DNA from: Bacteroidales bacterium
GTDB lineage: Bacteria; Bacteroidota; Bacteroidia; Bacteroidales; WCHB1-69
Direction: 5' to 3'
Length of the DNA: 64,000 nt
NCBI GenBank assembly: GCA_017525245.1
Contig: JAFXTE010000010.1
Location: forward strand, 1-64,000
The notes under the pieces are model-generated. The model worked only from the letters and a program-made list of their open reading frames with translations, was not told the origin of the DNA and ran no database searches. Position 1 is the stretch's first letter. Every line of letters starts with the position of its first letter. This document shows positions 1-64,000 of this stretch, one piece after another. Made by a program: the position numbers and the translations under genes.

Positions 1-138
1 AGCACCGACAAGAACTTCAAGTGGTATGGCGAGTTTCGCGGGCAGATTCATCAGGAGGCGATTTACAACTACATCATCAACTACACCGACTTGATGGGCA
101 AACCACATAAGGTGTTAGGAAGAATCACAGTGCTGTAA
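1..138 (+). CDS. C-terminal end of a T9SS type B sorting-domain protein (partial)
   Basis: Only the last 45 codons are present, in frame 1, ending in TAA at 136-138. The visible residues (KWYGEFRG, then YNYIINYTDLMGK, then GRITVL) have the spacing of the end of a gliding-motility-associated C-terminal (CHU_C, type B) sorting domain, in which a WDG-like turn is followed by Y-x-Y-x-I-x-Y and a final I/V-T-V/L strand. Such domains direct secreted proteins through the type IX secretion system of Bacteroidetes. The end of the large protein at 49206-53843 has the same build. The rest of the gene is outside the window, so its cargo function is unknown. Confidence 0.7.
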   Translation, partial: STDKNFKWYGEFRGQIHQEAIYNYIINYTDLMGKPHKVLGRITVL

Positions 139-284
139 CAGCGTCCCTTTGTTCTCATTTCTTCATTGAATTTCGGCATACTTTTCGTATTCGGATTTTG
201 TTTACTTTTGCCATAATTCGTTTAAGATCATTCAGGAATTGTATGATTCAGTCGGATAGCGTTTTATAAAAATTGTTTGAGATA

Positions 285-1097
285 ATGATTAAAATGAGAA
301 AAACTGTTTGTCTTTTGATTGCCGCGATTCTGATGTGCGGTGCGGTTGCTGTCTCTTGCAAAGGCAAGAAAAACGTGGAAATCAAACCCGTGAAGGGTGT
401 GTTGGAAAACCCCATTGGTTCCCTGAAAGCCCCTGAAATCGTGGAAGCCACGATAAATCGGCATGTGCTTGACAGCTGCTATGAGAGTATTTTGAAAGAT
501 ACCGTGTCCAATGTAAGCGTGTGGAGTTTGATTCGCGGTGTTGGCGACCAGTCCACTGAAGGCTTCGGCCTTGTGGTGGTCAACAAAGGTTATGCGACGG
601 CCTTCCCCGATTTCCGTCATGGAAACAACCCTTCTGCCCGTTATGATTCCGTTTCGGGCGACCTTTGGCTCACTGGCGGAGTGATGGAGGGTACCGGCGT
701 GCTTGTCGAACGTCCCTGCTTGTTGCGCTTCCGCGAGAAAGGCAATGCCTACCTCGCTGCGGCCATCGACCCATACGAAATGCAGCAGGCACTCTGTAAG
801 GAATTGTCGTATTCTGTTGACGGAGAGAATATTACCTTGTATAATGGCGATAAAGAGTTGGTTACGGTGACAAACACCATAAAGGACATGGGTGACTTTT
901 ACGATGATGTTGTGTGGATTGGCGAGCAGCTGACCTACGACGTCAGTGGTGAAAACATCTACGTACACGTGGTTCCCGGCGTGAACTTCGTGACCGGCAA
1001 GGTGCTGCATTACGACGACATGCCCACCATCTCCGCCCTCGTCACCCTCAACAACGGCGGCGGCTTCACGCTGTCAGATGTGAAAGTTGAAAATTGA
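285..1097 (+). CDS. Predicted lipoprotein, unknown function
   Basis: A 270-residue protein with a Lys/Arg start, a hydrophobic stretch (TVCLLIAAILMCGAVAV) and a lipobox-like VSC followed by KGKK, so it is probably a lipid-anchored periplasmic or outer-membrane protein. I recognise no domain. The open frame extends to a TTG at 273; I prefer ATG 285 (or ATG 294) because it opens directly into the signal peptide. A -7 box (TACTTTTG) lies at 203-210. The gene converges on ligA. Its TGA stop at 1095-1097 sits in the first unit of a 13-unit heptamer array, and both genes share a terminator hairpin. Confidence 0.7.
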   Translation: MIKMRKTVCLLIAAILMCGAVAVSCKGKKNVEIKPVKGVLENPIGSLKAPEIVEATINRHVLDSCYESILKDTVSNVSVWSLIRGVGDQSTEGFGLVVVNKGYATAFPDFRHGNNPSARYDSVSGDLWLTGGVMEGTGVLVERPCLLRFREKGNAYLAAAIDPYEMQQALCKELSYSVDGENITLYNGDKELVTVTNTIKDMGDFYDDVVWIGEQLTYDVSGENIYVHVVPGVNFVTGKVLHYDDMPTISALVTLNNGGGFTLSDVKVEN

Positions 1098-1184
1098 GAC
1101 GTAAGACTTAAGACTTGAGACTTAAGACTTGAGACTTGAGACTTAAGACTTGAGACGTGAGACTTGAAACTTGAAACTTGAAAC
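1094..1184 (+). repeat. Heptamer tandem array TTRAGAC overlapping the stop codon
   Basis: Thirteen in-phase 7-bp units (TTGAGAC, GTAAGAC, TTAAGAC, then TTGAAAC at the end) with no phase slip over 91 bp. The TGA stop of the upstream lipoprotein gene is bases 2-4 of the first unit. Most units carry TGA or TAA, so the array has stops in all three frames. It ends directly at the A-run of the shared terminator. The array after thrS (63503-63530) uses the same unit family. Confidence 0.9.
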
Positions 1185-1220
1185 AAAAATGGGTATCAGC
1201 AACATGTCGGTACCCGTTTT

Positions 1221-1221
<1 letters not shown>
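1185..1221. terminator. Bidirectional hairpin terminator between convergent genes
   Basis: The stem is GGGTA (1191-1195) and TACCC (1211-1215) with a 15-nt loop. An A-run at 1185-1189 and a T-run at 1217-1221 flank it, so it can act as an intrinsic terminator for the lipoprotein gene (+) and for ligA (-). Tandem repeats attached to the stop codons of the two genes abut it on both sides. Confidence 0.7.
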
Positions 1222-3334
<2,113 letters not shown>

Positions 3335-3535
3335 TCACATCTTGTTTTTGGGCGTTTCGGCGCGTGTGTGGCATGTCTTCACATTCCCCGCTTACCCCTT
3401 CATCGCCAAAAAGATGGTGGCATTCTCCAATAATTCCGTACCAGAATAAAATTCCTTGTCAGAAATAGTGTTTATGTCGCTCTTTCAATTCTTTGCTAAT
3501 TGTTTCCTACAAGCGGAATTCCCAACTGCTTGCAG

Positions 3536-3697
3536 TTATTCCTGTTGGCATTCAACGGCCAGCTCAATGGCTTCTTTCATGTTGGACATGAGTTCATCCA
3601 AAGTGTTTCCTTGGCTCATTGCTTCGGGAAGCTGTGAACATTGTCCGACATAGACGCCTGTTGTTGGGTTTTTCTCTATGATGATGCTGTATTCCAT
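3536..3697 (-). CDS. Small HicB-like antitoxin-type protein (orphan)
   Basis: A 53-residue protein (MEYSIIIEKN, then GVYVGQCSQLPEA, ending EAIELAVECQQE). Ligand-strand, G-x-x-P-E-A/D and a closing helix match the small HicB-family fold that usually neutralises a HicA RNase. No hicA follows: the next 240 bp towards ligA hold no convincing frame, so the antitoxin is an orphan or its partner has decayed. The start is supported by a -7 box (TATCTTTG, complement of 3726-3733) 29 bp upstream. A complete hicAB pair lies 1 kb away. Confidence 0.75.
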   Translation of the reverse strand: MEYSIIIEKNPTTGVYVGQCSQLPEAMSQGNTLDELMSNMKEAIELAVECQQE

Positions 3698-3857
3698 AGT
3701 TTTTTCTACTTTTTTATTAACGCTGCAAAGATACGCTTTTTTTCAGCAAATGGCAAGGTGGGATTTTTCCATCCTCCCTAACATTTATATTTAGGCAATA
3801 AATTATCCCGAAAATGCGTTACCGAAACTGTTCAGTTAACAGTAAAACAATCTTGTC

Positions 3858-4655
3858 ATGAGTCAGAATAACACACCATTAGGAAATTTCCTGCTGAGAT
3901 ACTGGTGGGTTTGGCCCTTGGCGTTTCTGTTGCTTATCGTATTACAGCTGTCGGATATGCTCAACGGGCACTTCCTGCCGAATGTCATCGACAATGTTAT
4001 TTGGGGAATTATCTTTCTGCTGGGTGTTTTGCAGGTGGTTGCGTTCATTCTCTCTATTGCTCGCAAGGCGTGGTGGAAACTCGGAGGCATCATGGCGGGA
4101 GGTTTCTTGTGCGCACTCGGCTTTGCCGCGATAGTGTTTGTGGGCATGGTTACGGTCTTGTTCGAAGAGGAAGAGGATCATTTCGGAATGGAGCATCCGA
4201 TTCCGGACACATTGCAGTGCGAAGTGCCTATCGGTGGCGTGATTATGCAATTGCCTGAGGATTCCTGTTCCGTTGCCGCGGGTTCGGACTCGATTAGTAT
4301 TCTTTCGACTGACAAAAGTACCTGGTTACAGCTGTATGAAGGTGGGCAACCCGGCATCTATGAATACACCTTGTATGCGCCTGCACTCCCCGACGGGTAT
4401 GTCTATTTGCGCTGTTTTGAGGTGACGAAGGATATTGCTTTGTCAACCAAAGAGATAGTAAAACGGACCAAGCATGAGTTCTCCGACCATACTTCATTCG
4501 GGAAATTGGTTGACAAACGAGATTTCACCATTTACGAGGGTGTCTGGGGCGAACCTTACGCCGTGCGTGTGGAAGTCTGGTGCCATGACAATGTCTCCAG
4601 ACGCGACAAGTGCCTTTTGTCGAAGGTTTACAAGCTGGAAGGATGGATGCGGTAA
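3858..4655 (+). CDS. Membrane protein with extracytoplasmic C-terminal domain, unknown
   Basis: A 265-residue protein. The first 105 residues hold three hydrophobic segments (WWVWPLAFLLLIVLQL; NVIWGIIFLLGVLQVVAFIL; GGIMAGGFLCALGFAAIVFVGMV-type). An acidic EEEED turn and a soluble domain of about 150 residues with Tyr/Trp-rich strands follow, probably on the outer face. I recognise no family. It is transcribed away from the lone hicB-like gene and converges on hicB. It is ordinary in codon use and may be a resident gene between two toxin-antitoxin loci. Confidence 0.65.
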   Translation: MSQNNTPLGNFLLRYWWVWPLAFLLLIVLQLSDMLNGHFLPNVIDNVIWGIIFLLGVLQVVAFILSIARKAWWKLGGIMAGGFLCALGFAAIVFVGMVTVLFEEEEDHFGMEHPIPDTLQCEVPIGGVIMQLPEDSCSVAAGSDSISILSTDKSTWLQLYEGGQPGIYEYTLYAPALPDGYVYLRCFEVTKDIALSTKEIVKRTKHEFSDHTSFGKLVDKRDFTIYEGVWGEPYAVRVEVWCHDNVSRRDKCLLSKVYKLEGWMR

Positions 4656-4682
4656 TGGAACCCCATTTTTGCAAGCAGATTA

Positions 4683-5027
4683 TTATACTTGCGCGGCCTG
4701 GACTGCTGCTTCGAGAGCACGACGCACGTAGGCATTCAGACTCTCACCTCTTTCCACGGCGAGTTCAGAAACCTGAGCATGGAGTTGTTGGGGTATCCTT
4801 ACGTTGAAGGTTCCGCTGTATGACTTTCTAAGAGGAAGATTATGTTCCTTGCAATATTCGATGTAATCATCCACGGCGGCATGAAAATCCGCCTCAAGCT
4901 CTGGCACAGTCATCCCTTCATACGTCACCAAAGCTTTACTCCCTAGTCCAAGGACTTTACCATAAAGAGACAAATCATCCTCAACCTCAATGCTTCCGAT
5001 AAACCCTTTGTATTTCAATGTATCCAT
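4683..5027 (-). CDS. hicB: HicB-family antitoxin
   Basis: A 114-residue protein with an N-terminal HicB fold (YKGFIGSIEVEDD, GKVLGL, then a TYEGMTVPELEADFHAAVDDYIEYC helix-type region) and a C-terminal ribbon-helix-helix DNA-binding segment (GTFNVRIPQQLH, then LNAYVRRALEAAV). It should bind and block the neighbouring HicA toxin and repress the operon. It is second in the operon, 10 bp after hicA, in the hicA-hicB order usual for the family. Confidence 0.93.
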   Translation of the reverse strand: MDTLKYKGFIGSIEVEDDLSLYGKVLGLGSKALVTYEGMTVPELEADFHAAVDDYIEYCKEHNLPLRKSYSGTFNVRIPQQLHAQVSELAVERGESLNAYVRRALEAAVQAAQV

Positions 5028-5037
5028 ATTGTTTGAT

Positions 5038-5295
5038 TTAAATCAGGTTATTTGTTGTTAGAAACTCAACAGCATCTTTCAATGCTTTGCCTTTTACGAT
5101 GTTTCCAGGGTGCGGTTTGTGTAATAAATAGCCAATGTCTTTTTCGCTGTTGTAGAATTTGACTCGTGACCCCGATGTCTTCCCCTTAGTATCCTCAATG
5201 AATCCGCACATGTTAAAAATGGAAATAAGCTCCGAGTATGTGAAGTCTTTGGGTAGATTTTTTAGCCTACGTGTCAATTTTTCTTTTCTGCTCAT
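5038..5295 (-). CDS. hicA: HicA-family mRNA interferase toxin
   Basis: An 85-residue protein with the compact double-stranded-RNA-binding-like fold of HicA. The end (GSRVKFY, then GYLLHKPHPGNIVKGKALKDAVEFL) carries the catalytic His region followed by the conserved K-x-x-L-x-x-A-x-E-F-L helix. HicA toxins cleave mRNA when the antitoxin is lost. The -7 box TATTTTTG is the complement of 5315-5322. The operon is divergent from the TonB-receptor gene, whose promoter lies 38 bp away. Confidence 0.9.
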   Translation of the reverse strand: MSRKEKLTRRLKNLPKDFTYSELISIFNMCGFIEDTKGKTSGSRVKFYNSEKDIGYLLHKPHPGNIVKGKALKDAVEFLTTNNLI

Positions 5296-5314
5296 TGTTA
5301 CTAATTTTCAGTTG

Positions 5315-5367
5315 CAAAAATACAAAAAAAACAGATATACAATGGACACGCGATTTTTTTATTTTTG
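5315..5367. promoter_or_regulatory. Divergent -7 boxes for hicAB (-) and the TonB receptor (+)
   Basis: CAAAAATA at 5315-5322 is TATTTTTG on the minus strand, 20 bp from the hicA ATG. TATTTTTG at 5360-5367 on the plus strand is 34 bp before ATG 5402. The second box lies inside the in-frame extension upstream of 5402, which argues for 5402 as the receptor start. Confidence 0.65.
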
Positions 5368-5401
5368 CCACAAATTGTTTTCAAAAATAACGCCGATTTT
5401 T

Positions 5402-7765
5402 ATGTCCAAACACCCCCTCTTTCTCGCCGTTATCCTGCTGATAATCAGTATGTCCGCTTTTGCGCAGCATACACCGTGCAAGGTGACTGGCAAGGTGGTT
5501 GATGAGAAGAACATCGAAATGCCCTACGTTTCCGTGTATGCCTCGCAACAGGACAGCGTGGTGGCGGGCACCCTCACCGACCAAAATGGACAGTTTTCGC
5601 TGAAAGTGCCCCGGTCGTCGAAAACTTATACCCTGACCGTGATTTACATGGGCTATAAATCGAAACATCTTGACTTTACAGCGGATAAGAATGAAGTTGC
5701 TTTGGGGAGTATTCCAATGGAGGCCACATCGCAGGTGCTGGAAGAGGTGAACATTTCGGCGAGGGATGGCGGACAAACAATCGTCACTGCCGAACACACT
5801 ACCATAATGCCCACGGATGCTACGACTATGATGACCGGCACCGTCGCGGACCTCCTGCGCCAGCAGTCCTCCGTGACCGTTGACCCCGATGGCAACGTTT
5901 CCATCCGCGGTAACGGCAATGTGCTGCTGCTCCTTGACGGGGTGCCCACGAACCTCGGTTCCATCAACGCGATACCCTCCTCCAACGTGGCGAGTGTCGA
6001 GATCATCACGAACCCGAGTGCCAGCTACGACGCCGAGGGTACGGGTGGCATCATCAACATCGTCACCAAGAAAGACGGGAAGAAAGGCCTCAGCGGGATG
6101 GCGGTGGTCAATTATGGCTTCAACCACTTCACCAACGGCAGCCTCGCGCTGAACTACACCCGCAACAAGTTCGCCCTGCGCTTCAACTATCAGGTGAAAT
6201 ACGAGGACGACCTCAACAACGGCTATCTCTGTCGCTACTACCGCACCACCGGCGACAGTCTCAGCCAGCAGATCCACGCCCTGCGGACGGTCTTCAACAA
6301 CAACATCGCCCTCGGGGTCACCATCAAGCCCGATATGCGGAACAAGATAGATGCCGACTTCCGGCTCATCCTGCCCCGCTTCAACACCGTGCAAGATCTC
6401 TCCAACGACTGGCTCCACAACGGCATCCTGACGCACGAGAACCGCCGTAGCGACGTGACCTGTAACCGCGAGAACCTCGACGGGACGTTCGCCTATTGGC
6501 ACGCCATCCGTCCCGGGAAGCTCACCTTCTCCGTCAAGGCGAACGTCTCCAAAATCTGGGGCCACCGCCCGTCGTACTACTTCTTAGAGGGCGATTCGGT
6601 CAGCAAGTCGGTGTCGGGCGGAAGTCCGCTGCTCACCTCCGCCCAGACGGACTGGAAATTCATCGAGAAATACGGATTTTGGGATGCGGGAGTGAAGTTC
6701 TCTTACCGCCAGAACGACATCTACCACAACTTCTTCGTGCGCGACAGTCTTGGTTGGGACTACTCCCATCAGTTTAGTAACGACCTGCTACATAGGGAGT
6801 ACGTGCCCGCCGCCTACGTGCAGTTCACCTCTACGGAGTGGCGCGACCGGTTCACCTGGAGTGCCGGTCTCCGTGCCGAATACAGCCGCACGCATTTGCA
6901 TAGTGAGAAAGAGTTGTTGGACGAGTGGTCGCAGCATTTCTTCCTCGGACCGTCGCTGTCGTTCAAGTACAAGATTTCCAAGAAGCACAGCCTGTCGTTT
7001 GCCTATTCGCGGCGCATCACGCGACCCACCTATCCGCAGCTCAACCCTTATATGAGCATGATCGACCCGCACAACTTCGAGCAGGGCAACATGCATCTCC
7101 AGCCCGAGACCGCCGACAATGCTGAGCTGCTCTACCAGTTCAAGGTGCCGAAATGGGCTGTGAATGTCGGGTTGTATGCCAACTACATCCACAACTACAT
7201 AACGCAGGTGGCCCGTTTCGAGGGCGACATCCTGCTGATGACCTACATCAACGCCACCTCGCAGACCAAGGCGGGATTAGACCTGAGCGTGAAAGCCGAC
7301 CAGTGGAAGTGGATGACGGCGACGCTCGGCACGAACACCTACTACCTCCGTTCGGTGGGCAACATCGGTGAGTGGGACATCTCAAACAGCGGGTGGGTCA
7401 ACAACAGCAACCTCCGCCTCGATTTCCGCCCGATCAAGGGGATGAACATCAATCTGCAGTATTTCGTGAACACGCCGCAGTATTACCCGCAGTTCACCAC
7501 GCGCCTCTCGCACTACCTGAACATCGGCATCAGCCAGAAGTTCTTGAAGGGTGCGCTTACGGTCTCCGCGCAGCTCACGGACGTCTTCAACACCCGCAAA
7601 TGGGAGATCTTCGCCGACAACCAGTACTATCAGTTAGACAACATGTTGCACGGCAAGAGCCGGATGTTCTGGTTGGGCGTGAGCTACAACTTCAACGCCT
7701 ACAAGAAGGCCGGTACGGGAAAGGTTGAAGGGGAGGATAGGAGTAAGATTCGGACGGGGGTGTAA
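5402..7765 (+). CDS. TonB-dependent-receptor-like outer-membrane beta-barrel protein
   Basis: A 787-residue protein. It has a signal peptide (FLAVILLIISMSAFAQ), a carboxypeptidase-regulatory-like beta-sandwich (about residues 25-110; GKVVDEKNIEMPYVSVY), a TonB plug (about 120-225; LRQQSSVTVDPDGNVSIRG, LLLLDGVPT, ITNPSASYDAEGTGGIINI) and a C-terminal barrel of the OMP_b-brl_3 type. I see no SusC hallmark and no SusD gene beside it, so it is probably a peptide, siderophore or other small-ligand transporter rather than a glycan importer. The open frame reaches back to 5159, but the promoter at 5360-5367 and the signal peptide place the start at 5402. Confidence 0.9.
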   Translation: MSKHPLFLAVILLIISMSAFAQHTPCKVTGKVVDEKNIEMPYVSVYASQQDSVVAGTLTDQNGQFSLKVPRSSKTYTLTVIYMGYKSKHLDFTADKNEVALGSIPMEATSQVLEEVNISARDGGQTIVTAEHTTIMPTDATTMMTGTVADLLRQQSSVTVDPDGNVSIRGNGNVLLLLDGVPTNLGSINAIPSSNVASVEIITNPSASYDAEGTGGIINIVTKKDGKKGLSGMAVVNYGFNHFTNGSLALNYTRNKFALRFNYQVKYEDDLNNGYLCRYYRTTGDSLSQQIHALRTVFNNNIALGVTIKPDMRNKIDADFRLILPRFNTVQDLSNDWLHNGILTHENRRSDVTCNRENLDGTFAYWHAIRPGKLTFSVKANVSKIWGHRPSYYFLEGDSVSKSVSGGSPLLTSAQTDWKFIEKYGFWDAGVKFSYRQNDIYHNFFVRDSLGWDYSHQFSNDLLHREYVPAAYVQFTSTEWRDRFTWSAGLRAEYSRTHLHSEKELLDEWSQHFFLGPSLSFKYKISKKHSLSFAYSRRITRPTYPQLNPYMSMIDPHNFEQGNMHLQPETADNAELLYQFKVPKWAVNVGLYANYIHNYITQVARFEGDILLMTYINATSQTKAGLDLSVKADQWKWMTATLGTNTYYLRSVGNIGEWDISNSGWVNNSNLRLDFRPIKGMNINLQYFVNTPQYYPQFTTRLSHYLNIGISQKFLKGALTVSAQLTDVFNTRKWEIFADNQYYQLDNMLHGKSRMFWLGVSYNFNAYKKAGTGKVEGEDRSKIRTGV

Positions 7766-7850
7766 AGTAATTCATCATCATGCTATATTTATCTGCGTAA
7801 GTCTGCGAGTTCTGCGGGAGAAAATGTGCCCGCTGAACCCGCGGAATCAA

Positions 7851-8285
7851 TCACATCAGTATCAGGCACGCAATTTGCCACCTGTCGGGGATGAAGTCGA
7901 AGTAATAGACCGGCGCGCCCCATCGGTCTTTCTGCCTTAGGGTTTGTCCGTCGAGGTAGTAAAGTGGTGTGCCCCAGCGGTCTTTCTGCCGGATGGTCAG
8001 CCCGTCGAAGTAGAGTAGGGGGTCGCCCCAACGGTCCTTCATCCGCACGGTCTGTCCGTCCATGTAGATCAGGGGTTGTCCCCAACGGTCTTTAAGCCGC
8101 ACCTGCTGCGAGGCGGCATCGTACCACAGCAGCAGCTCGCCCCACCGGTCCTTCATCCGGATGGTGTTCTCCTGCATATAGTACAGTTTCGCGCCCCATT
8201 TGTCCTTCTGATAGACGGTCTGGGCGCGGGACGCGACGGTTATTGTGAGGACGATGATGCAAAATAGGATAAACTCTTTTTTCAT
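7851..8285 (-). CDS. Secreted protein of 20-residue KDRWG repeats
   Basis: A 144-residue protein. A signal peptide (FILFCIIVLTITVASRAQ) is followed almost entirely by six tandem units of about 20 residues. The later ones are K-D-R-W-G-x-P-L-x-Y-x-D-G-x-T-x-R-x. Each unit looks like a beta-hairpin ending in Y/F-D-G, so a small propeller or 4-fold beta-flower-like fold is plausible, but I cannot name the family. The start at 8285 is fixed by the signal peptide and by a -7 box (complement of 8290-8297) only a few bases upstream. The frame to 8393 runs through promoter and inverted repeat and is rejected. Confidence 0.75.
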   Translation of the reverse strand: MKKEFILFCIIVLTITVASRAQTVYQKDKWGAKLYYMQENTIRMKDRWGELLLWYDAASQQVRLKDRWGQPLIYMDGQTVRMKDRWGDPLLYFDGLTIRQKDRWGTPLYYLDGQTLRQKDRWGAPVYYFDFIPDRWQIACLILM

Positions 8286-8306
8286 GTGGCAAAGATACGT
8301 TTTTTT

Positions 8307-8446
8307 GGGACGACAACTGGGATGTTTTTTTTGTACGACAACCTGGACAACGTGGGACAACTTTTTTTCATAATGTTGTCCAGAGCTGTCCAAGTTGTCG
8401 TTCTATTTCTAATTATGTTGTCCAAAATTGTCATAGTTGTCGTCCC
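8307..8446. repeat. Nested inverted repeat built of GACAAC/GTTGTC words
   Basis: GGGACGACAACT (8307-8318) and its exact complement AGTTGTCGTCCC (8435-8446) bracket the segment. Inside, 8335-8361 pairs imperfectly with 8374-8400, so a long cruciform or RNA hairpin is possible. The words ACAACCTGGACAAC and TGGGACAACTTT (8338-8364) recur at 27711-27737. The segment fills the gap between the exonuclease stop (8446) and the repeat-protein promoter. Confidence 0.7.
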
Positions 8447-8940
8447 TACAACAGTTGCATTGCGATTTTCGCGCAGGCTTCCGCGTCGGCCAACGCGTGG
8501 TGGTGGTTGGTCATCGGGCAGCCGCAGGCCTCGGCCACGGTGTGCAGCTGGTGGTTGGGCAGACGGCGTCCGAAGTGGCGGCGCGAAGCCCGGCAGGTGC
8601 AAAAGAACTTGTAGTCGGGATAGTCCATCTGATAGACGCGGAACACGGCCTTGAGGCAGCCCTCGTCAAAAGGACTGTTGTGCGCCACGAGGGGCAGTCC
8701 GGCGATGAGCGGCTCTATTTGCCGCCACACGACGGGGAACACGGGGGCGTTTTCGGTGTCCTCGTGCGAGAGTCCGTGAACTTCCTGGCAAAACCAGGCG
8801 TAGTAGTCGGGTTCGGGATGGATGAGCGAGTAGAACGTGTCGGTGATGACGCCGCCGCGCACCACCACCACGCCCACGCTGCAGACGCTGCTGCGCTGCC
8901 CGTTGGCGGTCTCGAAATCTATGGCGGCAAAGTCGGTCAT
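8446..8940 (-). CDS. DEDDh-type 3'-5' exonuclease (DnaQ/epsilon-like)
   Basis: A 164-residue single-domain exonuclease: D-F-E-T (FAAIDFETAN) as ExoI, HNSPFDEG as ExoII, and H-H-A-L-A-D-A as ExoIII with the DEDDh histidine. It is shorter than polymerase III epsilon and lacks a polymerase-binding tail, so it is probably a stand-alone nuclease removing 3' ends of DNA or RNA. Its start overlaps the hipA end by 4 bp (ATGA), so it is translationally coupled as the third gene of hipB-hipA-exo. That linkage suggests a role with the toxin locus, but this is inference. Confidence 0.9.
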   Translation of the reverse strand: MTDFAAIDFETANGQRSSVCSVGVVVVRGGVITDTFYSLIHPEPDYYAWFCQEVHGLSHEDTENAPVFPVVWRQIEPLIAGLPLVAHNSPFDEGCLKAVFRVYQMDYPDYKFFCTCRASRRHFGRRLPNHQLHTVAEACGCPMTNHHHALADAEACAKIAMQLL

Positions 8941-10190
8941 ACTATTGTTTGTTTATGATTAAAAGCACCAATCATCACCTCCATTTCATCTTTGGGAATG
9001 TGATGATGGGCTGCAATGGTTTGCCAGTGGGATACGACTTCTTGCGTTTTTTCCATGATGGATATTGCGGTGGATCTTGTTAAACCCGCGAAAGGAGCCA
9101 CTTCCAAAGCTAACGTAAAGTCGAGGGCATTGTCGTTCTCGTTGATGTTAAGGCTGAGCCCTGTGCCATAATTTTGCGGATTGAGGTCGTATGCGGGCGA
9201 CAGCGTCCAGCCCTGCGGTGTAAGGAGAAAACCGTGATTGCGTAGATGGTCGTCGCAATTGGACACCGCGATGTTGAATACGATCCGCCGCCATAGTTCC
9301 AAAAGATTGTCCTGTACATGACAGCAGTTCCGGCTAATCCAGTCAAACAGTTCCAGATAGCTGCATCCGTCTGTCGCTCCGTCAGCGTACCCCAGCATGG
9401 TCATGGCGGAAGTAAAATGGATGCGGCGATTGCGGATGTCACGGTCAAAGCGGCGAGTCATGAAAGTGGCATGTCTCCCAGACAGCGTGCGTACTTGAAA
9501 TGGAGCCACCCGAATGCCGCATTGCTGCGCCAGACTCATGGTCACCGCCTCCCATGCACCGACATTGGTCTTGTCGTTCCGACTCGGGAACTTTGCAATC
9601 CACAGATGATCGTCGGCATCCCGTACATTGGCTTTGGGACGTGCACCACCGAGTGAGGATCCCGGTGCCAACAGCATCACAAGCCATTTGTTGACATCTT
9701 TGTCTTCATCCGTTTCTATATGGTTTACCGCCATTTCCAGCTCTCTCAAAGAGGAAAACGGTGGCGTTGAAAAGCGAGCGTCATTGTCCAAAAAATCTCC
9801 ATCGGGTGAACTTTTCATACGCAAGGCCCCCATGCGGCATTCATCGAACACTCCTAACAGATAGTCGCTTTCCTGTAAATGTTTGCGATTTCGATTCTCG
9901 TCTCGGGCGCGGATGCCTTCCCGTCTGTCCAGCAATACGCGTCCCCAACGGTCGGGTGACGAGTCCAAAAAGATGCCGAAATTGTTTTTATTGTCTGGAA
10001 GATATTGTTTGCCGGAATAGAGCTGCAGGTCGGGGTCAAGCAATTTCCCTTGATGACGGGTCAGCCATTCGTCAGCGAAAGAGAACGAAAAGACCTCCTT
10101 TCCTCTCAAGGCCTGTGCCGAGAGAACCCCTACCAGTAAAGGCCGTTCCGTGTATGCGTCGTCGAAATAGATGTAGATGTCTTTATTCAT
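8937..10190 (-). CDS. hipA: HipA-family serine/threonine kinase toxin
   Basis: A 417-residue protein with both HipA halves. The N-terminal subdomain has G-x-L and FGIFLDSSPDRWG. The kinase core has the GSSLGGARPKANV loop, a lysine strand (LWIAKFPS), the catalytic loop SNCDDHLRNHGF and the DFG-like YDLNP. HipA kinases phosphorylate aminoacyl-tRNA synthetases (GltX in E. coli) and cause persistence unless held by HipB. The gene overlaps hipB by 8 bp upstream and the exonuclease by 4 bp downstream. The key Asp residues are present, so activity is expected. Confidence 0.93.
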   Translation of the reverse strand: MNKDIYIYFDDAYTERPLLVGVLSAQALRGKEVFSFSFADEWLTRHQGKLLDPDLQLYSGKQYLPDNKNNFGIFLDSSPDRWGRVLLDRREGIRARDENRNRKHLQESDYLLGVFDECRMGALRMKSSPDGDFLDNDARFSTPPFSSLRELEMAVNHIETDEDKDVNKWLVMLLAPGSSLGGARPKANVRDADDHLWIAKFPSRNDKTNVGAWEAVTMSLAQQCGIRVAPFQVRTLSGRHATFMTRRFDRDIRNRRIHFTSAMTMLGYADGATDGCSYLELFDWISRNCCHVQDNLLELWRRIVFNIAVSNCDDHLRNHGFLLTPQGWTLSPAYDLNPQNYGTGLSLNINENDNALDFTLALEVAPFAGLTRSTAISIMEKTQEVVSHWQTIAAHHHIPKDEMEVMIGAFNHKQTIV

Positions 10191-10512
10191 GTTGCGGGAT
10201 GTTTGCTGTTTTGATTTTGGTGCTGCGGCGGCGCACGGTCAAACCGGCATCCTGAATCTTGCGGCCGAGCACATCGTCCTTGGCAAGGAGCAAGAGATCG
10301 TCATGGAGTCCCAACACTATTAGTACGCGAAAATAGGAGCCCAAGGAGACACCTTCGTCGCCGTGTTCGATCTTGATGACGGTGTTGCGTGAAATGCCGG
10401 CTCTTTCGGCCACCTGTTCCGTGGAATAGTCACGGCGCAGTCTCGCCAATCGGATATTTTCCCCCAAAGTGTCCAGCATTCTCTTATATTTGGGCAATAG
10501 CGGTCTTTTCAT
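10183..10512 (-). CDS. hipB: HipB-like XRE-family antitoxin/repressor
   Basis: A 109-residue protein with a helix-turn-helix of the XRE type (LGENIRLARLRRDYSTEQVAE, then AGISRNTVIKIEHG) and a short basic tail. It should bind HipA and repress the operon. It overlaps hipA by 8 bp. A -7 box TATTTTTG is the complement of 10545-10552. A second promoter carrying the shared palindromic operator lies at 10658-10695, about 150 bp upstream, so the operon may have two inputs. Confidence 0.88.
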   Translation of the reverse strand: MKRPLLPKYKRMLDTLGENIRLARLRRDYSTEQVAERAGISRNTVIKIEHGDEGVSLGSYFRVLIVLGLHDDLLLLAKDDVLGRKIQDAGLTVRRRSTKIKTANIPQHE

Positions 10513-10657
10513 GATTCTTCTTTTATAATGTTCAAAATAATGCGCAAAAATACAAATTTTTGTTGAATATTATGCACGTTATTTTTTTATTTAAGACAGG
10601 CAAATGGATGGTTCCATCAAAGTACAACTTTTATTATTATGGTTGTTTTTCTGCATA

Positions 10658-10695
10658 CAAAGATAGCGTGCGATTATGCCGAATCGTGGCACCCC
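10658..10695 (-). promoter_or_regulatory. Shared palindromic operator + -7 box, site 1
   Basis: The -7 box TATCTTTG is the complement of 10658-10665. Nine bases away is the palindrome read as TGCC-N7-GGCATA in promoter direction (10675-10691). It sits just past the end of the DnaB-like gene and fires towards hipB with a leader of about 140 nt holding no other gene I can see. Spacing is identical to the other ten promoter sites. Confidence 0.65.
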
Positions 10696-10702
10696 GCATT
10701 CC

Positions 10703-12055
10703 TTATATTTCCCCCTTCGACAGCTCCCACATCGAGCGCTCGCAGGTGTAGGTGGTCATCCGAAAGAGGTCGGGGATGCTGTAGCGCAGGTGCGTGCAGA
10801 GGGCGTGGACGAGGTAGCAGACGCAGATATGCTCGAACTGCGGGATGCGCAGCGGGCCTTCTGCCCAGGTCTGGCCGTCGTCGAGCTTGTTGGATTCGCC
10901 GTTGTGGATCGTGTGCGCGTCCATTCGCGAGAGTGATGACACCGCCCACAACATCTCGTTCCAGTGCGACCCGTAAAACGCATCCTCCTCCATCGGGAAG
11001 AGCTTCGGATCCTCGTAGTCGTGACAGTAGTTGATTTCCCCGATCAGATGGAAACGGTTGGCGCTGTGCTCGCCGATGTCGGGAAGCATATCCAGCTGTC
11101 GATTAAGTTGTTGCTGCTCTTCGTGGAAGCGATTCATCATATTCAGCAGAGCCTCGTTCACGTGCTCGAAACGGCGCACTTCGGCCTCGGTGCAGTGCAG
11201 CTCGAACATCCGGTTGAGGATGCAGGCGCGCTCTTCCAACAGTCGGTCGAGCACCTTTCCCGTGTGTGTGTCCCAGTCCAAGTCCCCATCGAAGGGCTTG
11301 GCCACGCGGAGGATTTCCTCCTCGGTAGTGGCAAGCATCGCGCGGAGTTTGTCCGTGTCCGATATCCCATGTATGTTCTGTTTCAGTGTCAGCGAAGCGT
11401 CCCACTTCAGATACTTCAGCTGCAGGTCAGGGACGCCACTCTGCCCGCACTCGGTGGTCAGCACCTCCAACAGATTCTTTTTGCCTCCGACAATATGGTA
11501 GTACTCGTCGCGGTGGAGCAGGCGCACATCGTCCACCCATTCTCCGATACGATCCCAATTGGGTATGTCCAGCAGGGTAGGGCGGTAGTCGTCGTGCATC
11601 AATACCGTGCGCCACAACTGCGTGAGTACGATGACAGCCACCTGAAGTTCTCCAGCCATCTTCTTCAACTCTTGGATGATATGCGCCATTTCCTCCCCAC
11701 GGTTCGTGAACGGTTGCGAGGAGGTCATCAGTTCCAGGTAGTCGATAATCACCCAGCGGATTTTCCGGGTTTCTTGCAGCTGGCGCACTTTCGAGCGGAT
11801 CGTGTCCTCGGTCATAGGCACCGTGTCGTCAAGGTTTATCCATTCGGGGCCTTTCCCGGTCGCGTAGTGCAGCAAGAGTTGGTCGCTTTTCATTTTGAGG
11901 GAGAAATAGACGGTGGGCAGATGCGCTTCCGTCGCAAGATGGAAGGCCATAGTGGTCTTGCCCATCCCGGGTCGTCCGCCGATTAGGTTGAGCGTGCCGG
12001 GCTGGTAGAGGGCGGACAGTTGAGCCAGGACGCGTTGGTTTTTATCGATTGTCAT
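10703..12055 (-). CDS. DnaB-helicase-like RecA-fold ATPase with unknown C-terminal domain
   Basis: A 450-residue protein. The first 230 residues resemble the DnaB C-terminal (RecA-type) domain: GTLNLIGGRPGMGKTT (Walker A), a strand-helix with YFSLKM, VIIDYLELM (Walker B) and VAVIVLTQLWR. There is no DnaB N-terminal domain. The last 220 residues are helical, rich in Glu and His, and not recognised. It is therefore not the replicative helicase but an accessory paralogue. Its promoter (12130-12137) carries the shared palindrome. One phospholipase-D-like copy lies directly upstream. Confidence 0.75.
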   Translation of the reverse strand: MTIDKNQRVLAQLSALYQPGTLNLIGGRPGMGKTTMAFHLATEAHLPTVYFSLKMKSDQLLLHYATGKGPEWINLDDTVPMTEDTIRSKVRQLQETRKIRWVIIDYLELMTSSQPFTNRGEEMAHIIQELKKMAGELQVAVIVLTQLWRTVLMHDDYRPTLLDIPNWDRIGEWVDDVRLLHRDEYYHIVGGKKNLLEVLTTECGQSGVPDLQLKYLKWDASLTLKQNIHGISDTDKLRAMLATTEEEILRVAKPFDGDLDWDTHTGKVLDRLLEERACILNRMFELHCTEAEVRRFEHVNEALLNMMNRFHEEQQQLNRQLDMLPDIGEHSANRFHLIGEINYCHDYEDPKLFPMEEDAFYGSHWNEMLWAVSSLSRMDAHTIHNGESNKLDDGQTWAEGPLRIPQFEHICVCYLVHALCTHLRYSIPDLFRMTTYTCERSMWELSKGEI

Positions 12056-12129
12056 ACTCTTGAATTTTTTTGCAAAAATAGTGTTTGCTGGACTATCCTA
12101 TAGGAATATGCTATTAGCAGACACGGCGG

Positions 12130-12166
12130 CAAAGATAACGTGCCGGTGTGCAAGAGTATGGCATAG
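12130..12166 (-). promoter_or_regulatory. Shared palindromic operator + -7 box, site 2 (DnaB-like gene)
   Basis: The -7 box TATCTTTG is the complement of 12130-12137. The palindrome at 12147-12166 reads CTATGCC-N7-TGCACA in promoter direction, exactly 9 bp upstream of the box. It drives the DnaB-like ATPase gene starting at 12055, with a leader of about 75 nt. Confidence 0.75.
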
Positions 12167-12174
12167 CGGAACAA

Positions 12175-12687
12175 TCACGCTATCGGGTCCCCGCAGTACT
12201 TCCGCCGCAGGCATTTCGTGCAGTGCAGTCCCATCCATACCTCGTCGAACTGCTGCATGGCTTGACGCACCAGTTCGGGTTCGTCGGTGAGGAGGCCCGC
12301 CTCGAAGTTGCGGGTGTTGGTTCCCTTCATCCCGATGCCCGCGCCGGTGAGGTTGGCGCTGCCGAAATAGACCGTGCCGCCGTCAAAGACCAGCATCTTA
12401 AAGTGGACCCGCGGACAAAGCACCCGTTCCAGCCCGCTTGCCAACGACGGGTACTTGTCGAAGTCCTCGCGGAAGGCGGGACCCGGTTCCTTGGCGTGGA
12501 TGAGGCGCACCTCCACGCCTTTGCGCACCAACTGTGCCAGTACCGCGAGGAACGGCAGCGTGCCGTCCCCGACTTTCACGTAGAGGTCCTTGATGTCGGC
12601 GGTGCCAATCCACAGCGACTTCCTGACGGAGGCCACACGGGAGAGGACGAGGTTGTAATGGTCGGTGTTGGAAATGTAGGTGAGCAT
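12175..12687 (-). CDS. Phospholipase-D-like protein, copy 1 of 3
   Basis: A 170-residue protein with a single PLD catalytic motif (HFKMLVFDG, then GSANLTGAG; the H-x-K-x4-D form) and a C-terminal Cys cluster (LHCTKCLRRKYCGDP) that could bind zinc. A one-motif PLD protein would dimerise to make an active site, as in Nuc-type nucleases. It is cytoplasmic by sequence (no signal peptide), so a nuclease is likelier than a lipase. It is nearly identical to 25069-25581 and 41589-42101. It follows the AAA/DUF4143 gene by 14 bp and may be co-transcribed with it. Confidence 0.85.
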   Translation of the reverse strand: MLTYISNTDHYNLVLSRVASVRKSLWIGTADIKDLYVKVGDGTLPFLAVLAQLVRKGVEVRLIHAKEPGPAFREDFDKYPSLASGLERVLCPRVHFKMLVFDGGTVYFGSANLTGAGIGMKGTNTRNFEAGLLTDEPELVRQAMQQFDEVWMGLHCTKCLRRKYCGDPIA

Positions 12688-12701
12688 AATACAAGTTGGG
12701 G

Positions 12702-14051
12702 TTATAACAGAGGTGTCATGTAGATCGGCAGGAATGTGATGCCATCTACCACCTTATAGTCCGCAGCATGAAGTACTGTGGGGGTCGTTATATGATTTCC
12801 AAACTTCTTCATACATTTTGTCAAAGAAGACAGCGTATAATTTTTGCCACTTTTGACTTCTACAGGTCGGATATTGTGGCGGCTGGTGACCTTTTCTTTC
12901 TGAAGCAGGAAATCAATTTCCATACGGTTTTCAGCATTTTCTTTGTCGTAATTGTTGTAGAAAAACAGCTTATTGTCTGCCGCTTTAAGCATCTGTGCCA
13001 CAATGTTCTCCACCAACATTCCCTCATTGATTTCCAGTTTGTCGAACATCAGTTTCTGGTAGATTTCGTTGCTGACGATGCCTCTGGCGTTGAAAGCTAA
13101 CGAGATGAGCAGCCCCGTGTCGCAGAAATAGCATTTTAGTGTGGTGCGTTCTTCGTTGAGTTGCAGGCCGATGTTCGGTGCAGTGGTATTGTAACAGATA
13201 TTGGCGATGCGTGCATCGTCGAGCCAAAAGAAAGCGCTGTCATATTCCCGCATCCGGGCTTCGTCCTTCAGGGCCGACAATGTGAATTTCTTTTCGTGTT
13301 TCTGGAGTTGGCCGGGGATGGCATCATAAATGGCCTCGACGCGGGCCAAGGCGGGACCTGCATATTTCTTGATGTCGTTTTTGTAGAGATGCAGAATCCG
13401 CCGTTTGACTGCATCCACTTTCTTGAAATCCTTAGACTGGACATATTCGGCCACGGCCTGCGGCATACCACCTACAATCATGTATTGGCGGAAATAGTGC
13501 ATAGCATCGCGATGGAAGTCGCCCATGGGCTTTTGTTGTTCAAACAGCTTCTGGATGTATGGCATCAGCACCTCGTTTCCCATAGCCCAAAGGAATTCCT
13601 CGAAATCCATCGGATACATATCAATACCGGCCTCTTCGGAAGGGATGACAATGTTCTCCACGTTCTTCTTTATGGAAATGAGCGAGCCTGTCTCCAGATA
13701 GTCGAAACGGTGGTCGGCGACCAGCGTCTTGATGGCTTCTCGGGCACGGGGACATTTCTGCACTTCGTCAAAAATGATGAGCGACTTGCGTGGTGTGAGT
13801 GTCTTTTTGTAATGGAGTTGTATGTTTTGAAGTAGTGTGTCCACGTCTTCCAAATAATCATCGAACCATGACTTGACTCTGGCCGGTGCTTTGCTGAAAT
13901 CAATCATGATATAGGATTCGTACTCGTTGCGGGCAAACTCCTCGGCGATATAGCTTTTCCCGATACGCCTGGCTCCCTCAATGAGTAACGCGGTTTTACC
14001 ATCCTGTTCTCGTTTCCATTGGACTAATTTGTCATAGATTTTCCGTTTCAT
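12702..14051 (-). CDS. AAA ATPase with DUF4143-type C-terminal domain
   Basis: A 449-residue protein. The Walker A motif is LLIEGARRIGKS (residues 23-33) and Walker B is KSLIIFDEVQKCP. The C-terminal half has the restriction-endonuclease-like strand pattern of DUF4143 (F-Y-N-N-Y, MEIDFLLQK, RPVEVKSGKNY). The family is very common and expanded in Bacteroidetes and archaea, often in variable islands; its function is not settled. The start is preceded by a -7 box (TATTTTTG, complement of 14116-14123). Confidence 0.88.
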   Translation of the reverse strand: MKRKIYDKLVQWKREQDGKTALLIEGARRIGKSYIAEEFARNEYESYIMIDFSKAPARVKSWFDDYLEDVDTLLQNIQLHYKKTLTPRKSLIIFDEVQKCPRAREAIKTLVADHRFDYLETGSLISIKKNVENIVIPSEEAGIDMYPMDFEEFLWAMGNEVLMPYIQKLFEQQKPMGDFHRDAMHYFRQYMIVGGMPQAVAEYVQSKDFKKVDAVKRRILHLYKNDIKKYAGPALARVEAIYDAIPGQLQKHEKKFTLSALKDEARMREYDSAFFWLDDARIANICYNTTAPNIGLQLNEERTTLKCYFCDTGLLISLAFNARGIVSNEIYQKLMFDKLEINEGMLVENIVAQMLKAADNKLFFYNNYDKENAENRMEIDFLLQKEKVTSRHNIRPVEVKSGKNYTLSSLTKCMKKFGNHITTPTVLHAADYKVVDGITFLPIYMTPLL

Positions 14052-14123
14052 AAATCACGTTTCCTAAGTTTTTCAAATAGGTGTTTCTACACCTTTCCAA
14101 GATTTTTTGAGAATGCAAAAATA

Positions 14124-14451
14124 CACATTTCCGCGATTTTTGCAATATCTGCAAAGTTTTTCTTTAACTCAAGTTTCGCAAGTATGCCTCAGACTGTTTG
14201 AGGAAATTTGTCTTTGGTCGTAGGAGATTTTGCCAGTTCCTGCCGTCACTGGCGGAATGGTGCGCCACATTCAAGGAAAAAGGGGGAAGAAGGTGCTCAC
14301 CATTCCGCCGAGAACGCAGTGAGCGAGCGGAATCTCCAACGGAAAATTACGAACACACGCCAACAGATGCAACAAAAAGAGCTTACGAAACTTAAAGCTT
14401 TAATTACGCAAAATGCGTAACGCAAAATGTGTAAAATGTTTTTTGGCAAAT
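14124..14451. repeat. Gene-free stretch with a REP-like palindromic element
   Basis: No supported gene. GGCGGAATGGTG (14251-14262) and CACCATTCCGCC (14298-14309) form a perfect 12-bp inverted repeat with a 35-nt loop. The following AGCGGAATCTCC (about 14326-14337) is a word also found in the elements near 36706 and 38189. The short open frames here run straight through the palindrome and are not credible. Confidence 0.5.
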
Positions 14452-14520
14452 CTACTCTTCGAAGCTCATGAGCCCGCCGATGAGGATGCCGAGGACGAGG
14501 AAGATGATGACGGCCTCGTT
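14452..14520 (-). other. In-frame membrane-helix extension after the TAA of the next gene
   Basis: Directly after the TAA at 14521-14523, the same frame runs 22 more codons to TAG (complement of 14452-14454). It encodes a strongly hydrophobic segment (AVIIFLVLGILIGGLM) followed by SFEE. There is no good start codon of its own. It could be a C-terminal anchor lost by a nonsense mutation, an anchor reached by readthrough, or chance. Confidence 0.4.
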
Positions 14521-14979
14521 TTACAACTTCTTGTAAAAGACAAACACTTTTCTCGTGCCCTGCTCCACAGAGAAGTTGGTGAGCAACTCCAGTTGGCGGA
14601 CGTATCCGATAGAGCGTTCACGGATGATTTCAGTGAGAGTAGTGGTAACGGATTCATCTACGGGATTCTCGGAGGTGGTGATGACGAGGTCGGACGTGAT
14701 GGTGGAGCCGTTGAAGAAGGTGCTGACCTGCCGTTGCGCCTTTACCATAGCCACACGGTTCATATCCGACTCGGAACTGTAGTTGGCCACAGGCAGCACC
14801 ACTACGGAGAGGATGTACTCGTTGTCGTAGTCCTGCATCACTTTCACACCCTCGAACGGTGCGTTTCGGTACATCCGTTCCACAAACATCGACAGTTCGG
14901 TCTTGTCGTTGTTGAAGCCCTGGGCACCAGCGCATAGCGCGGCGAACAAAATTATTAGATTAATCAGAAGTTTTTTCAT
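14521..14979 (-). CDS. Secreted protein, unknown
   Basis: A 152-residue protein with a signal peptide (LLINLIILFAALCAGAQG). The mature part is about 130 residues of mixed strand and helix (VERMYRNAPFEGVKVMQD, YILSVVVLPV, FSVEQGTRKVFVFYKKL). No family is recognised. It is the last gene of a five-gene minus-strand run, 13 bp after the P-loop gene. The stop is followed in frame by a possible membrane helix (14452-14520). Confidence 0.65.
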   Translation of the reverse strand: MKKLLINLIILFAALCAGAQGFNNDKTELSMFVERMYRNAPFEGVKVMQDYDNEYILSVVVLPVANYSSESDMNRVAMVKAQRQVSTFFNGSTITSDLVITTSENPVDESVTTTLTEIIRERSIGYVRQLELLTNFSVEQGTRKVFVFYKKL

Positions 14980-14992
14980 AAGTGGTAGTGAA

Positions 14993-15406
14993 CTAAATCA
15001 TTTGAACAATTGTATTCGCGTCTTGCTCGTTGGCCTTTTTATGGTCGGATCGATTAACTGTCTTTGGTATTGGAGGATATACATTGTCATATCTGTTCTT
15101 CAAACGATTAGTGGGTACGTTGAATCTGTCATTACAAGCACACACTAACACCTCGCACCCCATTCCTTCGTAGAATGACATGGCGTGTACCACTTCGTAG
15201 GCAAAATCTCCCATACTGAAAAATGCTACCCTTTTAGTTGTATCTTCTTTGGTATAATCCAACACTGCTTCAAAGTCAGCAGAATTACCTCCTAATTGTC
15301 TTTTGGGATGGACTACAAAAGATTGGGAAATAATTGCATCATACACCATATTGATGGTTGTTGTTTTCCCGCTACTTGACGGACCATAAAGCATAATAAT
15401 TTTCAT
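14993..15406 (-). CDS. Small P-loop nucleotide-binding protein
   Basis: A 137-residue cytoplasmic protein that begins with a strand and Walker A loop (MKIIMLYGPSSSGKTTTIN), followed by FFSMGDFAYEVV and VLVCACNDRFNVP, which look like the later strands of a P-loop kinase fold. No specific kinase family is evident. It is the only cytoplasmic product inside a run of secreted proteins, so its relation to them is unclear. It is AT-rich compared with ligA or hisS. Confidence 0.65.
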   Translation of the reverse strand: MKIIMLYGPSSSGKTTTINMVYDAIISQSFVVHPKRQLGGNSADFEAVLDYTKEDTTKRVAFFSMGDFAYEVVHAMSFYEGMGCEVLVCACNDRFNVPTNRLKNRYDNVYPPIPKTVNRSDHKKANEQDANTIVQMI

Positions 15407-15477
15407 ATTTTTTCTATATTATTATTGTTTTTGTTATTATGGTTGATAACTAATTCAGTTGTTACTAATGGGTTGTG

Positions 15478-16794
15478 CTACTCTACAAAGGTGGGTTTGC
15501 CAACAGAGATACTTGTGACTTTAGAAATCTCATCTTTGGTGAAAAAAAGTGTGCCACTAATAGAACGGAGTTTGTCTGGCCATTCTTTCCAAAAAGAATT
15601 GCGAGGATCGGACTTGTAACATGGAGAATTGATTTTAATGTTAGAATCATTACCCCTTGACCAATTTATTGCTATTTCCCTTATTCCTGTAGATATAATA
15701 ATGTTGTAATATTCTTCAACAATTTTCGAGTATAAGTTATTAAGATGTTGAACTGATTTTTGAGAACGCAATTCAAATGCAGGAATTAAAATAACCTGCT
15801 TGCTATTTGCTAACCTTGGGTCAGCATCCCATGCACTACGCCCAGAAAGAGGATTAGTTATTAGCTGACAATTTAACCCCAAAGTCGCACATACTTTATT
15901 GCAATTATATGTATCTGTTGAATTCATTAATAGTCCTGTTTTGTCATATAAAACGACTGTTCCGGTAGTGGGTCTTGATGCATAGCCACTTCCCTTATAT
16001 TCATCTATTTGAAAAACTTCCTTCAGTTTATGTTCTATTGGAGCAAAAAAAGAAATTGGACTGATTGTAAAACCTGAATTGTCAAAATTTTGAAAATCAT
16101 TGTCATCCAACGATATATGCGAAGTCGTTTTGCAAAGAATCTCAATAAAATTATTCAAGTTTTCATTGGGTAGAACATTAACACTAAATTCAACGCCAAT
16201 TTTACCTTGATATTCTCTGCTCAGAACCTCCAACCCTTGACGAAACGCTTCATCAGCATTGACTCTACTTTGATCGATTATTTTCGGCTCTCCCAACTTG
16301 ATTTCATAATCAAACAGCGTTGGCAACATTGTCTCGAGTTGTTTGCAAAGATTCTCCACCGCTTTTTCTTCAGCTTGCTTGTCAAACTCCATCTTTTTGA
16401 TATTCATGGCGAAGAGTCCGCCTTTCAACTCTGCTTCCATACCTTTGCTTTCAGCGAAGGAGACTAATTTGTCAATACTTACCGTGGCCGAAAGGGTGAC
16501 AAACGTGTTACCGTTTGGCATCTTGTTTTCGCCCACATACTCGTACTTTTGGATGTTGCCCGAGGAAAGCGACACAATCTCATCCGCCACCAACTGATCG
16601 TTCAGCACTGTGGTGTTCGATGACACAAACGTGCCGTATGCCTGCTCGATAGCACTGCGCAAGGCTTTGAAAGTGGCTTCCTCTTTGTCCTTACCTTCGC
16701 CGCTCACAACTAAACTTACTACATTCTGCCCCCAAAGGGTGCAAGTCGCTATACACAAGGCGACAATGGTCATTATTCTTTTCATCTTTTCCAT
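15478..16794 (-). CDS. Secreted LPP20/FlgT-like protein
   Basis: A 438-residue protein with a signal peptide (RIMTIVALCIATCTLWGQ). The N-terminal region (residues 25-160: VSGEGKDKEEATFKALRSAIE, then FVTLSATVSIDKL) is the pattern of LPP20/FlgT-type domains, where a trace-element-like helix follows a G-x-G-x-x strand. The C-terminal 250 residues are unrecognised, with conserved-looking Trp and Cys. Base composition becomes clearly AT-richer towards the C-terminal part. It sits 27 bp after the upstream gene in the same operon. Confidence 0.6.
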   Translation of the reverse strand: MEKMKRIMTIVALCIATCTLWGQNVVSLVVSGEGKDKEEATFKALRSAIEQAYGTFVSSNTTVLNDQLVADEIVSLSSGNIQKYEYVGENKMPNGNTFVTLSATVSIDKLVSFAESKGMEAELKGGLFAMNIKKMEFDKQAEEKAVENLCKQLETMLPTLFDYEIKLGEPKIIDQSRVNADEAFRQGLEVLSREYQGKIGVEFSVNVLPNENLNNFIEILCKTTSHISLDDNDFQNFDNSGFTISPISFFAPIEHKLKEVFQIDEYKGSGYASRPTTGTVVLYDKTGLLMNSTDTYNCNKVCATLGLNCQLITNPLSGRSAWDADPRLANSKQVILIPAFELRSQKSVQHLNNLYSKIVEEYYNIIISTGIREIAINWSRGNDSNIKINSPCYKSDPRNSFWKEWPDKLRSISGTLFFTKDEISKVTSISVGKPTFVE

Positions 16795-16821
16795 ATTTAA
16801 TAAATTAAAGTTAAAAAATGG

Positions 16822-17880
16822 TTACCATACTATGTAATATTCTTGGCGGGGCTGATTATTTGCGTATGCAATTGCCACCTCTTTGGCCGCTTGTATCTCC
16901 ATCTTCTTAAGTTCCTGCGAGTTGCGGGCAGCTTCGCGCTCCTGCTGTACTCTGTCATTATATTTTTTCATTTGAGCTTGTAGTTCCATTTTTTTTAGTT
17001 CATGTTCGTTACGAGCGGCTTCGCGTTCTTGTTGTATTCTGTCATTATATTGTTTCATTTGGAACTGTCTTTCCTGTTCTTCGTCTTGGCGAATTTTTTC
17101 TGAGATAGTGCCGATTAACATTGTTACTTCATCTTGACAGTTGGCCATAGGATTTATTTGTTGAAGATAGCCGGCTGCCTCTTCTGCCCCTTTTTCGTCT
17201 TGCGATTTCGCCCATGCGGTTTGTGCCTGTTTTAGCAACAGAACTCCCTCCGCATTAATCTTGCTTTGCCAAATCTCCACCATCCCGTCTTGACAACGAG
17301 AGTAGCAATCTGTACCGATATTGGACACACATGCTAACTGGTAGATCGCTTCATCATACAGCTGCCGTTTGGCCAAATTTTGCGCTTCCGCATAAATGGA
17401 TTCGCATCGTTGTGTGTAGTACAATACAACCTTTCCTTTTGCCTGCTCCAGAAAATCGGCAATCTGTTTGTTGTTTTTCCGTATCTGCTTGAAAGCCTCC
17501 ATATAGGCTTTGGTGAGGTTGGTTCCTATGCCCACAGCTGTCAGAGAGGTGGAGGAGAAGAGCTTGTTATCTACTGCATCACCCACTTGTAACGTAATGT
17601 TCAATGTCTGCGAAATCCGTTGCGGAGGTCCTGCCACGATGTCCTTTTGCAACACATCCACCTTAGCGGTGAGAATAAAACGGTCGCAAATCACCATGTC
17701 AGCTGTTCCGTTTTCTGTAGCTATATTTTCGAGCTGGTTCTCCAGGAATTGTAACGCAGCCTCGGGAATCTCACTGCTTTTGGGCATATATACGCACAAC
17801 GAGACATTGGCATCCGATTGCGCCATCATATAGGATAGAAAGCCTGTCATTATGAGCATTATAAAGATTATCCTTTTCAT
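16822..17880 (-). CDS. Secreted protein with C-terminal coiled-coil repeat
   Basis: A 352-residue protein with a signal peptide (IIFIMLIMTGFLSYMMAQ). The N-terminal 130 residues resemble a CsgG/LPP20-like periplasmic fold (VICDRFILTAKVDVLQKD; SQTLNITLQVGD). A helical middle follows (Cys-rich: C-V-S-N-I-G-T-D-C-Y-S-R-C). The end is a coiled coil in which a 38-residue unit (MKQYNDRIQQEREAARN and MKKYNDRVQQEREAARN) occurs twice. It is flanked by 27-bp gaps, so it is part of one operon with the two neighbouring secreted proteins. Confidence 0.6.
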   Translation of the reverse strand: MKRIIFIMLIMTGFLSYMMAQSDANVSLCVYMPKSSEIPEAALQFLENQLENIATENGTADMVICDRFILTAKVDVLQKDIVAGPPQRISQTLNITLQVGDAVDNKLFSSTSLTAVGIGTNLTKAYMEAFKQIRKNNKQIADFLEQAKGKVVLYYTQRCESIYAEAQNLAKRQLYDEAIYQLACVSNIGTDCYSRCQDGMVEIWQSKINAEGVLLLKQAQTAWAKSQDEKGAEEAAGYLQQINPMANCQDEVTMLIGTISEKIRQDEEQERQFQMKQYNDRIQQEREAARNEHELKKMELQAQMKKYNDRVQQEREAARNSQELKKMEIQAAKEVAIAYANNQPRQEYYIVW

Positions 17881-17907
17881 ATTGTTGGTTTTTTAGATGT
17901 TGCTTTT

Positions 17908-18870
17908 TTACTTTTCACCCAAAACAAGGATAGCCTCGCCAAGACCACGAATCATCACTTTGGCGGTGATAAGAAAGGGTTCCTTTTTAAGGTATCGTTG
18001 CAATTGTACTGCGAAGGCGCGGGCATCCAAAGCTTTGCCATTGGCATCGCACAGCGGAATCATAACTTGCTCAAACTGGGCGAAATTCTCTGTGCCATCG
18101 GTGAGATTGTACTGGCCGTTCATCGTGTTGGAGGCCATCCATTCGTCTATCCAATCTGTAAGTTCTTTGTCATCAAACTCGGTTTCAAGATTTTTGTCCC
18201 AATTGTCCCAACATCTTATGGTCAGTACAATCTCCCTGCCGTTGGTCTCCATCCGGTTGTACCACGAGGTCAGTTGCTTGTCAAAAGTAGTAATATTGTC
18301 GCGGATAGTATTGGCTAACAGACGAGGGATGATCTCTTCGGAAGCGGAACTGGTGCCGCTATAGGTGGCGATGCGTTTGCTGGTGTAGGTGTCGAACGCC
18401 TCAATGGTGAACGAAACGGAGTGCCCGACAGCTTCTTTGTTCACTTTCCACCAAATCTGTAGCAGAATGTCCGCTTTCACGCGCCGTTTGAGCACATCCA
18501 ACGGTGATTCAGAAAGATAAGATCTGCTTGTGGTGCTGGTGGTCACGTTGTCCTCCTGCGCACGGGCAGTGATGGCTTTCAGTTCCTGTTCTGCATCCTT
18601 GACACTGTAGCCGAAATCGGTGAGCAACGCACCCACGTTTGCAATCACCATCGGCAGCTCCGAGTCCTGTTGGAAAGCGGTCAGATAGTCTGGCGTTTTC
18701 ACTTCCGTCCCTTGATTGTCGTAAGTTGTCATAAAATAGCGGGCGGCACACCAGTTGTCGCTTGGCAGCATGGTGAGGGTGGGTTTCTTGACGGAACCTT
18801 GTCCGTATCCATTTTGTGTGATGGCAGCGAGAATGCACAGCATCACCAAAAACATTGTTCTCTTTTTCAT
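17908..18870 (-). CDS. DUF6175-like secreted protein
   Basis: A 320-residue protein with a signal peptide (TMFLVMLCILAAITQNGYGQ). The mature protein opens with KKPTLTMLPSDNWC and has a strand-rich second half (ADILLQIWWKVN; VSFTIEAFDTYTSKRIATY), then a second repeat-like module (FAVQLQRYLKKEPFLITAKVMIRGLGEAILVLGEK region). I believe it belongs to the Bacteroidales DUF6175 group, which has no assigned function. It is the first gene of a three-gene secreted set, probably an envelope assembly or surface complex. Confidence 0.6.
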   Translation of the reverse strand: MKKRTMFLVMLCILAAITQNGYGQGSVKKPTLTMLPSDNWCAARYFMTTYDNQGTEVKTPDYLTAFQQDSELPMVIANVGALLTDFGYSVKDAEQELKAITARAQEDNVTTSTTSRSYLSESPLDVLKRRVKADILLQIWWKVNKEAVGHSVSFTIEAFDTYTSKRIATYSGTSSASEEIIPRLLANTIRDNITTFDKQLTSWYNRMETNGREIVLTIRCWDNWDKNLETEFDDKELTDWIDEWMASNTMNGQYNLTDGTENFAQFEQVMIPLCDANGKALDARAFAVQLQRYLKKEPFLITAKVMIRGLGEAILVLGEK

Positions 18871-18962
18871 AATATCCTGATATTATTGTACAAAAACTGC
18901 GCTACTTGTCAATTACAGTTAATTGTCTACTCTGTTGAACGCTTTTCGGCGAGGCGTTGGTT

Positions 18963-20123
18963 CTAATATGCATAATCCCCGTTCTGTTTCACAAAACTTC
19001 GGGCTATCTCGTATGCTGTTTGGTAGTCTTTTTTCTCATACTGATAGTAGCTCCACGCAGAAGTGATCACATGGTAGATACCCCTGCCTCCATTTTCTGA
19101 ATAGCTACTGCCGTATTGCGTCTTGACGTTGTTGATGTTGAAGATTTTTGCCAGTTCCACCCCACTCATTACAAGGTTGTTTGCAGTCAGGTCATGGGCC
19201 AGCGTTGCGATGATATGAAATTTGTTATCTCTTGAAGATTTGTCCACGCACGCTACCGTTTCGTCTTCCCAATCATCAGGGCCTTTGGGCAAAGATTTCC
19301 ATATCATATAATTTGACAGATCTTGAATGATGGAATTAACATAGTTGCCAATACCTATGCCGCTATAGAGTCCCATCCAAGTGGGATGCGGAAGTTTGAA
19401 TAAATGCGTGTCAGTATTCCGTAAATAATAATAGTCATACGGGATGCCCTCTTTGTGTGCGATTTTGAGAATGTTGCTCTTATTGCTTGGGTCAATGTTA
19501 TAAATATTGCTCAATGACTCATCACTTATGATGCTGTTGACATCTGTTCCACTGGATAACAGGAAAATAACTTTGGGATGGCATGAATTGATAATGTGAT
19601 TCAAATCATCAAATTTTGCGCTGGCATTCTTCACTTGTTCCCAATCTGCGAGATTGGCACCTTGTCCTTTGCTACTTACTTCAAATCTTTCAATTGAATT
19701 GGCGTTAGCCCAGACAAAACTCTTCAGCACGTCCAATGCATTTCCGTTTTTACTATTCGCTGAGGTTAAATCCTTAAGATCCACTTTGTAGAATTCCGAA
19801 AAGAATTGAAGAACAAAGCCCCAAAAGGTGGCATGTAGATTGTCTGCCCATTTCAGAAATTCCAAACTGTCAATACAGCTATCTGTGTCCATCAAATATT
19901 TTTCCGGAGACATTTCCATGAATGATTCCATAGAATTCCAACCGTATGTTTCAATGCCACAAAAAGCAAATTTATACTTGGCGCGACAATAGTTGCTGCC
20001 CACTCCTGGAAAATGAGGGCCGGTGACACCCTGCATGTTTATTCCTTTGACTTCTTTCTTGAAATCTTCAATAAGCTGGGAATATTCGCAATTTCTTCGG
20101 TCAATTACATCGGGTATTTCCAT
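18963..20123 (-). CDS. Unknown protein with possible uracil-DNA-glycosylase-like fold
   Basis: A 386-residue cytoplasmic protein. Three segments follow the order seen in the UDG superfamily: a strand with G-x-E (KFAFCGIETYG), a second strand with a glycine-rich end (HPKVIFLLSSGTD), and an HP-containing loop (LFKLPHPTWMG). Catalytic residues cannot be confirmed by eye. The C-terminal 120 residues are separate and unrecognised. I chose MEIPDV (20123) because the open frame upstream to 20174 lacks any promoter or codon support. The gene is AT-rich. The protein at 42132-42740 has a similar plan. Confidence 0.45.
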   Translation of the reverse strand: MEIPDVIDRRNCEYSQLIEDFKKEVKGINMQGVTGPHFPGVGSNYCRAKYKFAFCGIETYGWNSMESFMEMSPEKYLMDTDSCIDSLEFLKWADNLHATFWGFVLQFFSEFYKVDLKDLTSANSKNGNALDVLKSFVWANANSIERFEVSSKGQGANLADWEQVKNASAKFDDLNHIINSCHPKVIFLLSSGTDVNSIISDESLSNIYNIDPSNKSNILKIAHKEGIPYDYYYLRNTDTHLFKLPHPTWMGLYSGIGIGNYVNSIIQDLSNYMIWKSLPKGPDDWEDETVACVDKSSRDNKFHIIATLAHDLTANNLVMSGVELAKIFNINNVKTQYGSSYSENGGRGIYHVITSAWSYYQYEKKDYQTAYEIARSFVKQNGDYAY

Positions 20124-20684
20124 ATTTTGAATGTTTATTAAAAAGTCATATTTGACAATACGAAAACAGCGCACCCCTTCCGCCCTTCAGGTGGAAAAGG
20201 CATCGCCAAACGCCACGCAACACTGAAAAACTGAAAAGAGTACGCCTATAGCAGACGTACCTATCAGTGTGCCCCGTTGCTAAAATTTGGCGATTTTTTT
20301 CCACGGCCACACTATAGCTTACGCTATCTTCAAATACGCTGCAAACATACAAAATATTTCTGTTCGGCATACTCTTTCCGTTTTTTTGCCTGCAAAAATA
20401 AGGGACAACTGTGCCATTCCACAGCACAGTGCCGCCTGCCATGGGAAATGTGTGACGGTAGATCACCATAGAACCATAATGGTCGCTTGCCTGTTTCATA
20501 CGGCAAAAATAACCATTCGCGCTTTGCGCACGTTGGTTCTATTTTGTTCTAATTCGACGGAGACTGCGGGGTTGCCCGCACAATAGCGGCGTGCGGATCC
20601 GATAGATAGCCGCATCGTGCTATAAGGTCCCGCACTCTTTCGGAGTATGGCAACGCGCTGTCAACCTTATAGGCAAAAACATCC
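20124..20684. other. 560-bp gene-free stretch
   Basis: No gene is supported. A 117-residue frame on the minus strand (20146-20499) is open but lacks a promoter-linked start, and its product is unlike a folded protein. Several short inverted repeats are present (GTACG at 20240-20244 with CGTAC at 20256-20260; GCGGGG near 20568). Sequence of this kind could be a decayed gene or structured RNA; I cannot tell which. Confidence 0.35.
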
Positions 20685-22127
20685 TTATGCGAACAAATCC
20701 TCCATCGTGACAGTCCGTTGGATGCGCCCGCTGTATTCGTTGTAGCGGAGGCCGAATGTGGTGATGAGGGTGAGATGGATGTTCCGCCGGTTTTTGGTCA
20801 GTTCACGAAGCCTTTCGGCACGATGGCGGAGTTTTTCCTCATACAGCTTGTCAATGACGAATTCCTGGTTGCAATATTTGATTTCACAGAGGTTGATTAC
20901 CCTGTCGGCACGGTCAATGAGCATGTCGATTTGCATTCCGGGATGTTCCTCGTCGCCGGTGATGACGAGAGACGAGACTTTTGTCTGAATTCCGGCTATA
21001 CCAAGTGCGGCCTTTATTTGACGGGAATGGGCAAAACAGACCTCCTCAAAGGCGAACCCTTGCCATGCCGCAATTGCGGGCGACAAAACGGAATGCTGCC
21101 AAAAGGACTCGTCGTTGGTGCCTCTCTTTTCGATGAAATTCAGATAGAACAGACAGAAATTGTCAGTCAGTTTGTAGTATTTCTCCTTATTCTTGTCCAA
21201 TGGCACGAAAGAGGTGGTGAAATCGCTTGCAGTAAGGGCATTTAGTGTTTTTGTCAACGTTCCGCCGGTTGTTATGCCGAGCTTCTCCGAAATCTCTTTT
21301 CTGCTGAAACCATAGCGACGGGTGGCCAGTAGCTTTACTATGGCCTTGTAGTCATCAGGATTGCCGAAAAGCGAGGCGAACAATCGGTTGAATTCCTCTT
21401 GAAGCGGTGCGTTTTGTGCAAAAAACAGACGGTCGATGTTTTGGGCAAGTGAAAGACCTGTCCGGAAATAGTTCAGGTAATAGGGGATACCTCCTATCGC
21501 CATATAACTTTGTACAATGTCGTAACGTTCCAGCTCGATCTTCTTGTGCTTCAAGAACTCTTCACACTCTTTCAAAGAGAATGGGGATAGTTTCAAATGG
21601 TAAGTCACCCGTCCGTACAGTCCGCCTTTGTTGTTCAAAAGTGTATCCTCCATCCATGAGGTGGCTGAACCGCAAACAATCAGCAGAAGATCGGGTCGCG
21701 AAGACGCCCAACCGTTCCAGAAATGTTCGAAAGCTGTGACGAAGCCTGACCGGGGAGTGTCCATCCAGGGCAGTTCGTCCAAGAACACCACTTTTTTCTC
21801 CGTCCCTTCATGTTTCTCGATAAGTTGTCGAAGCATTCTAAACGCTTCCGGCCATGAAGTCGGACAGCATATATCCCTTAGCCCGTATTCCCGCAATGAC
21901 ACGTAAAATTCCTCCAGCTGACGCTTTGTCAATTGCTTCCCCTTTATTTCGAGCGGCGACACCCCCGTATGGTAAAACACGAATTGGTTTTGGAAAAATT
22001 CTCTGACAAGGAATGTTTTTCCAACACGACGGCGACCATACACAGCGACCAGTTCCGGAGAATCACTTTCTCTTAGATGCTGTAATTCAGCCTGTTCATA
22101 TTTTCTTCCAATAATCGTCTGCCCCAT
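20685..22127 (-). CDS. AAA ATPase with DUF234-type C-terminal domain
   Basis: A 480-residue protein of the archaeal-type ATPase family widespread in Bacteroidetes. Walker A is LVAVYGRRRVGKT, Walker B is KKVVFLDELPWMD, and a sensor strand LLIVCGSATSWM follows. A winged helix comes after residue 270 (FSRKEISEKLGITTGGTLTKTL), and a nuclease-like domain closes (MQIDMLIDRADRVINLCEIKY, with D and E-x-K). The role is unknown; such genes cluster in variable regions. The promoter (-7 box, complement of 22151-22158) is flanked by an inverted repeat at 22173-22205. Confidence 0.88.
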   Translation of the reverse strand: MGQTIIGRKYEQAELQHLRESDSPELVAVYGRRRVGKTFLVREFFQNQFVFYHTGVSPLEIKGKQLTKRQLEEFYVSLREYGLRDICCPTSWPEAFRMLRQLIEKHEGTEKKVVFLDELPWMDTPRSGFVTAFEHFWNGWASSRPDLLLIVCGSATSWMEDTLLNNKGGLYGRVTYHLKLSPFSLKECEEFLKHKKIELERYDIVQSYMAIGGIPYYLNYFRTGLSLAQNIDRLFFAQNAPLQEEFNRLFASLFGNPDDYKAIVKLLATRRYGFSRKEISEKLGITTGGTLTKTLNALTASDFTTSFVPLDKNKEKYYKLTDNFCLFYLNFIEKRGTNDESFWQHSVLSPAIAAWQGFAFEEVCFAHSRQIKAALGIAGIQTKVSSLVITGDEEHPGMQIDMLIDRADRVINLCEIKYCNQEFVIDKLYEEKLRHRAERLRELTKNRRNIHLTLITTFGLRYNEYSGRIQRTVTMEDLFA

Positions 22128-22142
22128 ATTGCTATTGTTTTA

Positions 22143-22234
22143 TTCAGCCGCAAAGATATAAAAAATATCGGATTTGGCTGATTTGATATTTATTATTCAG
22201 CCAAAAGTGTGTTGTTTGTGTCGGATTTGGCTGG
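22143..22234 (-). promoter_or_regulatory. Promoter with four GGCTGA half-sites
   Basis: TTTGGCTGA (22173-22181) and TCAGCCAAA (22197-22205) form a perfect 9-bp inverted repeat. Further half-sites are TTCAGCC at 22143-22149 and TTTGGCTG at 22226-22233. TCGGATTTGGCTG also occurs twice about 52 bp apart. The -7 box TATCTTTG is the complement of 22151-22158. This looks like an operator region for the ATPase gene at 22127; the regulator is unknown. Confidence 0.5.
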
Positions 22235-22250
22235 ATAAGACCCTGCGACC

Positions 22251-23816
22251 CTACCGGTTCTTCACACACCTGACGGAACGCCCGGTGCGTTTGAGACTTC
22301 CGTGATAGATTCCGAAAACAGGCATGTCATGATCGACATAGCGGTAAGGGGCCTTGTAGGTGCTGTACTCTGTCGAGGTCCAGAAATAGGCGCTTTGATG
22401 GAAGTAGTTGTTTTCGCCGCCGATGACATCGCCGGCAGGGAGCGCGGAGAATCCCGTGGCATTGTTCGTGGCACGGTCGTGACCGGGAGAGTGCTGAAGA
22501 TGCGCCTCCTCGCTGGAAAATTCATCCCAGCTGGAAGTGTCGGCCAACGCTTTGCCGATGTGCGAGCCTTCGTTGTCACAGACATATCGGTCGATGCTGC
22601 TCACGTGCGACTCCAAATCGTTGAACTCGGGCACGCTGGGCAGGTGCCAGCCGTCGGGACATACACCCTGCACTCCGCTCGGGTTGGCGTCGGAGGGGGA
22701 TTCTTTTCCGATGGCAGCTCTCCAGTTGTAGAGGTACCCATAGACCGCCACATTCCGTTTGTCGTGGTTCGGATAGTAGCGATAGGGTTCGGAGTCGGAA
22801 TATTTCGCCGTGTCTATCGGTACAGAAGTGCCATCGGCGTAGCGCGTGGTGCGCAGGTTCTCGCGCATCCAACATTGGCATCCGATTTGCACGGTGGTGT
22901 AGGTGTTGCCGTCGATGTCGGTCACGGTGGGCGCATCCGGACAGGGGCGACCGTCGAACTCGCCGGTCCTGAATCGCGCCTGCAACATTGCTTCGGCATC
23001 GGCACGGCGCGACCGCATCCAAAAGAGGGCAAGAACCGATGCTAACAGCAATAGCAATGTCGCAACCAACGCCATCTTGCGGCGACGTATTCCGGTCAAC
23101 ACGTCATCAGCCGTGTTGGGCCGAGCGTTGCGGTCTGCGCGAGTGCAGCGACGGGCAGCGCCGCGCCAGAAGAAGGCTCCGGTGGGCATCATCTCGCGCA
23201 GGATGGCCCCCGCCGCGTAAAGGTCGGCTCGGCCGTCGAGCGTTTCTCCGGACTGTTGCTCGGGCGACATGTACTTGGGCGATCCGACGGGCTGTTTGAG
23301 CACGGCAGAGTCATCGCTGTCGGCCAACCCGAAATCGATGATTTTCACATTGCCGCCGTTACGCGTGATAAGGATATTGCTGGGTTTCAGGTCTCGATGG
23401 ATGATTTGCAGACCATGAAAGTAGCGCATCGCCTCCATCAGCTGCCGGGCCACCCGCTTGCGCGCAGCTAACGACGGCTTGGCGTTCAGGAAGTCGGCGA
23501 GCGTGACACCGTCCACATATTCCATCACGATACAGTCTCCGATTACCTTGTCGTTCTCGAGGGAGAAGAACCGCACAATGTTGGGGTGGTCCATCCGCTT
23601 CCCCAACTGGAACTCTCGGGCCAACAGTTCGCGGCGTACGAGGTCGTCGCGAAATTCGGGGCGCAAAGCCTTGAGCACGAACCACTGTCCTTTGCGCCGG
23701 GCCTTGTAGAGCACATTGATTGCGCCTTCCGCCAACAGAACATGCCCTGTAAACACATCCGACAACTCGAGGTCGTCGGCCGTCACTTTGCCCGATGTGG
23801 AGATGTTGTCGTTCAT
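22251..23816 (-). CDS. Ser/Thr protein kinase - membrane helix - FISUMP domain fusion
   Basis: A 521-residue protein in three parts. Residues 20-230 are a Hanks-type kinase: VLKALRPE (Lys), IIHRDLKPSNI (catalytic loop), IIDFGLAD (DFG) and GSPKYMSPEQ (activation segment). A basic stretch and one membrane helix (ALVATLLLLLASVLALFW, about 248-266) follow. The last 230 residues are a FISUMP-type surface domain (TVQIGCQCWMRENLRTTRY, GYLYNWRAA, CPDGWHLPS, TGFSALPAG, FWTSTEY). The kinase should be cytoplasmic and the FISUMP part extracytoplasmic, a receptor-kinase layout. It overlaps the upstream gene by 4 bp. Confidence 0.88.
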   Translation of the reverse strand: MNDNISTSGKVTADDLELSDVFTGHVLLAEGAINVLYKARRKGQWFVLKALRPEFRDDLVRRELLAREFQLGKRMDHPNIVRFFSLENDKVIGDCIVMEYVDGVTLADFLNAKPSLAARKRVARQLMEAMRYFHGLQIIHRDLKPSNILITRNGGNVKIIDFGLADSDDSAVLKQPVGSPKYMSPEQQSGETLDGRADLYAAGAILREMMPTGAFFWRGAARRCTRADRNARPNTADDVLTGIRRRKMALVATLLLLLASVLALFWMRSRRADAEAMLQARFRTGEFDGRPCPDAPTVTDIDGNTYTTVQIGCQCWMRENLRTTRYADGTSVPIDTAKYSDSEPYRYYPNHDKRNVAVYGYLYNWRAAIGKESPSDANPSGVQGVCPDGWHLPSVPEFNDLESHVSSIDRYVCDNEGSHIGKALADTSSWDEFSSEEAHLQHSPGHDRATNNATGFSALPAGDVIGGENNYFHQSAYFWTSTEYSTYKAPYRYVDHDMPVFGIYHGSLKRTGRSVRCVKNR

Positions 23817-24397
23817 AGGCGCGGTTCTTTACATATTTTCACTTCCCCGAGGCCTCCCCGCTTGCCGACCACGAAGACGGAGGCCGGCTCGTCACCGTGT
23901 TTGAAGTCGTAGAGATAGAGCGGTTGTCCTACAATAAAGCAGCCGCAATGGAAAGTGTCGCCGATTTGGAGTTTGGAGTTCACGGATTCCGTCACCTCGA
24001 AGTGCCCCTCACCCAAATGCAGGAACCGGCATCGGCGGTCGGGCTGCCACGTCACCAAGACGCTGGCGTCCTTTGCGATGTCGTTGGCGTAAAGGGTGTC
24101 GTTGAGGACGTAGTGGGAGGTCTCGCCATGGGTGGCGTGATGTTGCAGGAAGTCTTGCCAGTCGCGGAAGCCCACACAGCGAGCCAGCAACGAGAGCGTT
24201 GTCGCGTTGGTGGAGCCGTAGCCCTTCACGTAGCCCCAGATGCGCTTGAGGGTGGAGTCGCTCAGCGTGTCTTGGCATCGCACGGCAATCGTTTCTCTGA
24301 GAAAGGCGAAATCGGCGGGTGTGGTGACACTCCGCCCTATGGATTGCTCAATCATCTGGCGCAAAGCGGCAATTTCATTGTCGTAGGGTTCTCTCAT
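23813..24397 (-). CDS. Unknown partner of the receptor kinase
   Basis: A 194-residue cytoplasmic protein. The N-terminal 85 residues are helical (MIEQSIGRSVTTPADFAFLRE, TLSDSTLKRIWGYVKG, LSLLARCVGFRDWQDFLQH) and look like a helix-turn-helix bundle. The C-terminal 100 residues are a small beta barrel. The stop overlaps the kinase start by 4 bp, so the two are translationally coupled and probably act together, for example as regulator or substrate of the kinase. I know no family for it. Confidence 0.6.
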   Translation of the reverse strand: MREPYDNEIAALRQMIEQSIGRSVTTPADFAFLRETIAVRCQDTLSDSTLKRIWGYVKGYGSTNATTLSLLARCVGFRDWQDFLQHHATHGETSHYVLNDTLYANDIAKDASVLVTWQPDRRCRFLHLGEGHFEVTESVNSKLQIGDTFHCGCFIVGQPLYLYDFKHGDEPASVFVVGKRGGLGEVKICKEPRL

Positions 24398-24485
24398 CGT
24401 CTTGTATAAGAATTGGGCGGGCTAGATAGATAAGAAAATTAGCAACCAATTGACTAATAATTCTCGGTGTTGTCGATCATATCAA

Positions 24486-24764
24486 CTATTTCTTAAACAG
24501 CTCTGCATGGGTACCGGTGTTGGTCATGATTAAAACCATTCTGGCTTTAATTTTTTTCCAAACTAACAGCCAATCATCTTGTATATGACATTCAAATAAC
24601 CCTTTATATTTCCCTTTCAATTTGTGTGGCTTATATTTTGCGGGCAAGGTGCCTTGCTCACTCAAAATTTTCACGGCTTCGAAAAGCAATTTCAAATTCA
24701 TTCCACGTTTAGCACACCGTTCAAGGTTTCGCTCAAAGTTAGGAGTGGTCTCTATTTCGTACAT
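24486..24764 (-). CDS. YafQ/RelE-type mRNA interferase toxin
   Basis: A 92-residue protein of the YafQ branch: YEIETTPNFERNLERCAKRG, LPAKYKPHKLKGKYKG, FECHIQDDWLLVWKK and LIMTNTGTHAELF. The H-x-L-x-G, H-I-x-D-D-W-L-L-V-W and final H-x-x-L-F positions match the active-site layout of the family. It cleaves ribosome-bound mRNA. It overlaps the upstream antitoxin gene by 13 bp. Confidence 0.92.
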   Translation of the reverse strand: MYEIETTPNFERNLERCAKRGMNLKLLFEAVKILSEQGTLPAKYKPHKLKGKYKGLFECHIQDDWLLVWKKIKARMVLIMTNTGTHAELFKK

Positions 24765-24967
24765 AATTCCTGCATTTTGTTTTCAAAATCCTCGAAAGAA
24801 GCGAAATGATGTACGTTTCCTTCATCAATTTCTGACATGGATTTGTCAATTTCGGGATAAGAATCTTGCTCTGTCATTTCGATGCATTTCACCCTTAACT
24901 CCTTGGCCAAGGCGATGAGTAGATCCAATTTTGTTTGGTTGTTGGTTGTTAAAGCAATTGTTGCCAT
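24752..24967 (-). CDS. Antitoxin of the YafQ-type pair
   Basis: A 71-residue acidic protein (MATIALTTNN, then LDLLIALAKELRVKC, ending FENKMQELCTK). Size, position directly before the toxin and a 13-bp overlap identify it as antitoxin; the sequence is too short for a firm family, but resembles a short RHH or disordered type. ATG 24967 is preferred over 24991, because the -7 box (complement of 24989-24996) overlaps the longer start. Confidence 0.78.
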   Translation of the reverse strand: MATIALTTNNQTKLDLLIALAKELRVKCIEMTEQDSYPEIDKSMSEIDEGNVHHFASFEDFENKMQELCTK

Positions 24968-25068
24968 TTCCGTTCTTGTTTTAATTTGCAAAGGTACTCT
25001 TTTTTCAATATCATACCATCATGGATGATGTTTTTTTTCATTTTAGTTCGTCTTTTCAGTGGTTACGG

Positions 25069-25581
25069 CTACGCTATCGGATCGCCGCAGTACTTCCGCC
25101 GCAGGCATTTCGCGCAGTGCAGTCCCATCCACACCTCGTCGAACTGCTGCATCGCCTGTTGCACCAGCTCGGGTTCGTCGGTGAGGATGCCCGCCTCGAA
25201 GTTGCGGGTGTTGGCCCCTTTCATCCCGATGCCTGCGCCAGTGAGGTTCGCGCTGCCGAAATAGACCGCACTGCCATCGAAGACCAGCATCTTGAAATGG
25301 ACACGGGGACATAGCACCCGCTCTAACCCTTTCGCTAACGACGGGTACTTGTCGAAGTCCTCGCGGAAGGCGGGTCCCGGCTCCTTGGCGTGGATGAGCC
25401 GCACCTCGACACCCTTCCGCACCAACTGCGCCAAGACTGCCAGGAACGGCAGCGTGCCGTCCCCGACTTTCACGTAGAGGTCCTTGATGTCGGCGGTGCC
25501 TATCCACAGCGACTTCCTGACGGACGCCACGCGGGAGAGGACGAGGTTGTAGTGGTCGGTGTTGGAGATGTAGGTGAGCAT
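25069..25581 (-). CDS. Phospholipase-D-like protein, copy 2 of 3
   Basis: 170 residues, differing from copy 1 at about 7 positions. The HFKMLVFDG motif, GSANLTGAG and the Cys cluster are intact. Nucleotide similarity to the other copies starts sharply at the CGCTATCGG end, near the stop codon, and stops at the start codon, so the gene body moved or converted as a unit. It follows the RadA-like and DUF932-like genes. A -7 box (complement of 25609-25616) lies in the gap, so it can be transcribed alone. The start at 25581 matches copies 1 and 3. Confidence 0.85.
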   Translation of the reverse strand: MLTYISNTDHYNLVLSRVASVRKSLWIGTADIKDLYVKVGDGTLPFLAVLAQLVRKGVEVRLIHAKEPGPAFREDFDKYPSLAKGLERVLCPRVHFKMLVFDGSAVYFGSANLTGAGIGMKGANTRNFEAGILTDEPELVQQAMQQFDEVWMGLHCAKCLRRKYCGDPIA

Positions 25582-25667
25582 AATTCGGATGTCTAATAAT
25601 TTTGTTGGCAAAAATACGAGATTTCCTTACACAAAAAGAGATAGGCAAACAGAAAAAGAACCATTTG

Positions 25668-26729
25668 TTACCCATAGATATTCTGGTACGTTCGAATGTC
25701 GCGCTTCTGGTTGAGCAGCTCTACGCTTTGCGCCATCAGTTCCGAGCGGCGCGTGTCGTGCGCGGGCCACAGCTGGTTGTGGGTGGCGAAGGCCGTAAGG
25801 ATGTTGAACAGCTGCCATACGCTCATATTGCTGACCGTCAGACTCTGCTCGTATGGACCGACGAATAGGCCCGCCCGCTCGTAACGGTCGAGGTTCTCCT
25901 GGTAGGGGATGAGTTGTGCGGCATCTTGCTCCTCCATCCCGGAACGTTGCAGCAGTTTGCTACCTAATCCCAACTCCCGCAATGAGGCCTTGGTGTTCAG
26001 GGCCGCCTTCGCATTCGCTAACATCTTGTCGCGGTTCTGCTTGAGTTGCGGGTGGCCGCTGCCTATCGAAAGCATCCGCTTGAGCGTGGTCTGGTCCTCC
26101 AACGTGTTGGTGCGCATCAGACGGCTTTGCGTCATCTGCGTGCTCCCGTTGGTGCAGACCTGCCGTACATAATAGTTGCCGAAAGCAATCTCGGTGGGAT
26201 TCCACCGCAGCCAGATGCCGTTGTCCACAATTTCGTCGTTGGGCGCAATCTCCATGTATTCCGGATGCAGCGACTTCATCAGGATGGAGACTTGTGATCC
26301 GTTGTTGTACTCCACGCTCTCCGGCTCGAAGCGGTTGTCGTCCATAAACATCTCGGCAAAGTCGAAGAAGGACTCTGGAGGGATGATGTGGTGGCTGGTC
26401 TGGAGTACGCGGGTGATTTGCCGGCTGTTGGTGTCGCCGACCAGGATGATGCGCTCTTTGTCCTTCTTGCCGGCCTGGGCGAAGAAGTTGCGCAGGTTGG
26501 CGACACCGTTGCCACCAAACGAGTCCTGCGCCATCTTGCTCTGCTTGGGCAGAATGCCGAAGTAACGGTCGATGTTGCCGACCATGTCCGGTGTGAGTTT
26601 CACGGTGGCGTTGCCGATGCGGTAATGGTTCTCGTCCAAGGCCACGATGTCGTTTTTGTCCACCTCCCGATAGCTGACGGGCTGGAGCAGAAATTGGTTC
26701 TTTGCAATTTGATAATCAGTGTGTTCCAT
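25668..26729 (-). CDS. DUF932-like phage/plasmid-type protein (tentative)
   Basis: A 353-residue protein. The central segment GIWLRWNPTEIAFG followed by YYVRQVCTNGSTQ resembles the R-x-V-C-T-N-G core of DUF932 proteins, which occur on plasmids, phages and defence islands and are of unknown function. The rest (ERIILVGDTNSRQITRV; helical C-terminus) is unrecognised. It starts 5 bp after the RadA-like gene ends, so the two form an operon under the operator-bearing promoter at 27652. It may act on DNA together with the ATPase. Confidence 0.5.
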   Translation of the reverse strand: MEHTDYQIAKNQFLLQPVSYREVDKNDIVALDENHYRIGNATVKLTPDMVGNIDRYFGILPKQSKMAQDSFGGNGVANLRNFFAQAGKKDKERIILVGDTNSRQITRVLQTSHHIIPPESFFDFAEMFMDDNRFEPESVEYNNGSQVSILMKSLHPEYMEIAPNDEIVDNGIWLRWNPTEIAFGNYYVRQVCTNGSTQMTQSRLMRTNTLEDQTTLKRMLSIGSGHPQLKQNRDKMLANAKAALNTKASLRELGLGSKLLQRSGMEEQDAAQLIPYQENLDRYERAGLFVGPYEQSLTVSNMSVWQLFNILTAFATHNQLWPAHDTRRSELMAQSVELLNQKRDIRTYQNIYG

Positions 26730-26734
26730 AATTT

Positions 26735-27577
26735 TTAAGTTGAATTGTTATTGAAAAGTTTGTCGAATTCGGAGGCGAAGTCGCGGAGCTGCGCCGACAC
26801 GTTGCTCTGCAGTTTGCGTAGTTGCAGGTCTTGCTGGTATCGTTCTTCGTCGTAAAATACGTCGCCGGTGGCGTTGAGGTTGTAGTAGAGTTTCACGCCC
26901 ACGTCGCCTCGGCGGTGTTTGGAGAAGGTCACGTAGCGGTCGCTGTAGATGTTCTTGGCGTTGTCGAGGCGCAGCTCCATCATCGCGGTGATCATGTGCT
27001 TGAGGCGGTTGGAGCCGATGAACGCGCCGCTTTTGGTCACCTGCTGGATGGTGAGGAAGGTAGTGTTGATCTGTCGGGTGTTCATCGCCTTGTTCTGCTG
27101 TTTGATAAGGCACAGCAGCATACTTTCGGCCTTCTTCAGCGTGATGTTCTCCTCCTCCTTGACGATGCCCTGTAGCTCGTGGAACGAGTCAATGGCCACG
27201 ATGTCCCAGCCCCGTTCCAGAATCGCGGTCAGTGTCTCCCAGTTGTGAGTGTCCTCATCTATCTGGCTTTCAATGAAAAGGATGTCGAGATTGCCGAACT
27301 TCGGGAAGCGTTGCACATAAATGGCGAGGTCTATTTCGTTCATCTCCGCGCTGACGAAGAGGATGCGCAACTCGGGCTGCAGCTGCTGGATGTTGGCGAG
27401 CATATCGAGGATGATGGTGGTTTTGCCCACGCCCGGGTCGCCGATAACCATATAGTTGACGCCTTTGGGCAGACCGGAGTAGGAACAGAGCAGCCTGTCG
27501 AGGACGGTACCGGTGAGGTAGTTCTCGAAGAGACTGCTGTCGAAGCGCAGGTCGCACATTCTTACGGTTTCGGTCAT
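26735..27577 (-). CDS. RadA/KaiC-like RecA-fold ATPase
   Basis: A 280-residue protein: Walker A in VIGDPGVGKTTI (about residues 43-53), RILFVSAEMNEID, Walker B in WDIVAIDSFHELQ, and a DNA-binding-loop-like stretch (INTTFLTIQQVTKSG, SNRLKHMITAMMEL). This is the core of RadA/Sms or KaiC-type RecA-fold proteins, without RadA's zinc finger and Lon-like domain. It is probably an accessory recombination or remodelling ATPase. The frame extends to 27733, but that extension crosses the promoter at 27652, so MTETVRM (27577) is chosen. Confidence 0.75.
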   Translation of the reverse strand: MTETVRMCDLRFDSSLFENYLTGTVLDRLLCSYSGLPKGVNYMVIGDPGVGKTTIILDMLANIQQLQPELRILFVSAEMNEIDLAIYVQRFPKFGNLDILFIESQIDEDTHNWETLTAILERGWDIVAIDSFHELQGIVKEEENITLKKAESMLLCLIKQQNKAMNTRQINTTFLTIQQVTKSGAFIGSNRLKHMITAMMELRLDNAKNIYSDRYVTFSKHRRGDVGVKLYYNLNATGDVFYDEERYQQDLQLRKLQSNVSAQLRDFASEFDKLFNNNST

Positions 27578-27651
27578 ATCATATAATTTTGTGGCGAAAA
27601 AACAATTTTCAGGCAAGCGGCAAGGAATTCTGCTATTCGCAGATTCTGCGG

Positions 27652-27688
27652 CAAAGATAACGGACAGGTGTGCCAAAGTGTGGCATAG
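27652..27688 (-). promoter_or_regulatory. Shared palindromic operator + -7 box, site 3 (RadA-like operon)
   Basis: The -7 box TATCTTTG is the complement of 27652-27659. The palindrome at 27669-27688 reads CTATGCC-N7-GGCACA in promoter direction, 9 bp upstream of the box. It drives the RadA-like and DUF932-like genes, with a leader of about 75 nt similar in length to that of site 2. Confidence 0.78.
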
Positions 27689-27710
27689 CGGTGGCGTTTT
27701 AAGAGCGACT

Positions 27711-27737
27711 ACAACCTGGACAACTTGGGACAACTTT
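27711..27737 (+). repeat. Second copy of the GACAAC-word repeat
   Basis: ACAACCTGGACAAC, one variable base, then TGGGACAACTTT. It matches 8338-8364 at 26 of 27 positions. Here it stands alone without the inverted partners, between the operator-bearing promoter and the end of the next gene. Confidence 0.7.
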
Positions 27738-27757
27738 AAATAAGTTTTGAAACCTTT

Positions 27758-28081
27758 TCAGTCCCACAAATCCCTGAAATACTTGCAGAACAGAGCAAGT
27801 CCTTCCGAAACGGTTTTGGTCTCTTCTTCTGAGAGGCAATGCGCGTATTTCATTAGCTCGAAGGCGTCAATCATTTTCTGAATGGTGGCGTTCCACTCGC
27901 GTATATCCTTAAAACCGTCAGGATGTCCGTGCTTTTCCAACTCCCTGAACGTGACGAGGCGCGGGGCAATCAGACGGGCTAACGTGTTCTTCGTATTCCA
28001 CACCTCTTCAATCGGGTAGTCATGTTTGTGGCTCCAGTGCTCGCTGTCGGAAGTGTTTTTCCTCTTTGAATTCTTTTTCAT
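27758..28081 (-). CDS. Hypothetical protein
   Basis: A 107-residue, Lys-rich-start, mostly helical protein (SEHWSHKHDYPIEEVWNTKN, FRELEKHGHPDGF, MIDAFELMKYAHCLSEEE). No family is recognised. It follows the gene at 28094 by 12 bp and so shares its operator-bearing promoter. Real coding is supported by a sensible composition and tight linkage. Confidence 0.6.
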   Translation of the reverse strand: MKKNSKRKNTSDSEHWSHKHDYPIEEVWNTKNTLARLIAPRLVTFRELEKHGHPDGFKDIREWNATIQKMIDAFELMKYAHCLSEEETKTVSEGLALFCKYFRDLWD

Positions 28082-28093
28082 TCTTTTTAGCTG

Positions 28094-28603
28094 TTATTGA
28101 TTCCCTTTAACAATCCCCGCGATTTTCTCGTCCATCTTGTTCAGGAACTCTCCGAATGGCAGATTTGGGTTCGTGTGAGCCATTTCATCCTGATAATCAA
28201 CCGTATGGAAGTGGTCCACCGCGTTTCCGAACCAGGAGTCCTCAATGATTGGGGACTTTTGCCCAGATGCAGGCGGCAGCACTTTGATGACGTGGACGGT
28301 AAGGCCTTTGTGGTGGACTTTGCACCAGGTTAGATTCACGCTGACGGCCAGGCATTTCACATACAACGACGAGCACCCACCTTTGGGAGGTTTGATCATA
28401 TTACCGGGCGAGTCCCACACAAGCAGCCACACCTCTATCGGCGGGTCGTAGTCGCCGTCCTCCTGGCAATAGAGATATTGCTGCACAAAATCCTGGTCCG
28501 ACATCCACTCCGTAGTGATGTCGTCCGCGAAATAAGACAGAACGCCTCTTTTACATTGTTCGGCGTTGAAGCCGATGGGGATGATAATGGTTTTGGTGGT
28601 CAT
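28094..28603 (-). CDS. Hypothetical protein under the shared operator
   Basis: A 169-residue cytoplasmic protein, mixed alpha/beta, rich in Trp, His and Cys (IEVWLLVWDSPGN, LYVKCLAVSVNLTWCKVHH, DSWFGNAVDHFHTVDY). I recognise no domain. The promoter (28627-28634) is only about 25 bp upstream of the ATG and carries palindrome site 4. First gene of a two-gene operon with 27758-28081. Confidence 0.62.
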   Translation of the reverse strand: MTTKTIIIPIGFNAEQCKRGVLSYFADDITTEWMSDQDFVQQYLYCQEDGDYDPPIEVWLLVWDSPGNMIKPPKGGCSSLYVKCLAVSVNLTWCKVHHKGLTVHVIKVLPPASGQKSPIIEDSWFGNAVDHFHTVDYQDEMAHTNPNLPFGEFLNKMDEKIAGIVKGNQ

Positions 28604-28626
28604 AATCTTTGTTGTTTTTGATGCGG

Positions 28627-28691
28627 CAAAGATAATGCGGGGCTATGCCAATTCGTGGCGTAGTAGGGCTGCCGCAGTGCGACAGCCCTAC
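28627..28691 (-). promoter_or_regulatory. Shared operator site 4 with adjoining hairpin
   Basis: The -7 box TATCTTTG is the complement of 28627-28634. The palindrome at 28644-28663 reads CTACGCC-N7-GGCATA, 9 bp away. It runs straight into a hairpin: GTAGGGCTG (28663-28671) with CAGCCCTAC (28683-28691). The same composite, with the same flank further out, is seen at 29881-29945, so the segment is duplicated. Confidence 0.78.
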
Positions 28692-28782
28692 ACGTTTTGG
28701 AAAAAAAAGATTAAGGGTTTCACCCCGCGAAAAACGGCACGGGCTTCACATTTGCTACAGGATCTGCGACAGTGACATCTGT

Positions 28783-29115
28783 TTACGTCTCCGCATTCTC
28801 CATGGCTGGCACATTGCTTTGCCTTATGTGGTGGAGGAGTATCAGTTCGTCGCACACGGCAAGTTTTTCTTCCAAATCGACACACTCCTCTTTCCATCCG
28901 TCAAGTTCGTATGAGAGGTCCTGATACTCGTCTGAATCCTCGTCCAAATTCTCCAGTCGGTTTTCCAAATCTTCAATTTCACCTTCACAGTCATACATTC
29001 TGACAGACCAGCGTTCCCTGATGGTGATAATTTCTTCGATCCGCTCCTTTATGAGGTCGGTCTGTTCCTCAAAGGAGAGGTTTTTCAGGTCTTTTTTGAA
29101 TTGTATAATGTTCAT
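28783..29115 (-). CDS. Small acidic coiled-coil protein
   Basis: A 110-residue protein, almost entirely a charged coiled coil (QTDLIKERIEEIITIRERW, EGEIEDLENRLENLDEDS, VDLEEKLAVCDELILLHH). No domain name. The start MNIIQF (29115) is preferred over the frame to 29169, which begins with an unlikely Arg/Lys run. No -7 box is clear upstream; a 22-bp word there (ACTCTGTTGAACGC, TTTTCGG; 29140-29161) is also found at 18930-18951. Confidence 0.55.
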   Translation of the reverse strand: MNIIQFKKDLKNLSFEEQTDLIKERIEEIITIRERWSVRMYDCEGEIEDLENRLENLDEDSDEYQDLSYELDGWKEECVDLEEKLAVCDELILLHHIRQSNVPAMENAET

Positions 29116-29225
29116 ATTTCGTTTGTTTTGTTTTGCTTTTACTCTGTTGAACGCTTTTCGGGAACGCATCTAATGTCTCCAATCCATAACAGTGGCAGAG
29201 CTCGTGCTGATGCAGGCGAAAACCT

Positions 29226-29858
29226 CTACCAGTCCGGCTCAAACTCCCAGTCCACCGGCTTCCCGTTCAGGTCGAAAACCTGGCACGTGTCGCACCCACC
29301 AACCTTATAGGCACCCGAGTCCACCAATGTGTTGGGAACATATACTTCTTTGAGAAGATGGGCTTCCTCAAGGCACCACGTATCAACACCTTTTATACAT
29401 TTAGGTAGCCTGATGGATGTGAGGCGTTCTGAAAAATACTCTCTCAAGCCCTCCCCGATATATTCAACAAAAGAATATTCGTCCTCAACGTCAACCATAT
29501 CGGGTAAGTCAATGTGTCCGGACAGTTGGTGCATCTCCTCACCCCAGAATAATTGTACGACATTGTCATAACTGTAGATTTCCAGCGTGTTGTTATGGTT
29601 TGCAGCGTAGATGGATCGTTCACTTTTTTCGGAAGGGAAGAATTTTTGGATATAACAGCCCGTGTACGCATCAAGATCCTCGGAAACGTATCGTACACCC
29701 AGCAGTTGCTCTTCCGGATAGGGTTGTTCTTTGCCGTTTACGGACAATACCAAACGATCGGGCTGCAATGTTGATATGCACCCGCCAATAGTCCCGTCCG
29801 GAGTCTCGATTTCCACGAAGTCCCCGACCTGCAGGTTTTCGTTAATGTACTTCAACAT
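29226..29858 (-). CDS. Small-barrel / LRR_5-like protein, intact paralogue
   Basis: A 210-residue protein. The N-terminus is a small beta barrel (LQVGDFVEIETPDGTIGG, PDRLVLSVNGKE). The C-terminus has BspA-like leucine-rich-repeat phrasing (ERLTSIRLPKCIKGVD, LLKEVYVPN) and ends with YKVGGCDTCQVFDLNGK and a Trp-Glu tail. A damaged paralogue lies at 30423-31054. The frame runs on to 30176, but that part is translated repeat and promoter; MLKYINENL (29858) follows the operator-bearing promoter at 29881. Function is unknown. Confidence 0.65.
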   Translation of the reverse strand: MLKYINENLQVGDFVEIETPDGTIGGCISTLQPDRLVLSVNGKEQPYPEEQLLGVRYVSEDLDAYTGCYIQKFFPSEKSERSIYAANHNNTLEIYSYDNVVQLFWGEEMHQLSGHIDLPDMVDVEDEYSFVEYIGEGLREYFSERLTSIRLPKCIKGVDTWCLEEAHLLKEVYVPNTLVDSGAYKVGGCDTCQVFDLNGKPVDWEFEPDW

Positions 29859-29880
29859 ATCTTTGCTGTTTTTGATGCGG

Positions 29881-29917
29881 CAAAGATAGTGCGAGATTGT
29901 GCCGATTCGTGGCATAG
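29881..29917 (-). promoter_or_regulatory. Shared operator + -7 box, site 5
   Basis: The -7 box TATCTTTG is the complement of 29881-29888. The palindrome at 29898-29917 reads CTATGCC-N7-GGCACA, 9 bp away. The leader (TTTTTGATGCGG before CAAAGATA on the plus strand) is nearly the same as at sites 4 and 7, showing that promoter and leader were copied together. Confidence 0.8.
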
Positions 29918-30002
29918 TAGGGCTGCCGCAATGCGACAGCCCTACACAATGCGACAGCCCTACACAGTGCAACAGCCCTACGCAGTGCGACAGCCCTACA
30001 CG
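29917..30002 (+). repeat. Hairpin plus four 18-bp tandem repeats
   Basis: GTAGGGCTG (29917-29925) pairs with CAGCCCTAC (29937-29945). The right arm then recurs in a perfect-phase 18-bp tandem array, 29931-30002 (unit about ATGCGACAGCCCTACACA, four copies). Translated on the minus strand it gives a V-G-L-S-H-C repeat, which is an artefact of the array, not a protein. It is upstream of operator site 5. Confidence 0.8.
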
Positions 30003-30111
30003 TTGGGGAAAAAAGGGATTAAGGTTTTCACCCCGCGAAAAACGTGAGGTCAAGGATGGTGATGTAGTGGACTGTGTCGGTGATGAGGTGTGTGGGCATA
30101 GGGGATACAAT

Positions 30112-30330
30112 TCAAAAACAGTCTGTCGTTTCTTCCTCATTCTCCACCCTTTCAATGCACTCCTCGATGTCGGCAATCAGTTCTTTCAAGAACTCTAATT
30201 TCTCGGACTTGTTTGGAAAATTGTCAGGATGTGCTTCAAATTCACTCTCAATCAATTCACCAATTGTGAACTCCCACCCTAAATCTTCCTCATTCGTGGC
30301 GACATAAAAATAATAATCGTTCATATTCAT
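30112..30330 (-). CDS. Small acidic hypothetical protein
   Basis: 72 residues (YYFYVATNEEDLGWEFTIGE, then LIESEFEAHPDNFP and an acidic helix). No family. It has its own operator-bearing promoter (30381-30417). The leader shares the phrase GTGTCGGGCGCAACT and GTGAATACT with the leader of the 46-residue gene at 39028-39168. The frame could begin at either of two close Met codons. Confidence 0.55.
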   Translation of the reverse strand: MNMNDYYFYVATNEEDLGWEFTIGELIESEFEAHPDNFPNKSEKLEFLKELIADIEECIERVENEEETTDCF

Positions 30331-30380
30331 CTTCCCTGATTCGTGTCGGGCGCAACTGTTGGTGAATACTAAAGTTTCGG

Positions 30381-30417
30381 CAAAGATAGCGTGAGACTAT
30401 GCCAATTTGTGGCAGAG
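30381..30417 (-). promoter_or_regulatory. Shared operator + -7 box, site 6
   Basis: The -7 box TATCTTTG is the complement of 30381-30388. The palindrome at 30398-30417 reads CTCTGCC-N7-GGCATA in promoter direction, 9 bp away. It drives the 72-residue protein gene. Confidence 0.78.
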
Positions 30418-30422
30418 TGGGG

Positions 30423-31054
30423 TTATGGCCAGTCCTTCTCCAACTCCCAGTCGAGTAGATGACCTTGCATATCGCGCAGTTCGCAGCAGGTGCAGCCGCC
30501 CACCTTGTAAAAGCCGAGGTGTTGGATTGTCGGGGGGAGGTAGATGGTCTTTAGATTGCTGCATTTCTTAAAGATGCAAGGAAATACTTCCTTTGTAAAT
30601 CTTGGCAACTTGACGGATGTTAAGGTGTCTGGGAAGCACGTGCCCCGTATTCAACGCCCTCTATAGCATATAATTTTCCGTCATATTCCACACAATCGGG
30701 TAAAAGCAGGTCTTTCTCCAGTTCGTTGGTTTTGTCTGTGACATTCATATACAAAAATCCTCCAAAATAACCGTAGAAAAGTCTTTGGTTGAAATCGTAT
30801 CCGTAAACTGAATCAGGATTGATCTCTTCAGGGAAAATCTTTATGATGTAGAAGGGGAAGATACAGGTGTCGTCATCTTCAAAGTATTGCAATCCGGTGA
30901 TGTCATCTTCAGCAAACCGGACGATTCTCCCCTCGCACGACAAGGACAACGAAGCAGTCTCTAGTTCTGTTATAACCCCTTGATATACTTCGGTTTTCGA
31001 TTCTATTGTGATATGGTCCCCGACCTGCAGGTTTTCGTCAATGTACTTCAACAT
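30423..31054 (-). pseudogene. Frameshifted paralogue of the small-barrel / LRR_5-like gene
   Basis: Two frames join to a protein matching 29226-29858. The first (from MLKYIDENLQVGD at 31054) ends after a G-run at 30643-30646 (plus CCCC). The second (30423-30608 and just upstream) continues with LTSVKLPRFTKEVF and ends YKVGGCTCCELRDMQG. One missing G would restore the frame, so this is a one-base deletion in a homopolymer: either a recent pseudogene or a sequencing error. It has operator site 7 at its promoter. Confidence 0.7.
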
Positions 31055-31076
31055 ATCTTTGTCGTTTTTGATGTGG

Positions 31077-31113
31077 CAAAGATAGCGCGGGAGTGTGCCG
31101 GTTTGTGGAGTAG
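31077..31113 (-). promoter_or_regulatory. Shared operator + -7 box, site 7 (degenerate)
   Basis: The -7 box TATCTTTG is the complement of 31077-31084. The palindrome at 31094-31113 reads CTCC-N7-GGCACA, so the left half-site is weakened while the right half and the 9-bp spacing are kept. The weak site belongs to the damaged paralogue, which fits decay of an unneeded copy. Confidence 0.65.
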
Positions 31114-31130
31114 TAGAGTAAAAGGGATGT

Positions 31131-33647
31131 CTACACAATCACGTAACCATTGTCATTCAAATATTTAATAACTAAATTTAATCTTTCCTCCCCATTTTTC
31201 CCAGTCATGTTTCCAAATTGGAAAAGAGAACTCACATCATCATCATTTTCATCTCGAATCTTAGACGACCATTTCCCATCCCAATAAGACAACAAATACT
31301 CATATTGTTTACCGTCTTTGCTGAATTGTATTGACACACAAGTGTCTGCATCATAACTTTTCTGAATACGATAACTAATTGGACAATTCGTTTTACAAGA
31401 TTCATATAAATTGCGTGATCTAAGTTCCGAATGATAATGATTCATTTGACTTTGACTTAATAAAATCACATCAACGTCATCGTTCTCTATTTTAGAAGGG
31501 TCTTCAATATACAAAAAGCCTTTGGTACAATAATCTATCAATTCTTTTTTGTTGATAATCAACCTTCTCCATTCAGGAATTCTCGTATCCGATGAATGTT
31601 CCAGAATTATTTGTTGCAAATCTCTCTCAATATTGCCTATTGAAACTTTATCCAACAACTCTTTGAATATATCTCTACAATACTTGTTGTCTTTTTCTAC
31701 ATAAAGCATTATTTTCCAAGTGTTGTATTGCTCGCTTGTGTTACAAAAGTTGTATCTGTTAGACGAATTCGTTCTTAAATACATACCAAGTGACAATAGG
31801 GCTCTTTCCAATAATCTTTCTGCTGCCCAACTAGGAGTATTTTTAATAATCTCCTGCGTTTTCAACAAATAATCACGTATTTTCTCCCCTAAGTCCTTTA
31901 TTTCGTTTCCGGGCAAGTTTGATATTTCATTATCATTATACTTTTCATATACACCAGCAAATTCTAATACAAACCCCATCTGACCTGTCAAATAATTATC
32001 ATTATCACCATTTTCCACAGCTGTACTAATGGTATTCATATTAAATACTTTCTCTCTTGCCATCAGTTCAGCCTTTATACATTCTTCTTTCATTTGACGG
32101 CTACGGAAAAAATCTACATTATAACTTCGAGCATCTTTTGCGAGCCATTCTTGAACATTTTTGCTGCCAATTGTTTCAAGAAGTTTGTCCACACTGCGAA
32201 GACTTTGATAGAATTCATCAGATCCTTGGATGTCAGTTGCCTCCTGCAAATTTCTTACAAGTCTTATCCATTGGCATAAATCATCATTATTTATTGAATC
32301 TTTATGCAAATTGCAATATATCAAGTAAGCATAAAGCCGCAATCTGTTCGGGTAAGTCCAATTCTTCTCATCTGAAACAATCATTCGATTTTTAATGTAT
32401 TGATCCGCTCTCAACCATTTACAATTTGCATTTTCTGGGGCCGTTTTGTCATCACACCAGACATCAAACATATTGCTGACAGACTCAATCATTTTTTTTT
32501 CAAATTCCTTGCGGCTCGAGTCAATATCTTTATCTTCGTCACGTCTGTGCATCACCTCTAATTCACAATATCGAGAAAAGGTAAAACGCAACTTCTTCTT
32601 GTTTTGCTCAAGAAGATAATCCATTCTATCTTTTAAACCAGCTGGATTATTTGTATTTGTGCGATAGCTAAGTGCGATGAAATTCCTGAACAGATTTTCC
32701 ATAATGGTATCCGTATTGTCTCCGCCGCCACGGTATTGCCATAAGTACTCTGCCCATTTAACATCAATTTTTTGCTTAAAATCTGCAACATATGTACCAT
32801 CCATACCATCCATTTCCATCAAATCCTCAATTCGAGCCTTGAAGTTTTCGAAATCGCTAAGGTGAATACCGCGTGCATTCAACTTGATATACAAATCGTC
32901 CGTTCGATCATATCCATTAAGCGGTAACAATTGAAACGTTATTGGAGGAATTTCATTTTCAAACAAACGCTTATATGCCTCATTCCAAGAAAAGACTCCT
33001 GATATAATTTTGAATTGCTTATCGATTTCTGTCAACATGACCAGCATTCCTGCTACTGTTGGGTCATTAAGCCACGCTTGGAAAAACCATCCTTGATTCT
33101 GTATTGTTTCAGAAATAAAAGATGTTTGGGGATCTTTCCCGCTTTCGATTTTTCCTAATTCTTGGAAAATATCTGTCTCTTCTATACCTTTATCGGTTTT
33201 TATTTCAAATTTTGACAATAACTTTTCACAAAACATTTTTGAGCTATTGCGAGTTTTATATGCAAATTTATATCCATTGGCTCCTACCTTCATTTTTGCG
33301 GCAAAATCATCGAACTTGCCGCCTCGACCTGCCAGGAACCAATGTAACAAGAACAATGTAGTCAAGCGTTGTTGCCCATCTAATGGGATAAATTCGGACC
33401 ATTGATTAGATGTCTCGTTTACCGTGCCATAAATGAAATCCAAATCGTGCGACGATATTTCTGTATCTCTTAAGTAAGAGATTAGATTCTTAACAAAGTT
33501 TTTTCTCACTTCAGTCACATGCTCATCATCCGTTCTTCCTTGAGCATAATCTCTTTGAATCACAGGGATAACGATGTGACATTTATCGATTAACTGAAGG
33601 AAACTCATTCTCTCCCCGCTAAAATTATTGTCTATTATGCTATTCAT
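31131..33647 (-). CDS. DUF262 (GmrS-like) protein
   Basis: An 838-residue protein. The N-terminal ParB-like DUF262 fold has IPVIQRDYAQGR and IPLDGQQRLTTLFLL (the D-G-Q-Q-R nucleotide-binding motif), and later LNARGIHLSDFENFKARIED. The long C-terminal part shows no HNH motif. DUF262 proteins include the GTPase half of the type IV restriction enzyme GmrSD and other phage-defence proteins. It follows the HNH-containing DUF262 gene by 11 bp, so the two form an operon and could be two subunits of one system. It is AT-rich against the core genes, suggesting transfer. Confidence 0.85.
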   Translation of the reverse strand: MNSIIDNNFSGERMSFLQLIDKCHIVIPVIQRDYAQGRTDDEHVTEVRKNFVKNLISYLRDTEISSHDLDFIYGTVNETSNQWSEFIPLDGQQRLTTLFLLHWFLAGRGGKFDDFAAKMKVGANGYKFAYKTRNSSKMFCEKLLSKFEIKTDKGIEETDIFQELGKIESGKDPQTSFISETIQNQGWFFQAWLNDPTVAGMLVMLTEIDKQFKIISGVFSWNEAYKRLFENEIPPITFQLLPLNGYDRTDDLYIKLNARGIHLSDFENFKARIEDLMEMDGMDGTYVADFKQKIDVKWAEYLWQYRGGGDNTDTIMENLFRNFIALSYRTNTNNPAGLKDRMDYLLEQNKKKLRFTFSRYCELEVMHRRDEDKDIDSSRKEFEKKMIESVSNMFDVWCDDKTAPENANCKWLRADQYIKNRMIVSDEKNWTYPNRLRLYAYLIYCNLHKDSINNDDLCQWIRLVRNLQEATDIQGSDEFYQSLRSVDKLLETIGSKNVQEWLAKDARSYNVDFFRSRQMKEECIKAELMAREKVFNMNTISTAVENGDNDNYLTGQMGFVLEFAGVYEKYNDNEISNLPGNEIKDLGEKIRDYLLKTQEIIKNTPSWAAERLLERALLSLGMYLRTNSSNRYNFCNTSEQYNTWKIMLYVEKDNKYCRDIFKELLDKVSIGNIERDLQQIILEHSSDTRIPEWRRLIINKKELIDYCTKGFLYIEDPSKIENDDVDVILLSQSQMNHYHSELRSRNLYESCKTNCPISYRIQKSYDADTCVSIQFSKDGKQYEYLLSYWDGKWSSKIRDENDDDVSSLFQFGNMTGKNGEERLNLVIKYLNDNGYVIV

Positions 33648-33658
33648 TGCGCTATCTA

Positions 33659-35668
33659 TTAAAGTGTAAATGGAATATCAAAATTATCGGGTAAGAAATC
33701 TGAAAGACAATTGCAAATATAATCCCAATAGTCCTTTGCATCAGACCTACCCCAAATCATCAAATTCGAGAGTTTCTGGCTATAAGCCTTTTCGAAAAGA
33801 GCACGGGTACATATTGGTGTATATATGTAATACTCGTCACTCATAATCCGTTTTCGTTTCAACGGGTATATGTCATTACCATAACTCTTATTTGTTGTGG
33901 CGTTCAACAAGGCAAAATTCCAGATAAAGTCTTTCTCTCTTTTTGTACCTTTTCCAACAACAACGTCATCTTTAAATTCCTCCTCACCTTTTGCATCAAA
34001 ATAGGTCATAATGTCAGCATAGGCGTTCTGCAATTCTTCCGTGTTTTGAAAATCAAAAAAAAGCCAGATTTTATCGCAGACTGCCTTTGCAGTACCATCA
34101 GAGGGATACATTGACATCACTTTTTGTTTGTAATCATCAAAATTCATTTCATCGGTATGCGCCACTCCTGTGAAATATTCAAACAACGCATAGGCAAGGC
34201 CTTCCTTCTCTTCGTATTTGGGGACATAGTCGGTGTTTGACGCAACATGCTCCTCATTCCACCCTGGCTCATCCTTTATTTGTTTGTAACTAGAAAAAGA
34301 AAAACGAGCTGTTTCGCTTTTCCGATTTTGTTCACTTTGAATGTTTAAAAGGAACAAAAGCTGTGTTATGCCAGTTCCGTTTCCATGAAATAATTGTGTC
34401 GGCTTTATATCTTTCAAAGAATTCTTGACAAGTTCCTTGAGTTTGGCCGCTCTTTGATCTTTTGGGATGCCCACAAGTATATCTTTCAAATACGGTATAG
34501 TAATAGCTCCATTTTTCTCGGTTTTCCCGTATTCCAATAAATAACCTATATAATGATAACAGATCTTGTCAGAATACCACTCTTCCAACATGAGCATCAT
34601 TTCTTGTATAGACTTCCAGCAATCCTTTACATAATTCAGACGGTCTTTACTTTCTCGCGGATATTGCTTATAGTAACAATTGAAAGTATAATAGTAATAA
34701 TCTTTATAATCAGTTGTCTTATTCTGAAGTATATCGAAAATATACTCGATATGAGTGGAGTAATGGTATGGATGCTTCGTACTATACACAAACCCCCAGA
34801 AAGATGGATCTTGAAGACGTTTTTCAATATTGTCCCAATCTATTGCCATTTGGTCTCGCAACTGTGTTTCGGTCCCATAATTATCTTTCTGCAGCAATAA
34901 AGCTTTAATTAACTCTGCATTATTTAGCTCAATTTTAGTGGCATTAATACGGTCAAAGATGTCAATTTCATTGTCTTTGGCATCAACAAGGGATGTGTTA
35001 TACCAAATAAAACGAGTTTGTTCTTTTAACATTTTTTCAAAATTATTTCTATCGACTTTTTCCCATGCTTTAATCAAATCAATGGATTTCAGATAGGCTT
35101 CAATAAAGTGATAATAATCAGAGTTTTTATTTTTTAGTTCAGCTGAACTATTGGCGTCCCCATTACAAATATCGTTTATATATGCTTCCGTAATTTCAAA
35201 TAACCACTTATCACTTGACTCTCTCGTTTCATATTTTATTTCGAATAAATCCACAGCACAATGTTCTTTCCTCAAATCATTATATTCAAATCGCATTTTA
35301 AAATTGTCTTCTTTTTCAATCGTATTCAATGCGTTTAACAAAATCAAAATAGTTGTCAATCGTTGTTGTCCATCAATAACCTCTAGTTGTTTTGATTCAC
35401 AATTCTTCACAACTACTGATTGCAAACAATAAAAAGGACATCTATAGTCAGCCGCTTTATCTCCTTCTTCTTTCATAAATCTCGCTAAATCGTCAATAAG
35501 AACTTCTATTTCTTCGGGTCGCCATCTATATCCACGCTGGTATGCAGGAACAAAGAATTTCAATTTTTTCTCCAATATTTGTTTTACGCTCACTAGTGCA
35601 AGTGGCCTTTCGTTTTCAGCTGCCGACATATTATCGACATCAACTTCTTCATTGAAAATGTTTTTCAT
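33659..35668 (-). CDS. DUF262-HNH (GmrSD-like) protein
   Basis: A 669-residue protein with DUF262 at the start (FVPAYQRGYRWRPEE, EVIDGQQRLTTILILL, then RINATKIELNNAELIKALLL) and a DUF1524/HNH-like end: NEEHVASNTD, later FIWNFALLNATTNKSYGND, which has the H and the N...N-x-x-x-G-N arrangement of GmrD nucleases. Type IV GmrSD enzymes cut glucosylated hydroxymethylcytosine DNA of phages. This protein carries both halves and sits first in a two-gene operon with a second DUF262 protein. AT-rich. Confidence 0.87.
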   Translation of the reverse strand: MKNIFNEEVDVDNMSAAENERPLALVSVKQILEKKLKFFVPAYQRGYRWRPEEIEVLIDDLARFMKEEGDKAADYRCPFYCLQSVVVKNCESKQLEVIDGQQRLTTILILLNALNTIEKEDNFKMRFEYNDLRKEHCAVDLFEIKYETRESSDKWLFEITEAYINDICNGDANSSAELKNKNSDYYHFIEAYLKSIDLIKAWEKVDRNNFEKMLKEQTRFIWYNTSLVDAKDNEIDIFDRINATKIELNNAELIKALLLQKDNYGTETQLRDQMAIDWDNIEKRLQDPSFWGFVYSTKHPYHYSTHIEYIFDILQNKTTDYKDYYYYTFNCYYKQYPRESKDRLNYVKDCWKSIQEMMLMLEEWYSDKICYHYIGYLLEYGKTEKNGAITIPYLKDILVGIPKDQRAAKLKELVKNSLKDIKPTQLFHGNGTGITQLLFLLNIQSEQNRKSETARFSFSSYKQIKDEPGWNEEHVASNTDYVPKYEEKEGLAYALFEYFTGVAHTDEMNFDDYKQKVMSMYPSDGTAKAVCDKIWLFFDFQNTEELQNAYADIMTYFDAKGEEEFKDDVVVGKGTKREKDFIWNFALLNATTNKSYGNDIYPLKRKRIMSDEYYIYTPICTRALFEKAYSQKLSNLMIWGRSDAKDYWDYICNCLSDFLPDNFDIPFTL

Positions 35669-35808
35669 AATTATTTAAGTAGACTTCTATAATTTTCTAT
35701 TCTTCCATTCATTTTCTTCTTTTCCTGCCGAAACCCATTAAACAGAATTCGAAGAAAAACGACCCCGCAAAACTACAACTTTTCCCTTTCCCCTCCACCT
35801 CCTTCCTC

Positions 35809-36618
35809 CTAAAAATCTCCCAACGTCCCCCCGAACCTCCCCCTTATCTCCCGTAAAATCTCGCGGAAGTCATCTGGCAAGCGGGACCACATTTCCTTGA
35901 CTATCTCTTCGGGGATCTCTTGGTAGTACGCTTCGGCAATGCCGCCCGTGATGCAGGCGAGCGTGTCGCTGTCGCCGCCGAGCGAGACGGCCAAACGGAC
36001 GGCACTCTCAAAATCCGTGCTGTCGAGGAAGGCGATGATGGCTTCCGGCACCGTCCCCTGGCAACTCTCATCGAAATCATAATCGGAACGGATCTCATCG
36101 CACGTGCGGTTCAGGTCGTACCCGAAACGGGTTTCCACGTACTCCTTGATCTCCGCTTTCGTCTTGCCATTCCTGGCCAGGAAGATGGCGGCGGCCACGG
36201 CCTGCGCCCCCTTGATGCCTTCCGGATGGTTGTGGGTGATGGAAGCCGAGATCTCCGCTACCCGCAGCGTCTCCTCCAACGTCTCAAAAGCCCATCCCAC
36301 AGCACTTACCCGCATCGCCGAACCGTTGCCCCACGAGTTGTAGGGCTTGCGCTCGCGCCCGCTAAACAGCCATTGGTAGAACGACCAGCCGTAGCCGCCT
36401 TTCGGGTTGCGATATTGGTTTGCAAAACGCACCATCGAAGCCTCCAACTCCTTGTGGGTATGGTTTTTGTCCCGCAGCAGCCAATCTGCTACGGCAACAC
36501 TCATCACGGAATCGTCTGTGAACTCGCTCCGCTCCGAAAAGAGCGGAAAATCAGTGGTTTTGATGTTGCCGAATTCGTATATCGATCCGACGGTGTCTCC
36601 TATTATTGCTCCTAACAT
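35809..36618 (-). CDS. ADP-ribosylglycohydrolase family protein
   Basis: A 269-residue ARH/DraG-type hydrolase: GAIIGDTVGS at the start, FTDDSVMSVAVADWLL (T-D-D-S metal ligands), GNGSAMRVS, ASITHNHPEGIKGAQAVA, and VSLGGDSDTLACITGGIAEAY (G-G-D-S-D-T metal ligands). All expected Mg-binding residues are present. It removes ADP-ribose from modified protein, DNA, RNA or small molecules. It lies next to rtcB and downstream of the DUF262 pair, a setting where reversal of ADP-ribosylation or NAD-linked defence is possible. Confidence 0.95.
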   Translation of the reverse strand: MLGAIIGDTVGSIYEFGNIKTTDFPLFSERSEFTDDSVMSVAVADWLLRDKNHTHKELEASMVRFANQYRNPKGGYGWSFYQWLFSGRERKPYNSWGNGSAMRVSAVGWAFETLEETLRVAEISASITHNHPEGIKGAQAVAAAIFLARNGKTKAEIKEYVETRFGYDLNRTCDEIRSDYDFDESCQGTVPEAIIAFLDSTDFESAVRLAVSLGGDSDTLACITGGIAEAYYQEIPEEIVKEMWSRLPDDFREILREIRGRFGGTLGDF

Positions 36619-36705
36619 AGTGGGTTGGCTTTAGTTGTTCTGATCTTTAAAATGAATTTGAAGTGCAAAATTACAATATTTCTCTTTTACTGCCCGGTCC
36701 CCCGT

Positions 36706-36746
36706 CATTGCAAAGCGTCAAGCGGAATCTCCTGCCGCTCGCAATG
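36706..36746. repeat. REP-like palindrome
   Basis: CATTGC (36706-36711) and GCAATG (36741-36746) frame AAGCGTCAAGCGGAATCTCC. The AGCGGAATCTCC word recurs near 14326 and 38212. Between ARH and rtcB. Confidence 0.45.
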
Positions 36747-36827
36747 TTGCGGTTTCTCCTACAGGTATTGTCGGTTTGTTCGCAGAACCAGTTCCCGTCG
36801 GTTTTTCTGTTTCTTGAGCAAATGGTT

Positions 36828-38090
36828 TTATTCGGCGGCTTTGAAATTGAACACGGGCTTGATGATATTCTCCACGCTTACCGTGTCCTGTATATTGGCA
36901 AGAATCTCATCCTTAGGCTTATACGCCATAGGGGCCTCATCGAGGGTGTCGTTCGTCACGGTTTCGCTGTAGATGCCTTCCATCGAGCTTTTGAAGTCTT
37001 CCATCCGCAGTTCCTTGAACGCCTTCGCCCGGCTCATCGCACGCCCCGCCCCGTGCGGCGCTGAGCAGTTCCAGTCGGCGTTGCCTTTGCCGATGCAGAT
37101 GAGCGAGCCGTCGCGCATGTTGAGCGGAATGATGCACCGTTCGCCAGCTTTGGCAGAGATGGCACCTTTTCGGATCAGGTTGTCGTCACTGATATAGTTG
37201 TGTACGCTTTCAAAAGCACCGTCAGCAACTCCGCAAGCGGAATGTTTTTCCTCAAGGAAGTCTGTGATCAGGTCGGCAATCAGTCTGCGGTTGAGGCGCG
37301 CCCAACGCTGGCAAAGCCGCATGTCGTGCAGGTACTCGTTGCGCGGATCGCCCTCCAGATAACAGAGGTCGGGCGGCACAGGCGGGGTCTGCATCTTGAA
37401 ATCGGAGTGCAGTTTGGCAATGACGGCCTGAATCTCCTTTCTCCGGCCTTGGCTTTTGTATTCCTCTATGATTCGTTTCTGTTGTTCCATCACCTTGTCC
37501 CACCCCGAAAGCAGTTTCCGCGCCTCCTTTTGGTACAGGTCGGCCACCTGTTTGCCCAGGTTGCGGCTTCCCGTGTGAATTACCAGATACCATTTCCCCT
37601 GTTCATCGCGGTCGAGCTCAATGAAATGGTTGCCACCGCCCAGGGAGCCGATAGATTTATCCAAACGTTTGCTCTCCTTGAGAAGTCTGTAGCAGTACAG
37701 CTCACGAATAATGGCTTTGGCCTCGGAATAGACCTCCATATACTTGTGGGGCAGCGGCAGGTATTGGTCACTGCGGAAGTCGCGCCCCGACGGTATGGCC
37801 TTCAGGATGAAGTTGTTGAGCGCGTGGAAATCAATTGATTCCGGCACTTCGAGCGGTTGCACGAGGATGCCGCAGCCGATGTCAACTCCCACAATGTTGG
37901 GGATCACTTTGTCGCCCAAGTTGCCCGTAAAACCGATCACGCAGCCCGCGCCGGCATGCACATCGGGCATTATACGGATTTTGCAGTCGGCGAACACCTT
38001 GACGGAAAGTAGGCGCTGAATTTGTTCAAGCGCTAACTCCTCTATGTTGTCCGTGAAGATTTTAGCGTTGTGATTGGGAATGGTTTTCAT
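36828..38090 (-). CDS. rtcB: RNA-splicing ligase RtcB
   Basis: A 420-residue RtcB: MPDVHAGAGCVIGFT, NIVGVDIGCGILV (metal-binding D and C), SLGGGNHFIELD (H and N), VIHTGSRNLG, and CSAPHGAGRAMSR, whose His accepts GMP. It joins 2',3'-cyclic-phosphate or 3'-phosphate RNA ends to 5'-OH ends with GTP and Mn2+, repairing tRNAs cut by toxins. The start MKTIPNHNAKIF (38090) fits the family; the frame to 38294 runs through two -7 boxes (complements of 38110-38117 and 38144-38151) and a REP-like element. Useful beside several RNase toxins. Confidence 0.95.
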   Translation of the reverse strand: MKTIPNHNAKIFTDNIEELALEQIQRLLSVKVFADCKIRIMPDVHAGAGCVIGFTGNLGDKVIPNIVGVDIGCGILVQPLEVPESIDFHALNNFILKAIPSGRDFRSDQYLPLPHKYMEVYSEAKAIIRELYCYRLLKESKRLDKSIGSLGGGNHFIELDRDEQGKWYLVIHTGSRNLGKQVADLYQKEARKLLSGWDKVMEQQKRIIEEYKSQGRRKEIQAVIAKLHSDFKMQTPPVPPDLCYLEGDPRNEYLHDMRLCQRWARLNRRLIADLITDFLEEKHSACGVADGAFESVHNYISDDNLIRKGAISAKAGERCIIPLNMRDGSLICIGKGNADWNCSAPHGAGRAMSRAKAFKELRMEDFKSSMEGIYSETVTNDTLDEAPMAYKPKDEILANIQDTVSVENIIKPVFNFKAAE

Positions 38091-38188
38091 TTTTGAATAG
38101 GAATTTGTGCAAAGATAACAATTGTTTGATAATGTTGATCCGGCAAAGATACCCATCTTTTCCATCTGTTCCCCGTGCACGATGCACC

Positions 38189-38219
38189 ATTCCGCAAGAC
38201 GCGAAGCGTCTGGCGGAAT
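38189..38219. repeat. REP-like hairpin upstream of rtcB
   Basis: ATTCCGC (38189-38195) pairs with GCGGAAT (38213-38219), and inside AGACG (38197-38201) pairs with CGTCT (38207-38211), giving a hairpin of 12 pairs with one mismatch region. It carries GGCGGAATCTCC, shared with the elements near 14326 and 36721. Confidence 0.5.
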
Positions 38220-38280
38220 CTCCGTCTCGCAAGGACGCGGAACAGCATAATATGGAATCCTGATTGCACGATTGCGAAAC

Positions 38281-38979
38281 CTACCTCCAATCATCCACCT
38301 CTGCCTCCAAATCCAGATTATCCCCTAACGTCCTCCCTGTCGGAATGAGTTCTTCTTCATCGGCCTCAACCATCGTGGTGAGGAGGTCACGCAGAACATT
38401 GCATCCCGCCTCGCCGGTTTCGGTCGTGAAGCAATTCTGCGGGTTGTCCAGGACGCCGAAGCAGAACCATGACCATAGGCGGTCGAACACCACTTTTACG
38501 GCGAACCAAAGCGCGAACATGCCGCAGGTGATCTCTTTAGGGACAACAAGAAGGCCAAATTCCTCGTTTATCAGCTCGCTTAGGGACTTGTCGCTTTGGA
38601 GGAACGGCACCTCCTTGGTCTCGGGATCCATCATGGCGGACAGGCACCGCTCTGACAGATAATGCTTGTTTCGGCTCAGTTGTGCACCCACGTCCACGAA
38701 GTTGCCGTATTCATCCTTCTCGCAACGCAACAGCATCTCAAATACAAAACCCATTCTTGAAAACTCGTATCTTGGTGCATCTGGATTGGGGTTGATGAAT
38801 GTCCAGAAGGCTTCAAACTGAAGTTTTCCCTCCATACAGTTCCACTCGTCAGCGATTTTCTGCTTGTAAACAAGGGCCGTGCAGCTGCAGTTGTTCTCGT
38901 GCAGCAGTAGGGCTTTGATGAGTTTCAGGTCGTTGGTGAAGTCGGATACGGAAGATTTGGTTTCGTCCAGCATGTCCAT
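38281..38979 (-). pseudogene. Fragment of a DUF262 gene
   Basis: 232 residues. Residues 14-62 (FTNDLKLIKALLLHENN, then YKQKIADEWNCMEGKLQ and FWTFINP) align with the segment of the 33659-35668 protein reading NNAELIKALLLQKDN to FWGFVYS. The N-terminal D-G-Q-Q-R half and the nuclease end are missing. It starts right after the terminator of a small gene and has no promoter of its own, so I take it as a remnant of a third DUF262 gene, although expression of a short protein cannot be ruled out. Confidence 0.55.
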
Positions 38980-38985
38980 TCCTTT

Positions 38986-39020
38986 TGCAATTTAATTAAA
39001 GGCGGGAATTAGCTCCCGCC
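38986..39020 (-). terminator. Intrinsic terminator of the 46-residue gene
   Basis: GGCGGGA (39001-39007) and TCCCGCC (39014-39020) form a 7-bp stem with a 6-nt loop. On the minus strand it is followed by an AT-rich TTTAATTAAATT tract. It lies 8 bp after the stop of the gene at 39028-39168. Confidence 0.65.
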
Positions 39021-39027
39021 CTTCGTT

Positions 39028-39168
39028 CTACTTCTTCGGCACAAAAATATAGGTTTTGTTGCCTATCGCTTTTGCGGTGCCGCCCATCTTGTGCGCGGCG
39101 TTCATCAGTTCGCCGGACGAGGAGTACGTCTGGCTCATGCCGTTCGGGAAATTTAAGGTGTACATCAT
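39028..39168 (-). CDS. 46-residue protein under the shared operator
   Basis: MMYTLNFPNGMSQ, then YSSSGELMNAAHKMGG and KAIGNKTYIFVPKK: a compact strand-helix-strand protein of 46 residues with Gly-rich turns. No family is recognised. Coding is supported by its own operator-bearing promoter (39221-39228) upstream and a terminator 8 bp downstream, so it is a complete monocistronic unit. Its leader resembles that of the 72-residue gene at 30112-30330. A small regulator, toxin or inhibitor is possible but unproven. Confidence 0.6.
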   Translation of the reverse strand: MMYTLNFPNGMSQTYSSSGELMNAAHKMGGTAKAIGNKTYIFVPKK

Positions 39169-39220
39169 CAAAACCCTGGTACGTGTCGGGCGCAACTTTT
39201 AGTGAATACTGAAAACGCGG

Positions 39221-39282
39221 CAAAAATAGGGCATGGGTGTGCCAGTGCATGGCATAGTGGAGACGCGGGGCCGCGTCTCCAC
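39221..39282 (-). promoter_or_regulatory. Shared operator site 8 with adjoining perfect palindrome
   Basis: The -7 box TATTTTTG is the complement of 39221-39228. The operator at 39238-39257 reads CTATGCC-N7-GGCACA, 9 bp away. It abuts the palindrome GTGGAGACGCGG (39257-39268) / CCGCGTCTCCAC (39271-39282), with 12-bp arms and 2 central bases. Confidence 0.8.
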
Positions 39283-39315
39283 GGTGGGGATGTTGTCCCG
39301 ATGCCCGCGCCCGTA

Positions 39316-39739
39316 TCAGTTGTTCTTGTTGATCAGATTCACCACCACCTTCACCATCACGTCCTTCTCCTCCGGTTTGCTCTCGGCAATCATCAGCGTG
39401 AGGGCCACGAGGGTGTTGTCAGCGATGCGCTTGCTGCCGTCTTCGTGATAGAGGATGCCGTTGTTGTTGAGGAACCAGAGGAACAGCGTGGCGGCGATGC
39501 GTTTGTTTCCGTCGCTGAACGAGTGGTTCTATGCATAATTTGCATATTACTATTTTTGTCCAGTTCCCCCTCCTTGACACGTTGCTGATGTGTCGGGCAA
39601 TCACCGACTGGTCTTTCTGGAACAAGTTTGCCATTTGGGCTTGCGAAAGCCAAACGGTTTCGTTCTCTATGCGCACATCAATTGCTGTTTTGCCCTCTTC
39701 GGTTTGATAGATAACAATTTGTTTTTCAGTGTTTTTCAT
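39316..39739 (-). pseudogene. RhuM-Fic gene destroyed by a frameshift and an internal deletion
   Basis: The start (MKNTEKQIVIYQTEEGKTA, then TVWLSQAQMANLFQKDQS and RHISNV) is the N-terminus of RhuM-type virulence proteins. A one-base loss after HISNV shifts the frame to KEGELDKNSNMQIMH. The sequence then jumps to HSFSDGNKRIAATLFLW, the F-x-D-G-N-K-R core of a Fic/Doc domain, in yet another frame, ending at TGA 39316. Several hundred bases of the usual RhuM-Fic gene are missing between the two. The start overlaps the abiEii end by 14 bp, so it was the last gene of the AbiE operon. Confidence 0.8.
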
Positions 39740-40697
39740 GCTGTTTTTGTTTTTGATTGCCCTTTGATGTTTTCCAAATAGCCATAGGGTGTTTGCGTAT
39801 CCTCTCAACAATTTCCGTATCCTCAAATAGTAACTCAGGACAGTAGTCGTTGTCGTTGAAGAGTGTAATGAAGAGTTGTTCGTTCTCGGTTAGCTTTAGT
39901 AAATCCTTCAGATAGTCGCAAACGGAATGTTTCACCGTCTCCAGGTCATAGAATGTGCCTTTTTTTAGAACAGGAAGCAGCGTGGATCGTATCTGTTTGA
40001 AATTCAGTCGTTCTATTGCTTCAAGCGAAAATGGAACAGAAGGCTTGTTGTTGCCACCAACTGCAGAATAGAATATCACGCCTTTCCGCAGCATCGGTTT
40101 CTGTGTTTCATCGAAGATTTCGCTTTGAATCATGTTATGGACATCAAACAGATCACGGGCGGCACCACGTTCAAGTAGCGCCTTTATCTTTGAAGCATAT
40201 AGTTCAACCAAAGTTAATGTTCTAACTTTGACAGAGGCGAACATGGGCAATTGTATTGGCAGGGTTTGCATCGGCAGCAAATGGCAGCGCATCGAATAGT
40301 TGATTTCAATTTTAATATTGTCGAGGTTGCCTGCGGAATTTGTGTATTGGAAAACCCACGAGTCTATCGAAAACGGCGACTTACTGCGAGGCATCAAGCG
40401 GTATCCGTTGGCTAACATGTAGGATTGCAGCCGATTGGTGATGACTTTCCGTTGGCGTAGCATAGTCTGTCTGTCACAATTGTCTGTGAAGTCCAAATCA
40501 ATGTCAACTGATAGTCTGGAAATTGGCATTACCAGCAGGTTAATAGCAGTTCCGCCCTTGAGTGCTAGGTCTTGGGATAGCCGCATGTCGGAGCTGACAA
40601 ATTCCAGTATGGTACACAACCTCATCACTTTCTCCATGTTGTCACGGATGAAATTGTATTCCGTAGCCAGACGTTCGGTGTCGTTTCGGTTAGACAT
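39726..40697 (-). CDS. abiEii: AbiEii/AbiGii-type nucleotidyltransferase toxin
   Basis: A 323-residue protein with the DUF1814 nucleotidyltransferase core: LALKGGTAINLLV (G-G-T), SRLSVDIDLDF (S-x-D-I-D-L-D metal ligands), KIEINYSMR, and TLVELYASKIKALLERGAARDLFDVH (K-x-x-A...A-R-D-x-x-D-V/L). AbiEii toxins add nucleotides to tRNA or similar acceptors and stop growth on phage infection. All key Asp residues are present. It overlaps abiEi by 8 bp, the standard type IV toxin-antitoxin layout. Confidence 0.94.
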   Translation of the reverse strand: MSNRNDTERLATEYNFIRDNMEKVMRLCTILEFVSSDMRLSQDLALKGGTAINLLVMPISRLSVDIDLDFTDNCDRQTMLRQRKVITNRLQSYMLANGYRLMPRSKSPFSIDSWVFQYTNSAGNLDNIKIEINYSMRCHLLPMQTLPIQLPMFASVKVRTLTLVELYASKIKALLERGAARDLFDVHNMIQSEIFDETQKPMLRKGVIFYSAVGGNNKPSVPFSLEAIERLNFKQIRSTLLPVLKKGTFYDLETVKHSVCDYLKDLLKLTENEQLFITLFNDNDYCPELLFEDTEIVERIRKHPMAIWKTSKGNQKQKQHEKH

Positions 40698-41454
40698 AGA
40701 TCCCTCCTTCCTCCGTTATGGACGTGATATTTTCAGGAATACACAAGTGCCATTCGGCATTATACTTCGTCTTTTCGGTGACATCTTCCAAATATCGTGT
40801 ACTTTTCCCGATGTTTGCTTTGCATTGGCGGAAAAAGCCCTGCGAAAGATGCATCTGTTTTTTGTATTTGGATAATAAAAAACCAGTTTTTTGGTACAGG
40901 GCAGCCTTCTTATAAGCATCTAAGTAATACAGCAGCTTGTTTTCGTTGATAAAAGTGATAGAGGAAAGGTTATTCAGCAACTCTTCAAGGCCTCCGGCAT
41001 ATTTTATTCGGTCAATACAGTCAATGACGGTGCGCTCTAAGTTGGTCACACGGACTAAAGAATCCATTGGCGGTGTTATGATTCCATCCGTTATTGTGGG
41101 CTGGCGACGGATGTAAGTAAGGCCTTCAAATTCAAATGTTTTGAAAGCATACGGCGTGATGACACTTACCTCGTTGAACAGTTGATGCCCGAATCCATGG
41201 TATTCCATTGCGGAATGATAAGCAATGCAGGCCGAGTCGGAAATGTGGGAGGCGATTTCGTATTTGTTGGTCGCACAATGCAAAGTTGCTAAATCTGTAA
41301 CGCTGTAAAGATTCATCTTTACACGACAAATTGTCTTTTTTTTGATGCCTGCCGACAATAGCGATTTGGCCGTGCTTTCATTGCCTACGATTCGTGTTAC
41401 ATCGTTCAATGAAAACAGTTTTATTTGGTGCAATTTGTGAAGATATTCCTTCAT
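40690..41454 (-). CDS. abiEi: AbiEi antitoxin/repressor
   Basis: A 254-residue protein with an N-terminal winged helix (FSLNDVTRIVGNESTAKSLL, then AGIKKKTICRVKMNLY) followed by the AbiEi C-terminal domain (SHISDSACIAYHSAMEYHG, SLVRVTNLERTVIDCIDRI). It represses the abiE promoter and counteracts AbiEii. A -7 box (TATTTTTG, complement of 41478-41485) lies 24 bp upstream. Confidence 0.93.
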   Translation of the reverse strand: MKEYLHKLHQIKLFSLNDVTRIVGNESTAKSLLSAGIKKKTICRVKMNLYSVTDLATLHCATNKYEIASHISDSACIAYHSAMEYHGFGHQLFNEVSVITPYAFKTFEFEGLTYIRRQPTITDGIITPPMDSLVRVTNLERTVIDCIDRIKYAGGLEELLNNLSSITFINENKLLYYLDAYKKAALYQKTGFLLSKYKKQMHLSQGFFRQCKANIGKSTRYLEDVTEKTKYNAEWHLCIPENITSITEEGGIYV

Positions 41455-41588
41455 TATCCTTTTCTTTAATTTTTGTGCAAAAATACGAAATTTATCATAC
41501 TAGTGAATAATTTTCAAAATTAAAATAATCAACAAGATGTTATGTGTGTTTATAACGTGTGAAAAATGCACGTTATTCCCCGATCCGG

Positions 41589-42101
41589 CTACGCTATCGG
41601 ATCCCCGCAAAACTTCCTTCGAAGGCATTTCGCGCAGTGCAGTCCCATCCACACCTCGTCGAACTGCTGCATGGCCTGGCGCACTAATTCGGGCTCGTCG
41701 GTGAGGATGCCCGCTTCGAAGTTGCGGGTGTTGGCTCCTTTCATACCGATGCCTGCGCCGGTGAGGTTCGCGCTGCCGAAATAGACCGCGCTGCCGTCGA
41801 AGACCAGCATCTTAAAGTGGACCCGCGGACAAAGCACCCGTTCCAGCCCGCTTGCCAACGACGGGTACTTGTCGAAGTCCTCGCGGAAGGCCGGACCCGG
41901 CTCCTTGGCGTGGATGAGGCGTACCTCCACGCCCGTGCGCACTAACTGCGCCAAAACCGCGAGGAACGGCATCGTGCCGTCCCCGACTTTCACGTAGAGG
42001 TCCTTGATGTCCGCCGTGCCAATCCACAGCGACTTCCTGACGGAGGCCACGCGGGATAGGACGAGGTTGTAGTGAACGGTGTCGGGGATGTAAGTGGTCA
42101 T
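41589..42101 (-). CDS. Phospholipase-D-like protein, copy 3 of 3
   Basis: 170 residues, differing from copy 2 at about 9 positions, most in the first six residues (MTTYIPDT in place of MLTYISNT). The PLD motif and Cys cluster (LHCAKCLRRKFCGDP) are intact. The segment around the stop, GGCTACGCTATCGGA, is shared with copy 2 and partly with copy 1. It lies between abiE and an AT-rich unknown gene, 30 bp after the latter. Confidence 0.85.
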   Translation of the reverse strand: MTTYIPDTVHYNLVLSRVASVRKSLWIGTADIKDLYVKVGDGTMPFLAVLAQLVRTGVEVRLIHAKEPGPAFREDFDKYPSLASGLERVLCPRVHFKMLVFDGSAVYFGSANLTGAGIGMKGANTRNFEAGILTDEPELVRQAMQQFDEVWMGLHCAKCLRRKFCGDPIA

Positions 42102-42131
42102 ATTTCAAACTATTAATAAAGTATAGCTGAA

Positions 42132-42740
42132 TTATAATTGACTTGAAATTACTTTATGCCACCAATCCCATGAATAACAGGAAGAAGGGTGATACACAGC
42201 TATACAACGAGCTTGTTTCTTATTTTTCAATTGATAATAACCATTATTTATATTCCATCCATCTACATCTAATGGCTTACCCCATGACCATTTATCTTCT
42301 GGCAAATTATTAAACAACTTACCCACACCCCATACAATGATTAAGTCAGGTTGCAATTCATTAATTACTTCAAGAAAAGCATCCTCTGCATTTTTATAGT
42401 CTATTGTAGCACCCGATTCTCTAGCTCCAGACATAGGGACTTGAAGATAATTATAGAACGATATGGAATTCCATATGTCTTGACTGTCCTCTGGGCTAGT
42501 CTCTTTGCCTTTAAGTGAACGTTCAAATTTTAAATAAGTATTAGTCCATTTTCCATTATTTTCGCGAAACTCGCCATTTCTAATTGCAAGATAGTCAGTC
42601 ACAACTTTATCCGTCAATGTAGCTACGGCTTGTTCCTCTGAACAGTAAAAACTTTCACCAATAGCTAGAATTTTTTTACCCAAGAATCCGCTTGTTTCGT
42701 ATTTATTGCCAACCCAAGGTTTAAAACGTATATGTTTCAT
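42132..42740 (-). CDS. Unknown protein with uracil-DNA-glycosylase-like signature
   Basis: A 202-residue cytoplasmic protein. KKILAIGESFYCSEEQ (strand + G-E), LQPDLIIVWGVGKLFNNL (second strand, G-x-G-K) and CIAVYHPSSCYSW (H-P-S) follow the order of UDG-superfamily motifs. The residues between them differ from known glycosylases, so the substrate is open. The gene is markedly AT-richer than its flanks. It may be the upstream partner of PLD copy 3. Compare 18963-20123. Confidence 0.5.
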   Translation of the reverse strand: MKHIRFKPWVGNKYETSGFLGKKILAIGESFYCSEEQAVATLTDKVVTDYLAIRNGEFRENNGKWTNTYLKFERSLKGKETSPEDSQDIWNSISFYNYLQVPMSGARESGATIDYKNAEDAFLEVINELQPDLIIVWGVGKLFNNLPEDKWSWGKPLDVDGWNINNGYYQLKNKKQARCIAVYHPSSCYSWDWWHKVISSQL

Positions 42741-42897
42741 AATGTTTTATTTACTTTATTTTATTACTAATGGCGACCTCTATTTTTTTCTTATTTTCCC
42801 TTTTCGTTGTAGCTGACAGCCGAGGCACCAGTGGAAATCGCCAAACCACAACGACAGGTTTGTATTGCTGAATATAATTTTACAAAAGTAATCATTT

Positions 42898-43908
42898 TTA
42901 CGATACCAAAAACGGGAACCTGTCAAAATTCCTTAATGCGACCGATGTGCCGCGCACGACTGCACGCAGCGGATCCTCCGCTACATGGACTGGAAACCCA
43001 GTTTTCAGATGCAGCCGCCTGTCTAGGCCGCGCAGCAGCGCACCTCCGCCAACCAGATGGATTCCCAACCTGGAAATGTCTTCCAACACTTTCGGAGTTG
43101 TGCTGTTCAGCACATTCATCACAGCTGTCTCAATCCGTCCTATGGAATTGTCCAGCACATCCGCCACCTCATCATGCGTCACCCGGATGGTCTTGGGGTT
43201 TTCCAAGTTGTAATTGGACAATTCAAAAGGAGCTGGCGCATCCGGAACATCCCTCATGGCGGCACCGACATGGATTTTGACCTGCTCCGCCATCCGGCTG
43301 CTATTTTCCATGTCTGGAATCTGCTGGATATAATCTACAATGTCCCGTGTGAACTCGTCTCCGGCTGTTTTGATAGCGGCCATCTGCACAATGCTTCCCG
43401 ATGAAATAACAGAAATCTCGCTTGTCCCGCCGCCAATATCCACAATCATTTTCGCCTCCGGTCCCATCACATCCAGTCCGATGCCGATGGCAGCCGCAAA
43501 CGGTCTGTATATCAGCCGGACATCAACGGCACCCGACTTTTTTAACACATCGCAGACAAACCGCACCTCCACTTCCGTAAGGCCTGTCGGGACAACGGCG
43601 GCCACCTTCAGCGGAATCGGGCTACGACCGTTCACAATGCGAAGGAAATCCTCCACCATCTGCCTGAACGCTTGGAAATCACTAATCACACCGTTCGCCA
43701 GCGGCCAAACAACGTGGTTCTTCCCCATTCCGTCATCCGGACATCCGGCAGCCTCATTGCCCAACAATAGCAATCTACCTGATTCGGAATCAATCATGAT
43801 GGCTGAAGACTCCTCCAACACGATTTCATCATGATACATTACACGTGTGTTGGCCGTTCCCAAATCCACAGCCAACTCCCTGAGATTAAAAGAATTGTTA
43901 TCCGTCAT
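42898..43908 (-). CDS. Divergent MreB-like actin homologue
   Basis: A 336-residue protein with the actin-fold ATPase signatures of MreB: ELAVDLGTANTRVM (phosphate 1), KMIVDIGGGTSEISVIS (phosphate 2), GDEFTRDIVDYI, and GIHLVGGGALLRGLDRRL (adenosine). The N-terminal 60 residues differ from cell-shape MreB (EESSAIMIDSESGRLLLLG). No mreC, mreD, pbp2 or rodA is nearby, which the shape gene usually has. It is probably a paralogue with another filament-forming role. Operator site 9 lies at its promoter, and the AAA+ gene is just upstream. MTDNNSFNLRE (43908) is chosen; the longer frame crosses the promoter. Confidence 0.82.
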   Translation of the reverse strand: MTDNNSFNLRELAVDLGTANTRVMYHDEIVLEESSAIMIDSESGRLLLLGNEAAGCPDDGMGKNHVVWPLANGVISDFQAFRQMVEDFLRIVNGRSPIPLKVAAVVPTGLTEVEVRFVCDVLKKSGAVDVRLIYRPFAAAIGIGLDVMGPEAKMIVDIGGGTSEISVISSGSIVQMAAIKTAGDEFTRDIVDYIQQIPDMENSSRMAEQVKIHVGAAMRDVPDAPAPFELSNYNLENPKTIRVTHDEVADVLDNSIGRIETAVMNVLNSTTPKVLEDISRLGIHLVGGGALLRGLDRRLHLKTGFPVHVAEDPLRAVVRGTSVALRNFDRFPFLVS

Positions 43909-43951
43909 GATTTCAGAAAATGTTACAAGTGCTTCATAATTGATTGTGCTG

Positions 43952-44015
43952 CAAAAATAACACCAGACTGTGCAAAAGTATGGCATTGTAGAGACGCGCC
44001 ATGGCACGTCTCTAC
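43952..44015 (-). promoter_or_regulatory. Shared operator site 9 with adjoining hairpin (MreB-like gene)
   Basis: The -7 box TATTTTTG is the complement of 43952-43959. The operator at 43969-43988 reads ATGCC-N7-TGCACA, 9 bp away. It abuts the hairpin GTAGAGACG (43988-43996) / CGTCTCTAC (44007-44015), whose loop contains GCCATGGC. The hairpin lies between the AAA+ stop (44027) and this promoter. Confidence 0.78.
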
Positions 44016-44026
44016 ATGCCGCGGCT

Positions 44027-45799
44027 CTACGCCTGAAACCCGATACTTCCCCCGTTGCACCCGTTCCCGATCTTCTCGTGACGGCACAGCTCTTCGATTT
44101 TCGCCACTGTGGGACGGGTGCCGTGCAGAACCTCCTCCATCACGACCTTGCGGATGATGTTGTCGATCTCGCCGCCGGAGAAGTCGAACTTCGTGGATAG
44201 CGCCCGGCAATCGTCGTCGGGGAGCCACCCCAACTTGCTCTTCCAGATGCTCTGCTTGGCCTCCACCGTGGGCTGCCCGAACTCGACCTTGAACAGGAAT
44301 CGGCGGGCGAAGGCGCTGTCGAGGTTGTCGGTGAGGTTGGTGGTGGCGATGAGGATGCCGTCTAACTTCTCCATCTCCTCCAAGATGATGTTCTGGATGG
44401 CGTTCTCGGTCTGCGCCACACTGCTGGAGCCGCTGGCATTGTTGATGTTCTGGCGGCTGCTCAACAGAGCGTCGGCCTCGTTGAAGAGCAGGATGGGTTT
44501 CTGCTTCTCCTTCTCGCAAAGTCTGCGGTAGTTGGTGAAGATGCCCTTCACGAGCTTTTGACTCTCACCGTACCAGCAACTCTTTGCCGCGCTGATATCC
44601 ACGTGGCACACCGCCCGCCCCGTGATGCGCGCAATTTGCATGGCCGTCTCGGTCTTGCCGGTGCCGGGCAGACCGTAGAACAAGGCGGCAACGCCTTTCG
44701 GCATAGCCAGTTTCTCTAATTGATTTTGCAGTTCTGAAAATTTCTCTTCCAAAAGGTTTTCTTTGAGAAGTTCTAACTGCTCGGATTGTTCTTTGTCGTA
44801 GAACATGGACTTTTCCGCGATTTTGTCAGGATAAATCAAACTCTGACTGCGATTGTCGGTGCTGAAAAGGTCGTAGTCTTCCTCTAAAAACAGCTGCTTG
44901 CCCTTGTCGGTGAGAACGATGGATGCATCGGAAAACATGCTGCCTTGAGTTACCTCAATGAGGCCGGCTTTTTGCAGTTCGTGCTCCCCTTCCTTGAGTT
45001 CTCTGGCCACATCCATTCTTAGGCACGTTTCTGCATAAATGTCTTTCAGGATACACTCTATGTCGCTTTCACGATCACGAGTAGTGACGAAATCGTCGCA
45101 GACTTCGTAAAAAAGTGTGCGAACTTCTACGTCAAAATTCAGTTTGAGGAAGTTTTTTACGAAAGTGAGATTTTTGTGCTGCTTTTCCAAAGGTCCTATT
45201 TGTCTAAAGAGACGCAAGCTGGAAACTTTTTCATTTTCCCGGCTTTCGATGAGATTCGAAACTGCATTTACGAACTTATAACGGTCAAAATCAGGTGCTT
45301 TAAGCGTTTTCAAATCCAACTTTTTGTCATCGAAAATGGCCTCTTTCACCTGCGGATTAATAATATAGTCGTTTCTCTCGCTGAACTGATGTGTGGTTTC
45401 AGCCAAAAAGATGCGTTTGCGCACCAGTTCTTCAAAGTCGTTTCTCATCATCAGAAACTCCATGCTTTTGATGCCGAAAAACGAACAAATGTTGTCCTTG
45501 TCGAAGTCCTTGCGGTCAACATTTTGGGCGAAACCGGCCACGAAGATGGCTGCCTGTAACGGCGTGACAGCTAAAAAATCAGCAAGCTGTTTGTTCTTCA
45601 GTACCACTTGATCCACCATTTCGGATTTGTAACGAGGCTCGTCCGACACAAACGATTCTCTTCTTTCACTGCGGCGTCTTGGCCGTTCATATTCCGGTAG
45701 TGTGCCCGGTGCAATGGCGTTAATCAATTGCGTTTCAGAGTCTTCCATCTGTACGGCGAGGAAGCTCAGGGTCTGAATAAGGTTGTTTTTTTTCATCAT
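44027..45799 (-). CDS. AAA+ ATPase with N-terminal helical and winged-helix region
   Basis: A 590-residue protein. The first 370 residues are helical with a winged-helix-like stretch (ELQKAGLIEVTQGSMFSD, IVLTDKGKQLFLEED). The AAA+ core has LFYGLPGTGKTETA (Walker A), PILLFNEADALLSSR (Walker B with N in place of the first D), GILIATTNL (sensor 1) and LDSAFARRFLF (arginine finger). It is of the Bacteroidetes ATP-binding family related to cell-division-protein-48-type ATPases. It is divergent from the WYL regulator, with three operators between them. Start MMKKNNL (45799). Confidence 0.85.
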   Translation of the reverse strand: MMKKNNLIQTLSFLAVQMEDSETQLINAIAPGTLPEYERPRRRSERRESFVSDEPRYKSEMVDQVVLKNKQLADFLAVTPLQAAIFVAGFAQNVDRKDFDKDNICSFFGIKSMEFLMMRNDFEELVRKRIFLAETTHQFSERNDYIINPQVKEAIFDDKKLDLKTLKAPDFDRYKFVNAVSNLIESRENEKVSSLRLFRQIGPLEKQHKNLTFVKNFLKLNFDVEVRTLFYEVCDDFVTTRDRESDIECILKDIYAETCLRMDVARELKEGEHELQKAGLIEVTQGSMFSDASIVLTDKGKQLFLEEDYDLFSTDNRSQSLIYPDKIAEKSMFYDKEQSEQLELLKENLLEEKFSELQNQLEKLAMPKGVAALFYGLPGTGKTETAMQIARITGRAVCHVDISAAKSCWYGESQKLVKGIFTNYRRLCEKEKQKPILLFNEADALLSSRQNINNASGSSSVAQTENAIQNIILEEMEKLDGILIATTNLTDNLDSAFARRFLFKVEFGQPTVEAKQSIWKSKLGWLPDDDCRALSTKFDFSGGEIDNIIRKVVMEEVLHGTRPTVAKIEELCRHEKIGNGCNGGSIGFQA

Positions 45800-45821
45800 A
45801 ATTACATTAATTTTGACGCTG

Positions 45822-45938
45822 CAAAAATAAACCACCACTGTGCAATTCCATGGCATAGTCAATTTTTCCATTGTGCATAAAATTGGCATAACTTTTTTAA
45901 ACTGTGCCATGGAATTTCACACCTATTTGTTATCTTTG
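45822..45938. promoter_or_regulatory. Divergent promoter with three operators (sites 10, 10b, 11)
   Basis: Site 10: -7 box TATTTTTG (complement of 45822-45829), operator 45839-45858 (CTATGCC-N7-TGCACA), facing the AAA+ gene. Site 10b: TGCA-N7-GGCA at 45872-45891 with no -7 box. Site 11: operator 45902-45921 (TGTGCC-N7-TTCACA), then 9 bp, then TATCTTTG 45931-45938, facing the WYL gene. Sites 10 and 11 share the word CCATGGAAT. Centre-to-centre distances are about 33 and 30 bp, roughly three helical turns, which suits cooperative binding and autoregulation. Confidence 0.82.
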
Positions 45939-45965
45939 CCGCGTCGGTTTTTAAATCCAACAGTT

Positions 45966-46883
45966 ATGACAAAAGAGCTTATAAGAAAGTATATCTGGCT
46001 GATAGACACGGTGAACCAAGCAGGATTTGAGGGAATCACGTTCAGTACAATTCGTGACAAGTGGAAACGCAACGACCTGCTTTCCGGCGGGGAGGACTAC
46101 CCCAAACGCTCGTTCCACAACCATGTGGCGGCGGTGCACGAGCTGTTCGGCATCGAGATTGCCTGCCACAAAAGCACCAACTCCTACTATATCGCCAACA
46201 GTCGCGAGCTCAAGGACAGCTCCGGCTTCAAAGGGTGGCTGTTGGATGCGCTGTCGCTCAACAGCCAGCTGGAAGAGAGCAGCCAGCTGAAAGACCGCAT
46301 CCTCCTGGAGGAGATCCCCTCCGGCAAGGAGTTCTTGCCCACCATTCTGGAGGCGATGCGCGATAATAAAATGCTGACGTTCAGCTATAAACCGTTCTGG
46401 GTAGAAGATGACTACGTGTCGAATTTCTACCATGTGGAGCCCTACGCGCTGAAGGTGTTCAAACGTCGGTGGTACCTCTTGGGCAAGTACGGCGACAGTC
46501 CGCTGAAGGTCTATGCGCTGGATAGGATGCAGGATATTGACATTGAGTTTGAGAGCTTCACTCTGCCCGCCGATTTCAACACGGCGGAGTTCTTCGGCTC
46601 CTGCTTCGGCATCATTGTTGGCGACGAGGAACCGCAGCTTATCCAGCTGAAGGTCGATGCCTTCCAGTCCAAGTACTTGCGCTCGCTGCCGCTGCATCCG
46701 TCGCAGAAGGAGGTCGAGCGCACGGAGAACTATTCCGTGTTCACCTACTTTCTTCGTCCCACCTTCGACTTCGTCCAGGAGCTGCTGGCGTTGGGCGAAA
46801 CCGCCGAGGTGCTGGCGCCCAAGACGTTACGCAAGGAAATTTCCAAAATCGGGAAGACTGTTTGGAAGCGGAACGGAAAGTAA
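45966..46883 (+). CDS. WYL-domain transcriptional regulator
   Basis: A 305-residue protein. The N-terminal winged helix covers residues 1-80 (IRKYIWLIDTVNQAGFEGIT, RSFHNHVAAVHELFGIEI). The WYL domain is at about 120-210 (KMLTFSYKPFW, VEPYALKVFKRRWYLLGKYG, VYALDRMQDIDIE), and a WCX-like C-terminal domain follows (QLKVDAFQSKYLRSLPLHPS). WYL regulators bind palindromes and sense ligands such as nucleic-acid fragments (BrxR, CapW, DriD, PafBC). ATG 45966 follows the -7 box by 28 bp; the upstream frame crosses the promoter. The gene is the likely source of the protein that reads the shared operator. Confidence 0.88.
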   Translation: MTKELIRKYIWLIDTVNQAGFEGITFSTIRDKWKRNDLLSGGEDYPKRSFHNHVAAVHELFGIEIACHKSTNSYYIANSRELKDSSGFKGWLLDALSLNSQLEESSQLKDRILLEEIPSGKEFLPTILEAMRDNKMLTFSYKPFWVEDDYVSNFYHVEPYALKVFKRRWYLLGKYGDSPLKVYALDRMQDIDIEFESFTLPADFNTAEFFGSCFGIIVGDEEPQLIQLKVDAFQSKYLRSLPLHPSQKEVERTENYSVFTYFLRPTFDFVQELLALGETAEVLAPKTLRKEISKIGKTVWKRNGK

Positions 46884-46922
46884 AAAAAAGTCCGGCACCG
46901 GAATTTAATCCCGCGCCGGACT
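46881..46922 (-). terminator. Intrinsic terminator of the M3 peptidase gene
   Basis: AGTCCGGC (46889-46896) pairs with GCCGGACT (46915-46922). On the minus strand it is followed by eight T's (46889-46882 region). It lies after the heptamer array that follows the peptidase stop codon. It may also slow convergent WYL transcripts. Confidence 0.75.
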
Positions 46923-46964
46923 AAAACTACTAACTGCTAACTGCTAACTACAAACTGTTAACTA
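46923..46964 (-). repeat. Heptamer tandem array (CAGTTAG) starting at the M3 peptidase stop
   Basis: Six in-phase 7-bp units on the minus strand: TAGTTAA, CAGTTTG, TAGTTAG, CAGTTAG, CAGTTAG, TAGTTTT. The first three bases of the first unit are the TAG stop codon (complement of 46962-46964). The array runs exactly to the terminator stem. Confidence 0.88.
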
Positions 46965-49088
46965 TTTCAGTCCTCTGTTCTTCAGCAGCGGCTCAATGGA
47001 CGGCTCCTGCCCGCGGAAAGCGAGGTAGAGATCGTGGACGTCGGCGGTGTTGCCGCGCTCCAGGATGTTGGTGCGGAACGAGGTGGCCGTGGTCGGGTCG
47101 AAAATGCCGTGGTCCTTGAAACACTGATAGGCATCGTTGTCCAGCACCGCAGACCAGGTGTAGCTGTAGTAGCCCGCGCCGTAGCCGCCGGCGAAGATGT
47201 GCTGGAAGTACGGACTTCTGTAACGGGAGATGATGGACGGGATCAGACCGATCTTGGCCATCTGCTGCTCCTCGTAATCAGGCAATTGGATGCTGACAGG
47301 TGCAGTGACGGTATGGTAGTCCATGTCCAAAATGGAGGCGGCCAAGAGCTCGGTGTTGATGAAGCCCTGACCGTAGGTGGCGGCGGCTTCGATCTTCTTG
47401 ACTAACGCGTCGGGAATCAGCTCGCCGGTCTGGTAGTGGTGGGCATAGACCTTCAGCACCTCCGGCTCGAAGGCGAAGTGCTCCATGAACTGCGAAGGCA
47501 TCTCCACGAAGTCGCGCGGTACGTTGGTGCCCGACAGGGTGGGGTAGTGGCAGCGCGACAGGATGCTGTGCAGCGCGTGACCGAACTCGTGGAACAGCGT
47601 CTGCGTCTCGTCAATGTTCAGCATGGAGGGCTTGTCGCCGACAGGTTTCGTGAAGTTGAAAACCAGCGACACCACAGGGATGTGGTTGTTACCTTCGCGG
47701 TCGTAGTATTGCTCGCGGAAGTTGGTCATCCACGCGCCGCTGCGCTTGCTCTCGCGCGGGAAGAAGTCCATATAGACCACCGCGATGACCTCGTTGTTGT
47801 CAATCACCTCGTAGGCCTTCACATCTTTGTGATACACAGGGATTTCCTCGTTCTCGCGGAAGGTGAGGCCGTAGAGACGCTCGCAGACGTAGAAGAGGCC
47901 TTTGCGGGCAGAATCGAGGGCGAGATATGGACGGATGTCGTCATCGTTGAGGTCGTATTTCTCTTTGCGCAGCTTCTCCGTGTAATAACGCCAGTCGTAG
48001 GGTTGCAGGTCGCCGGAAATGCCGTCTTTGTTCATCATCTTCTGATAAATGGCGGCTTCCTCCTTGGCTTTGGCAAGGGCGGGCTCCCAAACTTTCATCA
48101 GCAGTTCATAGACATTGTCGGCGTTCTTGGCCATGCAGTCGTCCAAGACATAGTTGGCGTAGTTGTCGTAGCCGAGAATTTGTGCTTTTTCCAGTCGGAG
48201 GTTGACGATTTCGTTGATAATCTGTTTGTTGGAATTGTCACCATCCAAGCAACGGGTGGAGTAAGCCGTCCAGAGTTCCTTGCGCAGTTCGCGGTTCTGG
48301 CAGTTTTGGAGGAACGGCTCCATAGAGGGGATGTGCACCGTGAAGGCGTACTTGCCTTTGGCGTCCTTCATGTCGGCAGCGGCTTCTTTCGCGGCAGCCA
48401 ACTGTCCCTCTGTCAGTCCTTTGAGGTCTTCTTCGTTATCCACGAACAAAGCGTAGGAGTTGGTGGCGGCGAGAACGTTGTTGCCGAATTTGAGGGTTAG
48501 CGAGGAGAGCTTTTCGTTGATCTCACGGAAGCGGTCCTGCTTGTCAGCGGGCACATTCGCACCACCGCGTTCGAAATCCTTGTAAATGACCTCCAACAGA
48601 CGTTTTTGCTCTTCGTTGAGGTTTTCTTTGTCACGGTTGTTATAGACCGTTTTGATACGCTCGAACAGCTTGGCGTTCAGCATGATGTCATCACCGTGAC
48701 GGGTGAGCATCGGGAAGATGGTGTCGGAGAGCTTCTCCATTTCCGGGCTGTTCATGCATTCGGCGAGATTCATGAAAACAGCAGAGACTTTCGTCAGCAG
48801 TTCGCCGCTGTATTCGTACGGGATGATGGTGTTGCCGAAAGTCGGTGCCTCGCTGTTGTCGCAGATGGCCTGGATATTCTCAGCCTGTTGTCGCATACCT
48901 TCCTGGATAGCAGGTAGATAGTCGGAGGTTTTGATTTCATCGAAAGGCGGAACGCCGTAAGGGGTGTTCCACTCCTTCATGAAGGGGTTGTTGGCCAGAT
49001 CGGGATTCTCGGCCGTTTTCTTCTTACATGCACCGCCCAGAACAGCGGTCGCTAACACTAAGGTCATAATGAATAATTTACGGTTCAT
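46962..49088 (-). CDS. M3-family peptidase (peptidyl-dipeptidase Dcp-like), lipoprotein
   Basis: A 708-residue zinc metallopeptidase with LFHEFGHALH (H-E-x-x-H, about residues 490-499) and FVEMPSQFMEHFAFEP supplying the third ligand Glu. The length and overall layout match dipeptidyl carboxypeptidases of the M3A group. The start has a lipoprotein signal (FIMTLVLATAVLGGAC, then KKK), so it is probably anchored in the periplasm or on the surface and trims oligopeptides. A -7 box (TACTTTTG, complement of 49134-49141) lies upstream. The stop is embedded in a heptamer array. Confidence 0.94.
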   Translation of the reverse strand: MNRKLFIMTLVLATAVLGGACKKKTAENPDLANNPFMKEWNTPYGVPPFDEIKTSDYLPAIQEGMRQQAENIQAICDNSEAPTFGNTIIPYEYSGELLTKVSAVFMNLAECMNSPEMEKLSDTIFPMLTRHGDDIMLNAKLFERIKTVYNNRDKENLNEEQKRLLEVIYKDFERGGANVPADKQDRFREINEKLSSLTLKFGNNVLAATNSYALFVDNEEDLKGLTEGQLAAAKEAAADMKDAKGKYAFTVHIPSMEPFLQNCQNRELRKELWTAYSTRCLDGDNSNKQIINEIVNLRLEKAQILGYDNYANYVLDDCMAKNADNVYELLMKVWEPALAKAKEEAAIYQKMMNKDGISGDLQPYDWRYYTEKLRKEKYDLNDDDIRPYLALDSARKGLFYVCERLYGLTFRENEEIPVYHKDVKAYEVIDNNEVIAVVYMDFFPRESKRSGAWMTNFREQYYDREGNNHIPVVSLVFNFTKPVGDKPSMLNIDETQTLFHEFGHALHSILSRCHYPTLSGTNVPRDFVEMPSQFMEHFAFEPEVLKVYAHHYQTGELIPDALVKKIEAAATYGQGFINTELLAASILDMDYHTVTAPVSIQLPDYEEQQMAKIGLIPSIISRYRSPYFQHIFAGGYGAGYYSYTWSAVLDNDAYQCFKDHGIFDPTTATSFRTNILERGNTADVHDLYLAFRGQEPSIEPLLKNRGLK

Positions 49089-49205
49089 ATAACGGATTTT
49101 TAATTATGAAAATTCAACGTTTCTTAAGCGGTGCAAAAGTACATAAATTACAAATATAGGCTCTGATGAAAGAAATCCTTTGGCGGGACGTGATGCATTG
49201 CGCTT

Positions 49206-52200
49206 CTACCGGATGACTGTGATTGACCCGTTGAACTTGATTGTACGCACAACCCCTTCATAGTAGAATGAGAAATAGTAAACCCCGTCGGAGATATTCC
49301 CCATGCCGAAACCGCTCTCGGCGTTATAGATTTGTTCGTCTTTCATATACGTTTTGTAGTTTTCTTTATTCCACACCACCTTGCCCCAGCGATCTGATAT
49401 GTACAGCTTGTTCGGGCGGTCAGGATTCAGGTTCTTGATGACGAACACGTCGTTGATGCCGTCGCCGTTGGGGGTGATCACGTTCGGGAATTCCAGGTCG
49501 GCTTCGATAATGACAGTTACGGACGCGGTGTCTATGCAGCCGTCGGCCCAGAGGGTGAGTGTCACGGTGTAGTCGCCCCAGTTCGTGTAGAGGTGGCTGT
49601 TTTCGGCTTCCGAAGTGGTGTCGCTGACTCCGTCGCCGAAATCCCATACCCAATAGTAGTTCGCTTGGGCGAGTTCCACGATGTCGGTGTTGTTGACGAA
49701 ATTGATCACGGGGTTCTCGGAGAGCATAGCTTTGTCGGGATTTGCGTAAAAGTCGGGTGTGACGATGGGCTTGACGTACAGGTTCAGCCGGATGACACTG
49801 TCGCAGCCGAACTGGTTGGAGAGGGTGCGGTCGAAGGTGCTCAGGCCGCTTTCGGAGGTTTCGTCCTCGGAAAGGGAGAACCCGTGGCCGTTGTAGGTGG
49901 AGTTTTGGCAGACAGAATCCGAGAACAGTGTTAGGGAAGAAGGATCTACGGTGAGATCCATCACCACCACCGAGTCGCAACCGTACATGTTGGCCAGTGT
50001 CCGTATATACACGCCTGAAGTGTCGTAAGTGACTCCGTTCCAAGTAAGAGTGTCACAAGCATGGACCACAATATAATTGGTGTCTGTCTGAGGCACGATA
50101 TGTATTGCCACCGATGTGGTGTTGTTGGTGGTGTCGCATTCGGGTTGCAGGCCGCCGTTCTGCGCGATGCCGAGGCTGTTGCCGTTCACCGCGAAGATAA
50201 GCGAATCCACAACCGGCAGGTTGCACAATGCGCTGAGCGACAGATGGATTTCGTTTTGCACGCAGCTGTCTTTCGGCAGGCTGTTGTTGACAAGGGCGGT
50301 GCAGAGCGTGTCCCCGCCGTAGGTGTTGAGGAACACCATGACAGGGTAGGGGGCGTTGAGGGTGTTGTCGCCGAGGTTGCAGTAGCTGAAGCTCAGCAGC
50401 AGAGTGTCGCCAACTATCTGTGTGGAGGCGTTGTTGACGGTCACGTCAGGCACGGCGTAGAACGGTCTGCCGTACAGGTCGATGGATGTGGCCTGCTGCA
50501 GGAAGTTGTTGAATGGTCGGCGCACGACGTTGTCAGGGTCTGTGAACGGTGTGGCGTTGTTGAAGAGATGCAATGGAACCGTAAGGTCCTCGTTTATGTT
50601 GGTGACGTTGTACATGTACTGGTTCCAGACTTTGCGGGCGGGAGCCCAAGGTTGTGTCGTGGACTTTAGGATGTTCAGCTGCGAGCTGCCCACCGAGACA
50701 ATTTCCGCGCTGCCGTCGGCATCCGCATCGGCAATGACGGGGTACTGCATGATGGTCGTCTCTGAAAAGGGGAACGAGTTCAAGACATAAACCGGCACTG
50801 TGTCATTGTGCGTGAGATGGCTTTTCCCACTGCCGTTGACAATCCGCAGCGTGGATTGGTCGCAAATAATCAGCTCCAGAAGCCCGTCTAAGTTGAAGTC
50901 AAATGCGGTGAAACTGTTTGAATACGAGTCCTCGTCCGGTTGCATGCCCCATATCATCGAAAAAGTCCTGCTGGCGGCATTGTATTTGTACGCCTGAATC
51001 TTGTTGTTGGAATTGGTCACAGCACATTGTATCACCATCTCCATCGAGCCGTCGTTGTCTATGTCGGCAATCAGGGGGATGCTTTTCCCCGAAAAAGAGG
51101 TGTTGATGCTCAGCGGCTGGCTCATCGTGTTGTTGTAAACATCCCAAACATAGCAATAAACTGTCCCGGAGTGCATGTCCGTGTTTCGTATGCTGATGAA
51201 CACGTCCAGATGACCGTCCATGTCGAAATCCGCCACCTGTGCGTGACCGTCCACAGGCACGGGGGCAGGCGGTGTGGTCTGCATCCAAAGTGTGGCCGTG
51301 TTGCCTGCCGTCCCGTTCGGGTTGGTGAGGCTGACGGTGTAAATCTCATTGCCCAGAATCAGCTCCGGAAGGCCGTTTCCGGACAGATCTGCGGTCATGG
51401 GTGCTGACAATTTCCGATGTGTGTTGTGGGTGTAGTGCGCAAACGATGACCCTGTGTTTGTTGTGGGCACTGTCGCCAATAGCTTGCCGGTCTCGGCGTT
51501 ATACACTTTGTTCCGGACATACACCTCAGGATGCCCGTCCCCGTTGAAGTCGGCAAAGCTCACATTTACCGCAAACTCTTCGGGATCAGCCCCGTAATCG
51601 ACATCCGACACCCAGTAGGGCGTGCTTGGCGTCGGGGAGGTGATGTCGTAAGCCCGCAGCTTGTAGTCGTAGTTTGCGGTAACAATCAACCCTTTGCCAT
51701 TGGAGGTGCGCACAAGACCGTAGGACGCGGCGTCATACGCCGAAACAGGGGACTCCATTGTGATAGTCGCCTTCAGCTGTTTCGTCACCCCGTCAAACAC
51801 CAGCATCTCGTTGTCAAGGTTGCCCTGCCCCCAATGTTCGGTGTTTGAGGTCTGTCCGTTGAGTGAGAAACACAGAACATCCGGATGACCGTCATTGTCC
51901 AAGTCGCCCACCAAAGGACTGTTGAGGTTCGAGACAATGGAGTTGGAGGACCAGTCCACATGAACGCCCCACTCCGTTCCTTCGGGGAGGAATGTGCAAG
52001 TTGCTGAGTCCACGTTGTCTGGGAATTCGGGGAGGTGTACATAAACAAAATCGGTGGCAGAGCAGGTGGCCACTGGCGCGAAAACGATGTCGTCAAGGCC
52101 GAAGTCGTTGCCGGCGCCATTTTCATTCTGATTAAGTATGGTGAGTGTTGCAGATGTGTTATTTCCGCTGAACCACACTTCATAATAAGGTTGCCAAATG

Positions 52201-53843
52201 TTTAACACATTGGGTGAATGAAAAATAGGACCAAGCTGGATGCCGTTGACGCTGAATTGCAACAATGCCCATGAGTTTGCTGAATTGGAGTTTAAGGTTG
52301 AAGCTACCTGTGCTGAAAACGCATAATAGGTGTTCGGAGTGACTGGGACGGTCTGTTGCCAAACTATGGAGTTAGGGGTTGTGGCGCCGTCCACAACCAT
52401 GAACTGTCCAGTTCCGCCATAGCCATACAAATGGTCTGATCCCCAAACCAGTATTCCATCAGTGGTGATGTAATAACGCCCATAATACATGTCATTGGAG
52501 TACATGTAATCTGTAATAAACCCCACATTTCCCTGCTCGAAATCCCCGTTCACCACTAAGTTGCTGCTTAAATCTGCATCAAAATTCTGCCCGGTAATGT
52601 AATACATGGTGGTGGTTGTCGGGCTCACTGTCAGGGTCGGGCCGCTGGCGAGGATGTTGCCGCTGGCGTCGGTCCAGTAGAGCACATCCGCCCCCGATGC
52701 CCACAGGGTCGCCGAGTCGCCAAATTGTATGGTGGTGTCGGGCGAGTGAAGGATGACGGGCGGGTTCTGGCAACACGTGAAATCAATCAAAGTGTCCTTA
52801 AGTCCGCATGCACTTTTGATATAGATTCTGTGTGTGCCAGGAGAGATGTTCTGTATGATGTTGGAAGACTGGAAATTGCTCGCATAGTCCAACGCATACT
52901 GATAGGGAGCATTCAAGGTGTCGGGGAATATCTGTACCATCCCGTCGTTCCCGTTGCATGCATTTGTCACAACCAGGCTGTCAATGGTGATTATATTGTC
53001 GAAAGCATGTTCATCATAGAAATGCCCGAACAATTGTGCCACCTCATTTTCAGAGATGGCGCGGTTGTAGAAGGCCACATCGTCAATCTTCCCGTTAAAC
53101 GGATACCAGATAAACCCTTCGCAGCCCATCCTGCCGATAAAGAGATCATGCAGATTGGCTTGCGTGTAATCGGCGTGGTTGATGATGGTGTCAATATATA
53201 GCACACCATTTAAATAAATCTTGGCGATGGTGTCGTCAACGATAGAAACAAAATGAACCCATTCGCAAGTGTCAAAACAGTTGTATTCGGTTCTGATTTC
53301 GTAGTTCATGTCAGAGGAAGGATGTCCGTTGGTGTTCGCACTGCTCACACTCAGCTTTCCCGTTTGGGAATTGATTCCGCTGCCGATAAATATTCCGGGA
53401 TATGCTGCGATACCGTCTCCGGCTTTCGTGAAAACGGAGAAACCGGCTTCGGTGGTCGAAAAACTTCCCCAACCGTCCATTCCTGCAAATACGCACTGTT
53501 GAAACCATAAAGATATTGTCATCTGGTCAGTCAACAGCATGGTGGAATTGTTGGGCACGCGGATCCAGTTTTTGTTGTAATAACCGCCAAACTGGTATGC
53601 ACTGTTCGCATTCCCGAATCTGTCGGTGGTAAGTTGCGGATTGTTGGATTCGCATTCCAAGATACCATGGTTGCCGTTGCCACTCATGTCATTGGCGTTG
53701 CCGTTGAACGGCCAGTAACCGACAAGCCCCGCCGTAGGAATCTGGGGAGTGGCGATATTGGCGACCAACATCCATAACGCAAACCATACCAAATGTCCAA
53801 AGCGTTGCCTGTTAATTGTTGTTGAACCTGTTTTTTCTTCCAT
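49206..53843 (-). CDS. Large T9SS-secreted multidomain surface protein
   Basis: A 1545-residue protein. After a signal peptide (LVWFALWMLVANIATPQ) come: a LamG-type lectin fold (GLVGYWPFNGNAND to DDVAFYNRAISENEVAQLF); a carbohydrate-binding-like segment (FTCC to GLDDIVFAP); about seven FG-GAP/VCBS repeats (VGDLDNDGHPDV, FADFNGDGHPEV, VADFDMDGHLDV, IADIDNDGSMEM, ADADADGSAEI); CARDB-like modules; a PKD domain (WVWDFGDGVSD); and a type B sorting domain (NVITPNGDGINDVF to the end). It is probably an adhesin or large surface assembly. Start MEEKTGSTT (53843); -7 box TAACTTTG is the complement of 53916-53923. Confidence 0.9.
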   Translation of the reverse strand: MEEKTGSTTINRQRFGHLVWFALWMLVANIATPQIPTAGLVGYWPFNGNANDMSGNGNHGILECESNNPQLTTDRFGNANSAYQFGGYYNKNWIRVPNNSTMLLTDQMTISLWFQQCVFAGMDGWGSFSTTEAGFSVFTKAGDGIAAYPGIFIGSGINSQTGKLSVSSANTNGHPSSDMNYEIRTEYNCFDTCEWVHFVSIVDDTIAKIYLNGVLYIDTIINHADYTQANLHDLFIGRMGCEGFIWYPFNGKIDDVAFYNRAISENEVAQLFGHFYDEHAFDNIITIDSLVVTNACNGNDGMVQIFPDTLNAPYQYALDYASNFQSSNIIQNISPGTHRIYIKSACGLKDTLIDFTCCQNPPVILHSPDTTIQFGDSATLWASGADVLYWTDASGNILASGPTLTVSPTTTTMYYITGQNFDADLSSNLVVNGDFEQGNVGFITDYMYSNDMYYGRYYITTDGILVWGSDHLYGYGGTGQFMVVDGATTPNSIVWQQTVPVTPNTYYAFSAQVASTLNSNSANSWALLQFSVNGIQLGPIFHSPNVLNIWQPYYEVWFSGNNTSATLTILNQNENGAGNDFGLDDIVFAPVATCSATDFVYVHLPEFPDNVDSATCTFLPEGTEWGVHVDWSSNSIVSNLNSPLVGDLDNDGHPDVLCFSLNGQTSNTEHWGQGNLDNEMLVFDGVTKQLKATITMESPVSAYDAASYGLVRTSNGKGLIVTANYDYKLRAYDITSPTPSTPYWVSDVDYGADPEEFAVNVSFADFNGDGHPEVYVRNKVYNAETGKLLATVPTTNTGSSFAHYTHNTHRKLSAPMTADLSGNGLPELILGNEIYTVSLTNPNGTAGNTATLWMQTTPPAPVPVDGHAQVADFDMDGHLDVFISIRNTDMHSGTVYCYVWDVYNNTMSQPLSINTSFSGKSIPLIADIDNDGSMEMVIQCAVTNSNNKIQAYKYNAASRTFSMIWGMQPDEDSYSNSFTAFDFNLDGLLELIICDQSTLRIVNGSGKSHLTHNDTVPVYVLNSFPFSETTIMQYPVIADADADGSAEIVSVGSSQLNILKSTTQPWAPARKVWNQYMYNVTNINEDLTVPLHLFNNATPFTDPDNVVRRPFNNFLQQATSIDLYGRPFYAVPDVTVNNASTQIVGDTLLLSFSYCNLGDNTLNAPYPVMVFLNTYGGDTLCTALVNNSLPKDSCVQNEIHLSLSALCNLPVVDSLIFAVNGNSLGIAQNGGLQPECDTTNNTTSVAIHIVPQTDTNYIVVHACDTLTWNGVTYDTSGVYIRTLANMYGCDSVVVMDLTVDPSSLTLFSDSVCQNSTYNGHGFSLSEDETSESGLSTFDRTLSNQFGCDSVIRLNLYVKPIVTPDFYANPDKAMLSENPVINFVNNTDIVELAQANYYWVWDFGDGVSDTTSEAENSHLYTNWGDYTVTLTLWADGCIDTASVTVIIEADLEFPNVITPNGDGINDVFVIKNLNPDRPNKLYISDRWGKVVWNKENYKTYMKDEQIYNAESGFGMGNISDGVYYFSFYYEGVVRTIKFNGSITVIR

Positions 53844-54144
53844 TTTGATACCTGTTATAAACGAGTTTTCATTCTTTATTTCCGCATTATTACTCCTAAG
53901 GCGAAAATGGGTTTGCAAAGTTACAAAATAATCTGATGTGACAAATAGTTGTAATAGATTGATAATTAACGATATATAAATTCATTGTAAACGGCAGGAC
54001 GATTTTTTGGGGCTTTTCTGTGGCTTGTCTTGCCTGTTTCCTGTCATTTGTTGTCCGTTGGCTGTTCTAATCACCATTAAACAAAGGTCTTGTTGTCCAC
54101 CTGAAACTTGGTCATGGCATTGTTGCCTATTCTCTAAAATTTTG

Positions 54145-54152
54145 TATCTTTG
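54145..54152 (+). promoter_or_regulatory. hisS -7 box
   Basis: TATCTTTG, 27 bp before the hisS ATG. The downstream leader (GCCGATTGTTTTGAAA) is nearly the same as that after the thrS box at 61526-61533 (GCCGATTATTTTGAAA), so the two synthetase genes share a promoter-leader type. Confidence 0.65.
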
Positions 54153-54178
54153 CCGATTGTTTTGAAATATCACAAAAT

Positions 54179-55540
54179 ATGGTAAAACCCTCTATTCCAA
54201 AAGGCACACGCGATTTCACGCCCGTCGAGATGATGCGGCGCAACTATATCTTCGACACCATCCGCAAGGTCTTCCATAAGCACGCCTGTCTCCCCATCGA
54301 AACCCCGGCAATGGAGAACCTTTCCACCCTTATGGGCAAGTACGGCGAGGAAGGCGACCGTCTGCTTTTCAAGATTCTGAACTCCGGCGATTTCACCAAA
54401 GGAGTTGATTTCCAGGATGAAACGCAGAGCACGAACAAACTGGCGGCCCAGCTTTGCGAGAAAGGTCTCCGTTACGATTTGACCGTTCCTTTCGCACGTT
54501 TCATCGTGCAGCACCAGAACGAGCTCACCTTCCCGTTCAAACGCTACCAGATGCAGCCCGTGTGGCGCGCGGACCGTCCGCAAAAAGGCCGTTATCGTGA
54601 GTTCTACCAGTGCGATGTCGATATCATCGGCAGCAACTCCTTGCTTAACGAAGCCGAACTGGTGGAAATCACCGATGAGGTGTTCCGCGCCTTCGGCATC
54701 AACATCGTCATGAAGATTAATAACCGTAAGATCCTCAGCGGTATCGCCGAGATATTCTGCAATGCCGACCAGGTGACCGACCTTTGCGTTGCCCTTGACA
54801 AACTCGACAAAATCGGGCGCGAGGCCGTCTGCGCCGAGATGCTGGAACGCGGCATCTCGCAGGAGTCCATCAACGGACTGTCACCGCTGTTCGAACTCAA
54901 TGGCTTGTCCAATGAGGAGGTCTTGCAGAAATTGGAGCTGATGCTGGCCGGTTCTGAAACCGGACTTCAAGGCGTGGCGGAGTTGCGCAAAGTTTTGGAT
55001 TATGTGGCTAAAATGCAGATAACCACTCGCTTGGAAATAGATGTGACGCTCGCTCGCGGTCTGAACTACTACACGGGGGCCATCTTCGAGATCAAGGCTC
55101 TGGACGTGGCGATGGGCAGCATCTCCGGCGGCGGCCGCTACGATAACCTCACCGGCATCTTCGGCCTGAAGAACATGTCGGGCGTGGGTATCTCCTACGG
55201 GGCCGAGCGCATCTATGACGTGCTCAATGAGCTGAACCTTTTCCCGCAGCACATCCTCACGCCGATAACCGCCATGTTCGTGAATTTCGGCGGCGATGAT
55301 GAGATTTATGCCCTGAAAGGTTTGAAAACGCTCCGCGATGCCGGTGTTCCGGCGGAAATATACCCCGACAGCGCGAAAATCGGCAAGCAGATGAACTACG
55401 CTAACGCCAAGGGCATCCCATACGTCATCATGGCCGGCGAGAACGAACGTAACCAAGGTGTTTATACGCTGAAGAACATGCAGACCGGCGAACAAAAGGC
55501 CGTGACGATTGATGAGGTTTTGTTAATTCATAATTCATAA
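54179..55540 (+). CDS. hisS: Histidyl-tRNA synthetase
   Basis: A 453-residue class II synthetase that charges tRNA-His. KGTRDFTP opens the protein; PIETPAMEN is motif 1; [24 protein letters not shown] is motif 2; [15 protein letters not shown] and GGGRYDNL are the histidine-specific regions; [13 protein letters not shown] is motif 3; and an anticodon-binding domain closes the protein. The last residues (I-H-N-S) and the stop are encoded by the first units of an ATTCATA heptamer array. Confidence 0.98.
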
Positions 55541-55549
55541 TTCATAATT
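55525..55549 (+). repeat. Heptamer array AATTCAT over the hisS stop
   Basis: Three and a half 7-bp units (AATTCAT). The hisS TAA (55538-55540) straddles units 2 and 3, and the array runs to 3 bp before the next ATG (55552). The unit gives TAA at each junction. Confidence 0.85.
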
Positions 55550-55551
55550 GG

Positions 55552-56964
55552 ATGGAAAGCGAGTCCCAAGCCCCAGTCAAGAGGTCCCGTCCATTTCGCG
55601 TGTGGATGCGCAAGTTCTGGTACGATGTGATGGCGTTCACTCAGCTGAAGGAGGATACGGACTATGATGCCACGGTCAAGCACATCTCCAGCAGTGTGGA
55701 GTTCCGCGGCGTGAACCTGTGGGTTTTGGCTTTCGCCATCATAGTGGCTTCTGTCGGGTTGAATGTGAATTCCACAGCGGTCATCATCGGCGCCATGTTG
55801 ATTTCGCCGATTATGGGTCCCATTTTGGGTGTGGGGCTTTCCATCGGCACGTTGGACGAGGAGCTGCTCAAGCGGTCGTTGCGTAATTTTCTCATCATGG
55901 TGGTCATCAGTTTGGTGACCTCCACGTTGTATTTCCTGATTTCGCCGTTGAGCGAGGCGCAGTCGGAGTTGTTGGCGCGCACGCGGCCCACGATATTCGA
56001 CGTCATCATCGCCTTTTTCGGCGGACTGGCGGGCATAGTGGCCACTTCGCGCAAGACGCAGCCTTTCACGGTGATTTCCGGTGTGGCCATCGCCACCGCG
56101 CTGATGCCGCCGCTCTGCACCGCCGGCTATGGCCTGGCAACGTGGCAGATACGGTATTTCGGCGGGGCGGCGTACCTCTTCTTCATCAACTCGTTCTTTA
56201 TCGCCCTGGCCACCTTCATCATAGTACGCTTCCTCAAATTCCCGCAAAAGCGTTATTTGAACCCAAAACGTCTCAAAGCGGTCAGAAGGATGATGTACAT
56301 CTTTGCTGTTTTGGTGATGATCCCCAGCGTCTTCATGGCCATCAACCTTGTGCGCGAGTCTTCGTTTAACTCACAGGCAATCAAGTTTGTGCATGACATT
56401 CAGCAGACTTCTTACTTTGACAAAGTGCAGCTGATTGACGCCCAGAAGGACTATTCCAAGAAAGAGCAGACAATTACGCTGCGCGTCATCGGGAAGCAGC
56501 TGACGGTGGAGGACATAGCTGGGATGCAGAATGTTATGCGGACGGAATACGGCCTTGATCGCGCCAAATTAGTCATCAAGCAGACTGAGGGTGTGCTTGA
56601 CATCACGCAGCAGACGCAGTTGGTGGAAGATCTTATCGAGAAAAAGGATGCTGTTATTGACAGTCAGGATTCCACAATCGTGGCGTTGCGTGCCCAGCTC
56701 GACAAACTGACCGGCTCTTCCGAGAATACCAAGCAGTTGGTCAAGGAAATTAAATCGCAATATGCGGACGTTCAGCAAGTTGCTGTTGTGGAGATGCAGT
56801 GCTATGATGCAGACAGTCTCACTGCTGTGCCTATGCCGGTGGTTTATCTGAAGTGGAAGGACGGCAGAAGTCATCCCGAAGCGGAGAAGCGACTGCTCCA
56901 GTGGCTGAAAGTGCGGCTGAATGTGGAAGAGATACACATCGTAAGAAAGGAAAATAATCAATAA
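55552..56964 (+). CDS. DUF389 (TIGR00341-type) membrane protein
   Basis: A 470-residue protein with about six membrane helices between residues 55 and 265 (VLAFAIIVASVGLNV, AVIIGAMLISPIMGPILGVGLSIG, FLIMVVISLVTSTLYFL, IAFFGGLAGIVA, VAIATALMPPLCTAGYGLA, FINSFFIALATFIIV) and a long soluble C-terminus with a coiled coil. The NSTAVIIGAMLISPIMGP core is the DUF389 signature. The function of the family is not known. It begins 12 bp after hisS and is probably co-transcribed. Confidence 0.92.
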   Translation: MESESQAPVKRSRPFRVWMRKFWYDVMAFTQLKEDTDYDATVKHISSSVEFRGVNLWVLAFAIIVASVGLNVNSTAVIIGAMLISPIMGPILGVGLSIGTLDEELLKRSLRNFLIMVVISLVTSTLYFLISPLSEAQSELLARTRPTIFDVIIAFFGGLAGIVATSRKTQPFTVISGVAIATALMPPLCTAGYGLATWQIRYFGGAAYLFFINSFFIALATFIIVRFLKFPQKRYLNPKRLKAVRRMMYIFAVLVMIPSVFMAINLVRESSFNSQAIKFVHDIQQTSYFDKVQLIDAQKDYSKKEQTITLRVIGKQLTVEDIAGMQNVMRTEYGLDRAKLVIKQTEGVLDITQQTQLVEDLIEKKDAVIDSQDSTIVALRAQLDKLTGSSENTKQLVKEIKSQYADVQQVAVVEMQCYDADSLTAVPMPVVYLKWKDGRSHPEAEKRLLQWLKVRLNVEEIHIVRKENNQ

Positions 56965-57010
56965 ATCGTAAATCGCAAACCGTAAACCGTAAATCGCAAA
57001 TTCTAAATAT
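56962..57010 (+). repeat. Heptamer array TAAATCG starting at the DUF389 stop
   Basis: Seven in-phase units (TAAATCG, TAAATCG, CAAACCG, TAAACCG, TAAATCG, CAAATTC, TAAATAT) covering exactly 49 bp. The first three bases are the TAA stop (56962-56964). The array ends one base before the next gene's ATG (57012). Confidence 0.9.
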
Positions 57011-57011
57011 T

Positions 57012-58199
57012 ATGAAAAAGCAATTATCCCTAATCTCCGTGTTTTTCGTGTTCTTGGCCATGGGTTTCGGCGATGCCGCCGGACAGCTCGTATCCGTGGT
57101 GGAAAAGGCCTTCAATGTGTCGCCATTCACCGCTTCGCTTGTTTCCCTGTCGGGAATGATTATGTTCGGCGTTTTGTCGGTGCCCACAGGCGTGTGGCAA
57201 TCCAAGATCGGCAAGAAAAAGATGCTCACCATCGGTTTGATTCTTTTCCTCGCTGGCGCTATACTCCCCATTCTCGCCTTCAACTTCCCGATTATCCTGT
57301 TGGCGGTGCTGTTGATGGGTGCGGGTGCCACGATTCTGCAAGTGTCTGGAAATCCGCTGATTCGCGATGTGTCGGACGAGGGCAAGTACTCCAGTATGCT
57401 CTCCTTCGCGCAGTCTCTGAAGGCCATCGGAACGCTTTCCACTTCGTTGATTTTGGTACTCATCGGCACTTCGCTGATGAAGTACGGCTGGTTCTCGTTC
57501 ACCCCTGAGGGCGGCGAGACCATCGATATGGGATTCCGCATCCTCTTCCCGATTTTCGCGGTGGTGCTGCTCATCACGCTGGTCATGGTTGTCGTGTTTG
57601 TGCCCAGCAACGTCAGCAAGTCGGACGAGAAACCGACCACGTTGGGCAACTGCATCAGAGCATTGGGTAACCCCTTCATCCTGATGATGTTCCTCGCCAT
57701 TTTCTTCTATTGTGGCGCGGAGGCCTCCATGTTCAACCGCATCCCGTCGATTTTGAGTGAGAACACGAGCGTGACCCCGGCTATGGGCAACATCGTGCTG
57801 ATTATCTCCCTGTTTGTGGGGCGTTTCCTTGGCGGAGTCATCTTGCAGAAGATGAGCGCAAAAAAGTTCCTCGGCATCACCGTGGCGGTCTCCATCATTG
57901 GTAACCTCTTGCTGTTCCTGCCGTACAACGCCTTCACCACCTGGTTGAGTTTCATCCTCATCGGCATCGGTTTCGCCAACATCTTCCCGCTCATTTTCTC
58001 CATCTGTGTCGATCACAAGCCGGAGATGTCGAACGAGATTTCGGGACTTATGACCACGGCCATCGTGGGTGCGGCCATCGTGCCGTTGTTCACGGGCGCC
58101 ATGGCGGGTGTCGGCATCCGCTACGCCTTCATCGTGCCGCTGTGCTGCTTGGCGTATCTGTGTTTTGTGACGGCGAGAGTCTCTAAGAATGCGGAATGA
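57012..58199 (+). CDS. MFS transporter, FucP/sugar-type
   Basis: A 395-residue permease with about 12 membrane helices. The N-terminal half has MGFGDAAGQLVSVVEKAFN and a GVWQSKIGKKKML loop between helices 2 and 3. GAGATILQVSGNPLIRDV (helix 4-5) is the phrase typical of FucP-like sugar:H+ symporters, and AEASMFNRIPSILSE lies in the second half. It should import a monosaccharide. Its place just before a secreted GH92 mannosidase fits uptake of released mannose, which is inference. Confidence 0.9.
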   Translation: MKKQLSLISVFFVFLAMGFGDAAGQLVSVVEKAFNVSPFTASLVSLSGMIMFGVLSVPTGVWQSKIGKKKMLTIGLILFLAGAILPILAFNFPIILLAVLLMGAGATILQVSGNPLIRDVSDEGKYSSMLSFAQSLKAIGTLSTSLILVLIGTSLMKYGWFSFTPEGGETIDMGFRILFPIFAVVLLITLVMVVVFVPSNVSKSDEKPTTLGNCIRALGNPFILMMFLAIFFYCGAEASMFNRIPSILSENTSVTPAMGNIVLIISLFVGRFLGGVILQKMSAKKFLGITVAVSIIGNLLLFLPYNAFTTWLSFILIGIGFANIFPLIFSICVDHKPEMSNEISGLMTTAIVGAAIVPLFTGAMAGVGIRYAFIVPLCCLAYLCFVTARVSKNAE

Positions 58200-58252
58200 T
58201 GAATGATGAATGCTGAATGCTGAATGCAGAATGATGAATAATGAATAGTGAT
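58197..58252 (+). repeat. Heptamer array TGATGAA starting at the MFS stop
   Basis: Eight in-phase units (TGATGAA, TGATGAA, TGCTGAA, TGCTGAA, TGCAGAA, TGATGAA, TAATGAA, TAGTGAT). The first three bases are the TGA stop codon (58197-58199). No terminator follows before the GH92 gene. Confidence 0.9.
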
Positions 58253-58323
58253 GGTAGGGATGTGAGTTTTTGCGTTTCTACTATTCAATAAAGAACGAAT
58301 AGAAAATTAAAACAAGCGATAAA

Positions 58324-61300
58324 ATGAAAAAGACAACTTTGATTATGTTTGCGCTGGTTGCCTTCGTGATGATGGCAGGTGCTCAGTCGCAGTATGTTAA
58401 CCCCTTTGTCGGCACGGACGGGCACGGACACACCTACCCGGGTGCGATTCTGCCGTTCGGCGCTGTGCAGCTCAGCCCTGACACCCGCCTCGACGGTTGG
58501 GACGGATGCTCCGGCTACCACTACAGCGACAGCCGCATTTACGGCTTCTCGCACACCCATCTCAGCGGTACTGGATGCTCCGACTATGGGGACATTCTCG
58601 TCACACCGTTCATTGGCGAACCCTCCGTCATCAACGAGAAATACGCGTTGGAGTTCAGCCATGAGCAGGAGAAAGCGGAACCGGGTTACTACTCGGTGAA
58701 ATTCAAAAACGGTATCCAAGCGGAGATGACTGCCGCCAACTACGTGGGTGTCCATCGTTACACGTTCCCGAAAAATGGCAAACACGGTATCATTGTGGAT
58801 CTGCAGCACCGCGATAAGACGCTGGAGAGCTATATAACCCTGAAAGCCAATGACTTGGTTGGATACCGCCGCTCTGAAGCGTGGAACGATGACCAATATT
58901 GCGCCTTCTCCCTCAAAACATCCGTCCCTGCGGAATCCGTTGTCTATTATAAAGATGACAAACCAGTGAATATCAAGGAGGTGAAGGGCACGAACTGTAA
59001 GGCGGTGCTCTATTTCCCTGAAAACACAAAGTCTGTGGTGGTGAAAGTGGCCATCTCCGCCGTGGATATGGATGGTGCCGTCAACAACCAGACCGAGGTC
59101 CGCGACTTCGATTTTGAAAAAGTGCGCAAAAACGCTACGGCAAGCTGGAACAATGAATTGGGGAAGATCAAGGTGACTTCCAAAAACGAAGAGTACTTAA
59201 AGACTTTCTATACGGCTCTGTACCACTGTTTTACCTCGCCTTATCTCTATTCCGATCTTGACGGACGCTATCGTGGTGAAGACCAGAAAATCCATAATGC
59301 AGACAAAGGACACAAGATGTACACGGTGTTCTCCCTGTGGGACACCTACAGGGCGTTGCATCCACTGTTGAACATCATCGACCAGCAACGCAGCGGTGAT
59401 TTTCTCTACACATTCCTGAACCAGTTCCGTCAGAGTGGCTATTTGCCTATGTGGGAGCTTTCCTCACAGGAGACCTGGTGCATGATCGGCTACCATGCCG
59501 TGCCGGTCATTTGGGATGCCTACACGAAGGGAATTCACGACTATGATGCTCAGGAGATGCTCAAAGCAATGATTGTCACCGCCAACCTCAATAAGTTGGG
59601 AAGACCTGAATATGCCAAATTCGGTTTTGTGCCGGGGGATATGGAAAACGAATCAGTTTCCAAGACACTGGAATATGCCTACGATGATTGGTGCATTGCT
59701 ATGTTTGCAAAAGCCATTGGAAATCAAGATGTTTTCAAAGAATATACGTTTCGCGCACAGTCATACAAAAACCTGATAGATAATAATGGATTTATGCACG
59801 GCAAAATGAATGGAGGGTTCGCCATCCCGTTTAATCCACGCGAAGTCAACAACTTCTACACAGAAGCCAACTGCTGGCAATATACCACTTACGTGCCGCA
59901 CGATTTCAATTCCTATATCGGAATAATGGGTGGCGCTAAAAATATGGAGCTGTTCCTTGACAAGCTCTTCAATTCCTCTTCGAATATGTCCGGGCGTGTG
60001 CAGTCTGATATCACTGGTGTCATCGGGCAATATGCCCACGGCAATGAACCGAGCCACCATGCCGCATATCTCTACAATTATGTGGGGCGGCCCGACAAGA
60101 CGCAAGCTTTAGTGAAAAAGATCCTGACAAGTCTCTACACTTCCAAGCCTGACGGACTCTGCGGTAACGAAGACTGCGGCCAGATGTCGGCATGGTATGT
60201 CTTCAGCGCGATGGGCTTCTATCCCGTCTGTCCGGGCAGCAACCAGTATGTCATCGGGTATCCGCTGTTTGACAAAGTGGAGTTGAAATTAGAAAATGGT
60301 AAAACATTGACTATTAACAGGAAGAATGACAGTCCTTACATACAGTCTGTCACGATAGACGGCAAACCGCTTACAAGATCTTATATTACTTACGAGGAGA
60401 TTGCCAATGGCGGTGTGATTGAATTCACGATGGGCGATGACCCGAATTCTATTTGGGGTAAAGGGAAAGGCGAAGGTCCTGTCAGTAAAATAGCGGAAGT
60501 TGCCAGCATTGTTCCCGTGCCTGTTTTTTCCACAGACAAGGTCTCTTTCAGGGATCAGACCCGTGTTGCGTTGAGTGTTCCGAAAGTTACGGATGTAACT
60601 TCGGAACGTAAGGATGCGAATGCCGCTAAGCGTAAGGATGTGGGTGATAGTAAACGTATTATGGATAATGCTATAAATGTGGATAAAGCTAAAAATGCGG
60701 ATATTAATCCGAACAAAGATACTAAACAGGGAGACACGAAAATGCCATCTAAAGAGACTATGCCATTGACGAAAGGAAATATTATGTTGCAGAAAGAATC
60801 TCTTTCATTGAAGAAACAGTCGGGATCCTTCGGTGATTATGTGATATATTACACGCTTGACGGAAGTAACCCTTCTCCCAAGACAGGAATCCAATATACA
60901 GAACCGATAAAGTTGGACAAGGACGTGACTGTCAAGGCGGTTGCCGTGGACGCAAAAGGCCGGATGAGCCAGGTGGCGGAGGCGCATTATGTGCGATATG
61001 TCCGCGACAAGGATATTACCTACATCACAAAGCCTGACAACCAGTATTATGCAGGAGGAAACGAAGGATTGATTGACAATTCCAGAGGTAAGGTGAATTA
61101 CCGCATCGGCGGTTGGCAGGGTTTCACCACTGACTGTGAGCTGGTCATCGACTTGCGCGAGGCAAAGAAAATCACGACGGTAGGTGCCGGAGTGCTGGAG
61201 GAGCAGCGTGCGTGGATATTCTACCCCAAGGGTATGGAAGTCTATGTCTCCGATGACGGCAAGAGCTACAAACCGTTTGGCCAGATGAATGTCACAGGGA

Positions 61301-61461
61301 ATAAGACTGAAGGAGCGCATATCCAGGATTTGGAAGTGAAGGGCAAAGCCAACGCCCGCTACGTCAAGATTGTCATCAAGAACTACGGCAAACTGCCCGA
61401 ATGGCATCTCAGTGCAGGCGAGCAGGCTTGGCTGTTTGTGGATGAAGTCTGGGTACGGTAG
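58324..61461 (+). CDS. GH92-family alpha-mannosidase with chitobiase-like and F5/8-type C-terminal domains
   Basis: A 1045-residue secreted enzyme (signal FALVAFVMMAGAQS). GH92 phrases are YVNPFVGTDGHGHTYPGA, PFGAVQLSPD, GFSHTHLSGTGCSDYGD, FSLWDTYRALHP, GNEPSHHAAYLYNYVGRP and GLCGNEDCGQMSAWYVFSAMGFYPVCPG. GH92 enzymes are Ca-dependent exo-alpha-mannosidases acting on N-glycans or mannans. After residue 715 come a Lys/Asp-rich linker (about 750-830), a chitobiase-like beta module (YYTLDGSNPSPKTGIQY) and a discoidin-like domain (RIGGWQGFTTDCELVIDL). The linker is unusual for the family and much AT-richer. Confidence 0.95.
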   Translation: MKKTTLIMFALVAFVMMAGAQSQYVNPFVGTDGHGHTYPGAILPFGAVQLSPDTRLDGWDGCSGYHYSDSRIYGFSHTHLSGTGCSDYGDILVTPFIGEPSVINEKYALEFSHEQEKAEPGYYSVKFKNGIQAEMTAANYVGVHRYTFPKNGKHGIIVDLQHRDKTLESYITLKANDLVGYRRSEAWNDDQYCAFSLKTSVPAESVVYYKDDKPVNIKEVKGTNCKAVLYFPENTKSVVVKVAISAVDMDGAVNNQTEVRDFDFEKVRKNATASWNNELGKIKVTSKNEEYLKTFYTALYHCFTSPYLYSDLDGRYRGEDQKIHNADKGHKMYTVFSLWDTYRALHPLLNIIDQQRSGDFLYTFLNQFRQSGYLPMWELSSQETWCMIGYHAVPVIWDAYTKGIHDYDAQEMLKAMIVTANLNKLGRPEYAKFGFVPGDMENESVSKTLEYAYDDWCIAMFAKAIGNQDVFKEYTFRAQSYKNLIDNNGFMHGKMNGGFAIPFNPREVNNFYTEANCWQYTTYVPHDFNSYIGIMGGAKNMELFLDKLFNSSSNMSGRVQSDITGVIGQYAHGNEPSHHAAYLYNYVGRPDKTQALVKKILTSLYTSKPDGLCGNEDCGQMSAWYVFSAMGFYPVCPGSNQYVIGYPLFDKVELKLENGKTLTINRKNDSPYIQSVTIDGKPLTRSYITYEEIANGGVIEFTMGDDPNSIWGKGKGEGPVSKIAEVASIVPVPVFSTDKVSFRDQTRVALSVPKVTDVTSERKDANAAKRKDVGDSKRIMDNAINVDKAKNADINPNKDTKQGDTKMPSKETMPLTKGNIMLQKESLSLKKQSGSFGDYVIYYTLDGSNPSPKTGIQYTEPIKLDKDVTVKAVAVDAKGRMSQVAEAHYVRYVRDKDITYITKPDNQYYAGGNEGLIDNSRGKVNYRIGGWQGFTTDCELVIDLREAKKITTVGAGVLEEQRAWIFYPKGMEVYVSDDGKSYKPFGQMNVTGNKTEGAHIQDLEVKGKANARYVKIVIKNYGKLPEWHLSAGEQAWLFVDEVWVR

Positions 61462-61500
61462 ATTAATTCATAATTCATAATGCATAATGCATAATTGATC
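61459..61500 (+). repeat. Heptamer array ATTCATA starting at the GH92 stop
   Basis: Six units in phase (TAGATTA, ATTCATA, ATTCATA, ATGCATA, ATGCATA, ATTGATC). The first three bases are the TAG stop codon (61459-61461). The ATTCATA unit is the same as after hisS, 6 kb away. Confidence 0.87.
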
Positions 61501-61525
61501 GTGGATATTGCATTGTAAAAAAGTG

Positions 61526-61533
61526 TATCTTTG
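61526..61533 (+). promoter_or_regulatory. thrS -7 box
   Basis: TATCTTTG, 36 bp before the thrS ATG. The leader begins GCCGATTATTTTGAAA, like hisS. I see no T-box or attenuator hairpin. Confidence 0.65.
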
Positions 61534-61568
61534 CCGATTATTTTGAAAAAAGGAAAAATAGACCCAAT

Positions 61569-63506
61569 ATGATCAACATTACATTGCCTGACGGCTCTAT
61601 CAAACAAATGGAAAAGGGCTGCACCCCTTACGAGGTGGCGCAGGCCATAAGCGAAGGTTTGGCCCGTAACGTGTTGGTGGCCAAGGTGAACGACCAAATG
61701 GTGGAACTCGACAAACCCATCAATGAGGATGCCACCCTCACGCTCTACACCTGGAACGACCGCGAAGGTAAGGACACCTTCTGGCATAGCTCCGCGCACT
61801 TGATGGCAGCGGCTATCGAGTCGCTCTATCCGGGCGTGAAATTCGGTATCGGTCCGCACATTGAGACCGGTTTCTATTATGACATCGATTTCATGGACTA
61901 CACCATCTCCTCCGACGACTTCCCGAAAATCGAGGAGAAGATGAAAGAGTTGGCTTCCCAGAAGATTCAGTTCGTGCGCCGCGAAGTTCCCAAAGCAGAA
62001 GCTCTTGCGTATTTCCAGAAGAAGGGTGACGAATATAAGTTGGAACTTATCGATGGTCTGGAAGACGGCCAGATCTCGTTCTACGAGAGCGGTCCGTTCA
62101 CCGACCTCTGCCGCGGCCCTCACTTGCACGACACCTCCGCCATCAAGGCCATTAAGTTGCTCAAGACAGCCGGTGCCTATTGGCGCGGCGACGAGAAGCG
62201 CAAACAGCTGACCCGTATCTATGCCGTTACTTTCCCGAAAAAGAAAGAATTGGACGAATACTTGGCCCTCCTCGAAGAGGCTGCCAAACGCGACCACCGC
62301 AAACTGGGTCGTGAGATGGAGTTGTTCACCTTCTCCCCGCTGGTGGGACAGGGTCTGCCGTTGTGGTTGCCCAAGGGTGCCGCCCTCCGCGACCGCCTGG
62401 AGCAGTTTTTGCGCAAGGTGCAGAAAAAGTACGGCTATTTGCAGGTCATCACCCCGCATATCGGTAACGTGAACCTTTACAAGACTTCCGGTCACTATGC
62501 CAAATATGGTGCGGACTCTTTCCGTCCGATCACTACGCCGCAAGAGGGCGAAGAGTTCTTTCTCAAGCCGATGAACTGCCCTCACCACTGCCAGATTTAC
62601 GCCGCCCGTCCGCGCTCGTACAAGGAGCTGCCTCTCCGTCTCGCGGAGTTCGGCACCGTCTATCGTTACGAGCAGAGCGGTGAGCTGCATGGTTTGACCA
62701 GGGTTCGTGGATTTACGCAGGACGATGCACACCTCTATTGCACTTCTGACCAAATTAAGGAGGAGTTCTGCAAGGTCATCGACATCATCCTTTACATCTT
62801 CAAGACCTTGAAATTCGACAACTACAAAGCGCAGGTTTCGTTACGTGACCCGAACAACAAGGAGAAGTACATCGGCAGCGACGAGAACTGGGAGAAGGCA
62901 CAGCGCGCCATTATCGAGGCAGCTGCCGAGAAGGGTCTGAACACCATCGAGGTGGAGGGCGAGGCCGCATTCTACGGTCCGAAGCTCGACTTCATGGTGA
63001 AGGACGCCATCGGTCGTGAGTGGCAGTTGGGTACTGTCCAGGTGGACTACAACCTGCCCGAGCGTTTCGGTCTGGAATACACCGATGCTGACGGTCAAAA
63101 GAAGCGTCCCGTGATGATCCACCGTGCCCCATTCGGCTCCATGGAGCGTTTCGTGGCCGTGCTGTTGGAGCACACCGGAGGCAACTTCCCGTTGTGGCTC
63201 ACCTCCGACCAGGTCGTCATCCTGCCCATCAGTGAGAAGTACATGGACTATGCCCGCAAGGTGCAGGCCGCGTTGGACGAGCAGGACATCCGCTGCTACA
63301 TCGACGAGCGCAGTGAGAAGACTGGCCGCAAGATCCGTGACGCCGAAACCGCCAAGGTGCCCTACATGGTCATCGTGGGCGAGAATGAGGAGAAGGACGG
63401 CACCGTCAGCGTGCGCCGCCACGGCAATATCAACGACGGCACGATGCCGCTGGAGGGTTTTGTCGATCTGATCCGCAAGGCGATTGCCGAGGAATTGGAG
63501 AATTAA
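61569..63506 (+). CDS. thrS: Threonyl-tRNA synthetase
   Basis: A 645-residue class II synthetase of normal length. It has a TGS domain (residues 1-62), an N2 editing domain with [13 protein letters not shown] (H-x-x-x-H) and [12 protein letters not shown] (C and H of the editing site), and a catalytic core with [11 protein letters not shown] (zinc Cys), [36 protein letters not shown] (motif 2, in parts) and [11 protein letters not shown] (motif 3). The anticodon-binding domain has [12 protein letters not shown]. The stop is inside a heptamer array, followed by a terminator. Confidence 0.98.
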
Positions 63507-63530
63507 GACTTGAGACGTAAGACTTGAGAC
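63503..63530 (+). repeat. Heptamer array TTRAGAC over the thrS stop
   Basis: Four in-phase units (TTAAGAC, TTGAGAC, GTAAGAC, TTGAGAC). The TAA stop is bases 2-4 of the first unit (63504-63506), exactly as in the array at 1094-1184, which uses the same unit. It ends 4 bp before the terminator stem. Confidence 0.88.
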
Positions 63531-63534
63531 GTTT

Positions 63535-63564
63535 GGGGGAATTCGGAAGGGTTCCCCCATTTTT
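63535..63564 (+). terminator. thrS intrinsic terminator
   Basis: GGGGGAA (63535-63541) pairs with TTCCCCC (63552-63558), with a 10-nt loop, then ATTTTTG. Confidence 0.75.
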
Positions 63565-63621
63565 GTGATGAAAAAATATAATGCCGAGACGCGAAAAAAT
63601 CCTATCTTTGTATCGGAATTA

Positions 63622-64000
63622 TGAAAAAGAAATTCAATCTTAAAGAGAAAATCCAGCAGTTCCGGGCGTGGCAGGAACGGCCTCGCGAGGTCGCCCCGAT
63701 GTCCACTGAGGAACACGAATGCTTGAACTGTCAAGATCATTATACTGGCAATTACTGTCCCCGCTGCGGACAAGCGGCAAACACAGACCGCTTATCCATG
63801 AAGGTGGCGGCGGAGAACTTTGCGGAAGCCTACGGCATGGGTGAGCGCGGCATGTTCCGCACCATCCTTGACCTCATCTTGCGTCCCGGCCACCTGATCC
63901 TTGACTATCTCCGTGGCAAGAGAGTATCCTATTTTGCCCCTTTCAAAATGTATTTCCTGCTCGCGGCGGTCTCCCTCCTCGTGACCCACGGGCTGAACAT
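63622..64000 (+). CDS. DUF3667-type membrane protein (partial, N-terminus)
   Basis: 126 codons are present. A zinc-ribbon-like segment (CLNCQDHYTGNYCPRCGQ) is followed by FRTILDLILRPGHLILDYLRG and the first membrane helix (YFLLAAVSLLVTHGL), the standard start of DUF3667 proteins of Bacteroidetes, whose function is unknown. The -7 box TATCTTTG at 63604-63611 is only 10 bp before the ATG, so the mRNA is nearly leaderless. The gene continues beyond the window. Confidence 0.85.

Follow-up and report, generated by a model that had tools for sequence, protein, structure and literature searches.

To our knowledge, the WYL regulators described so far at defence or accessory loci act on one promoter or a few. 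Fixed-register activation by WYL proteins has so far been reported from Caulobacter and mycobacteria (PMC12340889, PMC11804915, PMC10693628). The sites described for DriD overlap the -35 element and keep a single fixed distance to the -10 element (PMC12340889). PafBC is reported to be positioned between sigma and the promoter, with single-stranded DNA as its switch (PMC11804915), and is described as a heterodimer whose damage-response regulon exceeds 150 genes (PMC10693628). The same source presents SiwR as an activator whose binding site, a palindrome of 19 bp, is located between -35 and -10 (PMC10693628). BrxR is described as a WYL protein that represses a phage defence island; it recognises inverted repeats of 11 bp separated by a 5-bp spacer, and it also regulates its own promoter (PMC9122601).

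Here we compare these systems with an accessory island in a window of 64,000 nucleotides (contig JAFXTE010000010.1), which carries a WYL gene and, before genes that are for the most part unrelated, twelve promoters with a common motif. The host is an uncultured member of the Bacteroidales and has rumen bacteria among its relatives.

Results

The original prediction had listed eleven promoters in which a palindrome precedes the -7 box at a gap of exactly 9 bp, and we recovered all of them at their coordinates. Nine are exact matches to TGCC-N7-KKCA-N11-TATNTTTG; site 28627 has one mismatch and site 31077 has two. A twelfth site with one mismatch was found on the minus strand (20393-20426). The pattern scan of the window gave 13 matches, where shuffling predicted 0.63; the thirteenth match (43973, two mismatches) was rejected as spurious. 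Using a weight matrix, all 12 window sites scored at least 29 bits, and 20 mononucleotide shuffles produced no match of 10 bits or more. Neither scan of the window placed a site near any of the -7 boxes that had earlier been listed as motif-free. Three groups of promoters (28627, 29881 and 31077; 12130 and 27652; 30381 and 39221) have 69-101 bp of promoter and leader in common at 75-90% identity, and within these groups evident paralogy of the genes is limited to the pair 29881 and 31077. Counted by lineage, the 12 sites reduce to about 8. When the promoter lineages of the eleven were left out one at a time, the left-out sites scored 25.6-38.0, compared with at most 19.5 in reversed DNA from 25 of the 49 loci.

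The full operator is a 23-bp dyad, ACTRTGCCA-N5-TKKCAYASY. Its axis lies 19 bp upstream of the -7 box and the operator therefore occupies the place of the -33 box. Across 49 loci we found 175 sites of at least 20 bits and none in reversed DNA. The distance between palindrome and box was exactly 9 bp in 104 of 107 cases, and diverged groups that have the dyad keep this register. Among 165 unique contexts the dyad and the box are kept, and most spacer positions are poorly conserved. The -7 boxes of the motif promoters are excellent, but the A+T-rich spacer of ordinary promoters is missing: the A+T fraction of the 9 bp preceding the box, which were masked columns in the weight matrix, was 0.48 in 61 motif promoters and 0.73 in 350 ordinary ones (p=3e-17). 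A G immediately 5' of the box was present in 6/61 motif promoters against 172/350 ordinary promoters. TTG at the -33 place was found in 47 of the 350 ordinary and in none of the 61 motif promoters, an absence that follows by construction.

The operator and -7 box of the WYL gene (45905-45939, plus strand) read ACTGTGCCA-tggaa-TTTCACACC, then TATCTTTG. The gene itself (45966-46883, plus strand) was taken to start at the ATG 26 nt downstream of this operator-promoter. Its product carries WYL and WCX domains above the Pfam cut-off (2e-10 and 2e-7), and its profile matches PafBC and DriD structures. Pfam gave no helix-turn-helix match at E<=0.1; predicted helices and a conserved N-terminus suggest such a domain there. 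The WYL-core residues R174 W175 Y176 and L191 D192 R193 (numbered from base 45948) are invariant in an alignment of 13 sequences, and this region aligns with PafBC and DriD-like chains. The predicted structure is of medium confidence (pLDDT 73).

On the minus strand, the divergent AAA ATPase gene (44027-45799; Pfam AAA 5e-22) has its operator and -7 box at 45821-45855. No other gene accompanies the WYL gene as constantly as that of the AAA ATPase, which is motif-bearing in 17 of the 19 genomes of its family in the set examined. Amid the two divergent promoters we read by eye a third, imperfect palindrome (TGCATAAAATTGGCA, 45874-45888, no strand), which has no -7 box 9 bp away; similar half-sites were seen by eye in several relatives.

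The remaining sites are likewise on the minus strand, as are their genes. The MreB-like gene (42898-43908; Pfam MreB_Mbl 2e-79) follows the site at 43951-43985. A filament protein had been counted among the set, but its place as a core element finds no support: a string search of ORFs in the 49 loci found the MreB-like protein in the window only, with a fused fragment in a relative, and in another relative a weak site precedes the gene of an FtsZ-domain protein. The site at 39220-39254 is upstream of a 46-aa ORF (39028-39168) that is conserved behind the motif in relatives. This ORF heads a same-strand run including RtcB, an ADP-ribosylglycohydrolase and two GmrSD-domain proteins, and gene order suggests that the run may form one operon; of the 8 genomes that represent the RtcB family, 3 have its gene directly behind the motif. 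The site with two mismatches (31076-31110) precedes a frameshifted paralog of the gene for a 211-aa protein (29226-29861; site 29880-29914), which is without an assigned function after Pfam and locus comparison. The 72-aa protein (30112-30330; site 30380-30414) also has no assigned function and is motif-bearing in relatives (7 loci). A frequent regulon member is the 169-aa protein (28094-28603; KxIIIPxGFNAEQC) behind the one-mismatch site at 28626-28660; searches of Pfam, NCBIfam, structures and PHROG returned no family match and no solved relative. The 74-aa ORF (20146-20370, function unassigned) behind the twelfth site (20392-20426; pattern and matrix scans) is conserved there and has the motif in all 8 genomes of its family in the set of loci.

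Motif-served genes of the window also include a RecA-fold, KaiC/RadA-like ATPase (26735-27577; site 27651-27685), a DnaB_C-domain ATPase (10703-12055; Pfam 4e-35; site 12129-12163), whose Pfam matches lack the N-terminal DnaB domain, and a group of HTH antitoxin-like, HipA_C toxin-like and RNase_T exonuclease genes (8446-10512; Pfam HTH_3, HipA_C 2e-51, RNase_T 1e-18), with the hipB-like start 145 bp downstream of the site at 10657-10691. The earlier gene labels held in Pfam for MreB_Mbl, AAA, DnaB_C, KaiC (8e-7) and WYL-WCX, but the "DUF932-like" protein has no Pfam match at E<=0.1, and the RadA label has an NCBIfam match (2e-9) below its cut-off.

The eleven promoters had been regarded as a dispersed set. 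A scan of the 3.68-Mb genome gave 10 exact motif matches (control 0), and 9 of these lie inside the window; a longer pattern with up to 3 mismatches gave 13 sites against 1 in the control, and the window holds 12 of the 13. The tenth exact match is upstream of a gene paralogous to the AAA ATPase gene next to WYL. The set is therefore restricted to one variable island instead of being dispersed. This island is bordered by ligA and the M3 peptidase gene, and in 5 of the 14 relatives examined these two genes are neighbours. Family-wide, the motif is present in 57 of 104 genomes at a background of about 0.11 exact matches per genome; it is far denser in the islands of the family than elsewhere, and the 9-bp spacing is kept. 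GmrSD, AbiE, HicAB, YafQ and HipA genes are neighbours within the window. Among 10 window proteins scanned with PADLOC we obtained an IetA/TRIP13-like match restricted to the AAA domain, a HEC-06-type GmrSD protein and a PDC-S01 candidate, and no BREX or CBASS set. Ten proteins scanned against PHROG had no match of the structural category, and a viral collection contained one stretch with the stricter motif. According to our annotations, no core repair gene lies behind the 13 genomic sites.

That a single regulator, the WYL protein, serves these promoters had been proposed from the outset, and orthologous loci bear this out. At every one of the 33 ortholog loci examined (from 32 genomes, at 52-100% identity), the dyad is in register upstream of the WYL gene. 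Its left half is TGCCA, TGCAA or TGACA and its right half TTTCA, TGTCA or TGGCA, within diverged surroundings, and 17-29 nt separate the site end from the ATG in 32 WYL loci. Many of these dyads are imperfect: in 19 of the 33, symmetry extends to no more than 4 or 5 of the 9 half-site positions, and symmetry of 4 or more positions occurred in 193 of 3000 random windows. The argument therefore relies on the letters; symmetry by itself would not carry it. Exact motifs were found in 34 of 38 genomes with a close WYL ortholog and in 23 of 66 without (p=4e-8, kinship ignored), and the mean number of sites per genome was 3.2 and 0.65, respectively. The loci lineages are non-independent, and most loci were chosen for carrying the motif.

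The operator letters vary with the recognition helix of the WYL protein while the spacing stays constant, as far as sequence comparison tells, and there are exceptions. Four loci with the helix RTFMRH have TGTCA half-sites, three of them as TGACA-N5-TGTCA, and four loci with RTFHKW have TGCCC. In L141 and L159 the WYL and the divergent AAA promoters have both switched letters at constant spacing, and in L180 CTGCCA-N5-TGGCAG precedes both genes at equal distance. L180 is also an exception, with the helix RSFHRH and yet a TGCCA operator. In L095 and L140 (TGCAA) and in L116 (TGCCG) we noted no matching helix change, and in one genome (G084) the TGACA switch is limited to the WYL promoter, its other sites having TGCCC or TGTCG with TGGCA. 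Among 25 more distant WYL homologs, 19 are missing the dyad in register, including L179 and L181 (45% identical). Of the 23 genomes with exact motifs but no close ortholog, G006 (7 sites, 68% complete) and G073 (5 sites, WYL 43% identical) have counts that exceed what background explains. Taken together, the WYL protein is very likely the regulator of the motif promoters.

Discussion

We infer that the WYL protein binds the 23-bp dyad as a dimer, in place of the -33 box. Besides the WYL gene itself, it would control the divergent AAA ATPase gene and ten further promoters of the island. Given the invariant spacing, and given that the usual accompaniments of a housekeeping promoter are missing, it would most likely be an activator of the kind described for DriD, SiwR and PafBC, keeping polymerase with the housekeeping sigma factor on promoters that would be weak alone. 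We regard activation rather than repression as quite likely. A nucleic acid bound to the WYL domain would probably be the switch, and such a ligand seems moderately likely. Sites, register, island restriction, the tie to the WYL gene and covariation can be read directly from the DNA, and we consider the model of a WYL-dimer activator as a whole, with its fixed-register dyad and island regulon, fairly likely.

The chief rival to the favoured activation is repression as by BrxR. A BrxR/CapW-type repressor would sit over the -33 region, block polymerase at its own and the island genes and be released by an infection or damage ligand. An operator at this place, next to excellent -7 boxes, suits a steric block; the 5-bp spacer and the own-gene site are found here too, as are GmrSD, AbiE, HicAB, YafQ and HipA genes among the window neighbours. 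However, steric repression needs no invariant spacing, and the near-uniform 9-bp gap is kept even in divergent WYL groups. The spacer composition is unlike that of ordinary promoters, and for BrxR the reported site is placed downstream of its predicted -10 box (PMC9122601). We judge repression to be less likely than activation.

The motif might belong to some other regulator, such as one of the non-canonical LexA proteins (S24 type) of the Bacteroidetes or the AAA protein itself. Bacteroidetes LexA-like proteins are reported to bind CTAA-N5-TTAG, GGA-N5-TCC and a diverged N5 dyad (PMC8565304), and the genome has one S24 gene (contig C80). However, none of the 13 genomic sites lies at that gene, and the dyad is found at every WYL ortholog locus examined, including four WYL loci (L110, L111, L132 and L184) with the dyad in register and no AAA match in the DNA searched. 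Operator letters also track the WYL recognition helix, with the exceptions given above, so that a different owner appears very improbable. That the motif is mainly a by-product of copying, with one duplicated promoter segment and identical spacing through common descent, would fit the three similar promoter groups, but about 8 lineages remain in the window, left-out lineages score above the control, dyad and box persist amid poorly conserved spacers, and diverged WYL groups have changed letters at the same spacing, which leaves this reading with hardly any likelihood. Copying accounts for the spread of the promoter and not for its upkeep, and is compatible with activation by the WYL protein.

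The regulon may serve a stress- or defence-type purpose, with phage or DNA damage, as suggested at the outset, as possible inducers; we hold a defence- or conflict-type programme to be plausible at somewhat less than an even chance. More tentatively still, the island could follow a self-contained promoter code of its own in which a nucleic-acid-gated WYL activator replaces the -33 contact of the housekeeping sigma factor, further accessory genes enter by acquiring a copy of the operator-promoter-leader segment, the operator serves as a membership tag of an inducible conflict-response island, and regulator and operators co-evolve by simple changes of the recognition helix. The present case is an uncultured Bacteroidales family with up to a dozen promoters per island under one operator grammar, in which regulator and operator also exist in diverged forms that resemble a code of specificity. 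This raises the questions whether fixed-register WYL activation extends to the Bacteroidetes sigma factor, which signal turns on a whole accessory island, and what joint role the small regulon proteins (169-aa, 211-aa, 72-aa, DUF6140) have with the AAA ATPase. The motif is a practical marker for further regulon members.

Among known systems, the Bacteroidetes non-canonical LexA proteins resemble the present case in their N5 dyads, with letters that differ among paralogs, but they are described as S24-family proteins with other half-sites and SOS genes such as error-prone polymerases (PMC8565304); the single S24 gene of this genome does not show the LexA-type arrangement of an S24 regulator with its own operator. 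BrxR and CapW share a WYL protein beside the controlled genes, an inverted repeat with a 5-bp spacer and an own-promoter site (for BrxR: PMC9122601). Unlike the dozen promoters with invariant spacing at the -33 place here, BrxR is described to repress two regions, with its main site downstream of -10. As with DriD, SiwR and PafBC, the operator is found around -35 (here -33), and its distance to the downstream box is fixed. The mycobacterial activators PafBC and SiwR are placed at -26 to -35, amid sigma and promoter (PMC11804915, PMC10693628); PafBC is the heterodimer of a large response, whereas here a single WYL gene goes with an island regulon. DriD of Caulobacter, a WYL homodimer activator gated by ssDNA, aligns with the family profile over WYL-WCX (structure 8tp8) and is likewise reported with a divergent promoter next to its own gene (PMC12340889). 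It belongs to another phylum with another sigma factor, whereas the sites described here serve one accessory island in which no core repair gene was seen, and the WYL gene has its own in-register site, which DriD is said not to use (PMC12340889).

Operator Sites Cluster in One Island

The original prediction described eleven accessory promoters, from 10658 to 45902-45938, with one palindrome (TGCC-N7-GGCA, with TGCA or TTCA as further right halves) 9 bp before the -7 box, and assigned them to one regulator of a dispersed gene set. Pattern and weight-matrix searches of the window recovered all eleven sites with this gap and revealed a twelfth at 20393. With up to two mismatches allowed, the window held 13 matches against 0.63 expected, one of which (43973) is spurious. 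Across the whole genome (3.68 Mb in 111 contigs, 94% complete) the exact pattern occurred ten times, nine of them in the window, and the control pattern not at all. Lengthening the pattern and tolerating three mismatches at most gave 13 genomic matches, 12 in the window, and one control match. The sole site outside is on contig C57; 41 nt downstream of it begins a paralog of the AAA ATPase gene (44027-45799, minus strand) that is the divergent neighbor of the WYL gene (45966-46883, plus strand). Since nine of the ten exact sites fall within a single island, the idea of a genome-dispersed regulon was abandoned.

Self-comparison of the window revealed three groups of duplication-related promoters, {28627, 29881, 31077}, {12130, 27652} and {30381, 39221}. 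The downstream genes are evident paralogs only in the case of 29881 and 31077, so copying to new genes appears to have involved the promoter and its leader. We estimate about eight promoter lineages among the window sites. When the matrix was built without one lineage at a time, the excluded sites scored 25.6-38.0 bits, compared to a best score of 19.5 in the reversed control (25 of the 49 loci described below); they all belong to the original eleven, because the 20393 site was outside the matrix. A frameshift-broken paralog (30423-31054) of the gene at 29226-29861 has retained its operator with two mismatches. By eye, G+C-rich hairpins (GTAGGGCTGTCGCA..., GTAGAGACGC...) directly precede several operators (28670-28684, 29924-29938, upstream of sites 39221 and 43952, and at the WYL promoters of loci L095 and L121 from relatives). 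They are perhaps terminators or REP-like repeats that aid promoter copying.

The island fills the 43.7 kb between ligA and the M3 peptidase gene with accessory genes. This gap measures 30.6, 22.3 and 11.2 kb in the related genomes G029, G034 and G031, the last without an exact motif, and only 20-728 bp in G013, G015, G027, G028 and G037. In the remaining five of 14 genomes the two genes lie on separate contigs or ligA was not found. Given this variation from 20 bp to 43.7 kb, the interval is a chromosomal hotspot; G028 carries its WYL cluster elsewhere. The window neighbors without the motif, which include HicAB, YafQ, AbiE, GmrSD, RtcB, an ADP-ribosylglycohydrolase and a DUF4143 ATPase, are a company of conflict and defense genes, and some may share a transcript that starts at a motif promoter. 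No complete recognized defense system was found in ten window proteins scanned, and the window has no tRNA genes. A PLDc_2 gene region is present in three roughly 90% identical copies (12177-12694, 25066-25586, 41586-42108), and the second copy lacks the open frame of the other two. The 18 members of this family, spread over 14 genomes of the set, are all without the motif.

The Motif Is a Family Trait

Exact matches were found in 57 of 104 genomes of the same family (165 in total; control pattern, three). An order-wide sample of 393 genomes, in all of which the control pattern matched six times, includes six family members; 40 of the other 387 carried a match, with 44 matches or about 0.11 per genome. 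The motif is therefore a family trait over a low background. The records of loci found via the WYL protein are titled as uncultured Bacteroidales, and many of the titles point to the rumen or other ruminant gut sites. We rejected a phage-borne regulon on two results: one stretch of a viral collection contained a stricter form of the motif, and ten proteins scanned gave no match to PHROG structural categories.

The 49 loci (774 kb), mostly picked for carrying the motif, contain 175 sites of at least 20 bits, and their reversed sequence none; 168 of these sites have, within 200 nt, an open frame that starts with ATG and spans 40 codons or more. Most commonly served are the WYL gene (32 loci), a merged cluster of the 169-aa protein and the DnaB-like ATPase (28 sites in 22 loci) and the AAA ATPase (18 loci), followed by merged RadA-like and 74-aa proteins (10 sites), 46/47-aa (9), 210/211-aa (8), 72-aa (7) and DUF6140 (6) proteins. 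Rarer targets are RtcB, an exonuclease, an ABC-type ATPase and an FtsZ-domain protein (three loci each) and a GyrB-like protein (one locus). A filament protein had been expected in the regulon; the MreB-like protein (42898-43908, minus strand) was rejected as a core member, since a string search of the frames of the 49 loci showed such a protein in the window only, with a fused fragment in G081.

Three proteins deserve a separate remark. In a 228-aa protein encoded by locus L118 at 11045-11731, downstream of a weak site of 21 bits, the sole Pfam match is to the GTPase domain of FtsZ/tubulin (2e-31). An apparent likeness of the first 20 residues of the 169-aa protein to FtsZ found no support (best PDB match E=0.086), and this protein had no Pfam match at E<=0.1 and no NCBIfam or PHROG match. 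The DUF6140 protein was first likened to PRTRC protein C, a name dropped in favor of the Pfam assignment.

Several unrelated small genes carry a 23-nt leader element, GTTGCRCCCGACACGWAYCAGGG, a few nucleotides 5' of the start codon (30334-30356 and 39174-39196, minus strand, and loci L190-L219). When one mismatch is tolerated, 31 of 104 family genomes contain this element, and some of the genes it precedes lack the WYL operator. Rfam gave no match for the window at gathering scores and none for four leader-element loci at E<=1. The 23-nt element is possibly an undescribed 5'-leader or translation element.

The Operator Has a Fixed Register and an Unusual Spacer

Over 165 unique contexts, the conserved core is a 23-bp dyad, ACTRTGCCA-N5-TKKCAYASY, followed by seven weaker bases and then TATYTTTGCCGC; in the terms of the original prediction, this is the spacing of CA or TA plus 9 bp. 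The 9-bp gap was exact in 104 of 107 strict palindromes followed by TAnnTTTG within 60 bp, the other three having gaps of 12, 34 and 43. For 46 of 153 palindrome readings there was no box at 9 bp; by eye, these are mostly the same dyads on the opposite strand. The dyad overlies the expected position of the Bacteroidetes -33 box, reported as TTTG (PMC7366714).

We compared 61 motif promoters with 350 ordinary -7 promoters from the DNA examined, made non-redundant by collapsing near-identical ones. The A+T fraction in the last 9 bp of the spacer was 0.48 versus 0.73, and a G preceded the -7 box in 6 of 61 versus 172 of 350; farther upstream the A+T fraction was equal (0.62 each). As spacer columns were masked in the matrix, the difference in composition does not arise by construction, whereas the absence of TTG at 22-24 bp (0 of 61 versus 47 of 350) does.

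The WYL Protein Is the Probable Regulator

That one regulator, the WYL protein, acts on the motif promoters held up well: genome co-occurrence, dyad register at the WYL gene and covariation of recognition helix and operator together make it, with high confidence, the likely regulator. A close ortholog (E<=1e-100) is present in 38 of 104 genomes, and exact motifs occur in 34 of these 38 versus 23 of the other 66 (p=4e-8, ignoring kinship). All 33 ortholog loci examined (52-100% identity), which were fetched by coordinates, have a dyad ahead of the -7 box of the WYL gene itself, always in one register; the set is smaller than the full list of orthologs, with for example G002 and the G070 and G080 WYL genes outside it and G038 and G063 partial. 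Dyad symmetry is modest: 19 of 33 dyads are symmetric at 4 or 5 of 9 positions, and 193 of 3000 random windows reach at least 4; what is conserved in the WYL-gene dyads are the letters, rather than the symmetry. Among 25 distant homologs, six (L110, L111, L116, L132, L180, L184) have a dyad in register and 19 do not. Locus L095 (4009-5906) holds tandem WYL genes, an ortholog (69%) with the dyad and another (35% identity) without.

Changed operator letters tend to go with a changed recognition helix. The helix RTFMRH is found with TGTCA half-sites (L137, L141, L142, L159) and RTFHKW with TGCCC (L110, L111, L132, L184), while the remaining loci mostly combine R[ST]F[HMQ], then N or H, with TGCCA. 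Exceptions are L180 (RSFHRH with TGCCA), L095 and L140 (TGCAA) and L116 (TGCCG); L114 is broken and unreadable. WYL matches beginning past query residue 20 or with <60 nt upstream were skipped in both the register and the helix comparison. In L141 and L159 the dyad has changed at both the WYL and the divergent AAA promoters with the distance unaltered, and in L180 both share CTGCCA-N5-TGGCAG. L142 (G084) switched at the WYL promoter only; another site there is still TGCCC with TGGCA. Though few lineages are involved, covariation of this kind would be expected between a regulator and its own operator. The dyad persists at WYL genes for which the DNA examined shows no AAA match (L110, L111, L132, L184), which argues that the constant partner is the WYL and not the AAA protein. 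Alignment A1 comprised the window and 6 loci; A2 comprised the window and 12 of 26 loci found with the WYL protein, L172 being omitted for a stop in frame and others for redundancy, partial length or choice. The predicted AAA model was poor (pLDDT 61) and left unused.

A different palindrome, TGACA-N5-TGTCA (often TGACACGACGTGTCAGTGGAACATTGTATTTTTG), is spaced identically from a -7 box in loci L143-L157, L160 and L162. The pattern occurs in 19 of 104 family genomes, including three with the switched WYL operator, and in G060 a site (C2:42901-42934) sits 19 bp before a 39% WYL paralog. It may represent a second operator family of the same architecture.

Activation Is the Favored Mode of Action

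A repressor can sit at any promoter position; an activator that contacts the polymerase cannot. Activation is favored by the unusual spacer and by a register that stays constant across many promoters and more than one operator specificity: at its fixed register the WYL protein would contact polymerase and activate the motif promoters, which we consider probable from this promoter architecture. Repression by the WYL protein appears rather unlikely, as a steric repressor could sit anywhere and would not need the constant register, although BrxR is a counter-example, reported to repress from an N5 inverted repeat that lies downstream of the -10 (PMC9122601). An alternative sigma factor was rejected, since its site would not be a dyad that tracks the WYL recognition helix.

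Literature searches limited to open-licence papers turned up no comparable WYL regulon in Bacteroidales among the titles listed. For the proposed activator, the WYL and WCX parts of the window protein align with the structures of PafBC and DriD. DriD sites are described as overlapping the -35 element, always at one distance from the -10 (PMC12340889). PafBC is described as inserted between sigma domain 4 and DNA, with ssDNA as the switch (PMC11804915), and SiwR as binding a 19-bp palindrome between -35 and -10 (PMC10693628).
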